A stretch of DNA of 64,000 nucleotides from Alishewanella aestuarii B11 (GTDB lineage Bacteria > Pseudomonadota > Gammaproteobacteria > Enterobacterales > Alteromonadaceae): NCBI RefSeq assembly GCF_000280055.1, contig NZ_ALAB01000027.1:310001-374000 (forward strand), given 5' to 3'. The number at the start of each line of letters is the position of its first letter. Within the stretch, counting starts at the first letter, position 1. The position numbers and the translations under genes are program-made. The notes beneath the pieces are model-generated. The model did no database searches. It had not been told where the DNA came from and worked only from the letters and a program-made list of their open reading frames with translations. This document shows positions 1 through 64,000 of the stretch, in pieces.

Positions 1-1
1 C

Positions 2-115
2 GCAAGACGCATGAAGTTTCAACCCAAGCAAGACCATCGTCAGTCAGCGCTGAAAATGCTGCTCGACGAGAACAAACGTAAACAACCCAACCCAACGATT
101 GGCTTTGTTCACTAA
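2..115 (+). CDS. Tandem AAA+ ATPase of the recombinase-RadC module, C-terminal end only (copy 1)
   Basis: Only the last 37 codons are inside the window. They match, nearly base for base, the end of the complete ATPase gene at 22098-24140, including the C-terminus reading SIGFVH (here TIGFVH). The gene continues off the left edge, so a recombinase gene like the one at 21212 probably lies just outside. The next gene starts 39 bases downstream with the same spacing as in the second copy. Function is inferred from the full-length copy. Confidence 0.85.
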   Translation, partial: ARRMKFQPKQDHRQSALKMLLDENKRKQPNPTIGFVH

Positions 116-154
116 TTTAGTGACAAGCGCCAGCGACTAACAAAGGAAATACCT

Positions 155-610
155 ATGACTAGTATATTGAGTTCTCTCAAGGTTATCGCTCGCCCAAAAA
201 TTGAGCCTAAACCACCAATCATCGGCAAACGCTTACGACTGATTGAAAAGCTCGATGAGCAATTAGCGATTGCGCAGGCCATGTTAGACGGTCAGCCTTA
301 TGAATCGTATCGCGATAAAAAAGTGAAAGACCCCGAGACGGGTGAGCGCAAAACCGTGCGCACGCGCAAAGCGGTTCGGCCTTGGTACTTCGACGATAAC
401 AATCACTACTACTTTGAAATCCGTGTCGGCTTTAAACCTATGGAGCTTGATAAAGGAAAATCTGCAATCGATGTTGGTGATAAAGCACAGCTACCGATCG
501 TGATTAACGCCATCATCAAAGCCGTTGAAGCAGGCGAGTTAGATCAACAAATCTTGCAGGCTAAACCGCAGAAACCCTCAAAACCTAAAGAGCCGAAAAA
601 GACGGCTTAA
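155..610 (+). CDS. DUF6641-like protein of the module (copy 1)
   Basis: A 151-residue charged protein with no signal peptide or membrane segment. It opens with ILSSLKVIARP, has a basic KxRKAVRPWYF segment around residues 70-78 and ends in a Lys/Pro-rich tail. The pattern of an early RLxLIEKLDEQ helix, an aromatic WYF core and a late AIIKAVEAGELDQQ helix is what I recall for DUF6641; the assignment is from memory, and the family has no known function that I am aware of. A close paralogue is at 24180. A ribosome site (AAAGGAAA) precedes ATG 155. It is the second gene of the module, between the AAA+ ATPase and RadC. Confidence 0.7.
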   Translation: MTSILSSLKVIARPKIEPKPPIIGKRLRLIEKLDEQLAIAQAMLDGQPYESYRDKKVKDPETGERKTVRTRKAVRPWYFDDNNHYYFEIRVGFKPMELDKGKSAIDVGDKAQLPIVINAIIKAVEAGELDQQILQAKPQKPSKPKEPKKTA

Positions 611-623
611 CCATGAACGTGAT

Positions 624-649
624 TGCCAGAGTGCAACAACACTCTGGCA
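624..649 (+). promoter_or_regulatory. Conserved stem-loop between DUF6641 and RadC genes (copy 1)
   Basis: TGCCAGAGTG and CACTCTGGCA form a perfect 10-bp stem with a 6-base loop. The second module has the same stem at 24649-24674 with a completely different loop and one change that keeps pairing as a G-U wobble. The hairpin lies inside a 20-codon reading frame (613-675, starting MNVIARV) that begins two bases after the DUF6641 stop. It could be an attenuator, a partial terminator or an mRNA processing site. There is no long T-run. Confidence 0.5.
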
Positions 650-721
650 GTTTAGAGGTTTTGACAGTGCGCTAATAACAGCACTGAACAGCTAACAGGC
701 TTTAACGGTTTTGGAGGTGCC

Positions 722-1165
722 ATGCCAACGTTACGCGAAATCGATGTGAAGTATCGATTTAAAGATGTGGCCTGCAATATCACAGGTAAGAACATTAACT
801 CACCTGAGCGCATTGCACAGTTATTTGACTATCTGAAGTATGAAACAAAAGAGCAGTTTATCGTCGTTAACCTGACACAGCAGCACGACATTAACTGTTT
901 TGAAGTCGTTGCAACCGGCACAGTCAATGCGGTTCAGGTTCGTCCTGCTGAAATACTGCGTACTGCTGTGCTACTGAATTTACCGAATATTCTGCTGATA
1001 CATAACCATCCGTCAGGCGACCCGAAACCCAGTCAGTCAGACATTAACTTTACCGAGCGGATGATTAAGGCCGCTGAAGTGTTGGACATTAAAGTGATGG
1101 ATCATCTGATTATCGGCCTTGACTGCTTTACCAGCTTGCAACAAACACACCCGCACATTTTTTAG
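722..1165 (+). CDS. radC: RadC-like JAB/MPN domain protein (copy 1)
   Basis: A 147-residue protein consisting almost only of the RadC JAB domain. The metal-site signature is intact: HNHPSG with His94 and His96, Asp107 in PSQSD, and an upstream Glu near residue 41-44. It lacks the N-terminal helix-hairpin-helix half of chromosomal RadC, as is usual for plasmid- and island-borne copies (YkfG/YeeS type). Such proteins are common in mobile elements, but their molecular role is unsettled. A GGAGGTG ribosome site precedes ATG 722. The copy at 24752 is almost identical. Confidence 0.9.
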   Translation: MPTLREIDVKYRFKDVACNITGKNINSPERIAQLFDYLKYETKEQFIVVNLTQQHDINCFEVVATGTVNAVQVRPAEILRTAVLLNLPNILLIHNHPSGDPKPSQSDINFTERMIKAAEVLDIKVMDHLIIGLDCFTSLQQTHPHIF

Positions 1166-1201
1166 CTGCACAACCCAACATTTATCGAGAGGAAAACACC
1201 T

Positions 1202-1612
1202 ATGCGTATTCAGTACGAGGGCTTAGCTTTGCCTGTATCAAAGCGATTTATCGATGCACTTATCGAAGTCATTGAGCCGGTTAAAGAGCCGATGGCAGAG
1301 TTCATTACCGTTAACTTTCGTGATCCGAAATACAGCGCTGAACAAGGCGGCTACCATCCGGTTGAAATCATGCTCACAGGCCGATGTGGAAGATACGAAC
1401 TCTGCTACATCACCGATTTTTGTTTTGCAGGTATTGGCGACTGTGCCGAGCTGTTGAAGTCACTCGATTTCGAATTTATCGCTGGCACCTTTCAGGACAT
1501 AACAGGTTACTACCCTATTGAAGTCGCCAGAGAAATCTACCCGATATGGGAAGACAACTTTTTAACCTACTGGCTGGATATGGGGGTTTTTGAGGTGGAG
1601 GTATCATCATGA
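1202..1612 (+). CDS. DUF2787 family protein (copy 1)
   Basis: A 136-residue acidic protein. The DPKYSAExGGYHPVEI segment (about residues 38-53), followed by YITDF and a LDFEF stretch, is typical of DUF2787, a family seen mostly in integrative elements of marine gammaproteobacteria. Its function is unknown. A GAGGAAAAC ribosome site precedes the ATG. Its end overlaps the start of the next gene (ATGA type), so the two are translationally coupled. The paralogue at 25226 differs by scattered substitutions. Confidence 0.8.
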   Translation: MRIQYEGLALPVSKRFIDALIEVIEPVKEPMAEFITVNFRDPKYSAEQGGYHPVEIMLTGRCGRYELCYITDFCFAGIGDCAELLKSLDFEFIAGTFQDITGYYPIEVAREIYPIWEDNFLTYWLDMGVFEVEVSS

Positions 1613-1881
1613 GTAAGGTTGATAAGCGTAAAAACATCAACAACGATGATCCACGTAGAGTCGCATTAGGTCAGTGGGTACGTGAACAGCGCATGGCAAA
1701 AGGGTATACTATGCGAGATATGGCAGCGAAAAGCGGCAGACCGCATAGCTATTTTGGCAAGATTGAACAGGCACAGCGAGGACTGGACTTGTTGGAATTC
1801 ATTGATATGTGTAACTGGCTTGATGTATCACCGATGAAATCATTCTTGTCCGTGCAAGTTTCGTTTAAACAGCAGTCGTAA
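1609..1881 (+). CDS. Xre-family helix-turn-helix regulator (copy 1)
   Basis: A 90-residue protein, essentially one Xre/Cro-type HTH. GQWVREQRMAKGYTMRDMAAKSG forms helices 1-2 and RPHSYFGKIEQAQRGLDLLEFIDMCNWL the recognition and closing helices. It starts inside the end of the DUF2787 gene. It probably regulates the module or the adjoining cargo; no target was proven. The last 12 or so codons are unlike the copy at 25633, so the homology between the two modules ends inside this gene and cargo DNA begins here. Confidence 0.85.
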   Translation: MSKVDKRKNINNDDPRRVALGQWVREQRMAKGYTMRDMAAKSGRPHSYFGKIEQAQRGLDLLEFIDMCNWLDVSPMKSFLSVQVSFKQQS

Positions 1882-1891
1882 ATATGAATTA

Positions 1892-1918
1892 AGGGCAGTA
1901 AAAATCCCGCGCTGCCCT
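1892..1918 (+). terminator. Inverted repeat after the Xre gene (copy 1), possible terminator
   Basis: AGGGCAG and CTGCCCT form a 7-bp stem with a 13-base loop, 11 bases after the Xre stop codon. There is no T-run, so termination is uncertain. An unrelated inverted repeat sits at the same place after the second Xre gene (25911-25934). Confidence 0.3.
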
Positions 1919-1938
1919 GACAACTAACTGAGGTTTAT

Positions 1939-2262
1939 ATGCTGTATAAAAAAGCGTTTGGTGCTAACTTCAATCTTGGATTTAACCTAAGCGATTTTCC
2001 ACAACTTCATGACAAGAGTTATCACAACGATGTCTGTCCAAGTTTTTGGTACATGAAGAATGGTCTGTATTTTGTGTTATGGGTTGATTTCGAAAACCCT
2101 GACAATCGAGAATCTGATAGCAAACGCTATACGATTACCACAGCAGAGAATTTAGGTGACGATGGATATCCCGATATAGTTATTGATGATCAAAATGCCA
2201 CAATAATCTCTACTGATGAACCAAAAGATATAATAACATTTCTATTAAACTCAATAAGTTGA
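1939..2262 (+). CDS. Unknown 107-residue protein
   Basis: Not recognised. A small acidic soluble protein with an aromatic-rich middle (FWYMKNGLYFVLWVDF, about residues 36-51) and a C-terminal region reading PDIVIDDQNATIIST. It has no signal peptide and no membrane segment. An ATG with a nearby GAGG motif (1931-1934) supports the start. It lies between the module's Xre gene and the SOS-boxed methyltransferase. It could be an immunity-like or accessory protein of the cargo, but nothing in the sequence proves that. Confidence 0.6.
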   Translation: MLYKKAFGANFNLGFNLSDFPQLHDKSYHNDVCPSFWYMKNGLYFVLWVDFENPDNRESDSKRYTITTAENLGDDGYPDIVIDDQNATIISTDEPKDIITFLLNSIS

Positions 2263-2320
2263 AACGCATCAAGCTGAAACCCCTCACAGGGTTATACAAA
2301 AATCACACTTACCCGTTAAA

Positions 2321-2336
2321 CTGTATTAATATACAG
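2321..2336 (+). promoter_or_regulatory. LexA (SOS) box upstream of the cytosine methyltransferase
   Basis: CTG-TATTAATATA-CAG is a perfect CTG-N10-CAG LexA operator with the alternating AT core of the gammaproteobacterial consensus. It lies 42 bases upstream of ATG 2378 and covers a plausible -10 (TATACA, 2330-2335). The other SOS box in the window, at umuD (11413-11432), has the same form. This suggests the methyltransferase is controlled by DNA damage. An Xre-type operator is the alternative reading. Confidence 0.6.
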
Positions 2337-2377
2337 TCCAATATGGTCCTGTGAGCTAACTTAAAGAAATATCCTAA

Positions 2378-3475
2378 ATGAAGAAAAAATTTACTTGTAT
2401 AGAGAGCTTCTGTGGAGCAGGCGGGATGTCAATTGGCATTGACCAAGCTGAGTTCGATGTAAAAATGGCTTTTGACCTCAATGAATGGGCTGTCAAAACT
2501 TATCAAACAAGCATATCTAATAATTGTATTGTTGCTGATGCATCACAGATTAAATCTGATTTTATTAAAGAATATTCCAATTTAAAAACTGGTGAACTTG
2601 ACCTTTTCAGTGGAGGACCACCCTGCCAAGGGTTTTCAAAGCAACGGAGAGGAGCACACATATTTGATGATCCAAGAAATGGCTTAGTTAAAGAGTACGC
2701 GAGACTTGTAAAAGAATTACTGCCAAAGTCATTTATACTTGAAAATGTCGCAATTTTCGGACAAAAAAGGGGTCTCTCTCAATTATTAGAGTTAGAGAAC
2801 TACGTTGAAAACTATAGACTTTACCCTCATTTTTATAATGCAGCCGATTATGGTCTGGCACAGACACGCGAAAGATTTATCTTAGTAGGAATTCGTAAAG
2901 ATTTTGAACTACCGTTCATAAAACCAAAACCAACGGTTGAAAAATGGCGCACTGTCGGTGAAATAATAGGAGATTTACCTGAGCCTCCAATGGACTACTC
3001 TGAACATCCAGATTATTTCAATCATCAGAGAGCCCGAGTCACACAAATAAACATAGAAAGGTTTTCTCATGTGCCTCAGGGTGGTGGATGGCAAGACATC
3101 CCTTTTGATTTAAGATTAGAGTGTCATAAAAAAGCAGATACCAAAAGCGGAGGATGGCCAGATGTCTACGGCCGCCTACTTTGGAATGGTCAATGCCCAA
3201 CAATTACAGGAGGCTTTGATAGTTTTACGCGAGGTCGTTATGGGCACCCTCTTCAGAACCGACCACTAACACCTAGAGAAGCAGCAAGATTACAGGGATT
3301 CCCTGACAGTGTGAATTTTCAAGGGAGTAGGCAAGAAGTTAGGTATCAAATTGGAAATGCTGTACCACCTCCACTAGCTAAAGCTGTTGCAGAACAAATA
3401 AAGAAAGTTTTATCAAATATAGAATCAGAAGAACTTTCTATACGAAAAAATGAATTGCAGTTATCTATTTTCTGA
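2378..3475 (+). CDS. DNA cytosine-5 methyltransferase of a type II restriction-modification system
   Basis: A 365-residue C5 methyltransferase with its motifs in order: FCGAGG (motif I, residues 11-16, AdoMet binding), GGPPCQGFS with catalytic Cys83 (IV), LENV with Glu122 (VI), QTRER near residue 162 (VIII), a target-recognition region at about 190-290, then RPLTPREAARLQGFP (IX) and GNAVPPP (X). It methylates cytosine in a short site that cannot be read from sequence alone. The convergent gene at 3502-4398 is the likely cognate endonuclease. The gene is AT-rich and lies in the cargo slot between module copy 1 and the tRNA-Leu sequence. A LexA box precedes it. Confidence 0.9.
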   Translation: MKKKFTCIESFCGAGGMSIGIDQAEFDVKMAFDLNEWAVKTYQTSISNNCIVADASQIKSDFIKEYSNLKTGELDLFSGGPPCQGFSKQRRGAHIFDDPRNGLVKEYARLVKELLPKSFILENVAIFGQKRGLSQLLELENYVENYRLYPHFYNAADYGLAQTRERFILVGIRKDFELPFIKPKPTVEKWRTVGEIIGDLPEPPMDYSEHPDYFNHQRARVTQINIERFSHVPQGGGWQDIPFDLRLECHKKADTKSGGWPDVYGRLLWNGQCPTITGGFDSFTRGRYGHPLQNRPLTPREAARLQGFPDSVNFQGSRQEVRYQIGNAVPPPLAKAVAEQIKKVLSNIESEELSIRKNELQLSIF

Positions 3476-3501
3476 ATCAGCTCCTGAGTAGACTTTAAAG
3501 T

Positions 3502-4398
3502 CTACTCATTTCCAACTTGATTTAATTTTATTATATTACTTAAATCACTCTTTAATAGCTCTCCAATTGAACCTACTTTTACAAGTTTGAGAATATCTTG
3601 GCTGAGATAACGTACAGGAGGATCTAGATAGTAAATTCCAGTTAACTTTGATAAGTGTTCTTGATACAGCTTAATAGTGCCAGGAACACAAATATCATTG
3701 ACTTTTTTCTTCTTGTTGTCCCTTTGCGTTTCGCTTACACAAAGAAGTATGCTTCTGTATTGACCAGGTGATATCGAGTCTAGAATCCGCTGGTGAGCAT
3801 AAGGTTGAACTATACGCTCCCTCGTTGTAGTTTTTGCTGGAAAAACAAATATTTCATTTTTATTTGAAAAGCAAATATCTGTTGATAAACTTTCACCATC
3901 TGGTAGTGATATATGTTTTCCGCGATTGTGATTGATAAAAAACCTACTAAAGATACTACCTAGAAGAATTTCAAAATGTGTTCCAGGAGTTTTTCTACTA
4001 CTATTTTTCCAAATATCATAGCAGATCGCAAAGCTCATTATTGCTGTATAAATAATACGATCAATATTTAAAACCTCTAATTGACAACTGCAATTTTCAG
4101 AATCAATCTTCTCAATAAAATCTAACCAAGATGCTTCAAATTCTTCTGGATCAGAAATAAAAAGCTCCGTTGCTATAGGCCTGCTGTAAATTAATTCGTG
4201 ATAGCAAATATAATTTTTGTTTCCTACACTTCCGTAATCATCAAATTTCAGATTGGCTATGAGTTTCAAACATTGAGAAGCGATTTCTGAAATTTCATCA
4301 AGAGGTGACAATCCAGAATCATAAAGTTTTTTTATTTTCTCGTGTTTTTCTTCAACAAGTGTTAATTCAAATGGTGCAGCCACAACTATAAAGTCCAT
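3502..4398 (-). CDS. Probable type II restriction endonuclease, partner of the adjacent methyltransferase
   Basis: A 298-residue protein converging on the methyltransferase with a 26-base gap. A possible nuclease core is LSTDICF (Asp174) followed by VFPAK (Lys189) and then TTTRERIVQPYAHQRIL, with an acidic helix around Glu143. The acidic residue expected two places before Lys189 is not obvious, so the fold is inferred. I recall the TTRERIVQP.AHQ pattern from restriction enzymes paired with C5 methyltransferases. The frame stays open upstream to 4605, but that extension would translate tRNA sequence. ATG 4398 is therefore chosen. Only 55 bases separate the start from the tRNA-Leu half. Confidence 0.65.
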   Translation of the reverse strand: MDFIVVAAPFELTLVEEKHEKIKKLYDSGLSPLDEISEIASQCLKLIANLKFDDYGSVGNKNYICYHELIYSRPIATELFISDPEEFEASWLDFIEKIDSENCSCQLEVLNIDRIIYTAIMSFAICYDIWKNSSRKTPGTHFEILLGSIFSRFFINHNRGKHISLPDGESLSTDICFSNKNEIFVFPAKTTTRERIVQPYAHQRILDSISPGQYRSILLCVSETQRDNKKKKVNDICVPGTIKLYQEHLSKLTGIYYLDPPVRYLSQDILKLVKVGSIGELLKSDLSNIIKLNQVGNE

Positions 4399-4453
4399 AC
4401 AATAAAATCTTGTATGTACAATAACGGAAAAATAACAATTGTGGAACTTAAAT

Positions 4454-4509
4454 TTGGTGCCTAGGGCCGGACTCGAACCGGCACGTTGTCGCCAACGGTG
4501 GATTTTGAA
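4454..4509 (-). repeat. attL: 3' half of the interrupted tRNA-Leu(CAA) gene
   Basis: These 56 bases are identical to 29778-29833 in the intact tRNA-Leu. They cover the CCA end, the T arm, the variable arm, the 3' side of the anticodon stem and the 7-base anticodon loop (TTTTGAA on the + strand, 4503-4509). After the loop the sequence leaves the tRNA completely. The missing 5' half is found at 30011-30042. The recombinase gene starts 223 bases to the right. This is therefore the left junction of the integrated element, with the crossover in the anticodon loop. Confidence 0.85.
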
Positions 4510-4600
4510 CAGACTACAAATAGAATAGCAGTCAACAAAACAATGAGTTACACTCATTTTTAGAAACTTTGCAAATTCTTTGCAAGAACTTCGGACTGCT
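4510..4600. promoter_or_regulatory. Left arm of the attachment site, putative recombinase binding repeats
   Basis: Contains CAATGAGTTA (4541-4550), an ACTTTGCA repeat (4566-4573) and a near copy, CTTTGCA (4578-4584). The same decamer (29966-29975) and two ACTTTGCA copies (29907-29914, 29917-29924) lie inside the right end, at comparable distances from the core. Such paired repeats on both sides of a 7-bp core are what arm-type sites of a tyrosine recombinase look like. Confidence 0.5.
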
Positions 4601-4731
4601 ATCATGCTTAAACGTCAGCCAAAAGAGCAAGTTTTGCTCATAAAAACAGCACCTTTTGCACTCTATAACTGTGGCTCTCTTAGCCTATTTCCAACTGCCA
4701 AAGATTCGAATCAACAGTATGGAGAGTGGTT

Positions 4732-6009
4732 ATGAGTGTACAACTTGAACGTCATGATGTTACCACAGGCTTATACATCTTTCTTCAGAATAACAGTAAA
4801 CGCTGGTATGCCAGATTTGTCATTGATGGTAAGTGGTATTGCAAGGCAACTAAGGAAGAAGACAAAGATAAGGCAATAGCCAAAGCACACCGCATATTCG
4901 TAGAGCATCAGATACGGTTCGAAACTAACACACTGACAACCAGTAAACGGTTCAAGGATGTTGCTGAAAAAGCCATTGCTACCATGAAACATGATATGGA
5001 ACGTGGTGCGGGTAAAGTCATCTATGAAGACTATATAGGCTGCTTAAACAGATACCATATCCCATTCTTCGACCGGACTTTCATCACCAGCATAGACGTT
5101 GACGCACTTCGAGCCTTCGATAAGTGGCGCGAAGAGAAAATGAAACGTAAGCCTGCTCGTTCTACCCTTCTAACACATAACGCTGCACTGCAACTGGTAT
5201 TCAAAGAAGCTGTTGAAAATAAGTGGATGCTTGCCTCACAAATACCAGCACTTGCAGCAGATGGCGCAAATATGGTTCGTCGAGCAGCTTTTACACCTGC
5301 CGAATACGAACGCATTCTTGAAAAACTTTTTGATATGGAGGAAAACAGTCGGAAAGAGGTAACAAAGCAGATCCGCGAATTGACGCAAGACTATGCGGAA
5401 TTTGTGATTAATACTGGTATGCGACCAGGTACTGAGCTAGACAACCTAACATGGGGTGATCTTCATATTGAGCGCCATGAGGATCAGGCAACCTTTTATA
5501 TAAGTGTACGTAAGGGTAAAACGACACTGCATACTGGTACTCGTGAAGTCGTATGCAAACGCAGTTTACAACGTACAATCTGGCGAATGACAGAACGTTT
5601 TCCAAATCGACAGGCAAAAGATCTTCTGTTTAGATTACCTGATGGTTCAGAAACTAAAGAAATCAGCCGTACCTTTAATGCTGCACTGAAAGAACTTGGC
5701 CTTGACGAATCACCACACGGCAAAAGAACACTATATTCACTTCGTCATTCGTTTATCACATGGGAACTGGTGGCTCAAAAGGTAACCATTGATGTGCTCG
5801 CACGTCAGTGTGGTACTAGTATTGAAATGATCGAGCGTCATTACAGCCATGTGATACCTCGCATGTTTAGTCAGCAACTATCAGGTGTGGTGATACCGGA
5901 TAAAAGGGAAATCGAGAAAAAGTGGGGACATCAGGAATCGTTAGTAAAACTATGGAAAGATCGGTTTATTCAGTGGGAAAAGAACTACAAACGAAAAGGA
6001 TGTATATAA
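4732..6009 (+). CDS. int: Phage-type tyrosine recombinase (integrase) of the tRNA-Leu element
   Basis: A 425-residue integrase. The N-terminal part (about 1-65) resembles an arm-binding domain, about 70-175 is the SAM-like core-binding domain, and the rest is catalytic. Visible active-site residues are Arg231 in TGMRPGTEL, a Lys in VRKGKTT (about 261-263), Arg338 in YSLRHSF (Tyr replaces the usual first His) and the nucleophile Tyr371 in ERHYSH. ATG 4732 is preferred over an in-frame GTG at 4726 because GGAG lies 7 bases upstream. It is next to the left tRNA-Leu half, as integrases usually are, and should catalyse integration and excision at the anticodon-loop core. Confidence 0.9.
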   Translation: MSVQLERHDVTTGLYIFLQNNSKRWYARFVIDGKWYCKATKEEDKDKAIAKAHRIFVEHQIRFETNTLTTSKRFKDVAEKAIATMKHDMERGAGKVIYEDYIGCLNRYHIPFFDRTFITSIDVDALRAFDKWREEKMKRKPARSTLLTHNAALQLVFKEAVENKWMLASQIPALAADGANMVRRAAFTPAEYERILEKLFDMEENSRKEVTKQIRELTQDYAEFVINTGMRPGTELDNLTWGDLHIERHEDQATFYISVRKGKTTLHTGTREVVCKRSLQRTIWRMTERFPNRQAKDLLFRLPDGSETKEISRTFNAALKELGLDESPHGKRTLYSLRHSFITWELVAQKVTIDVLARQCGTSIEMIERHYSHVIPRMFSQQLSGVVIPDKREIEKKWGHQESLVKLWKDRFIQWEKNYKRKGCI

Positions 6010-6127
6010 AAAAGAGAATTTTAAAGTTGTATAAAAAAACCACAAAAAGGGTTGCAATATTGGTAAGCAACCGGGCAATTATGATAACAGGTTGGTGAGC
6101 ACTAACACAAAAATGACACTGTATATT

Positions 6128-6154
6128 TTGACAGTTTTCTCGCTTGCATAAATA
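6128..6154 (+). promoter_or_regulatory. Candidate promoter for the structured RNA and 33-codon gene
   Basis: TTGACA (6128-6133) followed 15 bases later by TAAATA (6149-6154). The -35 is perfect, but the -10 and spacing are weak. It lies about 60 bases before the first hairpin of the structured region. The rest of 6010-6180 is AT-rich with no gene seen. Confidence 0.3.
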
Positions 6155-6187
6155 CAAAACACACACTATCTTGTGTTTAAGCCCTAA

Positions 6188-6334
6188 CTAAACACCATAT
6201 GTAGTGAGGGTTAGGTTGAAGGATCTAAGGCCGACTGGTACTCGGCCGAAGATCGCAGTACCAACCGAGTACGGTTGCTACCCCAAATGTGGGGTTTGGA
6301 TTGTAGCAGCCTAGTTGAAACTTTCAACTAAGGA
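6188..6334 (+). ncRNA. Highly structured RNA leader, candidate novel cis-acting or small RNA
   Basis: About 150 bases packed with pairing. CCTAAC can pair with GTTAGG (6192 onward). GATCT-AA-GGCCGA with TCGGCC-GA-AGATC forms an 11-bp hairpin with an internal loop (about 6222-6257). Its loop, TGGTAC, is exactly complementary to GTACCA just downstream, giving a possible pseudoknot. CAACCG-AGTA-CGGTTG is a tetraloop hairpin that competes with a 9-bp stem GGTTGCTAC/GTAGCAGCC enclosing ACCCCA-AATG-TGGGGT. Last comes AGTTGAA-ACT-TTCAACT, directly before the ribosome site of the next gene. The competing stems suggest a switch. I do not recognise it as a known RNA family. Confidence 0.5.
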
Positions 6335-6343
6335 GTTGACACC

Positions 6344-6445
6344 ATGGCGAAAACCCAAGGTGGTAAAAAGAAAGTTCATGTTCCTGCACATACCCGAAAT
6401 GACGGGACAAAGGTTCGTGAACATTACAGATCAACCCCAAATTGA
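6344..6445 (+). CDS. Small basic protein, 33 residues
   Basis: An open frame from ATG 6344 with AAGGAG 9 bases upstream. It encodes a Lys/Arg/His-rich peptide starting MAKTQGGKKK and containing VPAHTRNDGTKVREHYRS. That core is like the TRxDGTxVxxHYRS motif that occurs at the end of, or alone in, many small bacterial proteins of unknown role. It follows the structured leader directly and ends in a hairpin, so leader, gene and terminator form one compact transcript of about 300 bases. It may bind nucleic acid, judging only from its charge. Confidence 0.6.
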   Translation: MAKTQGGKKKVHVPAHTRNDGTKVREHYRSTPN

Positions 6446-6480
6446 TCTGACAGAAAGCCTCTTTATTAGAGGCTTTATTG
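6428..6480 (+). terminator. Two hairpins ending the 33-codon transcript
   Basis: AGATCAA/TTGATCT pairs across the stop codon. AAAGCCTC/GAGGCTTT (6454-6476, 7-base loop) follows, with a short T-containing tail. The second looks like a moderate intrinsic terminator. Confidence 0.6.
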
Positions 6481-6512
6481 TGTAACTACAATCCAATTTA
6501 AGGAGCCATACT

Positions 6513-6728
6513 ATGGCTAGATACATCTTAAACTCAAACGCTCAATCAACCGGTGAACATGAAGTTCATAATACCAATACCTGCTACTGGCTCCCAGAGC
6601 CTCGTAACAGAATAGACTTGGGTGAGCACCCTAATTGCCAGTCAGCGGTATCAGAAGCTAGGAGGCGTTATCAGGGACGTAAAATTGATGGCTGTGCTCA
6701 CTGTTGTCCTGATTGCCACACTAGGTAA
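6513..6728 (+). CDS. Small Cys-rich conserved protein, putative zinc-binding
   Basis: A 71-residue protein of a widespread small family: start MxRYILNSNAQ, then GEHEVHN, then CYWLPEP, then a C-terminal CAHCCPDCHTR cluster. Four or five cysteines plus histidines suggest one small zinc-binding site. The family is often found in phages and islands, and no function is established. AAGGAG precedes the ATG. It stands alone, and about 140 non-coding bases follow before the next gene. Confidence 0.7.
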   Translation: MARYILNSNAQSTGEHEVHNTNTCYWLPEPRNRIDLGEHPNCQSAVSEARRRYQGRKIDGCAHCCPDCHTR

Positions 6729-6866
6729 GGAACTTTTTGAACAAGGATGTTACTATTTTGACCGGATTTTATTAAGCAATGAAGCCTGTCAGAAAATGCA
6801 TTATCACTTCTTAAGCGTAGCATTGACCCCAAGATTACACGTATTAATTTTTCAGTGAGATGAGTA

Positions 6867-7598
6867 ATGGAAAACGATATCAATAGCATTATCCTTACAT
6901 ACCCTGAGGGTGGCTCAAATATAAGAACATTGTATCGTGGAGAAGACGTCTTATTCTCTCTTCACGATATTGTTGCACTTCTCGCTAAACAGAACTCAGA
7001 GCTTGCCAAAGGTGGAAAATCAGAGGGATTGATGGGCCTGATCAAAGCACAGATCGAGGTTCTTGAACCAGATGAGAAAGAAGGGTTTGGACAAGAAACA
7101 TATGTTACTCAACCAGGCCTTTTTAGGATTATCTTAAGAGACAATAGCCCTGCGTGCAAAAGGTTTCAAAGGTGGGTAACGCATGAAGTCTTGCCATCAA
7201 TCCAAAAGTACGGAACCTACCCTCCTCCCATTCTAAAAGTTTCTAATAAGGACTCAGATGTCAAAAGACTTGTCCAGGCATTATTAATTGAAATTGAAGA
7301 GAGAGAGCGGCTGGAGGTACAAACTAAGCAAAAATTTCTAGAACATGAAGAGAGACTCAATCATCTAGGCTCAATGCTGGAGGCTGTGAAATCTGAGGGG
7401 AAATTTATTGATGTAGAATCTTTTTGTAAAAGCCATGAAATCGATTCAACGCATTATCACTTAATACTTAGTTGGTGCATAAAGATTTGTGCTGAACAGG
7501 ATGAACCATCAGCGAAAAAATTTATCAATGGAAAAACACATCCTGCGTTTCCAGAATATGTCCTTATTAAAGCAGCGGAGAAAGCTCTGAAACGTTAA
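6867..7598 (+). CDS. Bro-N domain protein (phage antirepressor family)
   Basis: A 243-residue protein whose first 115 or so residues match the BRO family N-terminal domain: VLFSLHDIVALL, a LEPDEKEGFG region, ETYVTQPGLFRIILRDNSPACKRFQRWVTHEVLPSIQKYGTY. This domain binds DNA in phage antirepressors (Ant/KilA-type proteins). Residues 125-175 are charged and helical, probably coiled coil. The C-terminal part (about 180-243) is unassigned. The gene is phage-derived and may control the element, perhaps through the Xre regulators. No direct evidence shows which repressor it opposes. Confidence 0.8.
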   Translation: MENDINSIILTYPEGGSNIRTLYRGEDVLFSLHDIVALLAKQNSELAKGGKSEGLMGLIKAQIEVLEPDEKEGFGQETYVTQPGLFRIILRDNSPACKRFQRWVTHEVLPSIQKYGTYPPPILKVSNKDSDVKRLVQALLIEIEERERLEVQTKQKFLEHEERLNHLGSMLEAVKSEGKFIDVESFCKSHEIDSTHYHLILSWCIKICAEQDEPSAKKFINGKTHPAFPEYVLIKAAEKALKR

Positions 7599-7688
7599 CT
7601 TTCATTTGAAAATTAAATAATAAAGCGTCAAAGAACAAACTCAAACTGTTGATACTTGATTAAAATACATTTAAAAGGAACTTAGAAA

Positions 7689-8360
7689 TTGACCATTAAC
7701 AATATCCTAGAAAGTAGAAATATTTCTGCATTGATACACTTCACCCGACTAGAAAATTTACCGTCAATTATGACGCACGGAATACAACCAAGAGCTGTAA
7801 TTGATAACCCAAATAACAGAATAAATGGATTCACCAATGACACAATCCGTGTGGATGGCAAGACTGATGCAAATTGTTTATCAATTTCTTACCCAAACTG
7901 CTCTATGCTTTACAAGCTTAGAAATGAAAATCCGCAAACATCTTGGGTTGTAATCGCAGTAAAACCTGAAATTTTATTAACTAAACCGTGTTTGTTCTAC
8001 CCTACAAATGCCGCTTGCAACCAAGTAAGACACCTTGCCCCTAGCAATTTTACTGGACCTGCAGCATTATCAAAAATGTTCGATGAAACAATTGTTGGGA
8101 AAGTAGTAACTGTTAGAACTGAACATCCATATTTATTGCCTTGCGACCCAACGGACGTACAAGCTGAAGTTTTAGTTTACGGCACCATTGAACCTCATTT
8201 AATAATTGGATGTATTTTTGAACGGGAGAGTCAAAGAGCTGAGTTCGCGAAGAACTATTCTGGGTTTAAATCTTCGGCTAAGAACGGTTGGGGGGTTTTT
8301 GATAATAGAAAGCAAAGTAGACAAAACGGTTATACCGGCGTCTCGATAAACAGGGGGTAA
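7689..8360 (+). CDS. darT: DarT-like DNA ADP-ribosyltransferase toxin (DUF4433)
   Basis: A 223-residue protein with the DarT layout: IHFTRLENLPSIMTHGI (residues 16-32, NAD-binding His17 and Arg20), a middle loop, then QAEVLVYGTIEP with catalytic Glu160 in the usual place. DarT enzymes use NAD to modify bases in single-stranded DNA and block replication; several act against phages. Together with the NADAR-type partner starting two bases later this points to the DarT1 / DarT-NADAR branch, which is reported to target guanine. The start is TTG 7689, with AAGGAAC about 9 bases upstream. That weak start may keep toxin output low relative to the antitoxin. Confidence 0.8.
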   Translation: MTINNILESRNISALIHFTRLENLPSIMTHGIQPRAVIDNPNNRINGFTNDTIRVDGKTDANCLSISYPNCSMLYKLRNENPQTSWVVIAVKPEILLTKPCLFYPTNAACNQVRHLAPSNFTGPAALSKMFDETIVGKVVTVRTEHPYLLPCDPTDVQAEVLVYGTIEPHLIIGCIFERESQRAEFAKNYSGFKSSAKNGWGVFDNRKQSRQNGYTGVSINRG

Positions 8361-8361
8361 C

Positions 8362-9069
8362 ATGGCGATCAGACCAATATACATTCCAGCTAAAAGTGGT
8401 AAATTTTTAGTAAAAGCTGTGCCTGTAGATTTTAAATGGCACGCTGGAATGGCTATATCCCAAAAGCAGAAGTCAGTTGATGAATTACATTCATCAGCTA
8501 AGAATAAAGTTAGTGGAATTAAAAAAATATTGGAAGTAAGCTCAAAATCAAAGGAAGACATTGGTGTAAAATTAAGTGCCTTTAATTTAATGATAAAAAC
8601 AAAACGATACGGAAGAACTTTTAGCGTTGAATGTGCCTATCAGAGTAGCAAGGTGTTTGAATCTGGCCAGCAATACATTGATTTGTTAAATGCAACATCT
8701 ATCGAAGCTAAAAAAGATCCACGGTTAAAAGACTCAGGAAGAGTCACATCATTCAGATTTTATGGGCAAGTTTGGCCAATATCACCTATGACCGCTTTTT
8801 ACGACTGGCTATATGTTAATGCTCTCAAAAATAATCCTGAACTGCATGCCGAACTTGACCAGTATGACGCGTTTACTGACATAGAGTTTAATCCTGAAAA
8901 ATCAATTAACTGCCAAGCCTACGCGGTTTCACTTTTTAAAGCTTTACAGAGTCGTAACTTGCTCGACGAAGCGACTTCGTCGCAGGAAAACTTTATAAAG
9001 TTGTATAGTGATTACAGTATTAGCAATACCAATGAAAACGAAGAACATCAATTTGGCATGCGCATTTAG
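8362..9069 (+). CDS. NADAR-type antitoxin paired with DarT
   Basis: A 235-residue protein. It starts RPIYIPAKSGKFLVK, then WHAGMAISQKQKSV, GVKLSAFNL, AYQSSKVFESG, WPISPMTAFYDWLYVNAL and FTDIEFNPEKSINCQA. I recognise this set as the antitoxin family associated with DarT1, which carries a NADAR (YbiA-like) glycohydrolase fold. It would remove ADP-ribose from DNA and so reverse the toxin. It starts at an ATG two bases after the toxin stop, with GGGGGTAAC as ribosome site, so the pair is one operon. The assignment is from pattern memory. Confidence 0.75.
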   Translation: MAIRPIYIPAKSGKFLVKAVPVDFKWHAGMAISQKQKSVDELHSSAKNKVSGIKKILEVSSKSKEDIGVKLSAFNLMIKTKRYGRTFSVECAYQSSKVFESGQQYIDLLNATSIEAKKDPRLKDSGRVTSFRFYGQVWPISPMTAFYDWLYVNALKNNPELHAELDQYDAFTDIEFNPEKSINCQAYAVSLFKALQSRNLLDEATSSQENFIKLYSDYSISNTNENEEHQFGMRI

Positions 9070-9096
9070 TACATAATGAACATGTCACCTTTAGCA

Positions 9097-10011
9097 TTAA
9101 ACTTGAACAGCGTCAGGGACGTCGTAGATCAATTCTGTCACTTCACTAAGCAGACGATGGTCTAAAAGAACTTGCATAATTGTTCTTACTGTCTGTTCAC
9201 ATGGAATTAGTCGACCAGTATCATTGTCAAAATTTAACCCCCAATTACGTCGACCATTTACCAACTGAACGGCTGACAGGAAACCAGGTCGAGTAAACAA
9301 ACCTCTTTCTTCGATGCGCGCCATTCTCCTTAATTGAATTGAGTTTGTACCGACGTAATTTCTAATCACTTGAATATCAGTAAAAAGACCCGAGAAATCT
9401 GGTCTCAATTGAAGGTTAGAAAATGCTTGAGCATATGAAGCTCGATGTTCCATAACAGATTCAAAAGCGCTTTTATTTGAAATAAAGATGGCTCCATTCA
9501 GTGCATAAAAATCAAAATATTTCTCAATAGCGAATCCATTATCTTCAGCTGCAGAAAGCTCACCATTGTTAAAAACTATATTTATGTGGGTTTTAAGGTA
9601 TGAAGTTCTCCAATTAGAAGCAGTCCGTTTAACGGCATAAATCACTTGCCCATTGTTAGAAAACTTAACCAAATATCCGCTGGCATTCCGCAGATCTTTT
9701 AAAGATCGAATACGGTGATCTGGCTCAGGACGATCGACAAGATTTTTTAGATCAGTAAAATTGCATCCCTGAATAGTCGTTTCTAAGCAACTATTTTCAT
9801 TTGTTTGAGAAAGATGTGTATAGTTCGCACACTCCGTAATACGCTTCATTTCTGACTGAACAACACCTATAATTTTATTATTTAATACATTGTCAGTCTG
9901 TGCGTACCATGCCGAAAATTTTGTAGCAGTGGTACTACGTTTAAAAACCCAAAGATGTACTGTGCTATTAGCATAATCAAAATTACGTAGTGATACAAAA
10001 TCAGGCCGCAT
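9097..10011 (-). CDS. kwaB: KwaB, Kiwa anti-phage effector (DUF4868)
   Basis: A 304-residue soluble protein of the DUF4868 family. The recognisable parts are LWVFKRS near the N-terminus, a KFSNNGQVIYAVKR stretch around 125-140, a DFYALNGAIFISNKSAFE segment around 185, and a C-terminal RRNWGLNFDNDTGRLI region. In Kiwa, KwaB is the DNA-binding effector that stops phage replication and late transcription while held at the membrane by KwaA. It begins 4 bases after kwaA on the same strand. The pairing with a KwaA-like membrane protein makes the call firm. Confidence 0.85.
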   Translation of the reverse strand: MRPDFVSLRNFDYANSTVHLWVFKRSTTATKFSAWYAQTDNVLNNKIIGVVQSEMKRITECANYTHLSQTNENSCLETTIQGCNFTDLKNLVDRPEPDHRIRSLKDLRNASGYLVKFSNNGQVIYAVKRTASNWRTSYLKTHINIVFNNGELSAAEDNGFAIEKYFDFYALNGAIFISNKSAFESVMEHRASYAQAFSNLQLRPDFSGLFTDIQVIRNYVGTNSIQLRRMARIEERGLFTRPGFLSAVQLVNGRRNWGLNFDNDTGRLIPCEQTVRTIMQVLLDHRLLSEVTELIYDVPDAVQV

Positions 10012-10015
10012 GTAT

Positions 10016-10597
10016 TCATCCTTTGATTATATAAAATTCTTGAATTGTCTGTGCTGTTGAAGTTCCTGGAGATAACATGCCAGCCTTTAAAACCCTGACA
10101 TCCTTTTCAACGTTGTTAATCTGAATTGTTGCTTCATAAAGCCTCCAACCCAAAATCAAAAGCAATGGATTCATAAGTATTTGTCCAGATTTGTAAGTGA
10201 TAGCAAACATCCATACTAAGAACACTGCAAATCCAAGTAACTTTTGAGGTTCGCTATACGAAATCCCCATAAATGACACTACATAAGGAAACGTATAATT
10301 TATTATCTCATTTGGAATGGCCTTAGCTTTTTTCACTTCGATGCGGAATGGATATGAAATTTTTCCAAGTGATGATCGCGCAAGAAGAATAGCAAACACA
10401 CTGATCCCAAGAAATGTTAAAGACAAACTTGGATTCATGAATGGGTTATAGCTGCATTTATCGCTGAACATTATATCTGGCGAACAAATTGATTTTGACC
10501 ACCAACTTGAAGGTATATCTTGAATTGCCAATATTATTGCTAGTGGTAGATATGACCCCAGAAAAATTAGGAACGCGGGCAGAAGGTTAAATTGCAT
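10016..10597 (-). CDS. kwaA: KwaA, Kiwa membrane sensor
   Basis: A 193-residue membrane protein with four predicted helices: about residues 5-25 (FLIFLGSYLPLAIILAI), 57-75, 102-120 and 122-152, plus a soluble C-terminal tail. Size, topology and the SYLPLAIILAI opening match KwaA, which sits in the inner membrane and senses phage attachment or injection. kwaB follows 4 bases later. The operon runs opposite to the DarT pair and to umuDC. The next gene upstream, a 73-residue protein, is on the same strand 60 bases away and may be cotranscribed. Confidence 0.85.
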   Translation of the reverse strand: MQFNLLPAFLIFLGSYLPLAIILAIQDIPSSWWSKSICSPDIMFSDKCSYNPFMNPSLSLTFLGISVFAILLARSSLGKISYPFRIEVKKAKAIPNEIINYTFPYVVSFMGISYSEPQKLLGFAVFLVWMFAITYKSGQILMNPLLLILGWRLYEATIQINNVEKDVRVLKAGMLSPGTSTAQTIQEFYIIKG

Positions 10598-10657
10598 ATT
10601 ATGAATGACACCTACAGTAGGTTGCTTTTAAACATCACAACATCAAATTTTGAACTT

Positions 10658-10879
10658 TTATTCTATGCGAACATTTCTACCATGTTCTTCCATGAACGCC
10701 GCAAATGTCGACCAACTCATACGGTACTTGTTAACGCTGTTCCCAGCAGGTAGCCATTCGATGTTTCCCTTACTAATTAGTAAATCCCCTAACTTGGCAC
10801 CATCCTTTTTTACCTCGATTTCAATATCTTTGTGTTGAACCAGCTTCGTGTGCAAGTTAATCGATACTTCATGCGCCAT
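10658..10879 (-). CDS. Small conserved protein upstream of kwaA
   Basis: A 73-residue protein. It opens MAHEVSINLHTK, then has DIEIEVKKDGAKLGDLLISKGNIEWLPAGNSVNK, then a RMSWSTFAAFMEEHG end. I recall this KLGxLLISKGNIEWxPAGNS pattern as a widespread small protein of unknown function found in islands and next to restriction or defence genes. ATG 10879 is preferred over the longer frame start at 10915 because GGAAGTT stands just upstream of it. It may be a regulator or accessory protein of the Kiwa operon; this rests on position only. Confidence 0.65.
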   Translation of the reverse strand: MAHEVSINLHTKLVQHKDIEIEVKKDGAKLGDLLISKGNIEWLPAGNSVNKYRMSWSTFAAFMEEHGRNVRIE

Positions 10880-10931
10880 AAATATAACTTCCCCGTAGTG
10901 TTGAGACTTATTCACTGCAGAATTTAGTTTT

Positions 10932-11038
10932 GCACTTTAATCTATATTAAAGTGCGTCTTTTGCTCTAAATCAGAGACAAAGTACTGTTCTTGTCTCTAA
11001 CTTAGACAAATCTGATGGGCTTGTCACTAGTCTAGTGA
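10932..11038. repeat. Cluster of three inverted repeats
   Basis: Within 107 bases lie GCACTTTAAT/ATTAAAGTGC (10932-10955, 4-base loop), AGAGACAA/TTGTCTCT (10973-10998, 10-base loop) and TCACTAG-T-CTAGTGA (11024-11038). All stems are perfect. They lie between two leftward genes. They may be operators for small DNA-binding proteins or RNA hairpins in the transcript leading to the Kiwa genes. None has a proper terminator T-run for leftward transcription. Confidence 0.6.
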
Positions 11039-11073
11039 AAATTAACACTAATCACACAAATCAGGACGCTTGA

Positions 11074-11316
11074 TCACTCTAATTCGTCTAATATGCTACC
11101 GTACCAGTTTAATAGCTGCTGATAGCTTTCGAACGATTTCTTGAGTGAGTAGCACGTTATGTTGTCTACGCTGACGACTGATATTCTTAACTTGTGATCA
11201 CGCTTTTCAATTTTCGGTAAGTTTAGAAGAGTCCGGCCTACTGATTTCCATCTCCATAGCTGTTGCCTGAACTGCGCTTCGCTAACCTCTATCGTCTCCA
11301 TACTGATTATCATCAT
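11074..11316 (-). CDS. Unknown 80-residue protein
   Basis: Not recognised. A small protein containing SEAQFRQQLWRWKSVGRTLLNLPKIEKRDHKLRI and ending SYQQLLNWYGSILDELE. It has no signal peptide or membrane helix. The start is uncertain: ATG 11316, or the internal ATG 11301 (METIEVSE). Neither has a clear ribosome site. It is divergent from umuD, whose SOS box lies about 100 bases away, and could share that control region. Confidence 0.45.
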   Translation of the reverse strand: MMIISMETIEVSEAQFRQQLWRWKSVGRTLLNLPKIEKRDHKLRISVVSVDNITCYSLKKSFESYQQLLNWYGSILDELE

Positions 11317-11412
11317 TAAATTTTACGTAAAATAAATGTATATGAATTGGACGACACTTTCAAATTCAACACCAACTAATCATGCACTACCGTTTTTCCT
11401 GCCTTCGCCTTA

Positions 11413-11432
11413 TACTGTATTTAAATACAGTA
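11413..11432 (+). promoter_or_regulatory. LexA (SOS) box of umuDC
   Basis: A perfect 20-bp palindrome, TACTG-TATTTAAATA-CAGTA, almost the consensus LexA operator. It ends 14 bases before the umuD start and so overlaps the promoter. It indicates strong LexA repression and induction by DNA damage. Confidence 0.9.
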
Positions 11433-11446
11433 TGTTGAGGTGTGAT

Positions 11447-11881
11447 ATGTCAGCAGAAATTCTTGGCAAGGTATCAACAGTAAGACGCTACTTACCTATA
11501 CCGTTTTACAGCAATAGGGTTGCCGCTGGGTTTCCCTCCCCCGCACAAGACTATGTTGAGAGGACCTTGGATCTAAACGAACTCTGTATTAAGCATCCTG
11601 CTGCAACGTTTTTCGTAAAAGTTAGCGGTGATTCGATGCAGGACGCCGGTATATATGACAGCGATATTCTGGTAGTGGATCGGGCTATTGAGGCTAAGCA
11701 TGGGGACATTGTTGTCGCTGCACTTAGCAATGAGTTCACTGTTAAAGAGCTATGCTTAACCCCTACTATCAGATTGATACCACACAACCCTAAGTATCAA
11801 GCAATTGAAATTACCTCAGAGGACGAGTTAGAAATCTTCGGTGTAGTTACTAACGTGGTACGTAAAATAAGAAGGCCATGA
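11447..11881 (+). CDS. umuD: UmuD, SOS mutagenesis protease-like subunit
   Basis: A 144-residue LexA/UmuD-family protein. Self-cleavage site Ala27-Gly28 (VAA-GFPSPA), catalytic Ser63 in GDSM and Lys100 in FTVKEL are all present. RecA-stimulated cleavage would give UmuD', which joins UmuC as DNA polymerase V. ATG 11447 is chosen because GAGGTG lies just upstream and the length fits the family; the frame stays open back to 11336, but that would run through the SOS box. It overlaps umuC by 4 bases. Location inside the mobile element, as in many plasmids and integrative elements, suggests an acquired SOS mutator pair. Confidence 0.92.
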
Positions 11882-13155
11882 CAACCAAAACTTTCGCACT
11901 TGTTGACTGCAATAACTTTTACGCTAGCTGCGAAAAGATGTTCAGGCCAGATCTCAAGAATACTCCTGTTGTCGTGTTATCTAATAACGACGGTTGTGTC
12001 GTGGCTCGCTCTAAAGAAGCTAAAGCTCTTGGCATAAAGATGGGAGTACCAGCATTCCAGATCCAAGACCTGATTGATTCCGGCAAAGTATTAGCTTGCT
12101 CATCTAACTATGCACTTTATGCCGATATATCAGCCAGGGTAATGACAACGCTAGAGCAACTGGCTCCAGCGGTTGAAGTCTACTCTATTGATGAAGCATT
12201 TCTTGACCTGACAGGTGTGAGTAATTGCGTTGACCTAACTCAATTCGGTCAGCAAGTGCGCAGTACGATTCAACAATGGATTGGTATTAGCGTATGTGTT
12301 GGTATCGCTCCGACTAAAACACTGGCTAAGTTAGCAAATCATGCGGCTAAAAAGTGGACTAAAGCAGGCGGTGTTGTTGATCTGACAAATAAAGAACGAC
12401 AACGCAAACTAATGAGCTTGTTGCCTGTTAGTGAAGTATGGGGAATTGGTGGCAAATTAACGGCAAAGCTTAACAAACTCGGGATCAATACTGCTCTTGA
12501 TCTGGCTGATGCAGAACCTGCTTTTATGCGCCAGCAATTTTCAGTAGTGGTATCTCGTATTGTGCAGGAGCTAAACGGTGAATCATGCTCAGAACTGGAA
12601 CAGGTAGCACCAACTAAAAAGGAAATTGTGAGTTCACGTTCATTCGGTGAGAGGATTATCTGCAAACAGCATATGCAGGAAGCGATCAGCGAGTATGTAA
12701 GTCGTGCTTGCCAGAAACTGCGTAAAGAGCAGCAAGTAGCCAAGCAATTGAGTGTTTTTCTGCGAACCAGCCCATTTAGCGATAAAGAACGTGACCCATA
12801 CTACGCAAACAGCATCAGTACATCGCTTGTAACGCCAAGCGCTGACACTCGTGATTTCATCAGTCTTGCAGTAAAGCTGCTCGACAAGATCTGGCGTGAT
12901 GGCTATCGCTACGCCAAGTCAGGAGTGATGCTGTCAGATTTTTATGATGGTGTTTATCAAGGCAGCTTGTTTGAACCTGAACCGCCAAGCTATCAAAGCA
13001 AAGCATTGATGACAGTCATTGATAAACTTAACGGCAGCGGTAAAGGCAAGGTCTGGTTTGCTAGTCAGGGTATAAAACAAGACTGGTCAATGAAACGCGG
13101 TATGTTGTCACCGCAATACACGACCAGTTGGGTTGATCTGCCTGAAGCTAAATAG
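11878..13155 (+). CDS. umuC: UmuC, catalytic subunit of DNA polymerase V
   Basis: A 425-residue Y-family polymerase. It opens [21 protein letters not shown] (first metal site, steric-gate Tyr region), then has [15 protein letters not shown] and [12 protein letters not shown] (second catalytic acidic pair). The helix-hairpin-helix region follows at about 190-230 and the little finger at about 240-350. The C-terminal end is the UmuC-type DUF4113 region ([28 protein letters not shown]). Length is normal. It performs error-prone translesion synthesis with UmuD'. Translation is coupled to umuD through ATGA overlap. Confidence 0.95.
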
Positions 13156-13256
13156 GTGCTTTGAGCGAAAAGCAGAAATAACGCTTGAGTTTACCTGCGG
13201 CTCGAAGCGACTGAAAGGATAGCTAATTGTTAGACGGCAAATTTTGTTCTTGCGCA

Positions 13257-13760
13257 TCACTCTTTATTTTGGTTTTTAGTCCGGTAAATCCAAGGAACTA
13301 CAGAAAGGATGAGTAAAGCTATAAGAGTGCTCAAGACGGCGGTCGTTTCCCGTCCCATTCCTGCAGCGACGCCGATTGCCGCTGTTACCCATATACTTGC
13401 CGCCGTCGTCAGCCCCCGAGTCTCTACTTCTCTATTTCCCATAATGATGGCTCCGGTGCCAAGAAACCCGACACCTGCAATCAGACCTTGCAATATCCGA
13501 CTCAGATCTGCGCTTGATGCCCCTGCTTGTTGGGGAATGAGGACGAACAGTGCCGCCCCTATGGCAACCATCATGTGTGTTCGCACCCCCGCACTCTTGC
13601 CTTGCTGCTCCCGCTCGTATCCCAATAGGCCTCCAAGGGTTGCAGCAACGAGAAGACGCAGTGTGATACGTGTAACTTGCTCCGCATCCTGGACATCGGA
13701 GAATTCCGATAGCACTGTATTCCATATCTCTTGCCACATTTCCATCGTCCTCGTTGTCAC
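13257..13760 (-). CDS. MgtC/SapB family membrane protein
   Basis: A 167-residue membrane protein with the MgtC N-terminal signature: LRLLVAATLGGLLGYEREQQGKSAGVRTHMMVAIGAALF (about 28-66), then ILQGLIAGVGFLGTGAIIM and ETRGLTTAASIWVTAAIGVAAG. About five helices are predicted. It lacks the C-terminal ACT-like domain of longer MgtC proteins. MgtC proteins help cells at low magnesium or in acid, in some cases through the ATP synthase. The gene is clearly GC-richer than all its neighbours and stands alone, facing umuC, so it is probably a separate insertion into the island. Confidence 0.85.
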   Translation of the reverse strand: MTTRTMEMWQEIWNTVLSEFSDVQDAEQVTRITLRLLVAATLGGLLGYEREQQGKSAGVRTHMMVAIGAALFVLIPQQAGASSADLSRILQGLIAGVGFLGTGAIIMGNREVETRGLTTAASIWVTAAIGVAAGMGRETTAVLSTLIALLILSVVPWIYRTKNQNKE

Positions 13761-14242
13761 TTCTCGTTTTTCGGTACTTCATCTAGGCTCTTCACAAGGC
13801 CGAACCTAACGCAAAGTTTGGGGCGCCTTGCGCACCTATGCTCGTAATACCTATCACCAGCATAGCTTTTATCCTTTACTCAAAGAACCAGCAAGACGCA
13901 AATGCTATTGCCTTCTTTTATGAATTTTACTCAGAATAAGTTAACCTTTAATCCACGCTAAATCAATTGCTTCCAAGCGTACATCATTTCGCTAATTAAG
14001 CGCTCTAGCGGTTTCGCGCCCGCAAGACCGTGGTTAAAAACTTAATAAGAAATGCTAAACGTTAAATCAGCTTATACTGTTGATGGATAGTGCAGGTGTT
14101 TGGGAGATTTATTCGTGGATTAACTAAAACCTGCAATTCAGTAACAGCCAAAGTCAATGTCCGTTTTTGGCACAAAGCCACTATTCAACAATCCCTTTTA
14201 TTGACCATTAACAAGAACAAAACTGCCGCGCATCAATTAGAC
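13761..14242. other. Non-coding stretch between mgtC and the Xre gene
   Basis: No credible gene in about 480 bases. The first 100 or so bases share the GC-rich character of mgtC and include CGCAAAG...CTTGCG, which can fold. The rest is AT-rich. No terminator or promoter stands out. Confidence 0.5.
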
Positions 14243-14262
14243 CTATAGTCCTAGGATTATAG
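14243..14262. promoter_or_regulatory. Operator 1 (CTATA-N2-CCTAGG-N2-TATAG) upstream of the Xre gene
   Basis: A 20-bp near-perfect palindrome centred on CCTAGG. An almost identical site (18 of 20 bases) lies immediately before the flagellin gene at 14681-14700. Further CTATAGACCTATA-like sequence follows it at 14264-14276. A shared palindrome before a small Xre gene and its neighbour suggests that the Xre protein binds both sites. Confidence 0.6.
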
Positions 14263-14320
14263 CCTATAGACCTATATCTACCAAAACCGCATAGTCCCCA
14301 TGATTTTTCTGGGAAGCACT

Positions 14321-14551
14321 ATGAACGACAAATTTTTAAAAAAACTCGGTAGAAACATCAGTGACAGACGCAAAGCTAATCAATTGACTCAGCTTTCGCT
14401 ATCACATGCGACTGGTGTTGACCCAAGTTACATAAGCAGACTAGAACGTGGTATTGCAAATGCTAGTCTAGACTCACTGCTGAAAATTGCTACAGCGTTA
14501 AACTGCACTGTCAAAGATCTCATCCCTGATTCAAACAACCCCATCGATTAA
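14321..14551 (+). CDS. Xre-family repressor-like regulator beside the flagellin gene
   Basis: A 76-residue single-domain HTH protein. LGRNISDRRKANQLTQLSLSHATGVDPSYISRLERGIANASLDSLLKIATALNC is a textbook Xre/Cro HTH, ending with a short tail (VKDLIPD). The in-frame ATG at 14300 would add seven residues; 14321 is favoured by GGGAAG upstream. A palindrome precedes it and recurs before the flagellin gene, so autoregulation plus control of the flagellin is the simplest reading. Confidence 0.85.
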   Translation: MNDKFLKKLGRNISDRRKANQLTQLSLSHATGVDPSYISRLERGIANASLDSLLKIATALNCTVKDLIPDSNNPID

Positions 14552-14599
14552 GCTTAGCGCACACTGCTAGCGCTTATAGGCTTTGCGTAAGCTCAGTAC

Positions 14600-14625
14600 T
14601 TTACCTGCTTCAGGTAAATTTATTT
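14600..14625 (+). terminator. Intrinsic terminator after the Xre gene
   Basis: TTTACCTG-CTT-CAGGTAAA followed by TTTATTT. A compact 8-bp stem with a T-rich tail, 49 bases after the Xre stop. It implies that the flagellin gene has its own promoter. Confidence 0.7.
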
Positions 14626-14680
14626 CAGGATCTCGCTAAAGATCTGTCTAGCTCGTGACGATAACGCCTACATATAAGGA

Positions 14681-14700
14681 CTATACGCCTAGGATTATAG
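14681..14700. promoter_or_regulatory. Operator 2 (CTATA-N2-CCTAGG-N2-TATAG) directly before the flagellin ATG
   Basis: The same palindrome as at 14243-14262, ending only 3 bases before ATG 14704. It takes the place where a ribosome site should be. A bound protein here would block transcription start, and the mRNA may be leaderless or nearly so. TATAGT (14696-14701) could act as a -10. Confidence 0.6.
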
Positions 14701-14703
14701 TTA

Positions 14704-15993
14704 ATGTTATTCGTCAGTACGAATCTATCATCGCTTACCGCACAGAGAATGCTAAGCAATTTGAATACGCCTTTAAATCAGACGTTTCAGAGATTAGCTT
14801 CGGGCTATCGTATTAATTCTGCTGCTGATGATGCTGCTGGCCTGCAAATCTCTAACAGACTAACCAGTCAGATTAACGGTATTAATCAGGGGATCAGAAA
14901 TGCTAATGACGGTATATCATTATCTCAGGTTGCTGAAGGCGCGTTAGATGAGATGACAACGGCTATTCAACGTATGCGGACTCTGGTTATTCAGTCTCGC
15001 AGCGGAATCAACAGTCAGGAAGATCGAACAGCTATTCAAAATGAAGTTAAACAGATCAATAAAGAGATAACTAGAATTGCCGAAACTACCAGCTTCGCTG
15101 GGATCCCGCTTCTTGACGGCCGACTAAATAGAGACTTCCTAGTTGGTGCCAATGCCGGTGAGAATATAAATGTTAATCTTGAGCGTGATGAGGGTTGGAC
15201 CGCTGAAGGGCTCAGATTATCTGAAATAGTTGTTGATGGCACAGCAGGTATTAATTCAGCACGAGTAACGGGAGTTAGGAATCCGGGGAACATAGCATAC
15301 TCATTTCCAAACCCACCGATAAGTGGAGTAATTCAAGGGCTAGAAGTCAGTGTTAATGGCTTACCATTCCGGCCCGTTCAAGATGAGTTTACAGGTAATC
15401 CTTTTGCGCCATCTCCACTAGTGCCAGGACAACTTACATTTGGCAACGATACAAATACTAATATGCTAGTTTTTGGTTTAGCACTTCAATATGCAGCTTC
15501 ACCGGAAATCAATTTCACAGCATCAATCGACTTCGCAACAGGCTCATTTCAAGTACCACCTGGTATTGAACTCCAGTTTCGTTTGACGGGTTCGGCAGCT
15601 GATGAACCTTCTGCTCTTGCAACTCAAGCTTTCGTATCACAACTTACTGGCCTATCTCCTGATCAAGTGGGAATTCAGCCTTTTCAGATAGCCCCGCCTG
15701 AAGATGAAGAATTAATAACTAGACTTAACCTTGAGATCATTGACGAAGCGCTCAACACAATTGATAGCGCTAGAGCTAAACTTGGTGCCACGCAAAATCG
15801 CTTTCAGGCGACAATTAGAAACCTGAGTAATATAGAGGAAAATGTTAGTGCAGCTCGAAGCCGGATCAGAGATACCGACTATGCTAAAGAAACAGCTGAG
15901 CTAACACGACTTCAGATCTTGCAGCAGGCCAGTACCACAGTGCTGTCGCAAGCAAACCAGAGACCACAAGCTGCACTGACACTGCTACAATAA
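14704..15993 (+). CDS. Lone flagellin gene in the mobile element
   Basis: A 429-residue complete flagellin. The N-terminal D0/D1 region (about 1-140) has NLSSLTAQRML, RLASGYRINSAADDAAGLQISNRLTSQI and NDGISLSQVAEGALDE. The C-terminal D1/D0 region (about 345-429) has LGATQNRFQATIRNL, RIRDTDYAKETAELTRLQILQQASTTVLSQANQRPQAALTLLQ. The middle (about 160-340) is an unrelated variable surface domain. It would assemble into the flagellar filament after export, but no other flagellar gene is nearby. There is no ribosome site in the normal place; the Xre operator abuts the ATG. It may switch the filament type of the host when the element is active. Confidence 0.9.
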   Translation: MLFVSTNLSSLTAQRMLSNLNTPLNQTFQRLASGYRINSAADDAAGLQISNRLTSQINGINQGIRNANDGISLSQVAEGALDEMTTAIQRMRTLVIQSRSGINSQEDRTAIQNEVKQINKEITRIAETTSFAGIPLLDGRLNRDFLVGANAGENINVNLERDEGWTAEGLRLSEIVVDGTAGINSARVTGVRNPGNIAYSFPNPPISGVIQGLEVSVNGLPFRPVQDEFTGNPFAPSPLVPGQLTFGNDTNTNMLVFGLALQYAASPEINFTASIDFATGSFQVPPGIELQFRLTGSAADEPSALATQAFVSQLTGLSPDQVGIQPFQIAPPEDEELITRLNLEIIDEALNTIDSARAKLGATQNRFQATIRNLSNIEENVSAARSRIRDTDYAKETAELTRLQILQQASTTVLSQANQRPQAALTLLQ

Positions 15994-16002
15994 ATAGTAT
16001 GC

Positions 16003-16160
16003 GTTACCTAAGAATGCACAGTCAAAACATCTGAAACCCAGGCTAACACAATGCAGATTTAGGCATTTATCATTAGAAATCACTGTCAAAACAGTCAAAA
16101 CCCATGCGAACATAATACAAATTTAAGCCGTTTTACTGAAAATCACTGTCAAAACTGCTA
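16003..16160. repeat. Imperfect tandem repeats of about 62 bp
   Basis: Blocks carrying AATCACTGTCAAAAC recur at 16078 and 16141 (63 bases apart), with a diverged copy (CACAGTCAAAAC) near 16017. Between them lie related CAGTCAAAACCCA and ACAAATTTAAGCC/GCAGATTTAGGCA segments. These repeats follow the flagellin gene. They could bind a replication or partition protein. Confidence 0.55.
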
Positions 16161-16417
16161 TTACCTGTACCTAACAGCATTAAAAACAGCTATATAACTA
16201 TATGTAATAATACAATGCTTTCTTATATCGTTGTATATAGTAGTAGTTATGAGGGTATTAGCAGTGAAATATTAGTAATACACCACCACAATCAGATCCA
16301 ATAGATCCCTGCACGAAGTGCAGTATGTATGGCGAAGCCATACTTTCTTGTAGCAATAGAATCACAATCACAATCACAAGTGGTAGAAGACTACTCTACG
16401 ATCAGCATAGACCTATA
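16161..16417. other. AT-rich non-coding DNA before the octamer array
   Basis: No gene seen. Contains the short hairpin GTAGA-AGACTAC-TCTAC (16383-16399) and CATAGACCTATAC (16406-16418), which resembles half of the CTATA palindromes before the Xre and flagellin genes. Confidence 0.4.
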
Positions 16418-16545
16418 CTTAGTAGCTTAGTAGCTTAGTAGCTTAGTAGCTTAGTAGCTTAGTAGCTTAGTAGCTTAGTAGCTTAGTAGCTTAGTAGCTT
16501 AGTAGCTTAGTAGCTTAGTAGCTTAGTAGCTTAGTAGCTTAGTAG
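16418..16545. repeat. Perfect 16-copy array of the octamer CTTAGTAG
   Basis: Sixteen uninterrupted, identical copies of CTTAGTAG, 128 bases in all. It lies in non-coding DNA between the flagellin gene and the leftward gene at 16717. Perfect identity means recent expansion or active maintenance; copy number should be unstable through slippage. It is not a CRISPR array, because there are no spacers. It could act as an iteron-like site, a promoter-spacing switch or a protein-binding array. Confidence 0.95.
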
Positions 16546-16716
16546 CTAAAGATAATCAACCACTTACCTCACTGCTACCCTAATACTATTAAAATACGAT
16601 CAATATTAACCACCTTAACCATAAATGGTTTCAGAGGTTTCGGCAGTGTAAAAATTGATCACTACTACTATTGCTAAACCACTACCAGACAGTAACAGCT
16701 ACCAGTCTGAAATGTT
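16546..16716. other. AT-rich intergenic DNA after the octamer array
   Basis: About 170 bases without a gene or clear signal; it lies downstream of the leftward gene at 16717. Confidence 0.4.
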
Positions 16717-17547
16717 CTAAGACTTAACAATGTCTGCCGCCTCTTCAGCTTTTTTAGCTGATTTTGGTTTCTGTGGTATTGAGGGTTCTGACGGTACTTG
16801 CAGTAACAACTTAGACCAAACAGGTGTATGAACCATCCATCGACCTATCCTAATATGCTTAAGTCTTGGTTTTCTCTTAACCACTTTAGTATCAATTTTG
16901 GGTATTACACTAGTTTTCGGGTGGCGATTTGAATCTAAATTCTCCTCCACAATATCAGTTACTGTAATGTATCCAAAGTCATGTAAGCTATCTAAAGCAT
17001 TGGAAAGCTGTTTGTGGTAGTCCTCGACAAACAGCAATTCTAGATCCTCATACAAATCATAGAGCCCATTGAAATAGTAATGGTATTCCTCTGTTTTATG
17101 GTAGTTGAGTACACAAATATAATTATCGAAACGTCTGCTGAAAACACTGAAATCAGGCGTATCACGGACAATGAATATATAACCAGGAAAGTAAAATTCG
17201 CCTTTGTGAGTAAAAATGCTGTACAGCTTAAGTGCTAACTTCGTTTCCAGATGGCTTAAAAACCTATTGTTGATGACATTTTCTAGATAGTAGTTACGCT
17301 CACTACTTCCCCATTTATTAAGGTCTATACCTCCATTATTCGTCCTTAAACCATCAGATGTCTTATCGGCTTTTTTTTCATCTTCAGGCTTTCTGGGTAT
17401 AAAGTCTGGGTAAAGATGTTTAACCAGCTTCGGCCTGTGTGCGCTCTCAGGCACGAGCATGATTGGATTTTCTTTAGTACCGATCTTATTGGAGCAATGA
17501 GGTCTACGAGCTGAATACGGCTTATCCGACATTAAAACATTTCCCAT
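16717..17547 (-). CDS. Unknown 276-residue protein
   Basis: Not recognised. The protein has a basic N-terminal third with many prolines (up to about residue 70), an aromatic-rich middle (YSIFTHKGEFYFPGYIFIV, EEYHYYFNGLYDLYEDLELLF) and a basic C-terminal tail ending in a Lys/Ala-rich helix. No membrane segment is evident. The start may be ATG 17547 or the second ATG 17532 (MSDKPYS), which has GGGAA upstream. It lies between the octamer array and the replication genes and is transcribed away from them. A role in replication or its control is possible but unproven. Confidence 0.6.
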   Translation of the reverse strand: MGNVLMSDKPYSARRPHCSNKIGTKENPIMLVPESAHRPKLVKHLYPDFIPRKPEDEKKADKTSDGLRTNNGGIDLNKWGSSERNYYLENVINNRFLSHLETKLALKLYSIFTHKGEFYFPGYIFIVRDTPDFSVFSRRFDNYICVLNYHKTEEYHYYFNGLYDLYEDLELLFVEDYHKQLSNALDSLHDFGYITVTDIVEENLDSNRHPKTSVIPKIDTKVVKRKPRLKHIRIGRWMVHTPVWSKLLLQVPSEPSIPQKPKSAKKAEEAADIVKS

Positions 17548-18006
17548 TATAGGTGCAGAAAGAATCTAATAAACTAGACCAGATATTTACACCATATTAT
17601 GCATTTTCGCAAAAAACCAAATGTGTGTATCTCCTAAAAAATCTAAGATAAGTCTCTGAATAAACTGATTAAATATCATCACAAACAATTTTCGTTAGAA
17701 TTTGTTGGTTTAAGTGTATTTTTACCCAAAAAAGGTAAGCCATAAAACCCTTATCTGACAAGCTCTACAGCCGTGTTTAGTCAACTAAAGGTGTGAAACA
17801 TATTTCAAAATAATTTTCACCATCTCCGCAGCCCAGTATTAATGCGGCTTCTAAGGCATTGCAAGTTATCGCAACTTTATTTTTTGGTGTCTAACTGCTT
17901 GTTTTGAAATCCAGCAAACTTCTCATGTGGCCGCAATACAGCAACTCAAATTCTGATGGATTTGAGTCGTGCAGCTGACATTAACTTTAATCATGAGGGT
18001 ATAAAA
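17548..18006. other. 460-base AT-rich intergenic region upstream of the replication genes
   Basis: No convincing gene. It separates divergent genes, so it must hold promoters for both. It contains AT-rich stretches and short A/T runs and could include a replication origin for the Rep protein encoded at 19739. No clear iterons were seen. Confidence 0.4.
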
Positions 18007-19737
18007 ATGGCTAAAAGCAAAAACTTCCGCAGAACAATCAATGTGCCATCACATGGCAAATCTAAATTTGTTCAAAAAGGTAGTACAACAGCAAATGTAT
18101 CGACTAAGGCGAAAACTCAGTCTCTGAAACAAACGCCAGCAAACACAGTGAAAGAAGCTAAAGAGACGCCAAGTAAGGGATTCTCAGCTCTAAAACCTGA
18201 TCTTCGAAATGACGCTGATCTTAACTCGAAAGACATATGCAAACATCAAGTTAAGAAGCTGAAGGATGCGAGTAAGGTTACGAGTCCTAGATTTCAGGAG
18301 TCTATGCTGCCAGACCTTTTGCTTAAAGTGGCAACAGCAATAGCTATCCGCTCAAATTCCAGTATGGCTTATGCGGCTATCTGCATCTATGTGATTATTA
18401 GTAACCTGCTCTCCAGAATTGTTTATGTACAACCGTTCAAAAACAATTCTGAATTCAGTATTTCACCCAATATGTCTGGACTCATAGTTGATAACCCTAG
18501 CACTGGTAAATCCGGAACACTTTATACAGCACTATCTGCTGTAACAGCAGCGATTCGTAAACATTCAACTCGCAAGCCTTCAGATTTAGATTTATTACAA
18601 ATCGCTGAGTTACGAAAAATAGCGAAGAAAAAGGCCAATGAAATTGTAAAACTCATATTGGAGTTAAGAAAAGAAGAAGATGTAGATATAGAAAATAATG
18701 AAGATGTGATAGCACTGAAAAATGAGATAGCCAGAATTCAAAAGAGCATTGAAGAGCTAGAGCAAGACGAGGGTATACCTGATATTTTGCTTAATAGTCT
18801 TACTAAATCAGCCTTGCAAAAAGCTGTTAGCAAAACTGACTACCCGATTATCATAAACAAAGATGAGGTTGGTTCAATTCTAAAGCTATCTCAAGAAGCA
18901 GGTGGCCTTTTTAAAGAACTGCTAATTGACCTTATGGATGGTAATAGTCAATCAAATCATATTGATGGGAATCAGACATATGAAACTAAGAGTAAGAAAG
19001 CAAGTTTGCTGGGCTGTACGCAGCCAGACACCCTAGAAAAAATTGTAAACTTTGTGAACGATGGACTGATTCAGCGCTTTTCTCTGATTGCCTTCTGTGA
19101 AAGAAATAAAGTATCCCAAGATGCAATGAATGATGCAGAAGTTGACGGTTATATGAAGTTATGGGGAAAAATAATAGATAACCTGCTCACATTTACTTTT
19201 AAAGATTGGGTGGCAGTTTTACCCACTAAAGACGCTCAAGCTCTTTTGAAGCAGCTACAAACTGAGTATGAATACAAAATGTCGCAAGAGTCCGATAACC
19301 AAGTGATTGAGGCTCTTTATGGTAAACGGTTCCCTTTTATTGCATCCGTGTCACTCGTTAACGCCTTTTTCCGTACTAAGAAGTTAAATTTCTCCGAGTT
19401 AACTATTGAACTTGAAGATGTTGAGTGCGCGGCAGAATATGTTGAGTTTAACGAGGTTCATTTTAAAAACGCGTTTGGCCTTAATGAAACGAAGCGTGAA
19501 GCAAAAGCGTTAGAGCTTTTGGAACGTTTGATCTCATCTAACTTGGCATCAAAATCATTTACCGTCAGCCAAGTCATCAAAAAGGAATGGCGTGGCTTTA
19601 AGGGGGCTGCTTTGGTGGAGTCACTGTTAGAGATTCTTAACCAGTACGAACTGTTCAAAAAACGTTCATCAGACTCGACACTGGGTGGCCGTCCAACTGT
19701 GTACTGGAAAATTAACCAGGATTTGTTGGAGGTTTAA
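18007..19737 (+). CDS. DUF3987-like P-loop ATPase, probable helicase of the element
   Basis: A 576-residue protein. The first 90 or so residues are basic and disordered. A P-loop follows at about residue 161 (VDNPSTGKSGTL), with a Walker-B-like IINKDEVGSIL near 282. Residues 200-260 form a charged coiled-coil insertion. The C-terminal part (about 500-576) looks like a winged helix. This layout is like DUF3987 primase-associated helicases of phages and islands. ATG 18007 is chosen (GAGGG upstream) over the in-frame ATG at 17956. The Rep gene follows after one base, so the two form a replication operon. Confidence 0.65.
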   Translation: MAKSKNFRRTINVPSHGKSKFVQKGSTTANVSTKAKTQSLKQTPANTVKEAKETPSKGFSALKPDLRNDADLNSKDICKHQVKKLKDASKVTSPRFQESMLPDLLLKVATAIAIRSNSSMAYAAICIYVIISNLLSRIVYVQPFKNNSEFSISPNMSGLIVDNPSTGKSGTLYTALSAVTAAIRKHSTRKPSDLDLLQIAELRKIAKKKANEIVKLILELRKEEDVDIENNEDVIALKNEIARIQKSIEELEQDEGIPDILLNSLTKSALQKAVSKTDYPIIINKDEVGSILKLSQEAGGLFKELLIDLMDGNSQSNHIDGNQTYETKSKKASLLGCTQPDTLEKIVNFVNDGLIQRFSLIAFCERNKVSQDAMNDAEVDGYMKLWGKIIDNLLTFTFKDWVAVLPTKDAQALLKQLQTEYEYKMSQESDNQVIEALYGKRFPFIASVSLVNAFFRTKKLNFSELTIELEDVECAAEYVEFNEVHFKNAFGLNETKREAKALELLERLISSNLASKSFTVSQVIKKEWRGFKGAALVESLLEILNQYELFKKRSSDSTLGGRPTVYWKINQDLLEV

Positions 19738-19738
19738 C

Positions 19739-21058
19739 ATGACTAAGCAGTTCAAAGCAAAATCCATTAATGTTGATAGCTTTGAGCAACTGCAAGCTTC
19801 ATTAGGTGCCTTTCGGCACCTAATGAACAAGTGTGTTGCCCCAGAAGATTATCAGACAATCATTAACCGTCGTACTATTGCAGAGTTTGAATTAAATGCA
19901 CTGGCTAAATCATACAGCGCAAAGCCTCAAGTGCCAGAAACGTCATTAGAATTCTTGGTTGCATATGACATGCTTTTACGTAGCCAATTATCAGATCCAG
20001 AAAAGTGGGGGCTTTTACCCACGATTGACTCCATTAATTTTACCGCATCAGCAACAAAATCAGAGGTAGCAGCGATTACACAGTTTTTTGAGCATGGTGA
20101 GTTTAGTGACTATAACTTGGTAGCAGTAAAAGACCTAGGCAACCATAATCAGTACTCAGAAGAGAAAAAAATTAGGAATTATTATCGGAGTACATACCAA
20201 ATTCGTCTTCTTCAGCCAAATGAAACCAAGAGCGAGCCGCTATATTTTTCATTTGGTACTTGGAAGCGAAAAGGTAAAAAGCAGAAAGCACTACGATTTT
20301 CGTTTAACCCTGCTCGTTTCTCAAATGAGGAAATTCAGGACATTTTCAAAGCGCTTGATCAGACTGGGATATTTAAAAACCTGCTAAAGACACTTACAGC
20401 AGCTACAGTAACTCGCATTGATCTGGCTTTAGACTTTGTTGGTATTCCTGCGGCTATGATCCCTTTAGCAACGAGTAATGTTCAAAGGTACAACGCCATC
20501 CCCAAGAAACCTGAAGATGGCCTAGGTCAGACGTTCTATGTTGGCAGTAAAAGTAAGTCCCGTACTGTGATTTATAACAAAATTGCTAAACAACTAGGGA
20601 AACGCCAGAATCATGTTGTAACGCTTTCAGGCCCTGACTTAAACCCATTTGAGTTAGTGCGCTTAGAGGTTGTTTCAATACCACAGGGTAATAATGGTAA
20701 AAAAATTAAACTGCCGGAGCTGGAAACTTTGTCATCTATGTTTCGTGCTAAAGCAGTATATTCACCTCTGATTTACCTAGAGTACTCACAACTGACGAAA
20801 CAGTTTCTGGAGCTAGGAGCTATCAAAACCTTACGCAACTATTCGAAAAAGTTGGATAAGAGCGGCAATCTGTTGACCGCAAAAATGTTAAAACAATTGA
20901 CCGTTAAAAATAAATCGATGCGTCAGAAGCAGCTGAAGGCTATGTTTAAGTTGATTGAGAAGTACAAGATGCACATTAACCTGACTTGGTTTAATGCCAA
21001 ACAAAAGGATGCCATTAAAAAACTGATTTTCAACATAACTGCATTCAGTCGTGGTTGA
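19739..21058 (+). CDS. Replication initiation (Rep, Rep_trans-like) protein
   Basis: A 439-residue protein. The Rep_trans hallmarks are TRIDLALDFVG (about 224-234), TFYVGSKSKSRTVIYNK (about 264-281) and VRLEVVS (about 306-312). Proteins of this family nick the origin for rolling-circle replication of plasmids and filamentous phages. A GGAGG ribosome site overlaps the end of the ATPase gene upstream. Together the two genes suggest that the excised element can replicate. The family match is inferred from these short motifs. The catalytic Tyr was not placed. Confidence 0.6.
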   Translation: MTKQFKAKSINVDSFEQLQASLGAFRHLMNKCVAPEDYQTIINRRTIAEFELNALAKSYSAKPQVPETSLEFLVAYDMLLRSQLSDPEKWGLLPTIDSINFTASATKSEVAAITQFFEHGEFSDYNLVAVKDLGNHNQYSEEKKIRNYYRSTYQIRLLQPNETKSEPLYFSFGTWKRKGKKQKALRFSFNPARFSNEEIQDIFKALDQTGIFKNLLKTLTAATVTRIDLALDFVGIPAAMIPLATSNVQRYNAIPKKPEDGLGQTFYVGSKSKSRTVIYNKIAKQLGKRQNHVVTLSGPDLNPFELVRLEVVSIPQGNNGKKIKLPELETLSSMFRAKAVYSPLIYLEYSQLTKQFLELGAIKTLRNYSKKLDKSGNLLTAKMLKQLTVKNKSMRQKQLKAMFKLIEKYKMHINLTWFNAKQKDAIKKLIFNITAFSRG

Positions 21059-21104
21059 AAAATTGCCAAGGTTTGATTACTGCTAGATTATGCGTGTCAA
21101 AAAT

Positions 21105-21147
21105 AGAGGCTGAATTTTAAGTGGTTTTATGCTATAATTCAGCCTCT
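21105..21147 (+). promoter_or_regulatory. Promoter inside a 12-bp inverted repeat, upstream of the module recombinase
   Basis: AGAGGCTGAATT (21105-21116) and AATTCAGCCTCT (21136-21147) are perfect inverted repeats. TATAAT (21133-21138) overlaps the right arm. The recombinase gene begins at 21212. A dimeric regulator bound here would cover the promoter; the module's own Xre protein or the recombinase are candidates. As RNA it would fold as a 12-bp stem with a 19-base loop. Confidence 0.6.
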
Positions 21148-21211
21148 TACATCACATTTCTCTCCCGTTTTACAACCCAAAAAATCACTACTTAACTATC
21201 GGAGGTACTCT

Positions 21212-22105
21212 ATGAGTACAGCTTCGCCGTACGCGCTTTACCTAAGCAAACTGTCGGCAACAAGCAGGGTATCTATTGCCTCACAACTGCGTAGTATTGC
21301 TCGCATCATGGGCTGGCCGCTTGACGATGTGACCCGTTTTAATCGCGTCAACTATCAAGAAATGCTGCAAATCCGCACGCTGTTACAGCATGAGGGCTGG
21401 GCACCTCGCTCGATCAACCGTGCGCAAGTGGCGCTTAAAAGCATCGTTAAAATCGCGGTCATGATGAAACAGGCTAATGCTGAACAACTTGAGCAGCTAA
21501 GTACCATCAGTCAGCTTAAATACCCTGAGTTTCAAGGCACAGCGCTCACTAAACAGCAGGTTAAATCGTTATTCGAGATGCTAACTCGTTCAACATCAGC
21601 AACAGGTATTCGCAATGTTGCCTTATTCGCAGTGCTGCTTGGTACTGGCCTTAGACGCTCTGAGCTGGTGGCGCTTGATATAAAAGACCTCGACCTTAGC
21701 AAGCAAACGCTGCTCGTGCGTCATGGTAAAGGCAATAAATCACGCACTGTGTTCTTGCCTGAATGGTGTCAGCAACATCTACAAAACTGGCTGGCGCTTC
21801 GTTCAAAACAAGCAGGTTTCTTGTTCTGTCCGGTGCAAGTAGGCGGCAAAGTCAGTCCTGATAGCACTATCAGTGTATCACTCGTGTTCAGACTGATTAA
21901 GAGCAAGTTAAAGCGAATAGGCGTTGAAAATGCGTCACCGCATGACCTGCGACGCACCTTTATTACGCGCTTGCTAGAGCAAAATGTTGACCTTAATACC
22001 GTGCGTCAGATGGCAGGCCATGCGGCTATTACCACAACCACTATCTACGATAAACGCGATGTGCAGTTTATGCAACAAGCCGCTGCGGCACTGCGTTATG
22101 AGTAA
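21212..22105 (+). CDS. XerD-like tyrosine recombinase of the module (copy 2)
   Basis: A 297-residue recombinase of XerC/D or integron-integrase size. The core-binding domain spans about residues 1-95. The catalytic domain has Arg148 (GTGLRRSEL), Lys173 (VRHGKGNK), His244 and Arg247 (SPHDLRRTF), His270 (MAGHAAITTT) and the nucleophile Tyr279 (TIYDKR). All six catalytic positions are intact. GGAGGT precedes ATG 21212. It overlaps the ATPase gene by 8 bases. It is not the integrase next to the tRNA, so it may move the module or its cargo rather than the whole element. Confidence 0.92.
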   Translation: MSTASPYALYLSKLSATSRVSIASQLRSIARIMGWPLDDVTRFNRVNYQEMLQIRTLLQHEGWAPRSINRAQVALKSIVKIAVMMKQANAEQLEQLSTISQLKYPEFQGTALTKQQVKSLFEMLTRSTSATGIRNVALFAVLLGTGLRRSELVALDIKDLDLSKQTLLVRHGKGNKSRTVFLPEWCQQHLQNWLALRSKQAGFLFCPVQVGGKVSPDSTISVSLVFRLIKSKLKRIGVENASPHDLRRTFITRLLEQNVDLNTVRQMAGHAAITTTTIYDKRDVQFMQQAAAALRYE

Positions 22106-24140
22106 GGTATCGAGAATGGCAAAAGCTAAACATAAATCACCATCACGTCACCTAAATCATATGGCTGGCGCGATATGTTATCGCTTACTCACCGAAATAC
22201 CTGATGCACTCTTTATGATTGAGCTATCAGTACCGATGATTAGTCGTGTTATTGGTACAGGCATTTCATATTCTGAAAGTTATTCGAACCATGAACTTGC
22301 CGAGTACTTACGCATACCAGACCCGTCAGTAAAAAAGACCGCGCAAGTACGCCAAAACCTCGTAAAACTGTGTGAGCTGTTCGAAGTAAACACCAAGTTT
22401 GCGGTGTTACTTGAGTTTATTCTGCTGATGAACATCAACCCGCATGCGAAGTTCTTGCTTGATAACCTTGAGCTACCGGATGAGGCACACGACTTCATGC
22501 AGTTTTTCGAGGAAATAAGTGATTTAGCACGGCATGAAATCACGGAAGCGGTCGAAACGTTGATGAATCGTGGCATCTTTGCCACCGACAATTCGCTAAC
22601 GCTGTTGCAGTGGATTGAAATCTCACAGCCGATCCAGCACCTACTGACTAAAGAGGTGGTAACGTCATGCGAACAAGTACTATCTCGCTTTTTAGTTGAG
22701 AGTCCTGCTGCACAATTCGACATCGACAACTTTGAGTATGTGAATACTGATTTACTGCTGCGGTATCTAAAGAATGCCGCACAAGCAAAGCATGTTGGCG
22801 TGAACATCTTACTCTATGGCTATGCAGGCACAGGTAAAACTGAACTTGCTCGCGCCCTTGCTGCACATATTGACCGTAAACTTTATGAAGTTGGCAGTCA
22901 GGTTGTAAAAGACGGCAAATTGCACAATCCGCATAACACCAAATACGTCAGTAGTCAGCGCTTACAGTACTTAACGACCGTGCAGACGCTGCTTCGTGGC
23001 AGTAGTGAAAACATACTGCTGGTTGATGAGTGTGAAAGTATTTTCTACAACGCGGATAAAGCCTATAGCAAAGATATGCTGCATCAGACGTTGGAGCAAA
23101 ATACGGTGCCAGCAATATGGATAACAAACTACATCGGCTGTTTAGAAGACAGTTATATCAGGCGCTTTAAGCTGGTACTCGAAGTCACCTCACCTGATGA
23201 AACAAAGCTGCGTGAACTGACGACGAATGCGGTTACAGGCTTGAATATCAGTGACGATACCATTGATAAAATTGCTGCGATAAAACACATCACGCCCGCA
23301 GTTATTGGTAACGCGGCTTATGTGTCACGCACCATAGGTGATAAACGACGCAAAGCAGAAAGTACCGTACTAGAGGTGATTGAACATACCTTAGATGCGT
23401 GTGGTTTGTGGCAACAACCCATGGATTACCAGCAAGAAATGCCGTTCGATGTGAGCCTACTTAACATTAAACAACCCAAGCAGGTGATTAATGATATTGC
23501 CTATGCACTAAAAGCGAAACAACCTGTTCGTGTGTTGTTATGTGGTCCTCCTGGTACAGGTAAAACAGCCTACGCGCATCACATGACACAAGAACAAGGT
23601 CTGAAAATGAAGCGCGTTAAATGCTCTGACATTTTAAGCAAGTATGTCGGTGACAGTGAGCAGAATGTACGTAATCTGTTTTTAGAAGCGCATCAAAACA
23701 AACAGGTACTGTTACTCGATGAAGTTGACAGTTTACTGGTCAATCGCGAACGTTTAAAAGCGCATCATGAAGTGCAGCTCGTTAACGAAATCCTGACGCA
23801 AATGGAGTGCTTTACACAGCCCCTGTTTGCTGCAACTAATTTCGAAACACTGTTAGACAAAGCCGTACTGCGTAGATTCGATTTTAAGCTTGAGTGCGAC
23901 TACTTGCATACAGAGCAAGTCTTGATGCTGTTCCGTCGCATCCTAAGCGCTTCTAAGCTATCAGCAGACGAACAACAGCAGCTCAGCACACTCAAGTACT
24001 TAACCCCAGGCGATTTTGCGATCATCGCAAGACGTATGAAGTTTCAACCCAAGCAAGACCATCGTCAGTCAGCGCTAAATATGCTGCTCGACGAGAATAA
24101 ACGTAAACAACCCAACCCCTCGATTGGCTTTGTTCACTAA
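22098..24140 (+). CDS. Tandem AAA+ ATPase of the module (copy 2)
   Basis: A 680-residue protein with two AAA+ domains. Domain 1 has Walker A GYAGTGKTE near residue 240 and Walker B ILLVDECES near 310. Domain 2 has Walker A GPPGTGKTA near 481 and Walker B VLLLDEVDS near 540, followed by FAATNFE and an arginine-finger-like LRRFDF. It resembles Cdc48/FtsH-type remodelling ATPases. The N-terminal 210 residues are helical and unassigned. ATG 22098, overlapping the recombinase stop, is preferred over an upstream in-frame ATG at 21984 that would run through recombinase coding sequence. A partner role in remodelling recombinase-DNA complexes is a guess. Confidence 0.88.
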   Translation: MSKVSRMAKAKHKSPSRHLNHMAGAICYRLLTEIPDALFMIELSVPMISRVIGTGISYSESYSNHELAEYLRIPDPSVKKTAQVRQNLVKLCELFEVNTKFAVLLEFILLMNINPHAKFLLDNLELPDEAHDFMQFFEEISDLARHEITEAVETLMNRGIFATDNSLTLLQWIEISQPIQHLLTKEVVTSCEQVLSRFLVESPAAQFDIDNFEYVNTDLLLRYLKNAAQAKHVGVNILLYGYAGTGKTELARALAAHIDRKLYEVGSQVVKDGKLHNPHNTKYVSSQRLQYLTTVQTLLRGSSENILLVDECESIFYNADKAYSKDMLHQTLEQNTVPAIWITNYIGCLEDSYIRRFKLVLEVTSPDETKLRELTTNAVTGLNISDDTIDKIAAIKHITPAVIGNAAYVSRTIGDKRRKAESTVLEVIEHTLDACGLWQQPMDYQQEMPFDVSLLNIKQPKQVINDIAYALKAKQPVRVLLCGPPGTGKTAYAHHMTQEQGLKMKRVKCSDILSKYVGDSEQNVRNLFLEAHQNKQVLLLDEVDSLLVNRERLKAHHEVQLVNEILTQMECFTQPLFAATNFETLLDKAVLRRFDFKLECDYLHTEQVLMLFRRILSASKLSADEQQQLSTLKYLTPGDFAIIARRMKFQPKQDHRQSALNMLLDENKRKQPNPSIGFVH

Positions 24141-24179
24141 TTTAGTAACAAGCGCCAGCGACTAACAAAGGAAATACCT

Positions 24180-24629
24180 ATGACAAGCATATTGAGTTCT
24201 CTCAAGGTTATCGCTCGCCCAAAAATTGAGCCTAAACCACCCATTATCGGCAAACGCTTACGCCTCATCGAAAAGCTCGATGAGCAGTTAGCAATTGCAC
24301 AGGCCATGTTAGACGGTCAACCGTTTGAAGCTTATCGTGAAAAGAAGGTAACTGATCCAGAAACAGGTGAGAAAAAAGTAGTACGCAAACGCAAAGCCGT
24401 ACGGCCTTGGTACTTTGATGACAAAGAACATTACTTCTTTGAAATTCGTGTCGGCTTTAAGGCGATGGAGATTGATAAAGGTAAAACCGCAATTGATGTC
24501 GGTGACAAAACACAATTGCCTGTTGTGATTAACGCCATCATCAAAGCGGTTGAAGCGGGTGAATTAGATCAGCAAATCATCCAATCGAAACCGGAGAAAC
24601 CCTCAAAACCTAAAGAGCCGAAAAAATAG
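24180..24629 (+). CDS. DUF6641-like protein of the module (copy 2)
   Basis: A 149-residue close paralogue of the protein at 155-610. Differences are mostly conservative and cluster at residues 48-85 (for example SYRDKK against AYREKK). Spacing to the ATPase (39 bases) and the ribosome site AAAGGAAA are the same. It keeps the basic-aromatic core and the Lys/Pro tail. Function unknown; it belongs to the conserved six-gene module. Confidence 0.7.
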   Translation: MTSILSSLKVIARPKIEPKPPIIGKRLRLIEKLDEQLAIAQAMLDGQPFEAYREKKVTDPETGEKKVVRKRKAVRPWYFDDKEHYFFEIRVGFKAMEIDKGKTAIDVGDKTQLPVVINAIIKAVEAGELDQQIIQSKPEKPSKPKEPKK

Positions 24630-24648
24630 GCTTAACCATGAAAGTGAT

Positions 24649-24674
24649 TGCCAGAGTGTTGCTGCGCTCTGGCA
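24649..24674 (+). promoter_or_regulatory. Conserved stem-loop between DUF6641 and RadC genes (copy 2)
   Basis: TGCCAGAGTG-TTGCTG-CGCTCTGGCA. The stem is the same as at 624-649, with one position now a G-U wobble and a different loop. It lies in a short frame from ATG 24638 that also starts with M-x-VIARV. Conservation of the stem with a changed loop suggests that the RNA fold matters. Confidence 0.5.
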
Positions 24675-24751
24675 GTTTCAGAGGTTTTGACAGTGCATAT
24701 GTTTATTACTGCACTTAGCAACTATAAGGTTTCAACGGTTTTGGAGGTGCT

Positions 24752-25195
24752 ATGCCAACGTTACGCGAAATCGATGTGAAGTATCGTTTCAAAGAAGTGG
24801 TGTGCAATATCACAGGTAAGAACATTAACTCACCTGAGCGCATCGCACAGCTATTTGACTATCTGAAGTATGAAACAAAAGAGCAGTTTATCGTCGTGAA
24901 CCTGACACAACAGCACGACATTAACTGTTTTGAAGTCGTTGCAACCGGCACAGTCAATGCGGTTCAGGTTCGTCCTGCTGAAATACTGCGTACTGCTGTG
25001 CTACTGAATTTACCGAATATTCTGCTGATACATAACCATCCGTCTGGCGACCCAAAACCCAGTCAGTCAGATATTAATTTTACCGAAAGGATGATTAAAG
25101 CCGCTGAAGTGCTGGACATCAAAGTGCTCGACCATCTGATTATCGGCCTTGATAGCTTCACTAGCCTGATGCAAACACACCCATACATTTTTTAG
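24752..25195 (+). CDS. radC: RadC-like JAB/MPN domain protein (copy 2)
   Basis: A 147-residue single-domain RadC, nearly identical to the protein at 722-1165. The metal motif HNHPSGDPKPSQSD is fully conserved (His94, His96, Asp107). Long stretches are identical even at the DNA level, for example across 24930-25040, which implies a recent common source or gene conversion between the two modules. It has a GGAGGTG ribosome site. Confidence 0.9.
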   Translation: MPTLREIDVKYRFKEVVCNITGKNINSPERIAQLFDYLKYETKEQFIVVNLTQQHDINCFEVVATGTVNAVQVRPAEILRTAVLLNLPNILLIHNHPSGDPKPSQSDINFTERMIKAAEVLDIKVLDHLIIGLDSFTSLMQTHPYIF

Positions 25196-25225
25196 CACAT
25201 CTTAATAACATAGAGGAAAACACCT

Positions 25226-25636
25226 ATGCGTATTCAGTACGAGGGGCTTGCTTTGCCTGTGTCAAAGCGATTGATCGATGCACTTATCGACTTAATAAAA
25301 CCTGTAAAAGAGCCGATGGCAGAGTTCGTCACCGTTAACTTTCGTGATCCGAAATACAGTGCTGAACATGGTGGCTACCATCCGGTTGAAATCATGATCA
25401 CAGGCAGAAGCGGCAGATATGACCTCTGCTACATCACAGACTTTTGTTATGCAGGTATCGGGGATTATGCAGAACTTGTAAAAGCGCTCGACTTTGAGTT
25501 TATCGCTGGTACGTTTCAAGACATATCAGGCTATTACCCGATCGAAGTCGCCAGAGAAATCTACCCGATATGGGAAGATAACTTTTTAACCTACTGGCTT
25601 GAAATGAGCGTGTTTGATATTGAGGTGACATCATGA
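25226..25636 (+). CDS. DUF2787 family protein (copy 2)
   Basis: A 136-residue paralogue of the protein at 1202-1612 with the same DPKYSAExGGYHPVEI and YITDF motifs. Substitutions are scattered. It overlaps the following Xre gene by 4 bases (ATGA). Function unknown. Confidence 0.8.
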   Translation: MRIQYEGLALPVSKRLIDALIDLIKPVKEPMAEFVTVNFRDPKYSAEHGGYHPVEIMITGRSGRYDLCYITDFCYAGIGDYAELVKALDFEFIAGTFQDISGYYPIEVAREIYPIWEDNFLTYWLEMSVFDIEVTS

Positions 25637-25902
25637 GCAAGATTGAAAAACGCAAAAACATTAACAACGATGATCCACGCAGATTAGCTTTAGGTCAGTG
25701 GGTACGTGAACAGCGCATGGCAAAAGGGTATACTATGCGCGATATGGCAGCGAAAAGTGGCAGACCGCATAGCTATTTTGGCAAGATTGAGCAGGCACAG
25801 CGTGGGCTGGATTTGTTGGAATTCATTGATATGTGTAACTGGCTTGATGTATCTCCGACGAAATCATTTCTTTCACTTCGGGTATTTCTTAAATCTGAGT
25901 AA
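25633..25902 (+). CDS. Xre-family helix-turn-helix regulator (copy 2)
   Basis: An 89-residue protein with an HTH identical to the copy at 1609 over the recognition helix (SGRPHSYFGKIEQAQRGLDL). The two should therefore bind the same operator and cross-regulate. The C-terminal dozen residues (FLSLRVFLKSE) differ, because module homology stops here and the ABC-3C cargo follows. Confidence 0.85.
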   Translation: MSKIEKRKNINNDDPRRLALGQWVREQRMAKGYTMRDMAAKSGRPHSYFGKIEQAQRGLDLLEFIDMCNWLDVSPTKSFLSLRVFLKSE

Positions 25903-25910
25903 ACAGTATT

Positions 25911-25934
25911 TCGAGAGGTCGGGTGACCTCTCGA
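25911..25934. terminator. Inverted repeat between the Xre gene and the ABC-3C operon
   Basis: TCGAGAGGTC-GGGT-GACCTCTCGA is a perfect 10-bp stem with a 4-base loop, 8 bases after the Xre stop and between converging genes. It lacks T-runs, so it may be a weak bidirectional terminator or a recombination or protein-binding site at the edge of the cargo slot. Confidence 0.5.
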
Positions 25935-26008
25935 CCAAAGAAGCAGACGTAAAAGTTACTCACCAAAATAAGTTTTTAAGATAACTGGTCCTTGAGTGTT
26001 TAATTATG

Positions 26009-28042
26009 TTAATCAGCCTTTTTCACTTGTTCTGGTACAGGCTCAATTAGCCCTCTATTACGCCATCTGTTGCCATTCACCAGCGACTCAAACTCAACCC
26101 CGTTTGATAGTTTTAGATTGTCGGCATGATCAGTCACTATGATCTGCGGACTAAAACCAATGTTTGATTTGAGGTCATTGCAATATGTGGATAGCTGACT
26201 GAATAGATTTTCAACAGCTTTGATATCTTCGTCGATATTTTGACCAACATTAAGGGTTTTACGCTGTTCAGCCTCTTGTTTTTTTTGTTCTTCAAAGGTC
26301 GCAGAGTTATCGCGGTTGAAGTTAGGGAAATACACCTGAGTAGGCTGATCCAAAAACAGTATTGAAGGGATAGCACATTTATCGCCCAGCTCAGCAAAAT
26401 ACTTATGCAAAGCTAAAAATAACGTTACATGGCAGTATAGCCAATTTGCACCACTCCCCATTGAGCGTAGATAGATTTTTTCGTCGTCAGGTGTTAAATG
26501 GTAAAGATCGAATGTTTCAAATGAAAAATGAAGATTAATTGGTTTGTAACTGGCTTCAAACTCAAAATGACTGCCAATTACAGACATATATTCGTTTACC
26601 TTATCCGATGCATGTGTCAAACCTTTTTTCACATCGTACACTTTAAGCGCATCAGTAATTTGCTTGAGTTGTTTCCTAACCTCTTTAATTTCTTTTTCAA
26701 GCTCTGCGTCATCAGCCATATTAAGGGTATCAAGAAGCGCAAATAGCTTTGCCTTCTGCATTACAATACTCTCATAAAGGCTCTTTTGTTCTATTAACTG
26801 CTTCTCTGTTTTCTCAATCTCTGTTATTTGCTGATTGAGCTCAGTCAATGCCCTATTTACAACTTCAATAGTACGCTGAACTTCGACCAAAGAGGATTCA
26901 AACTTTGCTTTCATCGGGCGAGCTTGCGCAAGATTTCCCGATACTTTTGAGATAGCCTGTTGAAGTTTTTCAGCACTTTCACGTAAGCTGTTTTTTTCGG
27001 TTTGACAAAACGGACATATTGAAGCGGAGATATGAACATGCTTGGGTGAGCTAAACTGTTTTATGTTATCAACAAATCGTTCCTCTTCATGAATATGCTT
27101 TTTAATCGAAGATGCTTGCCGCTGTAACTGCCTTAACTCAGACGTTTTTTGATTACGAGCTTGTTTCAATTGCATGTACCGTTGCGTTATTGCATCGGAG
27201 TTATGATTTATTTTCTCAGCAACGATGATGACATCGAGTTGGTCTTTGGCATCTTGAGGGTGCCGAAGTACCTTGTCCAAGGATAAGGGAACATCTTTAA
27301 AGCCCATCAAAGCGTATAGTTGACTTAAAACAGGGCCGACTTTCTGTTTATAACTTTCGGACGTACGCTTGTTGGTTTCTTTTTGACGCTCTAATCGTCG
27401 CTCCTCTGCATTTAGTCTTTCTTTTTCTTGTGATAGGTGAAAGAATTTTTGATCGACAAGCCCTAAAAATATCTTTGTATGCTCAATAGCCTGATCTCGC
27501 TTTTCCTTCTCGTCGAACCGATAAAATAACGCATGCTTATTGGCAACCAAGTTTTGATGTTGAAGGATAAACGACGAAAAACTACGAATAGATGGTGTAG
27601 GAGCTTTTTGGCCTCGATTAATTCTAGTCTGGAGCGACTCATCAACATCATCTATATCTAAGAAAAAGCCCCTTAAATGCTTTGTAAATTCTTTTAAAGG
27701 TCGAAAATAGTTGGCATTGAAGTAGTCTCGATCAATTTCTGTCGTGTTGAATGCGTCTACACGACGAAAAAAAGCCTTTGTAGCCATATCGGGATCACGA
27801 GCAATCACCATATCTTGCTCATTAACTGCAAGAGCCACATAGTAAATGGCTGCACTGGTGGTGATAACGCCTTTTGGGATGGTGTTTTCACTACTGCCAA
27901 AGCAGTAGTCAAATATTTCTATTAAAGCACTTTTACCTGTCGATGACTTACCAGTAACAACATTTAGCCCAGCTTTAAAATTAACGGGGTGTTTGATTCC
28001 TTGTTTATCAATCACGCCTATTTCATGAATAAGTGTTTTCAT
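26009..28042 (-). CDS. ABC-3C system SMC-like ATPase (DUF3732)
   Basis: A 677-residue SMC/Rad50-like ATPase. Walker A is GLNVVTGKSSTGKSALIEIFDYCFG (P-loop about residues 30-38). A long coiled coil spans about 200-460 and is interrupted by a zinc-hook-like CPFC (ICPFCQTEK, near 345). The signature and Walker B part is MGSGANWLYCHVTLFLALHKYF and SILFLDQPTQVYFP (about 545-590). The end, IIVTDHADNL and IEPVPEQV, is typical of DUF3732. It overlaps the middle-component gene by 4 bases. ABC-3C systems are predicted defence systems in which the ATPase senses invading DNA. Confidence 0.85.
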   Translation of the reverse strand: MKTLIHEIGVIDKQGIKHPVNFKAGLNVVTGKSSTGKSALIEIFDYCFGSSENTIPKGVITTSAAIYYVALAVNEQDMVIARDPDMATKAFFRRVDAFNTTEIDRDYFNANYFRPLKEFTKHLRGFFLDIDDVDESLQTRINRGQKAPTPSIRSFSSFILQHQNLVANKHALFYRFDEKEKRDQAIEHTKIFLGLVDQKFFHLSQEKERLNAEERRLERQKETNKRTSESYKQKVGPVLSQLYALMGFKDVPLSLDKVLRHPQDAKDQLDVIIVAEKINHNSDAITQRYMQLKQARNQKTSELRQLQRQASSIKKHIHEEERFVDNIKQFSSPKHVHISASICPFCQTEKNSLRESAEKLQQAISKVSGNLAQARPMKAKFESSLVEVQRTIEVVNRALTELNQQITEIEKTEKQLIEQKSLYESIVMQKAKLFALLDTLNMADDAELEKEIKEVRKQLKQITDALKVYDVKKGLTHASDKVNEYMSVIGSHFEFEASYKPINLHFSFETFDLYHLTPDDEKIYLRSMGSGANWLYCHVTLFLALHKYFAELGDKCAIPSILFLDQPTQVYFPNFNRDNSATFEEQKKQEAEQRKTLNVGQNIDEDIKAVENLFSQLSTYCNDLKSNIGFSPQIIVTDHADNLKLSNGVEFESLVNGNRWRNRGLIEPVPEQVKKAD

Positions 28043-28491
28043 CGCGGTTTCACTCCTAAAAACGCATAAATCTCGACCACTGAGTGCCCGCTAAATAAGC
28101 TACCTAACTTTTCTGCACTTTTTTGAGAGGTAAAGGTTGAATCAGCCACATCACATACCGCCAGAGATAGTCGTTGCTCATTAACCGATAGCCAGTCATT
28201 GATTAAGCAGTATTGAATGCATTGCTCTGTTAAGTCTTGAAACCCGTCAATTCGCTCTTGTAGGTCATAGAGTTTGGTTCGGTCGTCAAAAACTGACCAA
28301 ATTGAGCTTCGTTTGTTCGAGTTATAGAGCTTATGGCTGTAAAGAAGATGACTACAAAGCGGAATGACCAACGGAGCAAGCAACAAGTTGTTTTCTGACT
28401 CATCCAAATGTGTGTAAAACGAGGCAAGATATGGCCCATATTCAAATGGGTTGTACTTTAACTCGTACAGAGCTTCGACAATACTACTCAT
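28039..28491 (-). CDS. ABC-3C middle component
   Basis: A 150-residue protein between the ATPase and the nuclease-like gene, overlapping both by 4 bases. It has helical segments such as LLLAPLVIPLCSHLLYSHKLY and a C-terminal FSGHSVVEIYAFLGVKPR. Proteins at this position, with an early PL-hydrophobic helix and a late G-hydrophobic motif, are the three-component ABC middle component. It is thought to link effector and ATPase. The call depends mainly on position and size. Confidence 0.75.
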   Translation of the reverse strand: MSSIVEALYELKYNPFEYGPYLASFYTHLDESENNLLLAPLVIPLCSHLLYSHKLYNSNKRSSIWSVFDDRTKLYDLQERIDGFQDLTEQCIQYCLINDWLSVNEQRLSLAVCDVADSTFTSQKSAEKLGSLFSGHSVVEIYAFLGVKPR

Positions 28492-29615
28492 GGCTCAATC
28501 TTCCACTTTAAATTTCTCTCGTCATCGTCCATGGCATCGTGGATCAAACCATTTTTGTACTCAATCGGCGGGATGACATTACCCATATTGAGCGCTTGCT
28601 CTTCCATGGTTTTGTTATACAGTAACTTCGAACTTTTAAGCACATCGACTGCTTGGAGTTGGGCACTTGAATGAGCAAGCTTAAACTTTTTTACTAGCTG
28701 GTTCTGGTAGGTCATCGTTTTATCTTTGTATAAAGGATATTCATCAAGTTGCTCTAAAAGAGAGTTTTGCAGTTCTAGCCAGTTGCCGACAGCATCAGGG
28801 ATCATTTGATGATGATCTATTTCAGCTATTTTTTGGACGAACGGTCTGTCTTGATGTAGTTCAACTTCATGCTCCGACGCTTCATACCCTGAAAAAACCG
28901 GAAAAGTGAATTCCTTTTTACACAGAAGGGCTGTTAACTCTTCACACTTTGCTACGAAAGCCTGCTGGCTAATGGTCCAAGATTGCTGCGTTGCTTGCGC
29001 ATATACAAATCCAACTAACCCATCAAGGTAACTGTTTAAGTTATTCTTCGGAATGCCAACAGGTTTAGCCAGAATCTGATTTTCTAGTGCTTGAGCATTA
29101 TCGGCCTCAGTAAACAAGGTAACTTTGCCAAGTACACTTTTTAGCAAAGCCTCATCAAAAGCCATCACAGTTTTCTGTATTTTTATGACTTCAGATAGCT
29201 TTTCAGCATTAAGCTGCTCATCGGTGCGCTCAGCAAAAATATGTTGTAGTACCTGTAAACGTTTCTCAGCTGTTTGCGTGTTCCAATCATTTAGCCGGGA
29301 AGTTGCACCAAAAGCCTGAGTGGTATGCAGCACCAAACCACCATATTGGGTGTGGTCAAACTCTTTTGCTAACCAGTTCTTGAGTGTTTTCCAGAGGTTT
29401 TCGTGGTGGTCAGTAAGTGGAGCCGAATAATCTTTAACTTCTGTCTGGGTCGATGCCAAAGCATCTGGTGACAACAGACTCACATCACCATCTTTTTCAA
29501 ACCAAACAGATTGGCTTTCTTCAAGTAAAAAGCATTTATCCAAGCCAATCAGTACCTGGTAATGAAAAGCTAACGCGGTCGTTAGTACTGCATTTTTTGT
29601 TTGTCCTGTAATCAT
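28488..29615 (-). CDS. ABC-3C effector with a nuclease-like N-terminus
   Basis: A 375-residue protein. The N-terminal part contains WFEKDGDVSLL (Asp44) and TQTEVKDYSAPLTDHHENLWKTLKNW (Glu59-x-Lys61), the spacing of a PD-(D/E)xK nuclease as seen in Cap4-like domains at the head of ABC-3C effectors. The rest (about 110-375) is a helical C-terminal domain typical of these proteins. First gene of the three-gene operon. It would cut DNA, or otherwise kill, when the ATPase and middle component are triggered. The catalytic reading is inferred from the short motif. Confidence 0.75.
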   Translation of the reverse strand: MITGQTKNAVLTTALAFHYQVLIGLDKCFLLEESQSVWFEKDGDVSLLSPDALASTQTEVKDYSAPLTDHHENLWKTLKNWLAKEFDHTQYGGLVLHTTQAFGATSRLNDWNTQTAEKRLQVLQHIFAERTDEQLNAEKLSEVIKIQKTVMAFDEALLKSVLGKVTLFTEADNAQALENQILAKPVGIPKNNLNSYLDGLVGFVYAQATQQSWTISQQAFVAKCEELTALLCKKEFTFPVFSGYEASEHEVELHQDRPFVQKIAEIDHHQMIPDAVGNWLELQNSLLEQLDEYPLYKDKTMTYQNQLVKKFKLAHSSAQLQAVDVLKSSKLLYNKTMEEQALNMGNVIPPIEYKNGLIHDAMDDDERNLKWKIEP

Positions 29616-29778
29616 TTTAACAACATCCCTTTCCCTTGGATTTGTTTTAATGAGAAGTTAAAGCAAAACACAACTAAATTCCAGACCTTTAAGCCTATCG
29701 AATAAACTTCAATAGATTCTGTGTACTTAATCCGGTTTTTAAGAAAGGAGTAATAATTACAAACTTTGAAAATTTGAT
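29616..29778. other. Promoter region of the ABC-3C operon
   Basis: About 160 AT-rich bases between the effector start and the tRNA-Leu. It should hold the leftward ABC-3C promoter, but no strong match was picked out. Transcription from the tRNA-Leu also runs leftward into this region. Confidence 0.4.
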
Positions 29779-29865
29779 TGGTGCCTAGGGCCGGACTCGA
29801 ACCGGCACGTTGTCGCCAACGGTGGATTTTGAATCCACTGCGTCTACCAATTTCGCCACCCAGGC
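29779..29865 (-). tRNA. tRNA-Leu (anticodon CAA), intact copy carried inside the element
   Basis: 87 bases with encoded CCA. The acceptor stem GCCTGGG pairs with CCTAGGC (one G-T pair), the anticodon stem GTGGA with TCCAC, and the loop is TTCAAAA. The class II long variable arm (GTTGGCGACAAC) and the T arm GGTTCGAGTCC are present. Its 3' 56 bases are identical to the left junction. Its 5' 32 bases differ from the right junction half at 2 positions. The copy lies about 140 bases inside the right junction, so it replaces the host tRNA that insertion broke. Confidence 0.95.
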
Positions 29866-30003
29866 ATTTGAGAGGTCTTTTATCTTGTAACTAGTGCAGA
29901 AACAGGACTTTGCAAAACTTTGCATAACCGCTGCACTTTTAATAACTCTTAAATCGTAGACTATTCAATGAGTTATGTCTACCACTATCTTAGACGCATT
30001 GCA
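29866..30003. promoter_or_regulatory. Right arm of the attachment site
   Basis: 138 bases between the intact tRNA and the right core. They hold two ACTTTGCA repeats 10 bases apart (29907-29914, 29917-29924) and CAATGAGTTA (29966-29975), which match repeats just inside the left end. This supports the idea that the element ends at 30004-30010 and that the intact tRNA belongs to the element. Confidence 0.5.
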
Positions 30004-30042
30004 TTTTGAATCCGCTGCGTCTACCGATTTCGCCACCCAGGC
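30004..30042 (-). repeat. attR: 5' half of the interrupted tRNA-Leu gene
   Basis: The 7-base core TTTTGAA (30004-30010), then 32 bases equal to the 5' half of tRNA-Leu (D arm, acceptor strand), with two differences from the intact copy. One of them (a C in the anticodon stem) would mispair with the left half, which fits decay after the gene was split. Beyond 30042 comes ordinary chromosomal DNA with the original tRNA promoter. Confidence 0.8.
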
Positions 30043-30072
30043 AGAGAGGAGTTGTTTGAGGTAAACGCCTGC

Positions 30073-30100
30073 ATTATACGATGCCGCTTGGCAGGCGCAA
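30073..30100 (-). promoter_or_regulatory. Original promoter of the tRNA-Leu gene
   Basis: Read leftward: TTGCGC (30095-30100), a 16-base spacer, then TATAAT (30073-30078), about 30 bases before the 5' tRNA half. Transcription would pass through the broken half and the right arm before reaching the intact tRNA about 140 bases further on. Confidence 0.65.
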
Positions 30101-30293
30101 GTGCTTTGTGTGACATTTCACTGCCTTATCACCACAGTTGCTTAAAATAGCACCAATTTAGACGAGGTGGATTCAAAACCCTCCGTGTTTCTTAATCCTT
30201 TTGATGCTAGCCGACAGGGCGTACAGTGTTATCAACTCTTGGGCGCCATTGACGCCTCATGCTAGACTAACGCTATTATCTTCAGGAGCGGTT

Positions 30294-30797
30294 ATGTATC
30301 AGGATGCCCCACGGGCTGGCTTTGCACGGCGCTTAGCAGCCATTATTTATGATGTGTTAATTCTCTGTGCGCTGATTATGCTGGCCGCTGGCCTGGCCAT
30401 GTTTTTTGTGCAAGTGCTGGTGTGGAGTGCCTTGATCACCCTGTTACCCGGGCAGGATATCGCTGCCTATATCACCAGTGGCTGGCGCCGGTGGTTGTAT
30501 TTCGTCTACCTGCTCAGTGTCATTCTCGGTTTTTATGTGTATTTCTGGTGTAAAGCAGGCCAAACACTCGGCATGCGGGCATGGCGGTTGCTGGTCGTCA
30601 GCCAAAGCGGTGAACCATTAACTGCTTTACAGGCACTGTCCAGAGCTCTGCTGGCTTTAGGTAGCCTTGGCAATTTCTGGCTCTGGTTACGCAGGGGTAA
30701 AGGGCTGGCACTGCAGGATCAGCTGACCAACAGTCAGATGATTGTGCTTAGCAAAGATCAAAGTAAGGTGCTGAATTTACATAAAACAGCCCGCTAA
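30294..30797 (+). CDS. RDD family membrane protein
   Basis: A 167-residue protein with about four membrane helices (30-50, 52-65, 80-100 and a weaker one near 127-140). The opening APRAGFARRLAAIIYDVLIL is the RDD signature (Arg then Asp in the first helix), and KAGQTLGMRAWRLLVVS is the second typical block. RDD proteins are small transport-like proteins of mostly unknown substrate. ATG 30294 has AGGAG upstream and is preferred over a longer frame from 30201. First chromosomal gene after the island; it converges on lptG. Confidence 0.85.
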   Translation: MYQDAPRAGFARRLAAIIYDVLILCALIMLAAGLAMFFVQVLVWSALITLLPGQDIAAYITSGWRRWLYFVYLLSVILGFYVYFWCKAGQTLGMRAWRLLVVSQSGEPLTALQALSRALLALGSLGNFWLWLRRGKGLALQDQLTNSQMIVLSKDQSKVLNLHKTAR

Positions 30798-30805
30798 AGC
30801 GGGCT
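30788..30805. terminator. Hairpin between RDD gene and lptG
   Basis: AGCCCGC-TAAA-GCGGGCT, with AAAA before and few Ts after. The RDD stop codon is in the loop. Probably a terminator for the converging genes. Confidence 0.55.
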
Positions 30806-30827
30806 GAGTAAGGTTCGGTAAGTACAC

Positions 30828-31895
30828 CTAGATTTTTCGCCGCATAAAGTACAGCGAAATAGCAATAAACAGCAGGCTGGGTACAGCAGCACCAGCTAAT
30901 GGCGGCAACTGATACACCAGCGCCAGCGGCCCGAATACCTCGTTACTCATATAAAAGCCAAAACCAGTCAGAATGCCCAGCAATACTCTGGCCGCCATGG
31001 TTACGCTACGGAGCGGGCCAAAAATAAAGGACAATGCCAGTAGCAACATCGCCGCCAGGGTAACCGGCTGCAGAATTTTCCGCCAATAGGCTAATTGGTA
31101 ACGGCTGGCTTCCTGACCATTTTGCTGCAGGTAATCGACATATTCGCGTAGCCCCCGCAGTGATAACATTTCCGGTTTAATACTCACCACACTGAGTTTG
31201 TCCGGTGTCAGCGTAGAGCGCCAGCGCTGGGTTGGCAGTCGCTGTTGCTCAATCCGCTCGTCACTAAAGGTCAGTTCAGTAACCTGCTGCAAGCGCCAGG
31301 CATCATCAAGGTATTGCGCCGCTTCGGCCCGTACCACCCGGGCCAGCGCCAGATCCGGTTGAAACTGATAGATAATCACCTCTTTCAGATTCCCCAGATC
31401 GTCGACTTCTTTAATATTCACAAAGCTGTTGCCGTCTTTGGCCCAGACTCCCTGCCGCGCCGCAAATACATTACCGTCTGAGATGGCTTTAATTCTGAGC
31501 TCGCGCGCAGCGCGGTCTGTCACCGGTGCCCCCCACTCTGCTACCGCCATCATTACCAGTACCATCAGCACAGCCGACTTCATCACCGAGTTAATAATAT
31601 TCAGCCGCGATAAGCCAGCAGCCTGCATCACCACCAACTCGCTGCTGCTGGCCAGGATCCCCAGGCCAATCAGGCCGCCGATTAACGCCGCCATTGGAAA
31701 GAACATCACCACATCGCCAGGCACGCTGTACAGCGTAAACAGCGCAGCATGCACCATATCGTAATAACCGCGGCCGATAGAACGCATCTGGTCAATAAAA
31801 CGGAACATCGCTGATAACGCCAGCAAGACGCTTAAGGTTAGCGCCGAGGTAGTAAGAATGGTTTTACCGATATAAAGGTCGAGGATTCTGATCAT
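30828..31895 (-). CDS. lptG: LptG, lipopolysaccharide export permease
   Basis: A 355-residue YjgP/YjgQ-family permease with three helices at each end and a periplasmic beta-jellyroll between. The start MIRILDLYIGKTILTTSALTLSVLLALSAMFRFIDQMR and the end with SNEVFGPLALVYQLPPLAGAAVPSLLF are typical of LptG. With LptF and LptB2 it extracts lipopolysaccharide from the inner membrane and hands it to LptC/LptA. It follows lptF with one base between, so they form one operon. Normal length and no odd features. Confidence 0.95.
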   Translation of the reverse strand: MIRILDLYIGKTILTTSALTLSVLLALSAMFRFIDQMRSIGRGYYDMVHAALFTLYSVPGDVVMFFPMAALIGGLIGLGILASSSELVVMQAAGLSRLNIINSVMKSAVLMVLVMMAVAEWGAPVTDRAARELRIKAISDGNVFAARQGVWAKDGNSFVNIKEVDDLGNLKEVIIYQFQPDLALARVVRAEAAQYLDDAWRLQQVTELTFSDERIEQQRLPTQRWRSTLTPDKLSVVSIKPEMLSLRGLREYVDYLQQNGQEASRYQLAYWRKILQPVTLAAMLLLALSFIFGPLRSVTMAARVLLGILTGFGFYMSNEVFGPLALVYQLPPLAGAAVPSLLFIAISLYFMRRKI

Positions 31896-31896
31896 C

Positions 31897-33000
31897 TTAG
31901 CGCCCCGCTACCCAGGCCCGGATCTTCTGCGCCCCTTCCCGGTTACGCAGGATCAATACCGTCCCCAGCGTCAAACCGGCCGCATGCAGCCACCACATGC
32001 CCAGTTGCGGCGGGATCTTGCCATCCTCCAGCGCCGAGCGGGCGATAATCAGCAAGGCATAGTAGCACAGGTACAGCAGCAGCGCCGGTAATAACCGGCC
32101 AAATTTGCCCTGGCGCGGGTTCACTCGGCTCAGTGGCACGGCAATCAGGGTTAAAATTGGGATTGATAGCGGGATCGCAATCCGCCAATGCCATTCGGCA
32201 ATCGCCTCACTACCGCTTTCTTTTAACAGCGCCGGCGTACTTAAACTGGATAGTTTACGTCGCCGCTGCTCGACCTCCTGTTCGCGGATCTGGATTTGAT
32301 AGCGATCAAATTCGATCACTTCATAAGCCGGTGACTGGCCATCACCGGCATAGCGGCGCCCCTGCTCCAGCGTCATAAGTTGCGCCCCGGTTTCCGGATC
32401 TTCATATACGGCACCGCCTGAGGCATAAACAATAGCCTGTTGGCTGCCGCCGTCTTTTTCGACGGACTGGGCGACAAACACCTTGGCCAGCTGGTTACCG
32501 GAGCGGCTGACCTCCTGCACAAAAATCACTGCTTTTTCATTCGAAGTATGCTGGAACCGGCCTGGTACCAGCGAAAATAAACCGGCGTCCGATTCGGCGC
32601 GCTCCAGTAGCTGATATTCGCGCTCGGTTGCCCAAGGGCTGAAATACAGGGTAACACTGGCGGCCAGCAGCGCCATCATTACCGATAATAGCAGCGTCAG
32701 GCGGGTGACATACCATTCGCTGACGCCGGTAGCATGAAGCACTGTCATCTCACTGTCGGCATAGATTCGACCGTACGCCACCAGGATACCAAGGAAGGCG
32801 CTGAGCGGCAGAATAATCACCGCCAGCTGCGGTAACTTTAACGCCACGATACTCAGTACCAGTTGGCCGGGGATCTCGCCTTCAGAGGCGTCAGCCAGGA
32901 TTTTTACAAAACGTTGACTGATAATAATGGTGGTCAGAATAACAAAGACAGCTAACTGAGCGCGAAAGACTTCACCAATCAGATAACGAAAAATAATCAA
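31897..33000 (-). CDS. lptF: LptF, lipopolysaccharide export permease
   Basis: A 367-residue partner of LptG with the same three-helix, jellyroll, three-helix plan. It starts MIIFRYLIGEVFRAQLAVFVILTTIIISQRFVKILADASEG, and the last helices contain IPLSIPILTLIAVPLSRVNPRQGKFGRLLPALLLYLCYYALL, the usual LptF end. First gene of the leftward operon and divergent from pepA, as in many gammaproteobacteria. Essential for outer-membrane assembly. Confidence 0.95.
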   Translation of the reverse strand: MIIFRYLIGEVFRAQLAVFVILTTIIISQRFVKILADASEGEIPGQLVLSIVALKLPQLAVIILPLSAFLGILVAYGRIYADSEMTVLHATGVSEWYVTRLTLLLSVMMALLAASVTLYFSPWATEREYQLLERAESDAGLFSLVPGRFQHTSNEKAVIFVQEVSRSGNQLAKVFVAQSVEKDGGSQQAIVYASGGAVYEDPETGAQLMTLEQGRRYAGDGQSPAYEVIEFDRYQIQIREQEVEQRRRKLSSLSTPALLKESGSEAIAEWHWRIAIPLSIPILTLIAVPLSRVNPRQGKFGRLLPALLLYLCYYALLIIARSALEDGKIPPQLGMWWLHAAGLTLGTVLILRNREGAQKIRAWVAGR

Positions 33001-33214
33001 AAATGCCCCCTAAAAACCTGTCTTTTCTCTGGAAAGCTGGTGATTTTTCAGTAAACTTGGTATTTATACACTTTATTATCGGGCAAAGCGGCATTAAAAC
33101 CGAGCTTTTTCAGTAAAACCCGGTAAAATTTCAGCACCATACCTTGTGGCTGCCGCGTCTGCTGTATGCGATCAGCGCCCATAGTAGCACAGTCTCTTAG
33201 AATCAGGAGTAAAC
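33001..33214. promoter_or_regulatory. Divergent promoter region lptF / pepA
   Basis: 214 bases between divergent start codons. TTGGTATTTATACACTTTATTAT around 33057 is AT-rich and promoter-like. No specific operator was identified. Confidence 0.45.
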
Positions 33215-34723
33215 ATGGAGTTCAGCGTCAAAAGCGGAAGTCCGGAAAAACAACGCAGTGCCTGCATTGTGGTCGGTGTGTATGAGCCACGCCGGCTGTC
33301 CGCCGTAGCCGAGCAACTGGATAAAATCAGTGAAGGCTATATCAGTAACTTATTACGCCGCGGCGACCTGGAAGGCAAACCAGGCCAGATGCTGTTACTG
33401 CACCATGTGCCCAATGTATTAAGTGAGCGTGTATTATTGGTTGGTTGTGGCAAAGAGCGCGAATTAGATGAGCGCCAGTACCGTCAGATCATCGCCAAAA
33501 CTATTAGCACCCTGAACGAAACCGGCTCGATGGAAGCGGTATGCTTTTTATCCGAGCTGCATGTTAAAGGCCGCGATACCTACTGGAAAGTACGTCATGC
33601 GGTGGAAACCACACAGGATTGCCTCTACGTCTTTGATAAGCTGAAAAGCAAAAAGGACGAAACCCGCCGCCCGCTGCGTAAAATTGTATTTAATGTGCCG
33701 ACCCGCCGCGATCTGACGATTGGCGAGCGCGCAGTGGAACATGGTTTAGCTATCGCTGCCGGTATTAAGCAGTGTAAAGATGTCGGGAATATGCCGCCGA
33801 ATATCTGTACCCCGGCCTATCTGGCCGAACAGGCGTCAGCACTGAGTAAGTTATCGGATAAGGTCAGCGTTGAAGTATTAGGCGTAGCCGAAATGTCAGC
33901 TCTGGGCATGAACTCCTACCTGGCGGTTGGCCGCGGTTCAGTGAATGAACCGAAAATGTCGGTGATCAAATATCAGGGCGCGGCCGATAACAGCGCGCCG
34001 GTGGTACTGGTTGGTAAGGGTCTGACCTTCGACTCCGGCGGTATCAGCCTGAAACCGGGCGATGGCATGGATGAGATGAAGTTTGATATGTGTGGTGCCG
34101 CCTCAGTGCTGGGTACCATGCAGGCAGTGATTAACCTGCAGTTACCGGTAAATATCGTCGCGGTACTGGCAGCAGCGGAAAATATGCCAGATGCCAACGC
34201 TTACCGGCCAGGTGATATCCTGACCACCATGTCAGGCCAAACCGTCGAAGTGCTGAATACCGATGCCGAAGGCCGGCTGGTGCTGTGCGATGCGCTGACC
34301 TATGTCGAACGCTTTGACCCTGAGCTGGTGATTGATGTGGCGACCCTGACCGGTGCCTGCGTGATTGCACTGGGTAAACATGCCTCTGGCCTGCTGAGTA
34401 ACCATAACCCATTGGCGCATGAGCTGCTGAATGCCTCGGAGCAAAGTGGCGATCGTGCCTGGCGCCTGCCGCTATGGGATGAGTATCAGGATCAGCTGGA
34501 GAGCCCGTTTGCTGACTTTAGCAACCTGGGTGGCCGCGCTGCCGGTACCATTACTGCCGCTTGCTTCCTGTCACGCTTTACCCGCAAATATCATTGGGCA
34601 CATCTGGATATCGCCGGTACCGCCTGGCGCAGTGGCGGTAAAGACAAAGGTTCAACCGGCCGGCCGGTCGCATTGCTAACCCAGTTCCTGATCAATCGTA
34701 CTGGTCAGCAGCAGGATCACTGA
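33215..34723 (+). CDS. pepA: PepA, leucyl aminopeptidase / XerCD accessory protein
   Basis: A 502-residue M17 aminopeptidase. The N-terminal macro-like domain (1-160) is followed by the catalytic domain with [16 protein letters not shown] (metal-binding Lys and Asp), MKFDMCGAA and the signature [10 protein letters not shown]. It removes N-terminal residues from peptides with two metal ions. In E. coli it also binds DNA at cer and carAB sites. It overlaps holC by one base. AGGAGT stands upstream of ATG 33215. Confidence 0.97.
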
Positions 34724-35187
34724 TGCAGGTTACCTTCTATGTGCTGGCTGAGCAAAGTGCTGCAGCCAGTACCGGTTCCCAAGCTAATGAGCTGACGCCT
34801 GCGCCAGCTCATTTTGCTTTAGCCTGCCAGCTTTGCGCCCAGCTATACCGCGCCAAACAACGGGTTTTCGTATATACTGCCGACCAACAAAGCGCTGAAG
34901 TGCTGGATGAACTGTTATGGCAATTTGAGCCAGACAGTTTTGTGCCGCACAACCTGGCCGGTGAAGGCCCGCAACGCGGCGCACCGGTAGAAATTGGCTG
35001 GCAGGCGCCCAAAGCCAGCCGCCAGGTGTTAATTAACCTGGCCGATCAGGTACCGGACTTTGCCCGGCGCTTTAACCAAATTATTGAATTTGTGCCCGCC
35101 GAGCCAACGCTAAAAGCGCAGGCGCGGGAACGCTACAAGCAGTATCGACAGGCGGGCATTCTGCCGGAAACGATTACTGCCGACTGA
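34723..35187 (+). CDS. holC: HolC, DNA polymerase III chi subunit
   Basis: A 154-residue protein beginning [10 protein letters not shown], with [48 protein letters not shown], the classic chi motif, and GAPVEIGW and [20 protein letters not shown] near the end. Chi links the clamp loader to SSB. The pepA-holC-valS order is conserved across gammaproteobacteria. The start overlaps the pepA stop (TGATG). Confidence 0.95.
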
Positions 35188-35206
35188 ATTTACAGGTATC
35201 ACTCAG

Positions 35207-38065
35207 ATGGAAAAAACCTTTAACCCCAGTGAAATAGAACAGGCGATGTATCAGGCCTGGGAAAGCAAGGGCTATTTTAAACCGAACGGCGATAACCGGC
35301 CGGGTAATAACTACTGCATTATGATCCCGCCTCCAAATGTTACCGGTAGCCTGCATATGGGGCATGCGTTCCAGCAAACCATTATGGATGCGCTCACCCG
35401 CTATCAGCGGATGCAGGGCAAAAATGCGCTGTGGCAAGTTGGTACTGACCATGCCGGTATCGCCACCCAGATGGTAGTAGAGCGTAAACTGGCGCAGGAA
35501 GGTCTGCCCGGCCGCGCCGAGCTTGGCCGCGACAAATTTATTGAAAAGGTATGGCAATGGAAGGCTGAATCCGGCGGTACCATTACCTCACAAATGCGCC
35601 GCCTGGGGAACTCGGTCGATTGGGACCGTGAACGCTTTACCATGGATGCCGGCCTGTCGAATGCCGTGCAGGAAGTCTTTGTCCGGCTGTATGAAGATGA
35701 TTTGATTTACCGCGGCAAACGCCTGGTAAACTGGGATCCGAAACTGCATACCGCGATTTCGGATCTGGAAGTCGAGAACAAAGAGCAAAAAGGCCAGTTC
35801 TGGCACCTGCGTTATCCGCTGGCCGATGGCATAAAGACCGCCGATGGTAAAGACTATCTGGTGGTGGCGACCACCCGCCCGGAAACCATGCTCGGTGACA
35901 GCGCCGTTGCGGTAAACCCGGATGACGAGCGCTATAAAGATCTGATTGGCAAAACCATCCTATTACCGCTGGCCAACCGCCGCATACCGATTATCGCTGA
36001 TGAACACGCCGACATGAGCAAAGGCAGCGGTTGCGTCAAAATCACGCCGGCGCATGACTTTAACGACTACGAAGTCGGTAAGCGTCATCAACTGCCACTG
36101 ATTAATGTGATGACCCCGGATGCCACTATCCGTCAGAGCGCAGACTGCTACCATATTAACGGCCAGCCAAATACTGAACTGCAGATTGCCATCCCGGCTG
36201 AATATCAAGGCCTGGACCGCTACGATGCCCGCAAAGCCATCGTTGCCGCCTTTGATGCCGCCGGCTTGCTGGAAAAAATTGAAGAGGTCAACAACACCCT
36301 GCCTTATGGTGATCGCAGCGGCGTGGTAATTGAGCCGATGCTGACTGATCAGTGGTATGTGCGGGTTGCGCCACTGGCGAAAACGGCGACCGAAGCGGTA
36401 GAAAACGGCGATATTCAGTTTGTGCCAAAACAATACGAGAATATGTATTACAGCTGGATGCGTGATATTCAGGATTGGTGTATCTCGCGTCAGCTGTGGT
36501 GGGGCCACCGGATTCCAGCCTGGTATGATGCCGACGGCAAGATTTATGTCGGTCGTAGCGAAGCTGAGGTGCGCAGTAAATATCAGCTGGCAGCTAGTGT
36601 CAGCCTGAATCAAGATAATGATGTGCTAGACACCTGGTTTAGTTCGGCGCTGTGGACATTCTCGACGTTGGGTTGGCCAGAGCAAACCGAAGATTTAAAG
36701 AACTTCCATCCTACCGATGTGTTAGTGACCGGCTTTGACATTATTTTCTTCTGGGTTGCCCGGATGATCATGATGACCATGCACTTTATTAAAGATGCCG
36801 ATGGTAAGCCGCAAGTACCCTTTAAGACAGTTTATGTCACCGGCCTGATCCGGGATGAAAACGGCGATAAGATGTCAAAATCCAAGGGTAATGTGATTGA
36901 CCCACTGGATATGATTGACGGCATTACGCTGGACGCACTGCTGGAAAAACGCACTGCCAATATGATGCAGCCGCAGCTGGCAAAGAAAATTGCCGACCGT
37001 ACCAGCAAGCAGTTCCCGGAGGGTATTCCGGCCAGCGGCACCGATGCGGTGCGTTTTACGCTGGCTGCACTGGCGTCTACCGGGCGTGATATCAACTGGG
37101 ATATGAAACGCTTAGAAGGTTACCGTAACTTCTGCAATAAACTGTGGAATGCCAGCCGCTATGTGCTAATGAATACCGAAGGCCAGGACTGCGGCTTTAA
37201 CAGCAACGATAAGGTGCTGTCACTGGCCGATAAATGGATCCTGGCACAATACCAGCAAACGGTAAAACAAGTACGGCATTACTTCGACAGCTATCGCTTT
37301 GATCTGGCCGCCACTGCACTGTATGAGTTTACCTGGAACCAGTTCTGTGACTGGTATCTGGAGCTGACCAAGCCGGTGTTGTTCAAAGGCTCTGAAGCAG
37401 AGCAGCGCGGCACCCGCCATACGCTGATCACCGTGCTGGAAAGCCTGTTACGCCTGATGCATCCGATTATGCCTTATATCACCGAAAGTATCTGGCAAGC
37501 CGTTAAGCCACTGGCCGGTATTAACAGCGACAGCATTATGCTGGCCGCCTATCCGGTTTATCAGGCCGAGCTGGTGGATGAAACGGCGCAGGCCGATCTG
37601 GAATGGTTAAAAGCCGTGATCACCGCTATCCGTAACGTGCGTGGCGAAATGAATATTGCGCCGTCTAAGCCATTAACGGTATTGCTGCGTAATCTTAATG
37701 CAGAAGAGCAGCGCCGACTGGAGCAAAACCGTAATTTCCTGCTGGTAATGGCGAAACTGGACAGCCTGGAGGTATTGGCGGCTGATGCTAAGGCGCCAGC
37801 CAGCGCCACTCAGCTGATTGGCAGCATGGACCTGCTGATCCCAATGGCGGGTTTAATTGATAAAGCAGCAGAACTGGGCCGTATTGCCAAGCAACTGGAA
37901 AAAACCGAGCAAGAGTTATCCCGGGTTGCGGGCAAGCTGAACAACGAAGGCTTTGTTGCCAAGGCACCGGAAGCGGTGCTAGAGAAGGAGCGCGCTAAAC
38001 TCGCTGAACTGGAGCAGGCAGTAAGCAAACTGCAGGCGCAGCAGGCCGAAATCGCCGCCTTATAG
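35207..38065 (+). CDS. valS: ValS, valyl-tRNA synthetase
   Basis: A 952-residue class I synthetase. The HIGH-type motif is [14 protein letters not shown] (about 41-54). The CP1 editing domain covers about 190-330 and contains [10 protein letters not shown]. The KMSKS motif is [10 protein letters not shown] (about 549-558). An anticodon-binding domain and a C-terminal coiled coil (about 885-952) complete it. It charges tRNA-Val and hydrolyses mischarged Thr. Last gene of the pepA operon. Confidence 0.98.
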
Positions 38066-38090
38066 TAGTCGGTAATTTCTATCCCGACAG

Positions 38091-38147
38091 CCCCCTTTCC
38101 GGGGGTAACCTGACCATAAAAAATGCCGGACTATGCCGGCATTTTTT
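38091..38147. terminator. Terminators after valS
   Basis: CCCCC-TTTCC-GGGGG is followed by a perfect 12-bp stem AAAAAATGCCGG-ACTATG-CCGGCATTTTTT (38118-38147). A-run and T-run on the two sides make the second a bidirectional intrinsic terminator for valS and the converging PEP-CTERM gene. Confidence 0.9.
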
Positions 38148-38162
38148 ATTTAACGATTGATA

Positions 38163-38957
38163 CTATGCGACTAACTGCTTGCGACGACGTACACCGACCA
38201 GAGCCATTAAACCCAACCCCATCAGCGCCAGCACACCAGGTGCAGCAACGATAGTCACAGGTTCAGTGGTGATCAGGAATGCGAACTGGGCGTCGGTAAA
38301 TTGGTTCTCCTGGGTTTTAAAGCCAAAACATGGACCAACAATACCGGCTTGCGCACAGGTCGCAGCGTCCATTGGATTTAAAGAACCACTGGTTTCAATA
38401 ATGCTGATAAAGTAGGTAAAACCGTTATAGTCAAAAGACGCATTCAACGCATCAGTTGAGATAACAAAAATATCATCACATACCGATAACGATGGGAATG
38501 GGCAAGGACTTTGGTTCGGTGTTTCAATAAAATTAATACTGAAATTTGCTACCAGTAAGTCTAAGGTGTCATCCACCGGATTAATTGGTGTTAACAACAG
38601 TGTTGACTGTAACACTGCGTTGGTCAGCGTTGCATAAGAAGCGCTGATCGGGTTGTTGTAGTGCGTGATAATATTAGTCAATGCAAAAGGGCCGTTGGTA
38701 TTGATGGTACCATTAGCCGGTGATTCGGTGATACCTAAACCACTACGACCACCACCAATCACATCGTGACTACCACCGGGTGCACCCCAGGTTAGCAGAG
38801 ATGCTGATGTTGACTGAGTTCCTGTACCAGCCCCAAAGGTCCAGCCAGTCCAACCTAACGTAACGGTATAGTCCCATTGCGTGACCATTGCAGCCTGGGT
38901 GAAGGGCGCTAATAACAACGCGACCCCTGCGATGGCACCTTTCAAAATTTTCTTCAT
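38163..38957 (-). CDS. THxN-type PEP-CTERM secreted protein
   Basis: A 264-residue exported protein. The signal peptide is MKKILKGAIAGVALLLAPFTQA. ITHYNNPI (about residue 100) is the TH-x-N motif that names the family. Four cysteines lie in the C-terminal half. The end, APGVLALMGLGLMALVGVRRRKQ, is a PEP-CTERM-like sorting tail with the Pro-Glu replaced by APG. Such proteins are processed by an exosortase and linked to exopolysaccharide. ATG 38957 has GGAGCGAG upstream and is preferred over the longer frame from 39023. Confidence 0.8.
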   Translation of the reverse strand: MKKILKGAIAGVALLLAPFTQAAMVTQWDYTVTLGWTGWTFGAGTGTQSTSASLLTWGAPGGSHDVIGGGRSGLGITESPANGTINTNGPFALTNIITHYNNPISASYATLTNAVLQSTLLLTPINPVDDTLDLLVANFSINFIETPNQSPCPFPSLSVCDDIFVISTDALNASFDYNGFTYFISIIETSGSLNPMDAATCAQAGIVGPCFGFKTQENQFTDAQFAFLITTEPVTIVAAPGVLALMGLGLMALVGVRRRKQLVA

Positions 38958-39348
38958 TTTCTCGCTCCTGCAAAATGTTTTATCAGCTTGCTCAATGCTC
39001 GTCTGACGATTAACTACAACCATGAATTAGCATAGAGCGTGCCATAAAATAACTACTTGACTTGGCGAAAGTTAATTTCAACGCAAATGTCAGGCTGTAA
39101 AAATAGCTGACAGCTGTCGCCCTATATCAGGCACAAAGATTCCAATTGTGCAAAATCGTTTTTTTGCTATGATGCACGCGTTTGTCTGCATAAAGATCAG
39201 ACAGACCTGCGCTGGATACTTATGCAGCTAAACCGCCCGTTTAGCCAGAGCACCACGCAGTGTTCCGCTCCGTTGAGTTGTAAATCTGCTGCAACGGTTC
39301 AGTTAACTTTGCCGGCTATCCCGGCTTTTATTACGAGAATAAGCAACC
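38958..39348. other. Intergenic region between PEP-CTERM and NhaC genes
   Basis: 390 bases between divergent genes. No small gene is supported. Short self-complementary pieces exist (for example GCCGGCTATCCCGGC near 39311), but no known riboswitch was recognised. It must carry both promoters. Confidence 0.45.
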
Positions 39349-40857
39349 ATGTCAGCAGATGCTTCTTTAGAGAGTCTGGCCGAACCTATTGCCGCGGCGG
39401 CCGAAGCGGCCGCCCTTGCAGCACCCTCTGCCTTAAGCTTAATTCCACCGATCGTGGTATTGGTTTTCGCAGTTTGGTTAAAGCGCCCGATACTGGCGTT
39501 AGTATTGGGTGCAGTGGTCGGTTTGTTATTACTCAGCCCCACTGAGTCGCTTTCAAACTTTTCCGATATTGCCGTCGACGTGATGCAGGATGAAACCATC
39601 GGCTGGTTAATTCTGGTCTGTGCCGGCTTTGGTGCGCTAATTGGCTTATTAATTCATACTGGCGGTGCAGTGGCATTTGGTCGTTTTGGCGCTCAGAAAG
39701 CCAAAGGCCAACGTTCATCGATGTTTATGACCTTTATTATGGGCTGTATTATCTTTGTCGATGACTATCTGAATGCGCTGTCTGTTGGCGAAGCGATGAA
39801 GCGGGTTACCGATAAATTTAAAGTCTCGCGTCAAAAGCTGGCTTATATCGTCGATTCTACCGCTGCGCCAATTTGTGTACTGGTCCCAATCTCTACCTGG
39901 GCGGTGTTCTTTGGTGGCTTACTGGAGGATAACGATATCGCCGAAAAAGGCAAAGGTGTCGCCGTTTATATCGAGGCCATTCCTTATATGCTGTATCCCA
40001 TACTAGCAGTAATCGTAGTGATGCTGGTAGCGCTAAAACTGATGCCAGACATCGGCCCAATGAAGAAAGCTGAGCTTGCTATGCAGCAAGGTAAACCGAT
40101 CGACTGTGAATTGGCCGATTCACCAAGCCAGCCAGTACGTTTACAGCATCATGCCGCTGAAGAAATGCCCTACCATACCAGTGATGAGTATGCGGTCAGC
40201 TCAATTGAAGAAGAGTTTGAAAGCAGCAATAAGCAAGGCAAGGTGCATAACTTTATGGTGCCGATGCTGTCGCTGATTGTATTTACCGTATTGCTGGGTG
40301 ACTCACTAAGCGAACCAGATGTATTAAAAGGCGTGATTGCCGCGCTGGTGTTCTCGCTGATTTATTACGGTGTACAAAAGCTGATGTCGCTGTCAGAAAT
40401 GATGGACGTGATGATGAATGGCTTTAAAACCATGCTGCCAGCCATCAGTACCGTCATTGCCGCCTTTATTTTTAAAGATGTCTGCGACAAATTAGGCCTG
40501 CCACTTTTTGTTATTGAGAATCTGGCACCTTATATGACTGCACAAATGCTACCAGCACTGGTGTTTCTGGCCATGGCGTTACTGGCGTTTGCTACCGGCT
40601 CGAGCTGGGGGATTTTTGCGGTATCAATTCCGATCGTAATGCCATTGGCTACGGCGGTCGATGCTAATATTCCACTGGTTATCGGTGCGCTGTTATCTGC
40701 CAGCTCGTTTGGTAGTCAGGCCTGTTTCTATAGTGATTCAACCGTACTAGCGGCTCAAGGATCTGGCTGCAACTTGATGAGTCACGCCGTTACGCAATTT
40801 CCATACGCGCTAATTGCGGCGATTATTGCCTTTGTTGGCTTTATCCTAATCGCCTAA
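39349..40857 (+). CDS. NhaC-family Na+/H+ antiporter or related amino-acid exchanger
   Basis: A 502-residue membrane protein with 11-12 helices. The N-terminal 30 residues are alanine-rich. Conserved points include CIIFVDDYLNALSVGEAMKRVTDKFKVSR, YIVDSTAAPICVLVPISTWAVFFGG and FATGSSWGIFAVSIPIVMPLA, which are typical of NhaC. A cytoplasmic loop of about 80 residues (250-300) is acidic. It exports sodium or exchanges organic cations or amino acids; the substrate cannot be told from sequence. Monocistronic, with a strong terminator downstream. Confidence 0.85.
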   Translation: MSADASLESLAEPIAAAAEAAALAAPSALSLIPPIVVLVFAVWLKRPILALVLGAVVGLLLLSPTESLSNFSDIAVDVMQDETIGWLILVCAGFGALIGLLIHTGGAVAFGRFGAQKAKGQRSSMFMTFIMGCIIFVDDYLNALSVGEAMKRVTDKFKVSRQKLAYIVDSTAAPICVLVPISTWAVFFGGLLEDNDIAEKGKGVAVYIEAIPYMLYPILAVIVVMLVALKLMPDIGPMKKAELAMQQGKPIDCELADSPSQPVRLQHHAAEEMPYHTSDEYAVSSIEEEFESSNKQGKVHNFMVPMLSLIVFTVLLGDSLSEPDVLKGVIAALVFSLIYYGVQKLMSLSEMMDVMMNGFKTMLPAISTVIAAFIFKDVCDKLGLPLFVIENLAPYMTAQMLPALVFLAMALLAFATGSSWGIFAVSIPIVMPLATAVDANIPLVIGALLSASSFGSQACFYSDSTVLAAQGSGCNLMSHAVTQFPYALIAAIIAFVGFILIA

Positions 40858-40866
40858 GCATCTTAA

Positions 40867-40895
40867 ACAAAGGGGATGCCTGACATCCCCTTTGT
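40867..40895. terminator. Bidirectional terminator between NhaC and MarC genes
   Basis: ACAAAGGGGATG-CCTGA-CATCCCCTTTGT, a perfect 12-bp stem with a short loop, between two converging genes. Confidence 0.85.
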
Positions 40896-40904
40896 CTTAT
40901 CAAC

Positions 40905-41552
40905 TTATAAACTGCGATATATATCCAGCACGCCGTTAATCACAAACTGCACGGCAATAACCGACAGGATCAAGCCGAATAGCCGGGTAATAATTTCTTT
41001 ACCGGTCTCGCCGATATAACGCACCAGTACATGCGAATAAATCATTGCCAGATAACAGGAAAAGGTCGTAATACCGATAGCCAGGAACACCGTAATAAAG
41101 TGCCACAAACTCTGCGCTTCACTGGTTAGGATCATCACGGTGGCAATGGCGCCGGGGCCTGCAATAAAGGGGATCGCCAACGGAATAATCGACACATCTT
41201 TCGCCAGCTTGCCATCCGGATGCGGCTCTTTACCTGTTGCTTCTTCGCCATCATCCAGACCTTTTTGCATCATGCTCATCGCAATACCAAACAGGATCAG
41301 GCCGCCGGCGATGCGAAAGGCTTCCAGCGTAATGCCAAATACCTTAAAAATAAAACTGCCCAGCAAACCAAATAACAAAAAGATCCCGGCCGAGACCAGG
41401 GTGGAACGTTTGGCAGCCCGCCTACGCTGAATGGCATTGGCATTTGGCAATAAGGAAACAAAGATAAAAGCCGTTGTCAGCGGGTTAACAACGACAAAGA
41501 GTGCAGTAATGGCAATTAGCCAATAATCAATTAATAAGGTTACAGACATCAT
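40905..41552 (-). CDS. MarC family inner-membrane protein
   Basis: A 215-residue protein with six helices. It has VNPLTTAFIFVSLLP, FRIAGGLILFGIAMSMMQ, SIIPLAIPFIAGPGAIATVMIL and ITRLFGLILSVIAVQFVINGVLD, all typical of the MarC (UPF0056) family. The transport role is unknown; earlier links to multidrug resistance were not upheld. An acidic linker DDGEEATGKEPHPDGKL lies between helices 3 and 4. The start is ATG 41552 or the adjacent ATG. Confidence 0.88.
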   Translation of the reverse strand: MMSVTLLIDYWLIAITALFVVVNPLTTAFIFVSLLPNANAIQRRRAAKRSTLVSAGIFLLFGLLGSFIFKVFGITLEAFRIAGGLILFGIAMSMMQKGLDDGEEATGKEPHPDGKLAKDVSIIPLAIPFIAGPGAIATVMILTSEAQSLWHFITVFLAIGITTFSCYLAMIYSHVLVRYIGETGKEIITRLFGLILSVIAVQFVINGVLDIYRSL

Positions 41553-41764
41553 CTATCCAGAGTTCAGGCGGCGGTTAAAAGGTAATAACTGCTTATTCTA
41601 GCAGAATTTTTTAAAAAACATCCTGCTATGCATACACGGGCTATCACAGCCTCTGCAAAAAAACCTGATAACACTCAAGGATTTAAATAATGTTAACCAG
41701 CTGGCACTCTTGCCAGCCTTTTTGCTACAATTGGCGCAATTTTAATCTGTACAGGAGTACGGTT

Positions 41765-42853
41765 ATGCCCGTCAGTTCGCAACACAAGGTTTATTTGCCC
41801 GCGTCGGCCCGCGATAATCAATACCTGCTGGCTGAGTTTGTTTTGTCCGATGAGTTGGTAGCCCGCTACCCGGCAAGCAGCACAGACGCCCCCTACCTAG
41901 CGCTGTATCAGGCGCTAAGCCAAAAGCTGTTTGAACTGGCCGATCAGTTTGGCCTGCGCAATGTACACCTGATTGCGAACGGTAAAACACCGGTAGTGCG
42001 CTTCCACCAGGAAGCCTATGTGCTGCAAACTGCCGAGCAAATTCTGTTTTTCTATAACCCCAGCTACCATGAAGCCCAGCATAGCTTCTATGATGCCAAA
42101 GTGCGGGCACGGAAAATTAGCCTGTTGTTTCTGGCCACCGAGCAGCCACTGCGCTCTAATGCCGCAGCCTTTCACCAGCAGGTGACGACATTACTGACCG
42201 AGCTGCGTAACCGCCTGGCATTGGCAGAGCTGAAAATCAAAGTCCGTGATCACCAGCATCTGACCTATGATTTATTCGCCAAAGCCAAAGGCAGTAAAGA
42301 AAGCTACGGCTATAAACTGCGCTCTATCGATGCCCGCTATAAAGCCCGGCAAGCTGAACTGCCGGCCCATAGCGCCCTGACTTATGTGATTGTCAATTTA
42401 CCGCTAAGCCGGCGGCTAAAAGAGCAGGTAAAGCTGGATCTGCACAGCAGCAGCCCCTATCTGCCACTATATCAGCATATCGCCGATCACTTTGTCTCGG
42501 CCTGTCAGCAAGAAAAACTGCAACATCTGGCCGTGCTGGCCAATGGTTTATTACCGCTGGTCCGCAATAGCCAGTTTGATAAAAGCAGCCAGGGCACAGA
42601 GTTGCAGATGATTGGTTTTGACCCCAGCGCCAAACAAGGCCAGCTGGTCAGCGACCTGCAGGGCGATAAGCTGGTAGAAATGATGCAGCTGATCATTTTC
42701 GCCACGCCAGACGACCAAACCGATATGGGTTATGGCCGCTTTATGAATGAAGTAGAAAGCGCGCTGCGTCGTTTTGCTAAAGCTTTGAATCTACAACCAG
42801 AGCGCGATGATTTAACGGTGCGTTTCCATCAGCATATCAGTTACCACCAATAA
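41765..42853 (+). CDS. Unknown protein with an internal duplication
   Basis: A 362-residue cytoplasmic protein that I do not recognise. Its two halves are related: PYLALYQALSQKLFELADQF then VHLIANGKTPVVRFHQ in the first, and PYLPLYQHIADHFVSACQQE then LAVLANGLLPLVRNSQ in the second, about 180 residues apart. Each is followed by an acidic or polar block and a hydrophobic LLFLAT/IIFATP strand. ATG 41765 has AGGAG upstream. The frame stays open to 41690, but that extension has no ribosome site. It stands alone between marC and the S41 gene. Confidence 0.75.
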   Translation: MPVSSQHKVYLPASARDNQYLLAEFVLSDELVARYPASSTDAPYLALYQALSQKLFELADQFGLRNVHLIANGKTPVVRFHQEAYVLQTAEQILFFYNPSYHEAQHSFYDAKVRARKISLLFLATEQPLRSNAAAFHQQVTTLLTELRNRLALAELKIKVRDHQHLTYDLFAKAKGSKESYGYKLRSIDARYKARQAELPAHSALTYVIVNLPLSRRLKEQVKLDLHSSSPYLPLYQHIADHFVSACQQEKLQHLAVLANGLLPLVRNSQFDKSSQGTELQMIGFDPSAKQGQLVSDLQGDKLVEMMQLIIFATPDDQTDMGYGRFMNEVESALRRFAKALNLQPERDDLTVRFHQHISYHQ

Positions 42854-43049
42854 CTTAGTTGATATTTGGCATCACAATAGCCATGAACAGGGTATTGTGA
42901 TGTCTTTCAATATTTCCAATCGCATTGGTATTTTCTTGACAAGCTGTTGCCTGACAAACTAGCTCAGATATCTCCCTCACCTGTCATGTAGCAAAGCCAA
43001 ATATATCATGTTACATTGCTGTAATTGATAAACTTATACTCTGATTATA

Positions 43050-44498
43050 ATGAAAAAAATTGCATTCTTTGTTTGCCTTGCCGTCTCATCGCCACTAGAT
43101 GCTGCTCATTCGCCATGGCAACAGTTGGCTAAAGCAGACCTTGATTTTATTTACCAAAATCTGAAAGACAACCATCCAGGCGTTATTGATAAACAAAATC
43201 CAGAGTTTAATCAGTGGCTGGAAAACGGTTATCGTCAAGCCGTAGACAGCATCGAAGCGGTAAGCGATTTAGATGGCGTATTAAATATCCAGCGCAAGTA
43301 TATTGCAGGCTTCGCTGACGGCCATGTTGACCTTTCATTTAGGCATCAACGCACACGTTTGCAATGGCCTGGTTTTATTATCCAAAAACAAGGAGTAGAC
43401 ACCGTTGTCACTTCCATGGCTGATGAATGGCCAACGACACTGCCACCAATTGGAGCTGTTCTCAAACAGTGTAATGGCTTAACGCCACAACAACTTTTAG
43501 TACAGCAGGTACTCCCTTACCACATACTGCTACCAGAACTGACCGCTGTACAAATAAACTATACACCGCTGATCCTTAGAATGGATGGCAGCTGGCAAGG
43601 TGAACTGCTGACAGAATGCGAGTTTACATATCAAAACAACCATGTAGTCTTGCCTCTGCATTGGCGAACCACTTCACGACAGCAATGGCTACAACATAAC
43701 GAATCAGTCAATACTAACCAAGATTTCCGGCTAGAAATGTTTGCACCGGAACATTATTGGATTAGCTTACCCACTTTCACGCCATCTGTCCCACAACAAT
43801 CACAGTTACAACAAATTACTGCAGAACTGGAGGCGTTAAAACACGCTAAGGTGATAGTTTTTGATGTCCGTGGTAATGGTGGAGGCAACTCGCAATGGGG
43901 CTTAGACTTAGCAATTGCACTTTTTGGCGAAGCTCATGTATATGACAGGTTGTTACCTATTATGGGACGGGGTATGGCGTACTGGCGAGCCAGCACGCAA
44001 AATACCGCTATGGCTGCAGAAATTGTGCAGGAAGTAGCTGAGCAATTTGGCGAAGATTCTGATATTACACTTGAATTCAAAGCATTGGCTAGTCGAATGG
44101 CTCAGCATACTGGCAAAGATTTAGTGCCGCAAAGCCTTGCCGCAACAAAAGCTGACATCAAAGCGGAATTAAGCCCATCGCTTACGTCTGCCAGGGTCAT
44201 TTTACTTACCGATGCCGTTTGCGCCAGTGCTTGTCTAGACTTTGCAGATTTTCTACTGCCGCTTGGCGCACTTCATGTAGGTCAACCTACCTTTGCTGAC
44301 ACCGTTTATATGGATATCCGTACTGTTGAGTTACCCAGTAAACTCGGTAGCCTGTCAATTCCACAAAAGGTTTACCGCAATAGACCCCGCGGTCACAATG
44401 AACCTTATATACCTGCAGGCAAATGGTACTATCAAAGCAATATTAACAATACTGCGCTACTACGTGACTGGCTATTGCAGCAATTGGCAACTGAATAA
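43050..44498 (+). CDS. S41-family peptidase-like exported protein
   Basis: A 482-residue protein with a signal peptide (MKKIAFFVCLAVSSPLDAAH). The tail-specific protease core has VIVFDVRGNGGGNSQWG (about 270-286) and LLTDAVCASACLDFADFLLPLG, whose Ser in CASAC is the expected nucleophile position. A PDZ domain is not evident. Probably periplasmic. The usual catalytic Lys is not obvious, so it may be an inactive or variant member. Base composition is lower in GC than the neighbours, which may mean acquisition. Confidence 0.75.
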   Translation: MKKIAFFVCLAVSSPLDAAHSPWQQLAKADLDFIYQNLKDNHPGVIDKQNPEFNQWLENGYRQAVDSIEAVSDLDGVLNIQRKYIAGFADGHVDLSFRHQRTRLQWPGFIIQKQGVDTVVTSMADEWPTTLPPIGAVLKQCNGLTPQQLLVQQVLPYHILLPELTAVQINYTPLILRMDGSWQGELLTECEFTYQNNHVVLPLHWRTTSRQQWLQHNESVNTNQDFRLEMFAPEHYWISLPTFTPSVPQQSQLQQITAELEALKHAKVIVFDVRGNGGGNSQWGLDLAIALFGEAHVYDRLLPIMGRGMAYWRASTQNTAMAAEIVQEVAEQFGEDSDITLEFKALASRMAQHTGKDLVPQSLAATKADIKAELSPSLTSARVILLTDAVCASACLDFADFLLPLGALHVGQPTFADTVYMDIRTVELPSKLGSLSIPQKVYRNRPRGHNEPYIPAGKWYYQSNINNTALLRDWLLQQLATE

Positions 44499-44612
44499 CG
44501 CCAGAGCTAAGTTGTCAACTTACTCACTGGCATTAAATTGACCAAACTCGTTCGGCGCTGGCTGTTTCCTTGCTGCAATCCTTGCAAGACAGACCGGCGC
44601 TATAGCGGCTTG

Positions 44613-45023
44613 CTATGGATTAGTTTGCGTCCAGTCAACTGTGCGTAACCCTGGTACCCGGCTAAACTCTCTTAGGTTATTGGTTACCACTATCAACCCC
44701 AGACTACGGGCGTGACCAGCAATCATTTGATCATAAGGACCTATTGGCTGCCCTAGTTTCGCAAGCTCGGCGCGCAATTGCCCTGTATGCTCAGCAGCAG
44801 CCTCATCATAGGGTAACACCTGCAATCGGGCGACAAAACCCTCCAGTACTTCAAGATTTTTCTCTGGCGCAGCTGACTTTTCGGCACCATAAATCAATTC
44901 CATCAGGGTTATGCTGCTAATGCTTAACTGATTCTGATGCCTGATAAAATACTCACGTACCACGGTAGGCTTATTATTGATCGTATAAATGCAGATATTG
45001 GTATCCAGCAAATACCTGATCAC
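44613..45023 (-). CDS. vapC: VapC, PIN-domain toxin ribonuclease
   Basis: A 136-residue PIN protein. It opens MIRYLLDTNICIYTINN (first catalytic Asp), has a conserved Glu in LMELIYGAEKS (about 41-51), and later Asp residues in GPYDQMIAGHARS and VVTNNLREF. These make the four-acid metal site. It cleaves RNA, often initiator tRNA in this group, when its antitoxin is lost. It starts 4 bases inside the end of vapB. Confidence 0.92.
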   Translation of the reverse strand: MIRYLLDTNICIYTINNKPTVVREYFIRHQNQLSISSITLMELIYGAEKSAAPEKNLEVLEGFVARLQVLPYDEAAAEHTGQLRAELAKLGQPIGPYDQMIAGHARSLGLIVVTNNLREFSRVPGLRTVDWTQTNP

Positions 45024-45250
45024 TTAAAAGCCTCCCGTTCTTGCTCTGCAGGTTGCTCACGCTGTTGCATAAAGTCTTCACTGACTGTCGGACCATCAAA
45101 CCAGCTCTGCCAGCTTTCACCGGCCGGCGTAATTAAGCGGGAACGGCCCAGCACCACGACTTCAACCCGGGAAACATCATCAGGCAGCGCGACTGCCTTA
45201 GGTAAACGGATAGCCTGGCTTTTGTTACTTTTAAATACGGCGGCTTCCAT
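45020..45250 (-). CDS. vapB: VapB, AbrB-type antitoxin
   Basis: A 76-residue antitoxin. The N-terminal swapped-hairpin DNA-binding domain reads AAVFKSNKSQAIRLPKAVALPDDVSRVEVVVLGRSRLITP. The C-terminal WQSWFDGPTVSEDFMQQREQP neutralises the toxin. ATG 45250 is chosen because GGAGGTGCTT immediately precedes it; the frame stays open to 45274. It overlaps vapC by 4 bases and would repress the operon. Confidence 0.92.
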   Translation of the reverse strand: MEAAVFKSNKSQAIRLPKAVALPDDVSRVEVVVLGRSRLITPAGESWQSWFDGPTVSEDFMQQREQPAEQEREAFK

Positions 45251-45370
45251 AAGCACCTCCATCTTGAAACGCAACGAACAAAAGGTATATCCAACTGGGA
45301 TATACCTTTATTCTGACACAGGCGGTAATAAACTGCAAACCACAGTATCTGATTCGCACTTTGCCAAATC

Positions 45371-48300
45371 CTAGCGCAAGCGCCACTCCTCCCGGGCAGC
45401 ATAAAGCACCGGCACCATAAAGACGCTCAGTAGCACAAACAGCATGCCGCCGAGTGTCGGTATTGCCATTGGGATCATCAGATCAGCACCGCGGCCAGTG
45501 GAGCTAAGTACCGGTAATAGCGCCAGTATCGTAGTAGCAGACGTCATTAAACAGGGGCGAATGCGTTTGGCCGCCGCCGCACACACTAACTCGTGCACTT
45601 CGGCACTGCTACTTGCCGGCCGGGCGGCAAATTGCTGTTTCAGGTAAGTCGCCATCACGATGCCATCGTCGACAGCAATACCAAATAAGGCTAAAAACCC
45701 GACCCAGACCGCGATACTCAGGTTATAGCTTTGCAGATTAAACAGCTCACGCAGATTGGCGCCAAACCACTGGCTGTTTAAAAAGTCCGGTTGTGCGAAC
45801 GCATCCAACGCGATAAAACCACCAGCCCAGGCAATGGCAATGCTGCTGAAAATCATCAGCGCGGTACTGACCTGCTTAAACTGTAAATACAGCAACATAA
45901 ACACCAAGGTCAGCGCCAGCGGCACCAACCAGCTTAGTGTCGCCGCAGCACTTTGCTGTTGCTGGTAACTGCCGGCAAACTGATAACTGACGCCAGCCGG
46001 CAATGTCAGCTCGCCCTGGCTAAGCAGTTGTTGCAAATAAGCCTCTACCTGCGCGACCGCTTCGACATCGGCGATACCACGCTCTGCGCCAAAGGTAATG
46101 TAGGCGGTTAAAAAGCTATTTTCCGAGCGGATCATCTGTGGGCCGCGCTCGTAGCGTATCTCTGCCAGTTCAATTAACGGCACACTATAGCCGGCTGGCG
46201 TCGCCACCAGTACTTGTGCTATCGCCTCCAGACTATCGCGTTGCTCGCGTTGATAACGCACCCGGATCGGATACCGCTCGCGCCCCTCGATGGTGCGACC
46301 GGCATCCATACCGGCCAGGGCAGTACTTAAGCTTTGCTGCACTTGTTGCATACTTAAACCATGCCGCGCGATTTGCTGCCGATTGGGCGTGACAATTAAA
46401 TACGGCTGGCCCACCACCCGTTCGGCATTTACGGTGAGTGGCGAAATGGCCGGGGCATCGCGCAATGCCGCCTCAAACGCCAGTGCAATCTGCTCCAGCG
46501 TGGCTAAATCCGGTGCCTGTAGCTTAATACCCATCGCCGCGCGCATGCCGGTTTGCAGCATCAGTAAACGGGTTTCGATCGGCTGCAGCTTAGGTGCCGA
46601 GGTGACGCCGGGCAACTGCGCCGCTTGCACAATTTCCTGCCAGATATCATCCGGACTTTTAATATGCTCACGCCACTGCCGGTAGGGTCGGCCGCGCGGA
46701 TCAATGATCAGCTCGCCATCGCTATCACGCATAAAGCTGTCAGTTTGCCGGTCATATTTAAAATACAGCCGCTTGCCCCGTGCGTCAGTTTTATATTCGC
46801 TGTGATATTGGATCAGCGTTTCAATCATCGATAACGGCGCCGGATCCAGCGCACTGTCGGCACGGCCAATTTTACCCACCACCGTTTTCACTTCCGGGAT
46901 AGTAGCAATCGCCTGATCCTGCTGCTGCAAAATACTTAGCGCTTCACTGATAGCGGCATGCGGCATGACCGTCGGCATCAGTAAAAAGGCCCCCTCATCC
47001 AGCGCCGGCATAAACTCCCGGCTTAATCCCGGGAAACGGTGTGCCAAGTGACTTTCGGTGCTAAGCCCCGGGATCACCCGTGCCGCCCCCAGCCAGATCG
47101 AAAGTCCGGTTAACACCACCAATAGTGGCAACAGCAAAAATGGCAGTTTAAAACGCAGGAATAACCGCAACAGCGGCAAATATAACCGCCAGAATAACCA
47201 AAAGGCCGCTAATACCAATAATAACAAGCCACTTACCAGCAACAGATTTTGCCAGAAGCCAGCCCCCGGCCCCAGTGGCAGCCAGAGCTGGGATAGCCAA
47301 ATCAATACCGTCAACAAGAGCACTAGCATTAACACGCCATGGGCACGGCGTAGCAGCATAGTGGGTATGCCTTGCAGGCGCTGCGGGATCAGGCCGCGGC
47401 ATTTTTGCGCTAACAGCGCCCTAAGCCGCGCCGGCTGTGCGGCAAACAGCCAGTACAACACCACAGGCAGCAAGGTTACCGCCAGTAACACCGCAGCTAA
47501 CAGCACAAAGGTTTTGGTATAGGCCAGAGGGCCGAATAATTTACCCTCGGCGCCAGTCATGGCAAACACCGGCAAAAAGCTAATCACGGTAGTACTGATG
47601 GCGGTAAGTAACGCAGGCCCGAGCTCGCGCCCGGCTTGCTGGATCGCCAAAGCAGCATTAAAACGCAGCCCCTGCTGTAACGTAGCTTGCCGCTGCTGCA
47701 ACAGATTCTCGGTAAAGATAATGCCCAGATCGACAATGGTACCAATGGCAATCGCGATCCCGGCTAAGGCGACAATATTCGCCTCCACCTGAAAGTAACG
47801 CATCATGATAAAGCTGACCAGCACGGTCACGGGCAGCATTAAACTCACCGCCAGTGCCGCTCTGAACTGCCACAGCACCACCAGTACAACCAGGGTGGTC
47901 AGTAAAATCTGTAACGCCAGCGTCGTCTCGAGGGTCGCGACCGTTTCATCAATCAGTAACGAACGATCATAAAACGGCACCAGCTCCACTTTACTTAAGC
48001 TTAACCACTGCGGCCAACTCTGCTGTGGATGTTGCTGTAACCAATTGCGCCAGGCATGTTGTACGCTGTCGCTTTGCTCAGTAAACTGTGCGCCGGGCAG
48101 CGGCAATTGTTGTTCTGCAGCAAAGTCACTGACCTGCGCTAAGCTGGTATCCGCCCAGTTAATAACGGCTTTTGCCGGTAAACCGGCCCGTAGCTCACTG
48201 ATACGGGTTTGCAGATTAGCAATCGCCTGTCTGGGGTTATAGCCCTCGCGCACTGTAACCACCGCACCTACCGCTTCCGCGCCGGCGACATCCAGCACAC

Positions 48301-49219
48301 CCCGTCGCGGCGCCGGGCCAAAGTTGACCTTAGCCACATCCTGTACCCGGATCGGCACATTGTCCGGCCCCAGCCTGACGACCGCCTGTTCCAGATCGGC
48401 CAGCTGTTTGACAAAGCCCTGGCCGCGGATCAGATATTCAACGCCATTTAGCTCACGGCTGCCGGCGCTGACATCCAGGTTCGCCGCCATCACCGCTGCC
48501 GTGACCTGCTCCAGTGTCACCTCAAAAAGCCGCAACAAGTTCGCGTCGACTTCTACCTGATACTCCCGCTGATAGCCGCCAATCGCCGCCACTTCACTAA
48601 TGCCTTCGGCCGTGAGCAAACCACTGCGTAAATACCAGTCTTGAATAGATCGCAGTTCATCTAAACGCCAGCCGCCAGCTGGCTTTCCCTGCGGATCCTG
48701 CCCTTCCAGCGTATACCAGAAAATTTGCCCCAGGCCGGTCGCATCCGGCCCCAGCGCCGGTTGTACACCAGGCGGTAAGGTATCAGCCGGTAAACTGGCC
48801 AGCTTTTCCAGAATGCGCGATCTGGCCCAGTAAAACTCGATATTGTCCTCAAAAATCAGCGCTATGCTGCTAAAACCAAACATCGACAGGGAGCGCACAT
48901 CTTTCACCCCCGGCACGCCCATCAGGGCGCTACTGAGTGGATAGGTCAGCTGATCTTCCACATCCTGCGGCGAACGGCCCGGCCAATCGGCAAACACAAT
49001 TTGCTGGTTTTCGCCCAGATTAGGGATAGCATCCACCGCCACCGGCTTAAGTGGCAGCTGATGCTGCCAGCCAAAGGGGGCCACGCCAATGCCAACCACC
49101 AGCAAGATCACCGAGGCCAAGAACACCAACAACTTTTGCTGTAATAACAGCGCCATAAAACGGCCGAAACCCTGCTGGTTCTCCGTCTGGCCCGCTTCAG
49201 GTTGCAAGGGTGTCGTCAT
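45371..49219 (-). CDS. cusA: CusA/CzcA-type heavy-metal efflux RND pump
   Basis: A 1282-residue inner-membrane pump, well above the roughly 1050 residues of CusA. Core motifs are DAIPNLGENQQIVFADWPGRSPQDVEDQLTYPL, GVPGVKDVRSLSMFGFSS, the proton-relay helix AIAIGTIVDLGIIF, and near the C-terminus LFGIAVDDGIVMATYL and MTSATTILALLPVLSS. The extra length comes from inserts at about 375-410 and at about 625-710, where two or more additional hydrophobic helices appear. It exports Cu(I)/Ag(I) or a related cation from the periplasm with the adaptor encoded just upstream. No outer-membrane channel gene is next to it. Confidence 0.88.
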   Translation of the reverse strand: MTTPLQPEAGQTENQQGFGRFMALLLQQKLLVFLASVILLVVGIGVAPFGWQHQLPLKPVAVDAIPNLGENQQIVFADWPGRSPQDVEDQLTYPLSSALMGVPGVKDVRSLSMFGFSSIALIFEDNIEFYWARSRILEKLASLPADTLPPGVQPALGPDATGLGQIFWYTLEGQDPQGKPAGGWRLDELRSIQDWYLRSGLLTAEGISEVAAIGGYQREYQVEVDANLLRLFEVTLEQVTAAVMAANLDVSAGSRELNGVEYLIRGQGFVKQLADLEQAVVRLGPDNVPIRVQDVAKVNFGPAPRRGVLDVAGAEAVGAVVTVREGYNPRQAIANLQTRISELRAGLPAKAVINWADTSLAQVSDFAAEQQLPLPGAQFTEQSDSVQHAWRNWLQQHPQQSWPQWLSLSKVELVPFYDRSLLIDETVATLETTLALQILLTTLVVLVVLWQFRAALAVSLMLPVTVLVSFIMMRYFQVEANIVALAGIAIAIGTIVDLGIIFTENLLQQRQATLQQGLRFNAALAIQQAGRELGPALLTAISTTVISFLPVFAMTGAEGKLFGPLAYTKTFVLLAAVLLAVTLLPVVLYWLFAAQPARLRALLAQKCRGLIPQRLQGIPTMLLRRAHGVLMLVLLLTVLIWLSQLWLPLGPGAGFWQNLLLVSGLLLLVLAAFWLFWRLYLPLLRLFLRFKLPFLLLPLLVVLTGLSIWLGAARVIPGLSTESHLAHRFPGLSREFMPALDEGAFLLMPTVMPHAAISEALSILQQQDQAIATIPEVKTVVGKIGRADSALDPAPLSMIETLIQYHSEYKTDARGKRLYFKYDRQTDSFMRDSDGELIIDPRGRPYRQWREHIKSPDDIWQEIVQAAQLPGVTSAPKLQPIETRLLMLQTGMRAAMGIKLQAPDLATLEQIALAFEAALRDAPAISPLTVNAERVVGQPYLIVTPNRQQIARHGLSMQQVQQSLSTALAGMDAGRTIEGRERYPIRVRYQREQRDSLEAIAQVLVATPAGYSVPLIELAEIRYERGPQMIRSENSFLTAYITFGAERGIADVEAVAQVEAYLQQLLSQGELTLPAGVSYQFAGSYQQQQSAAATLSWLVPLALTLVFMLLYLQFKQVSTALMIFSSIAIAWAGGFIALDAFAQPDFLNSQWFGANLRELFNLQSYNLSIAVWVGFLALFGIAVDDGIVMATYLKQQFAARPASSSAEVHELVCAAAAKRIRPCLMTSATTILALLPVLSSTGRGADLMIPMAIPTLGGMLFVLLSVFMVPVLYAAREEWRLR

Positions 49220-49222
49220 GCC

Positions 49223-51067
49223 TTAGCCCTCCGCCCCAAAACGGCGTACAATATCGCCACAGCGCAACATCATGGCGCCAAAATAGGGGTTACGTAGTTC
49301 AGCCTCGCGCTGTAACCAACTGGCCCCTTCGCCATCGCGAGCCATCGGGCAATAGGCTTCATACCAGCCATCAGCCAGTACGCCCAACTCAGCAAACCGT
49401 AATAAACCCAGGTTATGCCGGTAGAACAGTGCCCTGGCTCGTGCAATTTCAGTGACGTCCATAATTTCGCCGGCACCGGCATTTAGCGCGCTAAGCACTC
49501 TAGGGAACCGCTCAGGCCAGTCAACCGCCGCCACCGCTTGCTGCAGCGACAAAGTCGCCTGCTGCCAGTCTGCCAGATCGTCAGCCACCAACGCCTCGTA
49601 AGCTTGCGCATAAGCCTGCAGCAACACGCTTTGTGCCTCCGCCGGCACCACAAAGCCATCCGGATTTGGCACTGGTGTCGCTGCGACTTGCGGCGCGCTG
49701 TGAGTATGGGACGCCGTAGCGGTTGCATGCTGTGTAGGGGTAACAGCTGGATTTAACATACTGGGCAGGCCGCGGATTTGCAGTTCGCTATCCAGCCGGA
49801 ACGCGCCCTGCGTCACCACTAACTCACCCGCAGTGACGCCAGAGAGCAACTGATACTCTTCACCCAGACGCAGGCCAAGTTCGACCTGACGCGGTTCATA
49901 CCGCGGCTCTGCCGGATCTGGCTGGACATAAACCAGTGACTGTTTACCGGTAAAAAGTACCGCTGATGCCGGCACCAATAAGCTGGCTTTCACCTCAGCC
50001 TGAATACTGGCCTGTGCCAGCATACCGGGTTTTAATCTACCATCCGGGTTTGCCAACAACACCCGCACCCTGGCGTTACGATTGGCGATATTCAGCTCGG
50101 GCTCAATCAGTTCAATGCGGCCACTCAGCGTTTCACCAGGTAAGGCTTTCACACTTACCTCTACCTGCTGTCCGACCTGGAGTAAGGGTAATTGGGATTC
50201 AAAGGCGGCTAACTCCAGCCATAACTTATCCAGCGCCAGTACGGTAAATAATGGCTGGCCGGTGCTGACGTAAGCGCCCTGATTAACGAATTTTTCAGTG
50301 ACAATACCGCTGACCGGTGCACTGACTGTCACCGTATCCTGTAATTGCTCACGCTGCAGGATCTGCTCAATTTGCGCTGAGGGCACCCCCAATAAACGTA
50401 AGCGACGCCGTGCGCCGTCCAGGGTACTGCCCGCTGGCAAACTGCTGCGCGCCGACAACTGCTTAGCCTGCAGTAGCTCCTGCTGGATCACAATCAGCTC
50501 AGGGCTAAAAATTTCCAGCATCGGCTCACCGGCCTGCACCTGCTGCGCCGTGCGGTTAACATAAGCCTGTTCGATGCGACCGCTGGTCCAGGCGCTGATG
50601 GTTTGCACCCGGCTTTGATCGGCAACTAAGGTACCGGGTAGACTAAGGTGTTGGCTGCTGGCAGCCTGCCGTACCGGCATCACTGCGGTTTGCAACAGGG
50701 CGGCGGCTCTGGGGCTTAAGCGCAGTTCGACCTGCTCCCCGCTTACGGTGTGACTCTCTTCGGCGGCAACCGGGATCAGTGCCATACCACAGATCGGGCA
50801 GCGCTCATTCGGATCGCTAAAACGGATTTGTGGATGCATGGAGCAGGTATATTCCTGTGCCGGCTGTAATTTCGCCAGCGGATCCTGCGCCGGGCTAACG
50901 GCTGAACCCGCTGCCCCCGCATGGGCATGGCCATGGTTTTGCGCCAACAACGGCAAACTTGCTACGGATAAGCCGATCACCAGGGCAGTCATCGCCAGCG
51001 GCGTAATACCTTGCGTACTGAAGGCTCGCCATTGCCCCCGGCCATTATTTTGAGCTACCTGAAACAT
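49223..51067 (-). CDS. cusB: CusB-type membrane fusion protein with metal-binding domain
   Basis: A 614-residue periplasmic adaptor. A signal or anchor segment lies near residues 20-42, then a His-rich patch (HGHAHAG). YTCSMHPQIRFSDPNERCPICGMALIPV (about 73-100) is the heavy-metal-binding domain with two Cys pairs. The hairpin and lipoyl halves follow at 140-240 and barrel domains at 240-420. The last 110 residues (about 500-614) are an extra helical domain with a Met/Cys-containing end, not usual in CusB. It starts upstream of the pump gene, with 3 bases between. Confidence 0.85.
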   Translation of the reverse strand: MFQVAQNNGRGQWRAFSTQGITPLAMTALVIGLSVASLPLLAQNHGHAHAGAAGSAVSPAQDPLAKLQPAQEYTCSMHPQIRFSDPNERCPICGMALIPVAAEESHTVSGEQVELRLSPRAAALLQTAVMPVRQAASSQHLSLPGTLVADQSRVQTISAWTSGRIEQAYVNRTAQQVQAGEPMLEIFSPELIVIQQELLQAKQLSARSSLPAGSTLDGARRRLRLLGVPSAQIEQILQREQLQDTVTVSAPVSGIVTEKFVNQGAYVSTGQPLFTVLALDKLWLELAAFESQLPLLQVGQQVEVSVKALPGETLSGRIELIEPELNIANRNARVRVLLANPDGRLKPGMLAQASIQAEVKASLLVPASAVLFTGKQSLVYVQPDPAEPRYEPRQVELGLRLGEEYQLLSGVTAGELVVTQGAFRLDSELQIRGLPSMLNPAVTPTQHATATASHTHSAPQVAATPVPNPDGFVVPAEAQSVLLQAYAQAYEALVADDLADWQQATLSLQQAVAAVDWPERFPRVLSALNAGAGEIMDVTEIARARALFYRHNLGLLRFAELGVLADGWYEAYCPMARDGEGASWLQREAELRNPYFGAMMLRCGDIVRRFGAEG

Positions 51068-51138
51068 AAAACACCCTATACCAAAAAAACAGACTCAGTC
51101 GCAGCGTGCTGCGACTACCAGACATATCAGGTACAGGC

Positions 51139-51546
51139 TTAAATCAGCAGAAGGTTTTTACGTAAGTAAAGCGGTGGGCCATGCTGTGGTGGCGGTTGTG
51201 TCCAGTAGGGCTTGCTCTTGTCGCCATCAGGCAACAATGCGGATTGGTATGCTGATTGCCAGCTGACCAGGATGGCGCAACTGGCCAGTTGCAGCGGATC
51301 ACTGCCTGCGGCCAGTTGTTCACAGCCGCTGCAAGGTGCTTCCGCCAGCACCAGCTGAGTATCGGTAACAGTAAGCTGCGCCAGCTTACTATGACAAAGT
51401 GACAGATGTTCGCTATGCGACGCTGTTGAGGGCGGTTCTACCGCCTGTGCCATATTCTGACAAAACAGCAAACACCAGGACAAGGCAAGGCTAACCATCA
51501 TCGGGATGGCCCAGATTTTTTGCCGTTGTACAAAAGTGCTGAGCAT
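51139..51546 (-). CDS. Small exported Cys-rich protein of the metal cluster
   Basis: A 135-residue protein with an N-terminal membrane or signal segment (about 13-36). It carries a HSEHLSLCHSK stretch and an APCSGCEQL pair of cysteines. The pattern is like DUF2946-type proteins that occur beside copper genes, though I am not certain of the family. It lies upstream of and in line with the CusBA genes, and is probably cotranscribed. A periplasmic copper-binding role is inferred from Cys/His content and context only. Confidence 0.55.
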   Translation of the reverse strand: MLSTFVQRQKIWAIPMMVSLALSWCLLFCQNMAQAVEPPSTASHSEHLSLCHSKLAQLTVTDTQLVLAEAPCSGCEQLAAGSDPLQLASCAILVSWQSAYQSALLPDGDKSKPYWTQPPPQHGPPLYLRKNLLLI

Positions 51547-51738
51547 CTGCAGTTACCAGAGTTGAGATGCGCTTAATTTACGCTTTCGTCTTGTAATTGT
51601 CAAAATTACTAAGGCAAGTAGATCAAAACACAGGCCAGATTAAGTGGCAGAATGCAGCCGATACCACAGGGCAGAATATTTGCCTGCAGAGGAAAAGTTC
51701 GCTAAAGTTTACGCAGAATTTAATGCTTAGGTGCCCTA

Positions 51739-52146
51739 ATGCGCTGTACCGCTCTGCTGATGATTGCTGCCTTGCTGCTGAAAAGTGTGACTGGTTTTGC
51801 TATGGCTGGTTGTCATCTCGGGCACCAGCCTGCAGAGTCAGCCAGCAAGCAGGTTGATAGCCATGCCCAGGCCAGTGATAACAGCTCAGCTCAGTTAGCC
51901 AGTGCAGAACCTTTAAACAGCACAGTGGAATTACCTCGTCAAGCCGATGTATCTCAGCCTGAGGCCGCCGCCAAAGCGACGACTCCCGTCTGTAGTCTGT
52001 GCGCAAGTTGCTGTGTCACCGCTACGCTGACTTTCGAGCAGAGTTCGCCTCAAGCTACCCAGGTAACGGATCCCATCCCTAGCCTAGATTTTATTGATTT
52101 AAGCGTTTTGTTAAACCGCGCCACCCAACCTCCCAAAACCTGCTGA
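51739..52146 (+). CDS. Exported Cys/His protein, DUF2946-like
   Basis: A 135-residue protein. The signal peptide is MRCTALLMIAALLLKSVTGFAMAG. Then comes CHLGHQPAES, a low-complexity Ser/Gln/Ala stretch, then VCSLCASCCVTATL near residue 105 and a final Cys. Four clustered cysteines and early Cys/His suggest a periplasmic metal-binding protein. AGGTG is upstream of ATG 51739. It heads the rightward copC-copD set and is divergent from the small protein at 51139. Confidence 0.6.
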   Translation: MRCTALLMIAALLLKSVTGFAMAGCHLGHQPAESASKQVDSHAQASDNSSAQLASAEPLNSTVELPRQADVSQPEAAAKATTPVCSLCASCCVTATLTFEQSSPQATQVTDPIPSLDFIDLSVLLNRATQPPKTC

Positions 52147-52249
52147 TAGATTTGGTTTTAAACCCAGTTTAGCAAGGCTGTCTTGGTCCAAACCAGGGCA
52201 TGCTGTTGTACCCCATACAAAACCAATTAAATTTTTGAAGGAAATGATG

Positions 52250-52696
52250 ATGAAAACTTTAGCTAGCCTGATGGCAGCCCTGATCTTCTTTGCCCTGCAA
52301 TGCACTGCAGCTTTAGCTCATACCCCACTAATGTTCTCTATTCCGGCAAAGGACGCCGTGCTCACAACATCCCCTAAAGTGGTGATGCTACACTTTGGTG
52401 ATCCGGTGCGGATGTTATCGCTGGAGCTTAGCCTGGATTATAACGCCATTGAATTTGGCTTTCGCCGCAATACCGAAGCCACCGATCATATTGAGTTTAC
52501 ACTGCCGGCACTGAAGGCTGGCAGCTACCAGTTTGCCTGGGCTGCCATAGGCGCTGACGGCCACAGGGTCAGCGGTGTCATTGACTTTAGTATTGATCCA
52601 AACGCAACAGAATCCTCCCCTGGCAAGCAACCTGAAGCGGATGAGCACCAGCACCATCACGCGAGACTGCTGACATTGCAGTCACAGGGCATTTAA
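52250..52696 (+). CDS. copC: CopC, periplasmic copper-binding protein
   Basis: A 148-residue protein. The signal peptide ends ALA before HTPLMFSIPAKDAVL, which places the copper-binding His at the mature N-terminus as in CopC. DGHRVSGVIDFSI (about 106-118) carries the second His. The C-terminus adds a DEHQHHH patch. AAGGA lies 7 bases upstream of ATG 52250; two ATGs directly before it are possible starts. It delivers copper to CopD, encoded next. Confidence 0.85.
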   Translation: MKTLASLMAALIFFALQCTAALAHTPLMFSIPAKDAVLTTSPKVVMLHFGDPVRMLSLELSLDYNAIEFGFRRNTEATDHIEFTLPALKAGSYQFAWAAIGADGHRVSGVIDFSIDPNATESSPGKQPEADEHQHHHARLLTLQSQGI

Positions 52697-52698
52697 TC

Positions 52699-53556
52699 AT
52701 GTACTGGGAGCAAGGGGCTGCCGCAAGCCGGATCTTACTTTATCTGTGCACGGCCATCACACTGGGGCTGATGCTCTGCAACTGGCTGGCACAGCGGCAC
52801 CGGCTTAGCGCACCGCTAAGCCGGCCTGGTCAGGCGCTGGTGTTTGGCCTGGGTGCTTTTAGCGTGCTAAGCAGCTTTCTGCTGCAGGTAGGAACTATGG
52901 CCATGGCGGGCATGGGAGGCATGTTTGATTGGGAACTGATGCAATTTCTGTGGCCGGACGCCGCAGGAAAAACGCTGTGTCTTCAATTGCCGGCCTTTGG
53001 CTTGCTGTTGCTTAGCCTGTTGCTTCTAAAGGTTAAATACCTGCCAATTCTGCTGCAAAGTCTGGCATTGCTATTACTGATGTTCGGTTTCTTGCAAGGC
53101 GGACACCTGCTGCGCTTTGGCCTGCCAGGGCAGTTGCTGCTGCTAACTCATCTGTTGGCTGTTGGCTTTTGGGTAGGCTCCCTGCCACTGCTGTGGCGGC
53201 TTTGCCGCCATAGTCCAACCGCAAGGCTGCATGCGTTACTGCACCAGTTTGGTCAGATCATGATCGGGGTTTTGCTGCTAATACTGCTGAGCGGCGTCAG
53301 CATGACGTGGCTGCTGTTATCCGCGCCAGAGCATCTTTGGAGCACTAGCTATGGCCAACTGCTGCTTGCTAAAATACTGCTAGTTATTGGCTTGCTGAGT
53401 TTAGGAGCCTTGAATAAACTCAGGCTGGTACCCGCACTGCAACAACATTCAGATCCAAGGCGGTTGCAAATGGCTATCGTCGCAGAAATGCTGCTCGCCA
53501 CGGCTATTTTTGTCATCACCGCAGTGGTGACAGTGATCGTGGGCTGGTCCGGTTAG
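52699..53556 (+). CDS. copD: CopD, copper import membrane protein
   Basis: A 285-residue protein with eight helices. The CopD domain appears as LLTHLLAVGFWVGSLPLLW, IMIGVLLLILLSGVSMTW and YGQLLLAKILLVIGLLSLGALNKLRLVPAL. A Met-rich loop (MAMAGMGGMFDWELM, about 76-90) could bind copper. It starts 2 bases after copC, so they are one operon. Together they are thought to bring copper across the inner membrane. Confidence 0.85.
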   Translation: MYWEQGAAASRILLYLCTAITLGLMLCNWLAQRHRLSAPLSRPGQALVFGLGAFSVLSSFLLQVGTMAMAGMGGMFDWELMQFLWPDAAGKTLCLQLPAFGLLLLSLLLLKVKYLPILLQSLALLLLMFGFLQGGHLLRFGLPGQLLLLTHLLAVGFWVGSLPLLWRLCRHSPTARLHALLHQFGQIMIGVLLLILLSGVSMTWLLLSAPEHLWSTSYGQLLLAKILLVIGLLSLGALNKLRLVPALQQHSDPRRLQMAIVAEMLLATAIFVITAVVTVIVGWSG

Positions 53557-53565
53557 GAGGCTAAG

Positions 53566-53763
53566 ATGAGTACTGAAATGCTGCTGACACATCTGGTGCT
53601 GGGCCTTTATAGCCTGGCACTGACCGCGGGGATCTATGTCCACCATCAGTTAAAAACTCAGGGCCATGCTATGCAGCATCTGGCCCTGGTGTTGCTATTA
53701 CTGATTGAGGCGGCAGGTTTAGTCTGTATCTTTTACCACCTGTTAAAACCGCTATTGCGATAA
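53566..53763 (+). CDS. Small two-helix membrane protein after copD
   Basis: A 65-residue protein with two hydrophobic segments (about 6-26 and 38-60), a HHQLKTQGH loop between them and GGAGG upstream of ATG 53566. Not recognised. Position 9 bases after copD and shared strand suggest the same operon. It converges on copA. Confidence 0.65.
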   Translation: MSTEMLLTHLVLGLYSLALTAGIYVHHQLKTQGHAMQHLALVLLLLIEAAGLVCIFYHLLKPLLR

Positions 53764-53783
53764 CGCTGGAAAAGCCATAGCCG

Positions 53784-56255
53784 CTACCGAAAGCGCTGCA
53801 GCCGCAAGGCATTACTCAGCACAAAGATACTGCTTAATGCCATAGCGCCTGCCGCCAGTCCCGGTGCCAGCAAGGTGCCGGTAAACGGGTACAGCACACC
53901 GGCTGCCACTGGGATCAGCAGCACATTGTAGGCAAAGGCCCAAAACAGGTTTTGCCGGATATTGCGCATCACAGCGGCACTTAACTGCAGTGCCTGCGAT
54001 ACGCTTCCTACATCACTGCGCTGCAACACCACATCGGCCGCTTCTATCGCCACATCGGTGCCGGTACCAATGGCGATGCCGACATCGGCGGCGGCCAGCG
54101 CCGGCGCGTCGTTAATACCATCACCAACAAAGGCCACCTTGCCATACTGCTGCTTTAGCTGCTCCACTAATTGTTGCTTACCCTCGGGTAATACCCCCGC
54201 CCGCACCTCGCTAATCCCTAGCTGTTTTGCCACTGCCTTTGCCGTTACCAGCTGATCACCGGTCACCATCACCACCGTTAAGCCGGCATGCTGCAAAGCT
54301 TGCACCGCCGCCTGACTTTCCGGTCGCAGCTGATCGGCCAGCGCTATCATCGCCAGCAACCGCTCAGTATCCGCTAAGAAAATTACCGTTTTGCCAGCCG
54401 CCGTTAACTGCTGCAGCTGCTGTTGTTGGCTGGCATTCGGTAGTTCCGCTGCCGGGAACTGTGCCGGCAGCTGCTCAGCCAGCAGCCGCAGATTCCCCAG
54501 ATAATAACGTTTACCGTCAACCAAAGCTGTAACGCCCTGACCATTAATGGCCTGAAACTCCGTCGTTGCCGCAAAGGGTAACTGCTGCGCCTGAGCGGCC
54601 GCGACCAGCGCCTGCGCCAGCGGATGCTCGGCAAACTGCTCTAAGGCGGCCACGATAGCTAACACCTGCTGTGCGGTTAAATCGGCCGTCGCAACGATAT
54701 CAGTCAGCGCCAGCTTACCCTGGGTCAGGGTACCGGTTTTATCAAAGGCCACCAGCCTGACTTGCTGCAATTGCTGCAAGGCCGCGCCCTGGCGAAACAG
54801 TACCCCCAACTCAGCCGCGCGGCCGGTACCGACCATAATCGACACCGGTGTGGCTAACCCCATGGCACAGGGGCAGGCAATAATCAGCACGGCCACCGCA
54901 TTCACCAGGGCCTGCGTTAAGGCCTGCTCACCGCCCAGCCATAACCAGAGCAGCGCCGTTAGTAGCGCGATCAGCAGTACCACCGGCACAAATACCGCGG
55001 TAACCTTATCGACCAGCGCCTGAATGGGCAGCCGGCTACTCTGTGCCTGCTGCACCAGGCGGACAATTTGTGCCAGCACCGTCTGCTCGCCAACGGCCTT
55101 AGCTTCACAGAGCAGCGCACCAGCAGTACCATTAAGCGTACCGCCGGTGACCACAGTGCCCGCCTGCTTTGCCACCGGCTGCGGCTCGCCGGTGAGCATC
55201 GACTCATCGACCCAGGATTCACCGCTGATCACCCGTGCATCAGCAGCAATCCGCTCACCCGGACGCACTAAAAACTGCATGCCGACCTTGAGGTCCGCCA
55301 GCGGCAGATCCTGATAGCTGTCATTCACCCGCACTCTGACCTGACTGACTTTTAAGCCCAGTAACTTGCGGATAGCAGCACCGGTGCGGCCCCGGGCCCG
55401 CCCTTCCAGATAACGCCCAAGCAGGATAAGGGTAATAATCACCGCTGCCGATTCAAAATACAGATGGCGACTCACCTGGGGGATCAGCTCAGGGGCGAAG
55501 GTCACCAGCGTCGAAAAACTCCAGGCCGCAAGGGTACCCAATGCCACTAAAGAATTCATATCCGGACTGCGGCGCCACAAGTTTGGTAAACCAATGCGGA
55601 AAAAATCCCGCCCCGGCCAGGCCAGCAGCAAAGTGGTCAGCGTAAATTGCAATAAGGCGGAGTGCTCTGGCAGTAATACCCGCTGTAACAGCGCGGCAAA
55701 AGCCGGTAGCAGATGCCCACCCATCTCCAGCACAAACACCGGCAGTGTTAAGGCCAGCGCCAGCCAAAACTGACGCTTTAAGCGACGTTGAGCCGCCTGT
55801 TGCTCCTGTTCGGGATCGGCGTGCTGCTCATCCACGACCTTAGCCTGATAGCCCAGACGTTGCACCGTTGCCAGTAACTCGCTGGTCTGTGCCAACCCAC
55901 TGATGCGGCTAAGTTGTAGCTGACTATTGACCAGTTGCACCTGCGCCGATAATACGCCGGGGATCTGCCGTAAGGCCTGCTCAATTTTGCTGACACAGGA
56001 CGCGCAATGCATACCGCTGATACTAAACAGTAAAGCTTCGGTGCGGGTCGGATAACCAGCCTGCTCCAACGCACTCACAACCTGGGGCAGTACTGTCGCG
56101 GCCTCCAGGCTTAACTCGGCGTTGCCACTGGCCAGATTAACATTGGCTTGCTGCACGCCTGGTACAGCACTAAGTGCCGTTGTCGCGCGGCGCACACAGC
56201 CGGCACAGGTCAGTTTGGTAACAGGTATCAGCACCTTCAGGTTCGCTGCAGACAT
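53784..56255 (-). CDS. copA: CopA, Cu(I)-exporting P1B-type ATPase
   Basis: An 823-residue pump. Two N-terminal metal-binding domains carry LTCAGC (Cys17, Cys20) and MHCASC (about 80-85). The TGE phosphatase motif is in MLTGEP, the CPC membrane motif in [13 protein letters not shown], the phosphorylated Asp in DKTGTLTQG, and the hinge in [11 protein letters not shown]. The last helices contain [15 protein letters not shown] and [15 protein letters not shown], the residues that select Cu(I). ATG 56255 is preferred because the frame's earlier ATG at 56297 lies inside the promoter -10. A MerR-type promoter precedes it. Confidence 0.93.
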
Positions 56256-56288
56256 GGCAAGTACTCCATCAGATAGTTCAGCCAGTGT

Positions 56289-56319
56289 ATTGTGCAATCT
56301 GGAGTAACTCCAGAGTCAA
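56289..56319 (-). promoter_or_regulatory. MerR-type promoter of copA
   Basis: Read leftward: TTGACT (56314-56319), a 19-base spacer containing the dyad CTGGAGT-ACTCCAG, then CACAAT (56289-56294). The over-long 19-base spacer with a dyad in it is the hallmark of promoters untwisted by MerR-family activators. Confidence 0.85.
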
Positions 56320-56345
56320 GCAGTATTAACACGCTTTTTTCGGAC

Positions 56346-56376
56346 TTGACTCTGGAGCTGACTCCAGACTTATACT
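56346..56376 (+). promoter_or_regulatory. MerR-type promoter of the regulator gene
   Basis: TTGACT (56346-56351), a 19-base spacer with CTGGAG-CTG-ACTCCAG, then TATACT (56371-56376). The same dyad as the copA promoter, facing the other way, so the regulator controls both genes. Confidence 0.85.
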
Positions 56377-56442
56377 TAAACTGTCGGGCGGTAGTGATAG
56401 ACCGCCTTCGCAGCAATAATTTTAGCAACTCAGGTATCCGGT

Positions 56443-56850
56443 ATGAAAATTGGCGCACTGGCTCAGCAATTTGACGTCACGGTAGATACGATTCGTTTTT
56501 ACGAAAAACAGGGCTTACTGGCAACAGCTCCACGCTCTGGCGCCGGCTATCGCCAGTACAGCACGAGCGATGTGCAACGCTTAAGTTTTATTCTGCGTGC
56601 TAAGGCTATTGGCTTTAGCTTACAGCAGATCCGCGAGCTGCTGGCCATTGAAGATAACAAAAGTGCCTGGGTCTGTGCTGATGTTAAAGACAAGGTCGCG
56701 TTAAAAATTCAGGAAATAGAGCAACAGCGTGCCGAGCTGCAACGGCTGCAACAGGCACTGCAGCAATTACACAATGCCTGTTGTGGTGGCACAGTCAGCG
56801 CCAACGCGTGCTCTATTCTGGCTGCGTTGGCTCAGGCTGAGCCGGTGTAG
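56443..56850 (+). CDS. MerR-family metal-responsive regulator (ZntR/CadR-like effector end)
   Basis: A 135-residue MerR protein. The HTH is MKIGALAQQFDVTVDTIRFYEKQGLL with the wing RSGAGYRQYSTSDVQRLSFI. Helix alpha-4 follows, then the dimer helix (about 80-110). The metal loop is CCGGTVSANACSIL, which matches the ZntR/CadR spacing (Cys-Cys, eight residues, Cys) with Cys at about 78 in VCADVK, and not the CueR spacing. The gene is divergent from a Cu-type ATPase with matching operators. Its true metal is therefore open: Cu(I), Zn, Cd or Pb. Confidence 0.85.
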   Translation: MKIGALAQQFDVTVDTIRFYEKQGLLATAPRSGAGYRQYSTSDVQRLSFILRAKAIGFSLQQIRELLAIEDNKSAWVCADVKDKVALKIQEIEQQRAELQRLQQALQQLHNACCGGTVSANACSILAALAQAEPV

Positions 56851-58408
56851 CTTGTGCATTATCCGCTGGCAGCGCCGGGATAAACCCCGGCCGCCGATAT
56901 GCAGCCAGCTGCTGCTCTAGCAAGGCGGCGATGCGGATTAACTCCGGCTCTGACCAGGGTAAACCGACCAGGCTAATGCCGAGCGGCAACACCCCGCTAT
57001 AGCCGCCGGGTAAGGTAATAGACGGATAACCGGCTACCGCAGCTGCCGTCGAGGTGCCAAAATTAAACTGATCACCGTTGACATGATCAATAGGCCAGGC
57101 CGGACCATAGGAGGGCAAAATAATCGCCGAGAAACCCTGCTGCAGATACTGGTTAAGTGCGGCCTCAGCCAGAGCGCGGCTTTGTGCCAGCGCTGCAATA
57201 TAGTCGGCTTCAGCAGCAACCAGATCGATCGCCGCCGCCTGCTCCAGATATTCCTGACCAAAAAACGCCAGCGCCCGCTCGCCCTGCGCGCGGTTAAACG
57301 CAACAAGCTTTTGCAGCGTATTGACCTGCTCTGGCACCTGATAGTCAGTTAGCCACTGCTGCAGATCGCGGGCATATTCGTACAGCAATACGCTAAACTC
57401 GGCCTGATATAACTCCGGGGGTAACTGCCATTCCGCCGTTTCCACCACCTCAAAACCGGCCGCCGCTAATGCCCGAGCGGTATTATCCAGCATCGATACC
57501 ACAGCAGGCTCGCGCTCGTCGTAAGCGCGCACCAGCAGGACCTTGCCGGCATTCGCCGGCTGCAGTGCCGCTGCTGTCAGCGAAGCCGGAATGGCTTCAC
57601 GGGCGGCGGGCGTCAGCATGGCTTCCAATAACAAGGCTGCATCATAGATCCGGCGTGCCATAGGGCCGGCAATATCCTGGGTGCTGGCGATCGGAATAAT
57701 ACCCTCGCCGGACACAGCCCCCCGGGTGGGTTTAATACCGACGATACCATTAATGGCAGACGGGCAAATAATAGAACCATCCGTTTCAGTACCTACTGCC
57801 AACAACCCAAAATCCGCTGCAATAGCCGCCCCGGCACCGGAGCTGGAACCACAGGGCGTATGGCTGAGCAGATGCGGATTACGGGTTTGCCCACCCAGGG
57901 CGGACCAACCACTGGCCGAGTTTTCACCGCGAAAATTCGCCCATTCTGATAAATTGGTTTTTGCCAGAATCACAGCACCGGCCTCACGTAACTGCCGCAC
58001 CAATTCTGCATCCTGCGAGGTTAAATGCCCTTGTAATGCAAGGGCACCCGCAGTGGTAGACAATTGATCAGCGGTAGCGATATTGGCTTTTAACAGCACC
58101 GGCAACCCATGCAGCGCCGAACGGATTTGACCAGCTGCCCGCTCTTTATCTAATTGCTGCGCCTGCGCCAGGGCGTCCGGGTTAATATCGGTAATGGCAT
58201 GTAGTTGATAGCCTTGCTGATTATGCTCGGCTATCCGTGCCAGATAAAACTGCACTAACTGTTCGCTGCTGATCTCATTACTGGCTAATGCCTGCTGCGC
58301 CGACCGGGCGTCCAGCCACTGCAGATCGCGCCCTGGTTCGACATCCGGTAACGGCGCCGGCCGACAGCCCAGTAATAACAGTGTTAAACCTAATCCCAGT
58401 AAACGCAT
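56813..58408 (-). CDS. Amidase-signature lipoprotein
   Basis: A 531-residue amidase. LLLLGC near the start is a lipobox, so the mature protein is anchored by Cys15. The Ser-Ser-Lys triad is visible: Lys in PVLLKANIAT (about 103-112), and the serines in CGSSSGAGAAIAADFGLLAVGTETDGSIICPS (about 185-215). It hydrolyses amides in the envelope; substrate unknown. Its 3' end overlaps the end of the MerR gene by 38 bases, tail to tail. Confidence 0.88.
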   Translation of the reverse strand: MRLLGLGLTLLLLGCRPAPLPDVEPGRDLQWLDARSAQQALASNEISSEQLVQFYLARIAEHNQQGYQLHAITDINPDALAQAQQLDKERAAGQIRSALHGLPVLLKANIATADQLSTTAGALALQGHLTSQDAELVRQLREAGAVILAKTNLSEWANFRGENSASGWSALGGQTRNPHLLSHTPCGSSSGAGAAIAADFGLLAVGTETDGSIICPSAINGIVGIKPTRGAVSGEGIIPIASTQDIAGPMARRIYDAALLLEAMLTPAAREAIPASLTAAALQPANAGKVLLVRAYDEREPAVVSMLDNTARALAAAGFEVVETAEWQLPPELYQAEFSVLLYEYARDLQQWLTDYQVPEQVNTLQKLVAFNRAQGERALAFFGQEYLEQAAAIDLVAAEADYIAALAQSRALAEAALNQYLQQGFSAIILPSYGPAWPIDHVNGDQFNFGTSTAAAVAGYPSITLPGGYSGVLPLGISLVGLPWSEPELIRIAALLEQQLAAYRRPGFIPALPADNAQATPAQPEPTQPE

Positions 58409-58613
58409 ACAGCCTCATTTTCTGTTATGGCAATGGCTTTAGCTTACTGCCAGGCGCGCCCGATTGCAGGGCCTTTTACCGCAGCCCCCTGCTGCTGGTC
58501 GCAACGGAGCAATGGAACTTCTAAAGCATTGTCTGACCAAAGTGATGAAAGCTAAGGCATTATCCTCTAAACTATATTACTAAGCCCGCCTGCAAACCAA
58601 TAAGGATCGGTTA

Positions 58614-60311
58614 ATGAAAAAATTACTCTGGTTAATTCCGGTGAGTCTGCTCACCTTGCTGCTGGTGGCCTATTTGCTGGCCAACAGTATTATTAAAAGC
58701 ATCTTAATCAGTGAGCTGGAGCAGATCACCGGCGCCGAAGTGAATGTCGACAGTGTATCGCTGCGCCTGTTACCGGTATCGTTGCAGCTTGATGGCGTAC
58801 AGCTTACCGATCCGGCAAAGCCAGATTTTAATAGCATCAGCTTTGCCAAAGCCTATGCCCGAGTCGACCCCTGGCCGGCCTTAAAAGGTTACTATATCGT
58901 TGAAGAGCTGGAAGTACTGGAGCTGGCATACGGCAGTCAAAGAGCCCGGCCCGGCAAGGTATACCGGGTACCGCCGGCCAATGATAATGCGCTGGATTTA
59001 GCCTCTTTACTGCAAGTCGAGATCCCGACCGCTGATGCCATTCTGGCCAGAGCCAATCTACAGACGCTGCAGCAGGGCGAACAGTTACAACAGCTGGCCG
59101 CGCAGCAGCGCCAAAAAATGACCACCTTGCGCCAGCAACTGCCAACACCGGACCAGCTGGCTGAGTTTCAAAGCAGCATTAAGGCGCTAACCGACAGCCG
59201 TATCAGCGACGCGGCAGATCTGGCCGCCAAAACCCAGCAATTAACCAGCCTGCAGCAACAATTACGCACTGAACGCGACAAGCTGCGCGAGTTGCAACAA
59301 AGTCTGACCGAAAGCCGCGATACCCTGAGTGCAGCCGTTAAAGCAGTACGCACTGCTGCCGAGCAGGACTGGCAACAGCTGCAGCAACTGGCGAATATTC
59401 AGCAAGGCGGCCTGGCCCCGATTTTCCAGATCCTGCTGGGCGATGTCTGGGCGCGTGAAATCCAGAAACTGGAAGCACTCTATCAATTGGCCAAACCCTA
59501 TTTGCAGCAGGACGGCGAACCGGCCCCGGCAAAACCGCTGGATCCGAATCAGCCCTTTCCGGATTTCTGGGTTAAAGAAGCGCGCATTCAGGTGTTACTG
59601 GCTGGCACCGAGAGCCTGCTAACCATGCAGGACATTACTACCCAACATCAACTAATCAATAACGTGGCAACCCGCTTTAAACTGAATGTCGCGGGCCTGC
59701 CCAGACTGGATAAGCTGCAACTTAATGGCGATTTTGCCATTCTGGAGCAGATGATCACTAACCTAAGCTGGCAGCTCGAAGGCATGGCCCTGGAAAATCT
59801 GACATTGGGCCGCGAGCAAAATGCGCTGACACTGCTGGCGGGCTTATTTAGTGCCAATGGCTCACTGAAACTGACCGATGATCAGCTAAAACAGCAGGCC
59901 AAAGTGCTGTTAAAAAATGCCCGCTTTGACCAAACCGGTAACCGCTATCTGGACCAGCTCGTCACTTTACTGAACCGCCAGGGACAGATCCCGCTGGATG
60001 TGCTGGCAGAAGGCTTGATCTCCAATCCGCAAGTGACAATCCGCTCCTCACTGGATCGGATGTTGGGCGATGCGCTGCTGGGCGAAGCCAAACAAAAAAT
60101 CGCGCAGCTACAAACCCAGCTGCGTACCGAATTGGATAACCGCCTGGCGCAGCAACTGGGGCCACAACAAGAGTGGCTAAACCTGTTACAGCAACAAGAA
60201 ACCGATAGCAAGGCCATGGAAGCCAAACTGGAAGAACTGCTAAATGCCAAAATAGGTAATCTGCAGGATCAGTTGCGTAACCGGCTGCTTGATCGGCTGG
60301 GCGGCGGTTAA
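58614..60311 (+). CDS. TIGR03545-family envelope protein
   Basis: A 565-residue protein. An N-terminal membrane anchor (MKKLLWLIPVSLLTLLLVAYLLANSII) is followed by an AsmA-like region (ITGAEVNVDSVSLRLLPVSLQLDGVQLTDP). The centre (about 145-300) is Gln/Leu-rich coiled coil, then a mixed region, then a C-terminal Gln-rich helix. This fits TIGR03545, an uncharacterised family. It is probably periplasmic. The low-complexity Q content gives many CAG/CAA codons. It stands alone. Confidence 0.75.
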   Translation: MKKLLWLIPVSLLTLLLVAYLLANSIIKSILISELEQITGAEVNVDSVSLRLLPVSLQLDGVQLTDPAKPDFNSISFAKAYARVDPWPALKGYYIVEELEVLELAYGSQRARPGKVYRVPPANDNALDLASLLQVEIPTADAILARANLQTLQQGEQLQQLAAQQRQKMTTLRQQLPTPDQLAEFQSSIKALTDSRISDAADLAAKTQQLTSLQQQLRTERDKLRELQQSLTESRDTLSAAVKAVRTAAEQDWQQLQQLANIQQGGLAPIFQILLGDVWAREIQKLEALYQLAKPYLQQDGEPAPAKPLDPNQPFPDFWVKEARIQVLLAGTESLLTMQDITTQHQLINNVATRFKLNVAGLPRLDKLQLNGDFAILEQMITNLSWQLEGMALENLTLGREQNALTLLAGLFSANGSLKLTDDQLKQQAKVLLKNARFDQTGNRYLDQLVTLLNRQGQIPLDVLAEGLISNPQVTIRSSLDRMLGDALLGEAKQKIAQLQTQLRTELDNRLAQQLGPQQEWLNLLQQQETDSKAMEAKLEELLNAKIGNLQDQLRNRLLDRLGGG

Positions 60312-60484
60312 CGACACTCAGCTAGGATGCCGGTATCACCGGATACCGGCAGGCCCAGATCTCTAATCGCCTTCATCCCGGATTTCCGCCGGTTATCCTG
60401 CCGTCAAACCCTTTATCATAAAATCACCCAAGCGTACAAAATGCGGCATTATCCTGTAAGCTGGAATAACACGGAGGACATGCG

Positions 60485-61138
60485 ATGAAAAAAATTTTAC
60501 TAAGCAGCAGCTTGTTACTGGCCAGCTTTGGTAGCCTGGCTGATGATTACAGCGGTCACTGGCGCGGTGTACTTGAGCTGGCTCCCGGCGTTGGTATCGT
60601 GCTGGGGGTGACACTGACAGCAGAAGATAGCGGCTACCAACTTTCACTGTTAAGCCCAAATCAAAGCCTGGAAGCTATTCCGCCCAGCAGCATGACGCTG
60701 GAGGGCACGCACCTGAAATTTGCCGCTGATTCATTACGTGCCAGCTTTGATGGCCGCTTTGCCGGCGAAACCCTGGAGGGGGTCTTTACCCAGGGCCGAG
60801 CAATGCCCATTACGCTCACCCGGCTTAGTAAAACTGATCTGCAGCGTTTGGAACATGAGCAGCAGTGGGCGGGCGATCTGGCACTGAGTAATAACGCCAG
60901 CTTACCCTTGGTGTTGAATGTCGCCGTGATTGCCGGCGGTTATCATGTGACCCTGGATAGCCCGAAACAACAGAGTTATGGGATTCCTGTCGACCAGTTT
61001 AGCGTCAGCGATAGCCAGCTTAATTTCAGCGCTAAAATGATCAGCGCCAGCTATCAGGGGCAATGGCAACAAGACCAGTGGCAGGGTACCTTTGTTCAGG
61101 GCCGGGCCATGCCGCTTAATTTAAAAAAAAAGCCCTGA
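60485..61138 (+). CDS. Secreted two-repeat protein ending at a -1 frameshift site
   Basis: A 217-residue protein with a signal peptide (MKKILLSSSLLLASFGSLA). Two related repeats follow: YSGHWRGVLEL...FTQGRAMPITL (about 22-115) and WAGDLAL...FVQGRAMPLNL (about 127-214). The reading frame ends CCC-TGA just after TTA-AAA-AAA-AAG. That contains A-AAA-AAG, the dnaX-type slippery heptamer. A -1 shift there enters the serine hydrolase frame at 61132. GGAGGAC precedes ATG 60485. The repeat may be a small beta domain; function unknown. Confidence 0.75.
   Translation: MKKILLSSSLLLASFGSLADDYSGHWRGVLELAPGVGIVLGVTLTAEDSGYQLSLLSPNQSLEAIPPSSMTLEGTHLKFAADSLRASFDGRFAGETLEGVFTQGRAMPITLTRLSKTDLQRLEHEQQWAGDLALSNNASLPLVLNVAVIAGGYHVTLDSPKQQSYGIPVDQFSVSDSQLNFSAKMISASYQGQWQQDQWQGTFVQGRAMPLNLKKKP
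61123..61137 (+). promoter_or_regulatory. Candidate -1 frameshift (slippery) site
   Basis: A run of nine A followed by GCCCTG. In the zero frame it reads TTA AAA AAA AAG CCC TGA. The -1 product continues as ALTPTEPLTLQQLPGWL into the hydrolase. Transcriptional slippage on nine A is an equal possibility, as is a base-count error. Confidence 0.5.
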
Positions 61139-62175
61139 CACCCACTGAGCCACTGACGTTACAACAGTTACCCGGCTGGCTGAAACAGGAGTTTGGCCAG
61201 CACGGCGTTGCTATCGCGCTGGTGGACAGGCAGCGGGTGCAGTATCAACTGCATGGCCTGGCCGACACCCAACCGCAAGCCGCTAGTCAAGCGGTGGACC
61301 GGCAGACCTTATTTGAAATTGGCTCGATAACCAAACCCCTGACCGCGCTGGCAGTGTTAAGCCTGGTGCAACAAGGGCGTTGGCACCTCGACCGGTCGCT
61401 GGCACAGCAGTTTGCCCGCCCGGAACTGGCTAAACATCAGTATAGTCTTGCCGACTTACTGACTCATCACAGTGGTTTGCCAAGACTGCCGGCTAATTTA
61501 CCACTGGAGGATTTACGTAACCCCTATGCCAGTTACCACGATAATCAGCTGCGTGCCGCGCTAACCACAACCGACTTTACTGAGCGCCAGTTTGGCTACT
61601 CCAACTATGGCTATGGTCTGCTGGGTTGGCTGTTGGCGACTGAGTTAAAGCAGCCCTATGCTGAGCTGATGCGGCAGCGTGTATTCCAGCCACTGGCGAT
61701 GCCAACGGCCAACGTACAACTTTCACTGCCAGAGCACACCGGCACAACCGCAACGTGGCCTAAACTTGCCCGTGGTTATGCCATTAATGGTGAACAGGTC
61801 GCTAACTGGCAGTTTGATAGCCTGGCCGGTGCCGGCGCGGTCATCGCCAGTATTGAAGATATGGCGGGCATGCTTAAGCACATCTTCGCCACGGCCAACA
61901 CCGACCCGCTACTGCAGTTATGGCTGACACCACTGCCACTGAGCGATCAACCGGCGATGACACCAGGCTGGATGCTGACCGCTAAGGGCTGGCATTGGCA
62001 TGCCGGTCAAACCGCTGGCTTTAGCAGCCTGGTGGTATTCGAACCGACACAGCAAAAGGGGCTGGTGATCCTGACTAATATTGCGCTTCCCGTTACCGAA
62101 CAGGGCATGGCATTATTTGCCGACTGGCTGGCCAAGCCCGCTACAACCCTATTACCACAGGATAAACAACCATGA
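61132..62175 (+). CDS. Beta-lactamase-family serine hydrolase, reached through the frameshift
   Basis: The catalytic part has FEIGSITKPLTALAVLS (Ser-x-x-Lys), RQFGYSNYGYGLLGWLL (Tyr-x-Asn) and HAGQTAGFSSLVVF (His-x-Gly), the three motifs of class C/penicillin-binding-type serine hydrolases. The first ATG (61222) would cut off the conserved start LTLQQLPGWLKQEFGQHGVAIALV, and it has no ribosome site. So it is probably made only as a fusion to the secreted protein before it, which would also supply the signal peptide. It overlaps the sensor kinase gene by 4 bases. Substrate unknown; peptidoglycan fragments are plausible. Confidence 0.7.
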   Translation, partial: ALTPTEPLTLQQLPGWLKQEFGQHGVAIALVDRQRVQYQLHGLADTQPQAASQAVDRQTLFEIGSITKPLTALAVLSLVQQGRWHLDRSLAQQFARPELAKHQYSLADLLTHHSGLPRLPANLPLEDLRNPYASYHDNQLRAALTTTDFTERQFGYSNYGYGLLGWLLATELKQPYAELMRQRVFQPLAMPTANVQLSLPEHTGTTATWPKLARGYAINGEQVANWQFDSLAGAGAVIASIEDMAGMLKHIFATANTDPLLQLWLTPLPLSDQPAMTPGWMLTAKGWHWHAGQTAGFSSLVVFEPTQQKGLVILTNIALPVTEQGMALFADWLAKPATTLLPQDKQP

Positions 62176-63233
62176 CGTTAAGCCGGTCAGCAAGTTATAC
62201 GCTACTGCAATACAGTGGCTGGGGGCTACTGTATGTCCTGATGAGTTTACTTATCTACAACAGACAGATATCTGTCGCTACCGAGCTGCTCTACTGTGCA
62301 GTACTGGTCGGCAGTACCGCCCTGGGTTCGCATCTGCTGCGTAACCTATACCGGCGCAAGCTGCAGCAGGCTGGTGTACTGGGGCAGGCCACAAGCTTAC
62401 TAGTTGGCAGTATTTTGATTGCAGCCGTGGCAACAACACTACTTGTGATGGTATTCTTCTTAATGAGCTACACAGAATATAGCTTTCCCATCCCTGAGGC
62501 ACAGCGCTGGTTTGTGGTTAAACACATTTTCTTCAGCGGTAACTTTTTGAATATGCTCTGGGCTATGCTGCTCTGGTCTGCGCTCTATTTCGCAATAACC
62601 AAGGTACGACAGCTGCGACAAACCACCGCCTTACTGCAAGCTACCCAACTCGACGCCTTACTCAATCAGCTACAACCGCATTTTCTGTTTAATGCGCTAA
62701 ATAATATCCGTGCGCTGATCCTGGAAGATCCGGAAAAAGCCCGCGAGATGTTAAGCGTGCTGGCCGATATGCTGCGTTACAACCTGGACCCACGAGCTGG
62801 TGTTAAAGTGCCTCTGGCGCAGGAGCTGGAAGTGGTGCAGCATTATCTGGCGCTGTGCTCGATTCAGTTTGAACAACGTTTGCGCTATCAACAGCAGATC
62901 CCGGAGGCCTGTCTGGCCTTGGCCGTACCCAGGTTATTGCTGCAACTCTGTGTAGAGAATGCGATTAAACATGGCATTAGCCAGCTACCGGCCGGGGGGT
63001 GCATTGCGATCAGCGCCCGGATTACCGATAATCAGTTGTGTTTAACGGTTAGCAATGACGGCCAACTCCAACCAGGTACCACCGGCACAGGCGTAGGACT
63101 GGCTAATATCCGGCAGCGGCTTGGTCTGCTATATCAGGGCCGTGCCAGTTTGCAACTGACACAGCAACAGCATCAGGTGCTGACTGAGATCTGTCTGCCC
63201 ATGGAGTCGCTCGATGAAAGTACTGCTGGTTGA
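62172..63233 (+). CDS. LytS/YehU-like sensor histidine kinase
   Basis: A 353-residue membrane kinase. Four helices lie in the first 150 residues. The His-kinase domain has LNQLQPHFLFNALNNIRALI (phospho-acceptor His about 170), YLALCSIQFEQRL, LLLQLCVENAIKHGI (N box) and GVGLANIRQRL (G box). It senses an unknown signal at the membrane and phosphorylates the LytTR regulator that follows, overlapping by 20 bases. It shares a likely operon with the serine hydrolase (4-base overlap). Confidence 0.9.
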   Translation: MTLSRSASYTLLQYSGWGLLYVLMSLLIYNRQISVATELLYCAVLVGSTALGSHLLRNLYRRKLQQAGVLGQATSLLVGSILIAAVATTLLVMVFFLMSYTEYSFPIPEAQRWFVVKHIFFSGNFLNMLWAMLLWSALYFAITKVRQLRQTTALLQATQLDALLNQLQPHFLFNALNNIRALILEDPEKAREMLSVLADMLRYNLDPRAGVKVPLAQELEVVQHYLALCSIQFEQRLRYQQQIPEACLALAVPRLLLQLCVENAIKHGISQLPAGGCIAISARITDNQLCLTVSNDGQLQPGTTGTGVGLANIRQRLGLLYQGRASLQLTQQQHQVLTEICLPMESLDESTAG

Positions 63234-63918
63234 CGATAGCCGCTTAGCCCGGCTGGAGCTGAAAAATCAGTTAAAACACTGCCCACAGATTGAGCTTGTT
63301 GGCGAAGCGGCCGATGTTAGCCAGGCATTACAACAGATCGCAGACACTAGCCCGGATTTATTGCTACTGGATATTGATATGCCGGGGGCCGATGGCTTTC
63401 AGCTGCTAGAGCAACTGGCGGAGCAGAGTAAGCTGCCGCATGTGATCTTTGTCACCGCCTTTGACCAATACGCACTCAAATCCTTTGATTACCACGCTAC
63501 TGACTATCTGCTAAAACCTGTTACCCTACCCCGCTTACAGGCCGCGCTGGCAAAGGTGCCGGCACCCAGCCAACGCCCGCAGATGACATTACAAAGCCAG
63601 GTGTTTTTAAAAGACGGTGACCGCTGCTATTTTGTCACGCTAGCCGATATTTACGCCTTTGAGGCGCAAGGCAACTACACCCGGGTGCACTTTGCCGCCG
63701 GTAAACCGATGATTTACCGCAACCTGAGCGCGCTGGAGCAAAAATTGCCCGCCGAGACCTTCTTTCGCGCTAACCGCAGCTGGATTATTAACACCCAATA
63801 TATCCGGCAGATCGAACCGACTATCAGTGGTGGTTTTGACGTGAGTCTTAGTGCCGAACTGAGGGTAGAAATTTCCCGCCGTCAGGCCAGCACTTTTAAA
63901 CAGGGTTGGAGTTTGTGA
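63214..63918 (+). CDS. LytTR-family response regulator
   Basis: A 234-residue regulator. The receiver domain (1-118) has DDSRLARL, the phospho-acceptor in LLLLDIDMPGADG (Asp about 54) and KPVTLPRL with the conserved Lys. The LytTR DNA-binding domain (about 130-234) has YAFEAQGNYTRVHF, FFRANRSWIINTQYIRQIEP and VEISRRQ. It activates target promoters in partnership with the kinase before it. Last gene of the operon. Confidence 0.93.
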   Translation: MKVLLVDDSRLARLELKNQLKHCPQIELVGEAADVSQALQQIADTSPDLLLLDIDMPGADGFQLLEQLAEQSKLPHVIFVTAFDQYALKSFDYHATDYLLKPVTLPRLQAALAKVPAPSQRPQMTLQSQVFLKDGDRCYFVTLADIYAFEAQGNYTRVHFAAGKPMIYRNLSALEQKLPAETFFRANRSWIINTQYIRQIEPTISGGFDVSLSAELRVEISRRQASTFKQGWSL

Positions 63919-63921
63919 TAT

Positions 63922-64000
63922 CTAAAAAAACCGGCTCCAGGCCAAAATAACTGAAAAGCCGGTGTCGCGGTCGGTCAGCGGACTATCGTCGAGACTGCTG
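63922..64000 (-). CDS. C-terminal end of a probable outer-membrane protein
   Basis: The last 25 codons of a leftward gene running off the window. The end reads DRDTGFSVILAWSRFF-stop. A final Phe after alternating hydrophobic residues is the outer-membrane beta-barrel assembly signal. The family cannot be named from this fragment. Confidence 0.55.
   Translation of the reverse strand, partial: SSLDDSPLTDRDTGFSVILAWSRFF

Follow-up and report, generated by a model that had tools for sequence, protein, structure and literature searches.

A repeated operon belongs to two tandem putative islands at a tRNA-Leu(CAA) gene in Alishewanella aestuarii

Introduction

Among the closest described systems are the IntY islands of Pseudomonas, represented by I23, I44, and I55, which are found at tmRNA. 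In the part of the account considered here, their authors recognized no transfer genes in them (PMC12595487). As far as that part of the account goes, IntY islands and the family reported below both have a tyrosine integrase at one end, an RNA-gene target, RadC among the shared genes, and variable defense cargo (PMC12595487). Strand-biased circularizing integrative elements, GInt, and Tn554-like elements are portrayed, in the portion of the source used here, with two catalytic recombinases and Tfp in one operon (PMC10214605). A literature search, for which most subscription journals were beyond reach, found no description of the present tRNA-Leu(CAA) island family, and in Rheinheimera sp. D18 the published islands GEI-D18A and ICERspD18B occupy other sites.

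Here, we analyze a window of 64,000 nucleotides from A. aestuarii B11 (contig NZ_ALAB01000027.1; contig coordinate = window coordinate + 310000). The original prediction held that a block of six genes occurs twice in this window and forms a cargo slot served by a XerD-like recombinase and a tandem AAA+ ATPase. We find that the two blocks are one backbone operon of two putative integrative islands, here named E1 and E2, that lie in tandem at a single tRNA-Leu(CAA) gene. The whole explanation, in which the block is the common right-hand operon of islands that would insert into the anticodon loop of that gene, is in our judgment probable. The evidence for the islands comes throughout from genome assemblies, in which neither excision nor a circular form was seen.

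Results

Two tandem islands share one operon

The block at the start of the window does recur, as window positions 1-1847 align to 24026-25872 with 87.6% identity over 1855 columns. Once the upstream contig was added, the duplication reached the recombinase and AAA+ genes as well, with contig positions 307070-308237 matching 331096-332262 (88.7% identity) and 308787-311847 matching 332812-335872 (82.4% identity). Six proteins are collinear between the blocks and 73-96% identical. Similarity ends near the 3' end of the Xre gene, the DNA match of the E1-E2 pair stopping 34-37 bp before it, and what follows differs: a C5 cytosine methylase with a type II restriction enzyme match in E1 and an ABC-3C system (MC3, DUF3732) in E2. 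Both cargoes adjoin tRNA-Leu, an identical 56-bp sequence lying at 4454-4509 and 29778-29833. In all these respects the original description was borne out. The right end of E2, however, had been put at 29778 and is corrected to 30003, because the intact tRNA-Leu gene that precedes it is island-borne (Table 1).

Likeness between E1 and E2 is not confined to the operon; their integrases (INT) are 97% identical, and their UmuD-like and UmuC-like genes are 94-96% identical. Within the operon the pair is a mosaic, with windows of the AAA+ gene at 60-77% identity and the remainder at 78-97%. The operons of E1 and of a second genome (G016) are 91-98% identical all along. We note that the view available to the original prediction could not reveal that the blocks belong to tandem members of a single island family.

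Table 1. Features of E1 and E2 (window coordinates unless marked contig)
Feature	Position	Strand	Basis or remark
Remainder of E1, including its XerD-like gene	contig 288368-310000		Upstream of window
E1 tandem AAA+ gene, 3' end	1-115	+	Alignment to E2
E1 DUF6641 gene	155-610	+	88% to E2 copy
E1 RadC-like JAB-domain gene	722-1165	+	96% to E2 copy
E1 DUF2787 gene	1202-1612	+	86% to E2 copy
E1 Xre-type gene	1609-1881	+	Last of conserved operon
E1 bay: 107-aa protein	1939-2262	+
E1 bay: LexA-like box	2321-2336
E1 bay: C5 cytosine methyltransferase	2378-3475	+
E1 bay: type II restriction enzyme match (PDLC03502)	3502-4605	-	PADLOC
3' half of E1's own tRNA-Leu	4454-4509	-	E1/E2 junction
Core ATTTTGAA	4502-4509		E1/E2 junction, where E2 cut E1's tRNA-Leu
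E2 left arm-type repeat CTTTGCAAATTCTTTGCAAG	4567-4586
E2 island integrase (INT), tyrosine recombinase	4726-6009	+	97% to E1 INT
Kiwa KwaB	9097-10011	-	Outside E2 bay
Kiwa KwaA	10016-10597	-	Outside E2 bay
E2 UmuD-like gene	11336-11881	+	Named from E1 copy
E2 UmuC-like gene	11878-13155	+	Named from E1 copy
E2 flagellin gene, island-borne	14704-15993	+
E2 replication block	16717-21058		276-aa gene (-), DUF3987 protein (+), Rep_trans-like protein (+)
Conserved operon leader, read as promoter	21092-21211	+	Box 21092-21106, stem-loop
Extended -10-like TGCTATAAT	21130-21138	+	In leader
E2 XerD-like tyrosine recombinase (XERD)	21212-22105	+
E2 tandem AAA+ ATPase	22098-24140	+	Overlaps XERD stop
E2 DUF6641 gene	24180-24629	+
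E2 RadC-like gene	24752-25195	+
E2 DUF2787 gene	25226-25636	+	Fold of VC0508/VC1805
E2 Xre-type gene	25633-25902	+
Stem-loop CGAGAGGTCGGGTGACCTCTCG	25912-25933	+	3' of operon
E2 bay: LmuB	26009-28042	-	PADLOC
E2 bay: LmuC	28039-28491	-	PADLOC
E2 bay: LmuA	28488-29615	-	PADLOC
Complete island-borne tRNA-Leu(CAA) gene	29779-29865	-
Island right-end segment	29866-30002
Arm-type repeat CTTTGCAAAACTTTGCA	29908-29924		In right-end segment
True right junction	30003-30042	-	Core ATTTTGAA (30003-30010) and detached 5' half of host tRNA-Leu

The backbone operon recurs across genera

The operon has the layout XerD-like, tandem AAA+, DUF6641, (RadC), DUF2787, (Xre). A synteny search of the kind proposed with the original prediction found this order at 33 loci, which come from Rheinheimera, Shewanella, and relatives, and the neighbor of the AAA+ gene was a recombinase in 29 of the 33. 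INT, XERD, AAA+, DUF6641, and DUF2787 were all present in 11 of 11 complete islands, a biased sample in that the islands were located via the operon. Each of the 11 thus has a XerD-like enzyme separate from the island integrase, as had been proposed. Residues R148, K173, H244, R247, H270, and Y279 of XERD, which we take to be the catalytic residues, are invariant in 18 of 18 sequences. For DUF6641, fold comparison suggested no function, the best PDB match having an E value of 0.21 (model pLDDT 81). DUF2787 occurred in 1 of 229 genomes of the class, namely this one. Beside distant AAA+ relatives (48 loci, with at most 4 displayed neighbors per side), XERD, INT, DUF6641, and DUF2787 were absent and a RadC match was seen at 1 locus; viral contigs gave 3 distant matches at 26-32% identity. 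Finally, INT islands without the operon exist in two genomes (G004 and G005), and the operon is therefore seemingly dispensable for integration.

The operon might be an uncharacterized defense system turned constant island cargo, built of an AAA+ protein related to IetA, a JAB-domain RadC, and an Xre regulator. The C-terminal half of the AAA+ protein indeed matches IetA models (129.9 bits against an NCBIfam cut-off of 510), distant relatives of the tandem AAA+ protein are found outside these islands, and the related INT islands of G004 and G005 do without the operon. No curated cut-off was reached, however, and the operon is present in every complete island of the biased sample and constant in order across genera. 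Moreover, a catalytically intact recombinase is, to our knowledge, not usual as a defense effector, which weakens the idea. We consider it unlikely.

A promoter-like leader marks the left edge of the operon

Both the box and the TAnnAT element were recognized in 20 of 30 leaders, and in all 20 they are spaced 36-38 bp apart. We read the leader as a promoter, but the left edge of the operon could also be a recombination site, with XERD swapping the replication module that lies upstream and not the cargo. Of 25 pairs with at least 80% identity, 21 lose similarity no more than 12 bp from the GTCAAAAA box, the leader contains an inverted repeat, and the replication blocks that abut it differ in type and orientation. 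When all aligned pairs are taken, however, 103 of 199 stop within 12 bp of the box, and the box holds its fixed distance to the -10-like element in the manner of a promoter. The arms and spacer of the inverted repeat differ by genus, and only one second copy was found across 11 islands. Finally, none of the listed rep pairs with at least 35% identity covering at least 60% of the shorter protein is opposite in orientation. A XERD site at this edge is thus improbable.

The replication block is inverted between E1 and E2. Active inversion by XERD was rejected because no listed rep pair of at least 35% identity is opposite in orientation, and the difference thus looks like an exchange of different blocks. 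The two exceptions to a shared orientation are pairs in which E2 or L071-type proteins matched only in part. The Rep_trans-like protein of E2 gave a Pfam match under the cut-off.

Defense genes vary in a terminal bay

The stretch that follows the operon ranges from 50 bp to 24.7 kb. Tabulated from the Xre gene onward, its content differs among islands, and defense-type genes are present in 13 of 14 bays scanned. Thus, a terminal cargo bay between the operon and the island tRNA is, on sequence grounds, real. The E1 bay holds a putative type II restriction-modification system, with the methylase adjoining a putative restriction enzyme homolog. The true start of the latter is probably near 4398, because the PADLOC match begins at residue 84 of the open reading frame. 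In E2, adjacent homologs of LmuA, LmuB, and LmuC constitute a Lamassu system, the ABC-3C system being what PADLOC calls Lamassu LmuABC. Kiwa and other defense systems of E1 and E2 lie outside the terminal bay, which is therefore not exclusive, and several Shewanella islands keep the operon with bays of merely 50-603 bp. The idea that the cargo came with another element using the attachment site was rejected, since 23 bays (the 50-bp bay of L072 was skipped) contained no att relic save an 11-bp match. Integrase matches were absent from the bays of the 11 complete islands.

The original prediction made XERD and its AAA+ partner a machine that swaps defense cassettes into a slot after Xre. Of that proposal the variable bay stands, and service by the recombinase is not supported. 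The operon adjoins a bay whose content turns over, XERD keeps its catalytic residues, and its gene overlaps the AAA+ gene. Moreover, the words that the XERD leader has in common with the left cargo end are a little longer within an island (mean, 8.2) than in mismatched pairs (6.2). Words shared by the leader and the right cargo end, however, are shorter within an island (3.1 versus 5.2), as are the longest words shared by the two cargo ends (mean of 7.1 in 16 own pairs versus 7.9). The original prediction suggested comparing Xre 3' ends for a common crossover point; measured from the end of Xre, the right-hand similarity breakpoint varies between -124 and +215 bp, and so no single point emerges. 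The lack of integrase matches in 11 islands and of any att relic above 11 bp, the nearly vacant bays of Shewanella islands with the operon, and the defense genes elsewhere in E1 and E2 also speak against such a machine, and we regard it as very unlikely. We note that the longest word common to leader and left cargo end is 10, a length equaled by 11% of mismatched pairs.

The islands split a host tRNA gene and carry a complete tRNA-Leu

Repeats of the CTTTGCAAA type lie inside both ends of most islands, and the right-end arm motif was found at 15 of 19 loci; it also occurred in 2 of 19 segments taken as controls and in 2 of the 13 genomes without a remnant. A tRNA-Leu 3' piece of at least 31 bp is just upstream of INT at 9 of 10 loci, and a 5'-half tRNA remnant is present at 20 of 21 island loci, L065 being the one without. 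By ARAGORN, tRNA-Leu(CAA) is the target in the 20 loci with the end visible and in the complete islands. An integrase gene next to one attachment site, together with sequence derived from the tRNA at either end, marks these as tRNA-targeting integrative islands. At the right junction, the tRNA alone passes an Rfam gathering score. The INT of Planctobacterium sits 3.8 kb inside its island.

Occupied and empty sites can be told apart among 25 same-genus genomes, 12 with the split half and 13 with an intact, single tRNA-Leu. Every one of the 10 module-bearing genomes has the remnant, as do 2 of the 15 that lack the module. In these two exceptions, G004 and G005, a tRNA 3' piece adjoins a 52% INT on the same contig; their remnants were seen on re-reading the tRNA regions, as the remnant sequence pattern misses divergent tRNAs. 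In 9 of the 13 remnant-free genomes, the 3' half of the tRNA allele matches the left junction of E1 (96.6-98.3%), and all 13 match G000 from the core rightwards. No match to the chromosomal sequence left of E1 was seen next to the tRNA in these 13, so it is the tRNA half that supports the left junction. Moreover, the tRNA of E1 is without its 5' half and right-end segment, such that a later 177-bp collapse must be assumed. Some loci depart from the pattern: G018 lacks a remnant, its INT gene contains an internal stop, and its tRNA 3' piece is distant from the intact tRNA; in Bowmanella, a further tRNA 3' piece lies at 154 bp from the tRNA; and L068, L075, and L080 show no tRNA-Leu downstream with about 9 kb in view.

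That the half-tRNA beside the intact tRNA is a host duplication unconnected with the islands is scarcely credible. In favor of that view, the half-tRNA is located toward the chromosome from the intact tRNA across genera and is not bound to the module alone (G004 and G005 also have it). However, of the 19 genomes in which INT was searched as well, 13 have INT and 12 of these carry the half-tRNA, whereas none of the 6 lacking INT does. Moreover, the half-tRNA begins exactly at the core, and the segment preceding it bears arm repeats and gave no match in the tRNA regions of the 13 remnant-free genomes. In G000, the half-tRNA and the sequence to its right correspond to the tRNA and its flank in those remnant-free genomes.

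Discussion

In sequence, INT is encoded near the left junction, and the crossover core is ATTTTGAA. Insertion splits the host tRNA gene, and a complete replacement tRNA-Leu is present at the right end of the island. Splitting and the island-borne tRNA go with INT, because two genomes with a related INT and no operon show both. E2 is located inside E1's own tRNA, and each island may thus offer the next a landing site. Islands likely stack because each restores a target, and the outermost would supply the working tRNA. The genes from XerD-like to Xre make up an operon preceded by a conserved leader that resembles a promoter. Bay contents probably change by ordinary homologous recombination, anchored in the operon and in the tRNA/right end, as operon mosaicism suggests. 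The XerD-like enzyme and its AAA+ partner most likely act on the element itself, not on cargo. Perhaps they resolve dimers or tandem copies, or aid excision or replication of a circular form.

What appeared to be a cargo-loading module becomes a defined island family in several genera. The variable bay, at a predictable place, is where to seek defense systems, some of them unrecognized by PADLOC, and the replacement tRNA suggests a simple route for a defense island to become hard to lose. Moreover, excision, stacking, and cargo turnover become testable because the junctions are exact. Should the XerD-like/AAA+ pair prove to act on the element, its recombinase would be one that has an ATPase partner of its own.

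Integrons, Gamma-mobile-trio islands, and IetAS were rejected as a match. XERD scored 80.3 bits against the cut-off of 265 for integron integrases, and the cargo ends share no repeats in excess of a mismatched-island control. Scored against the Gamma-mobile-trio models (GmtY/GmtZ), XERD reached 24.3 bits versus 340 and 17.4 versus 600. The AAA+ protein falls short of IetAS (129.9 bits versus 510), and at 29 of 33 loci the gene beside it encodes a recombinase, not a protease. Among the scanned genes, which are part of the island genes, no Pfam match to AlpA, YqaJ, or Gp2-like was seen, and no relaxase or type IV secretion gene was named. The operon DUF2787 protein shares a fold with VC0508 of VSP-II and VC1805 of VPI-2 (Foldseek TM 0.83-0.88, 36-38% identity), a comparison at the level of this one protein.

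Unlike the IntY islands, as far as the part of their account considered here goes, the present family targets tRNA-Leu(CAA) rather than tmRNA, has a second recombinase, tandem AAA+, DUF6641, and DUF2787 as a backbone operon, and carries a complete replacement tRNA (PMC12595487). Within the portion of the source used here, the strand-biased circularizing, GInt, and Tn554-like elements resemble it in having more than one tyrosine recombinase per element, a conserved operon, and gammaproteobacterial hosts; here, however, INT and XERD are in separate parts of the island, the partner of XERD is an AAA+ ATPase, the core is within the anticodon loop of a tRNA, and the host gene is split (PMC10214605).

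The best solved relatives of XERD are XerC-like, XerA, and XerD structures, and it keeps the Xer-type catalytic residues. It is 29-30% identical to the best other Xer-size matches in the host genome, and it scores far under the NCBIfam equivalogs XerC (141.2 versus 335.15) and XerD (128.4 versus 329.6). Unlike Xer recombinases, XERD has a dedicated AAA+ neighbor. We speculate, tentatively and with more doubt than confidence, that the islands break tRNA-Leu(CAA), perhaps the only one of the host, and replace it, while the XerD-like and tandem AAA+ proteins manage the copy number and resolution of stacked or circular islands. On that same doubtful reading, the host would depend on the island for tRNA-Leu(CAA), because the island replaces the broken host gene, and the XerD-like/tandem AAA+ pair might be a self-contained counterpart of the Xer/FtsK pair.

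The tandem islands

The original prediction that a six-gene block recurs at the window start was borne out, as self-comparison aligned window positions 24026-25872 with 1-1847 at 87.6% identity. Contig positions equal window positions plus 310000. With 45 kb of upstream contig added, the duplication proved larger than the window had revealed: it takes in, in matching order, the island integrase INT, the UmuDC region, the flagellin region and the entire operon (INT copies, 91.0% identical; UmuDC regions, 87.0%). At the left end of each copy lie tRNA-Leu sequence and an integrase, and at the right end lie cargo and tRNA-Leu sequence, and thus the two blocks form the right-hand portions of tandem islands, E1 and E2. 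Their replication blocks, 20 to 25% identical, occupy the same place in opposite orientation, as if exchanged as a unit. Flagellin genes lie near the replication block in both, as in the islands of genomes G016 and G029 and of Planctobacterium. The E1 and E2 flagellins are 56% identical, and one guess is that island flagellin counters flagellotropic phages, as a decoy or through a receptor switch. Perfect 8-bp tandem repeats lie between flagellin and a 276-aa gene, and two further LexA-like sites, after INT and at a UmuD-like gene, suggest SOS control of several island genes.

Coordinates of island features and content of terminal bays (G, genomes; L, AAA+ loci; Roce and R1928s, further islands)
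Feature	Source	Position
E1	contig	288368 to 314509
E2	contig	from E1 end to 340010
INT copies	contig	288366-289926; 314452-316012
Replication block, E1	contig	302616-307036
Replication block, E2	window	16717-21058
Flagellin genes	contig; window	301397-302590; 14704-15993
8-bp tandem repeats	window	16418-16547
LexA-like sites	window	6119-6134; 11415-11430
E1 tRNA core cut by E2	window	4502-4509
Intact tRNA-Leu	window	29779-29865
Half tRNA	window	30003-30042
52%-INT island with own divergent tRNA-Leu(CAA), no XerD/AAA+ operon	G004 contig 26	~68.2-105.2 kb
52%-INT island with own divergent tRNA-Leu(CAA), no XerD/AAA+ operon	G005 contig 8	~77.8-105 kb
Further tRNA 3' piece	G005	82914
tRNA-Leu 3'-end matches	G065 contig 1	101969, 102112, 102284, 102428
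tRNA-Leu 3'-end matches	G009 contig 10	650404, 651229
Predicted tRNA-Lys	L159/L160 island	5233-5308
459-aa bay protein	L056	19340-20719
Type II RM	bays of E1, G016, R1928s	
Lamassu	bay of E2	
Type I RM	bay of G029	
CBASS-like	bays of G012 (with E1-E2 and patatin), L062 (with TRIP13 and SMODS)	
Methylases	bays of Roce, Idiomarina	
Argonaute	bay of Planctobacterium	
TmtA/GajB-like	bay of Bowmanella	
GmrSD-type	bay of L081	

The host tRNA is split and replaced

At the right end of E2, an intact tRNA-Leu is followed by 137 bp and then by a 40-bp half tRNA, or remnant, that starts exactly at ATTTTGAA. A remnant was found in 20 of 21 island loci, at a distance of 115 to 138 bp in 16; it is missing from L065, and in L070 and L072 the match spans only 29 to 35 bp, at 88 to 90%. 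The 5'-half pattern, which misses divergent tRNAs as reading 15 module-free tRNA regions showed, had two sites in 10/10 genus genomes with the module and one in 15/15 without (25 genomes). The remnant goes with INT and not with the operon, since G004 and G005 have an intact tRNA-Leu(CAA), a perfect remnant 105 bp further on and, on the same contig, a 52% INT next to a tRNA 3' piece, and neither has an AAA+ homologue of at least 44%. Among 19 genomes searched for both, the remnant occurred in 12 of the 13 that have INT and in none of the 6 that lack it; in the exception, G018, a broken INT and a tRNA piece lie at another place in the genome. tRNA-replacing islands may form a wider family.

In 13 remnant-free genomes, the sole tRNA-Leu(CAA) in view is intact, and in all 13 the DNA from the core (the crossover sequence in the anticodon loop) rightwards matches the remnant and chromosome of the window's genome, G000. 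Nine of the 13 alleles match the E1 left junction in their 3' half (96.6 to 98.3% over 56 to 63 bp), and the chromosomal DNA to the left of E1 did not turn up next to the tRNA in any. All eight island loci compared share the 137-bp segment that precedes the remnant (in six of them at 68 to 96% identity along all of it; L057 and L055 match at 84%, over 96 and 32 bp, respectively), and it had no counterpart in the tRNA regions of the 13 remnant-free genomes. The segment before the remnant carries an arm-type TTTGCAA repeat in 15/19 loci, versus 2/19 stretches of control DNA and 2/13 remnant-free genomes, and by eye a repeat of this kind is present in 9/11 left ends. Based on remnant, flank, segment and repeat, we conclude that the island ends at 30003-30010, that the host tRNA is split and that the working tRNA is island borne. 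Remnant-free G020 has a chromosomal tRNA that matches the island tRNA-Leu exactly and is perhaps its source. No other copy within two mismatches of the pattern was found in the window's genome, though a divergent one could be missed.

The E1 tRNA is cut by E2 at the same core. The extra half tRNA expected at that junction is absent, presumably through collapse of a 177-bp repeat, and L058, with remnants 118 and 276 bp beyond its tRNA, has the appearance that an uncollapsed stack would have. Stacked half-tRNA remnants, one degenerate, also lie beyond the tRNA of L054 (G016), and those of both loci look like footprints of earlier islands in the same anticodon loop. Four tRNA-Leu 3'-end matches about 150 bp apart occur in Shewanella sp. 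KJ10-1 (G065), and extra close-set matches occur in G009 and Bowmanella L152.

Distribution of the operon and its leader

An AAA+ homologue of at least 44% was found in the window's genome and 11 others of the 60 searched (own included), all of one genus; weaker matches there were more distant or generic AAA+ proteins. An AAA+ alignment run against 84,980 species genomes gave 207 loci, and among the best 80, which were kept, 33 (L054-L086) are 42 to 73% identical in AAA+. Their hosts, many of them identical to genomes of the smaller search, are Rheinheimera, Alishewanella, Arsukibacterium, Idiomarina, Shewanella, Paraglaciecola, Alteromonas, Aliiglaciecola, Bowmanella and Planctobacterium, plus a few metagenome-assembled genomes named to family or class only. 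The synteny extends to these genomes: the XerD-like recombinase gene, XERD, lies immediately 5' of AAA+ in 29/33 (of the other four, L079 and L083 are at a contig edge and L063 and L084 are not), DUF6641 follows in 31/33 (the remaining two being cut by a contig end), and DUF2787 is present in 30/33. RadC is present in 16/33, and Xre follows DUF2787 in 10/33, with all 10 from genomes placed in the window's genus. None of the 48 more distant AAA+ loci had XERD, INT, DUF6641 or DUF2787 among its displayed neighbors, and thus the XERD-AAA+ pairing looks particular to these islands.

Islands bracketed by tRNA-Leu end sequences occur in several genomes. INT, XERD, AAA+, DUF6641 and DUF2787 are present in all 11 complete islands (~19 to 46 kb; E1 and E2 included), which were found via AAA+, so that the presence of AAA+ is by selection and that of the others is not. 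A Rep-like gene occurs in 10, RadC in 6, a UmuC-like gene in 5, Xre in 4 and flagellin in 3. INT of the Planctobacterium island lies 3.8 kb in from the end, and a tRNA-Lys gene is predicted within the Shewanella xiamenensis island.

Upstream, among 24 loci with a GTCAAAAA box, operon similarity begins at most 12 bp from the box in 21/25 pairs with at least 80% identity; for all 199 aligned pairs, the edge is within 12 bp in 103, further upstream in 24 and inside in 72. The left edge is sharper than the right. The box lies 36 to 38 bp from TAnnAT in 20/20 leaders with both recognized (of 30; 4 lack the box and 6 lack TAnnAT), and in E1 another TAnnAT lies at 32. We read the pair as a promoter of the operon that includes an activator site. 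In one island, another GTCAAAAA-type box stands ahead of the replication block (E = 0.004).

The terminal bay and its defense content

The original prediction placed a dedicated cargo slot after Xre. A variable bay between the last operon gene and the tRNA, defense-rich where scanned, is real, ranging from 50 bp (L072) to 24,737 bp (Bowmanella) in the 24 islands with both of these limits in view. PADLOC was run on 20 hand-picked ORFs of 59 bay ORFs of at least 140 aa, a list that omits the window's own and one Bowmanella ORF; 17/20, from 11/12 sampled islands, matched at 1e-5, with no background control. Including E1 and E2, 13/14 bays had a defense-type match, likewise with no background control and counting a generic SMC-type ATPase in the island D18. 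Cargo recurs, as G016 and Planctobacterium methylases are 82% identical and two proteins are common to Roce and L081 (69 to 73%). A 459-aa bay protein of Rheinheimera hassiensis (L056), with no PADLOC or Pfam match, is a candidate novel defense gene. Some bay genes are not defensive: a Rep gene in Paraglaciecola and Roce and a pyridine redox enzyme in D18. Exclusivity did not stand, however, because 7/10 other E1 and E2 proteins also matched PADLOC outside the bay, including Kiwa in E2 and a helicase-DUF2290 pair and PDC-M68A/B in E1.

XERD and AAA+ had been predicted to serve the slot. Across 12 loci, right-hand similarity stops -124 to +52 bp from the Xre end, except in the pair E1-G016 (+215). 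It returns soon afterwards for 285 bp in G008-G029, and the alignment had no visible shared motif. Common words of left and right cargo ends were no longer than those of mismatched islands (mean, 7.1 versus 7.9; 16 islands). Words common to leader and left cargo end averaged 8.2 versus 6.2 for mismatched islands and reached at most 10, an excess taken as chance. No integrase match was found in the bays of the 11 complete islands, nor any att relic in 23 bays except one 11-bp match. Because the breakpoint varies and the bays lack cargo-end repeats, integrases and att relics, we reject XERD as a cargo-loading machine.

How, then, might the islands move and change? The integration point, tandem state, gene content, conserved leader and invariant residues are seen directly. 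Islands would stack by reusing the island-borne tRNA as a target. Cargo would be exchanged by homologous recombination between operons, since identity between E1 and E2 operon windows is uneven (60 to 77% in AAA+, 78 to 97% elsewhere), whereas E1 and G016 are even (91 to 98% throughout). The latter range exceeds the 90.1% over 1,673 bp (a single segment) of chromosome beside the tRNA in G000 and G016, from which we infer that the island may have been transferred recently. XERD and AAA+ genes overlap in E2, and the two proteins probably act jointly on the element itself.

Relation to known systems

The closest structures to XERD are Xer proteins, and by the NCBIfam cutoffs XERD is neither XerC nor XerD. 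The fold of DUF2787 is that of two proteins from Vibrio islands, a likeness that gives no function. With tyrosine integrases, usually just the 3' portion of the tRNA is restored, and against that norm a complete replacement tRNA is unusual. No description of this island family was found in the literature searched, coverage of which was incomplete. The nearest published class found is the IntY islands of Pseudomonas (PMC12595487).
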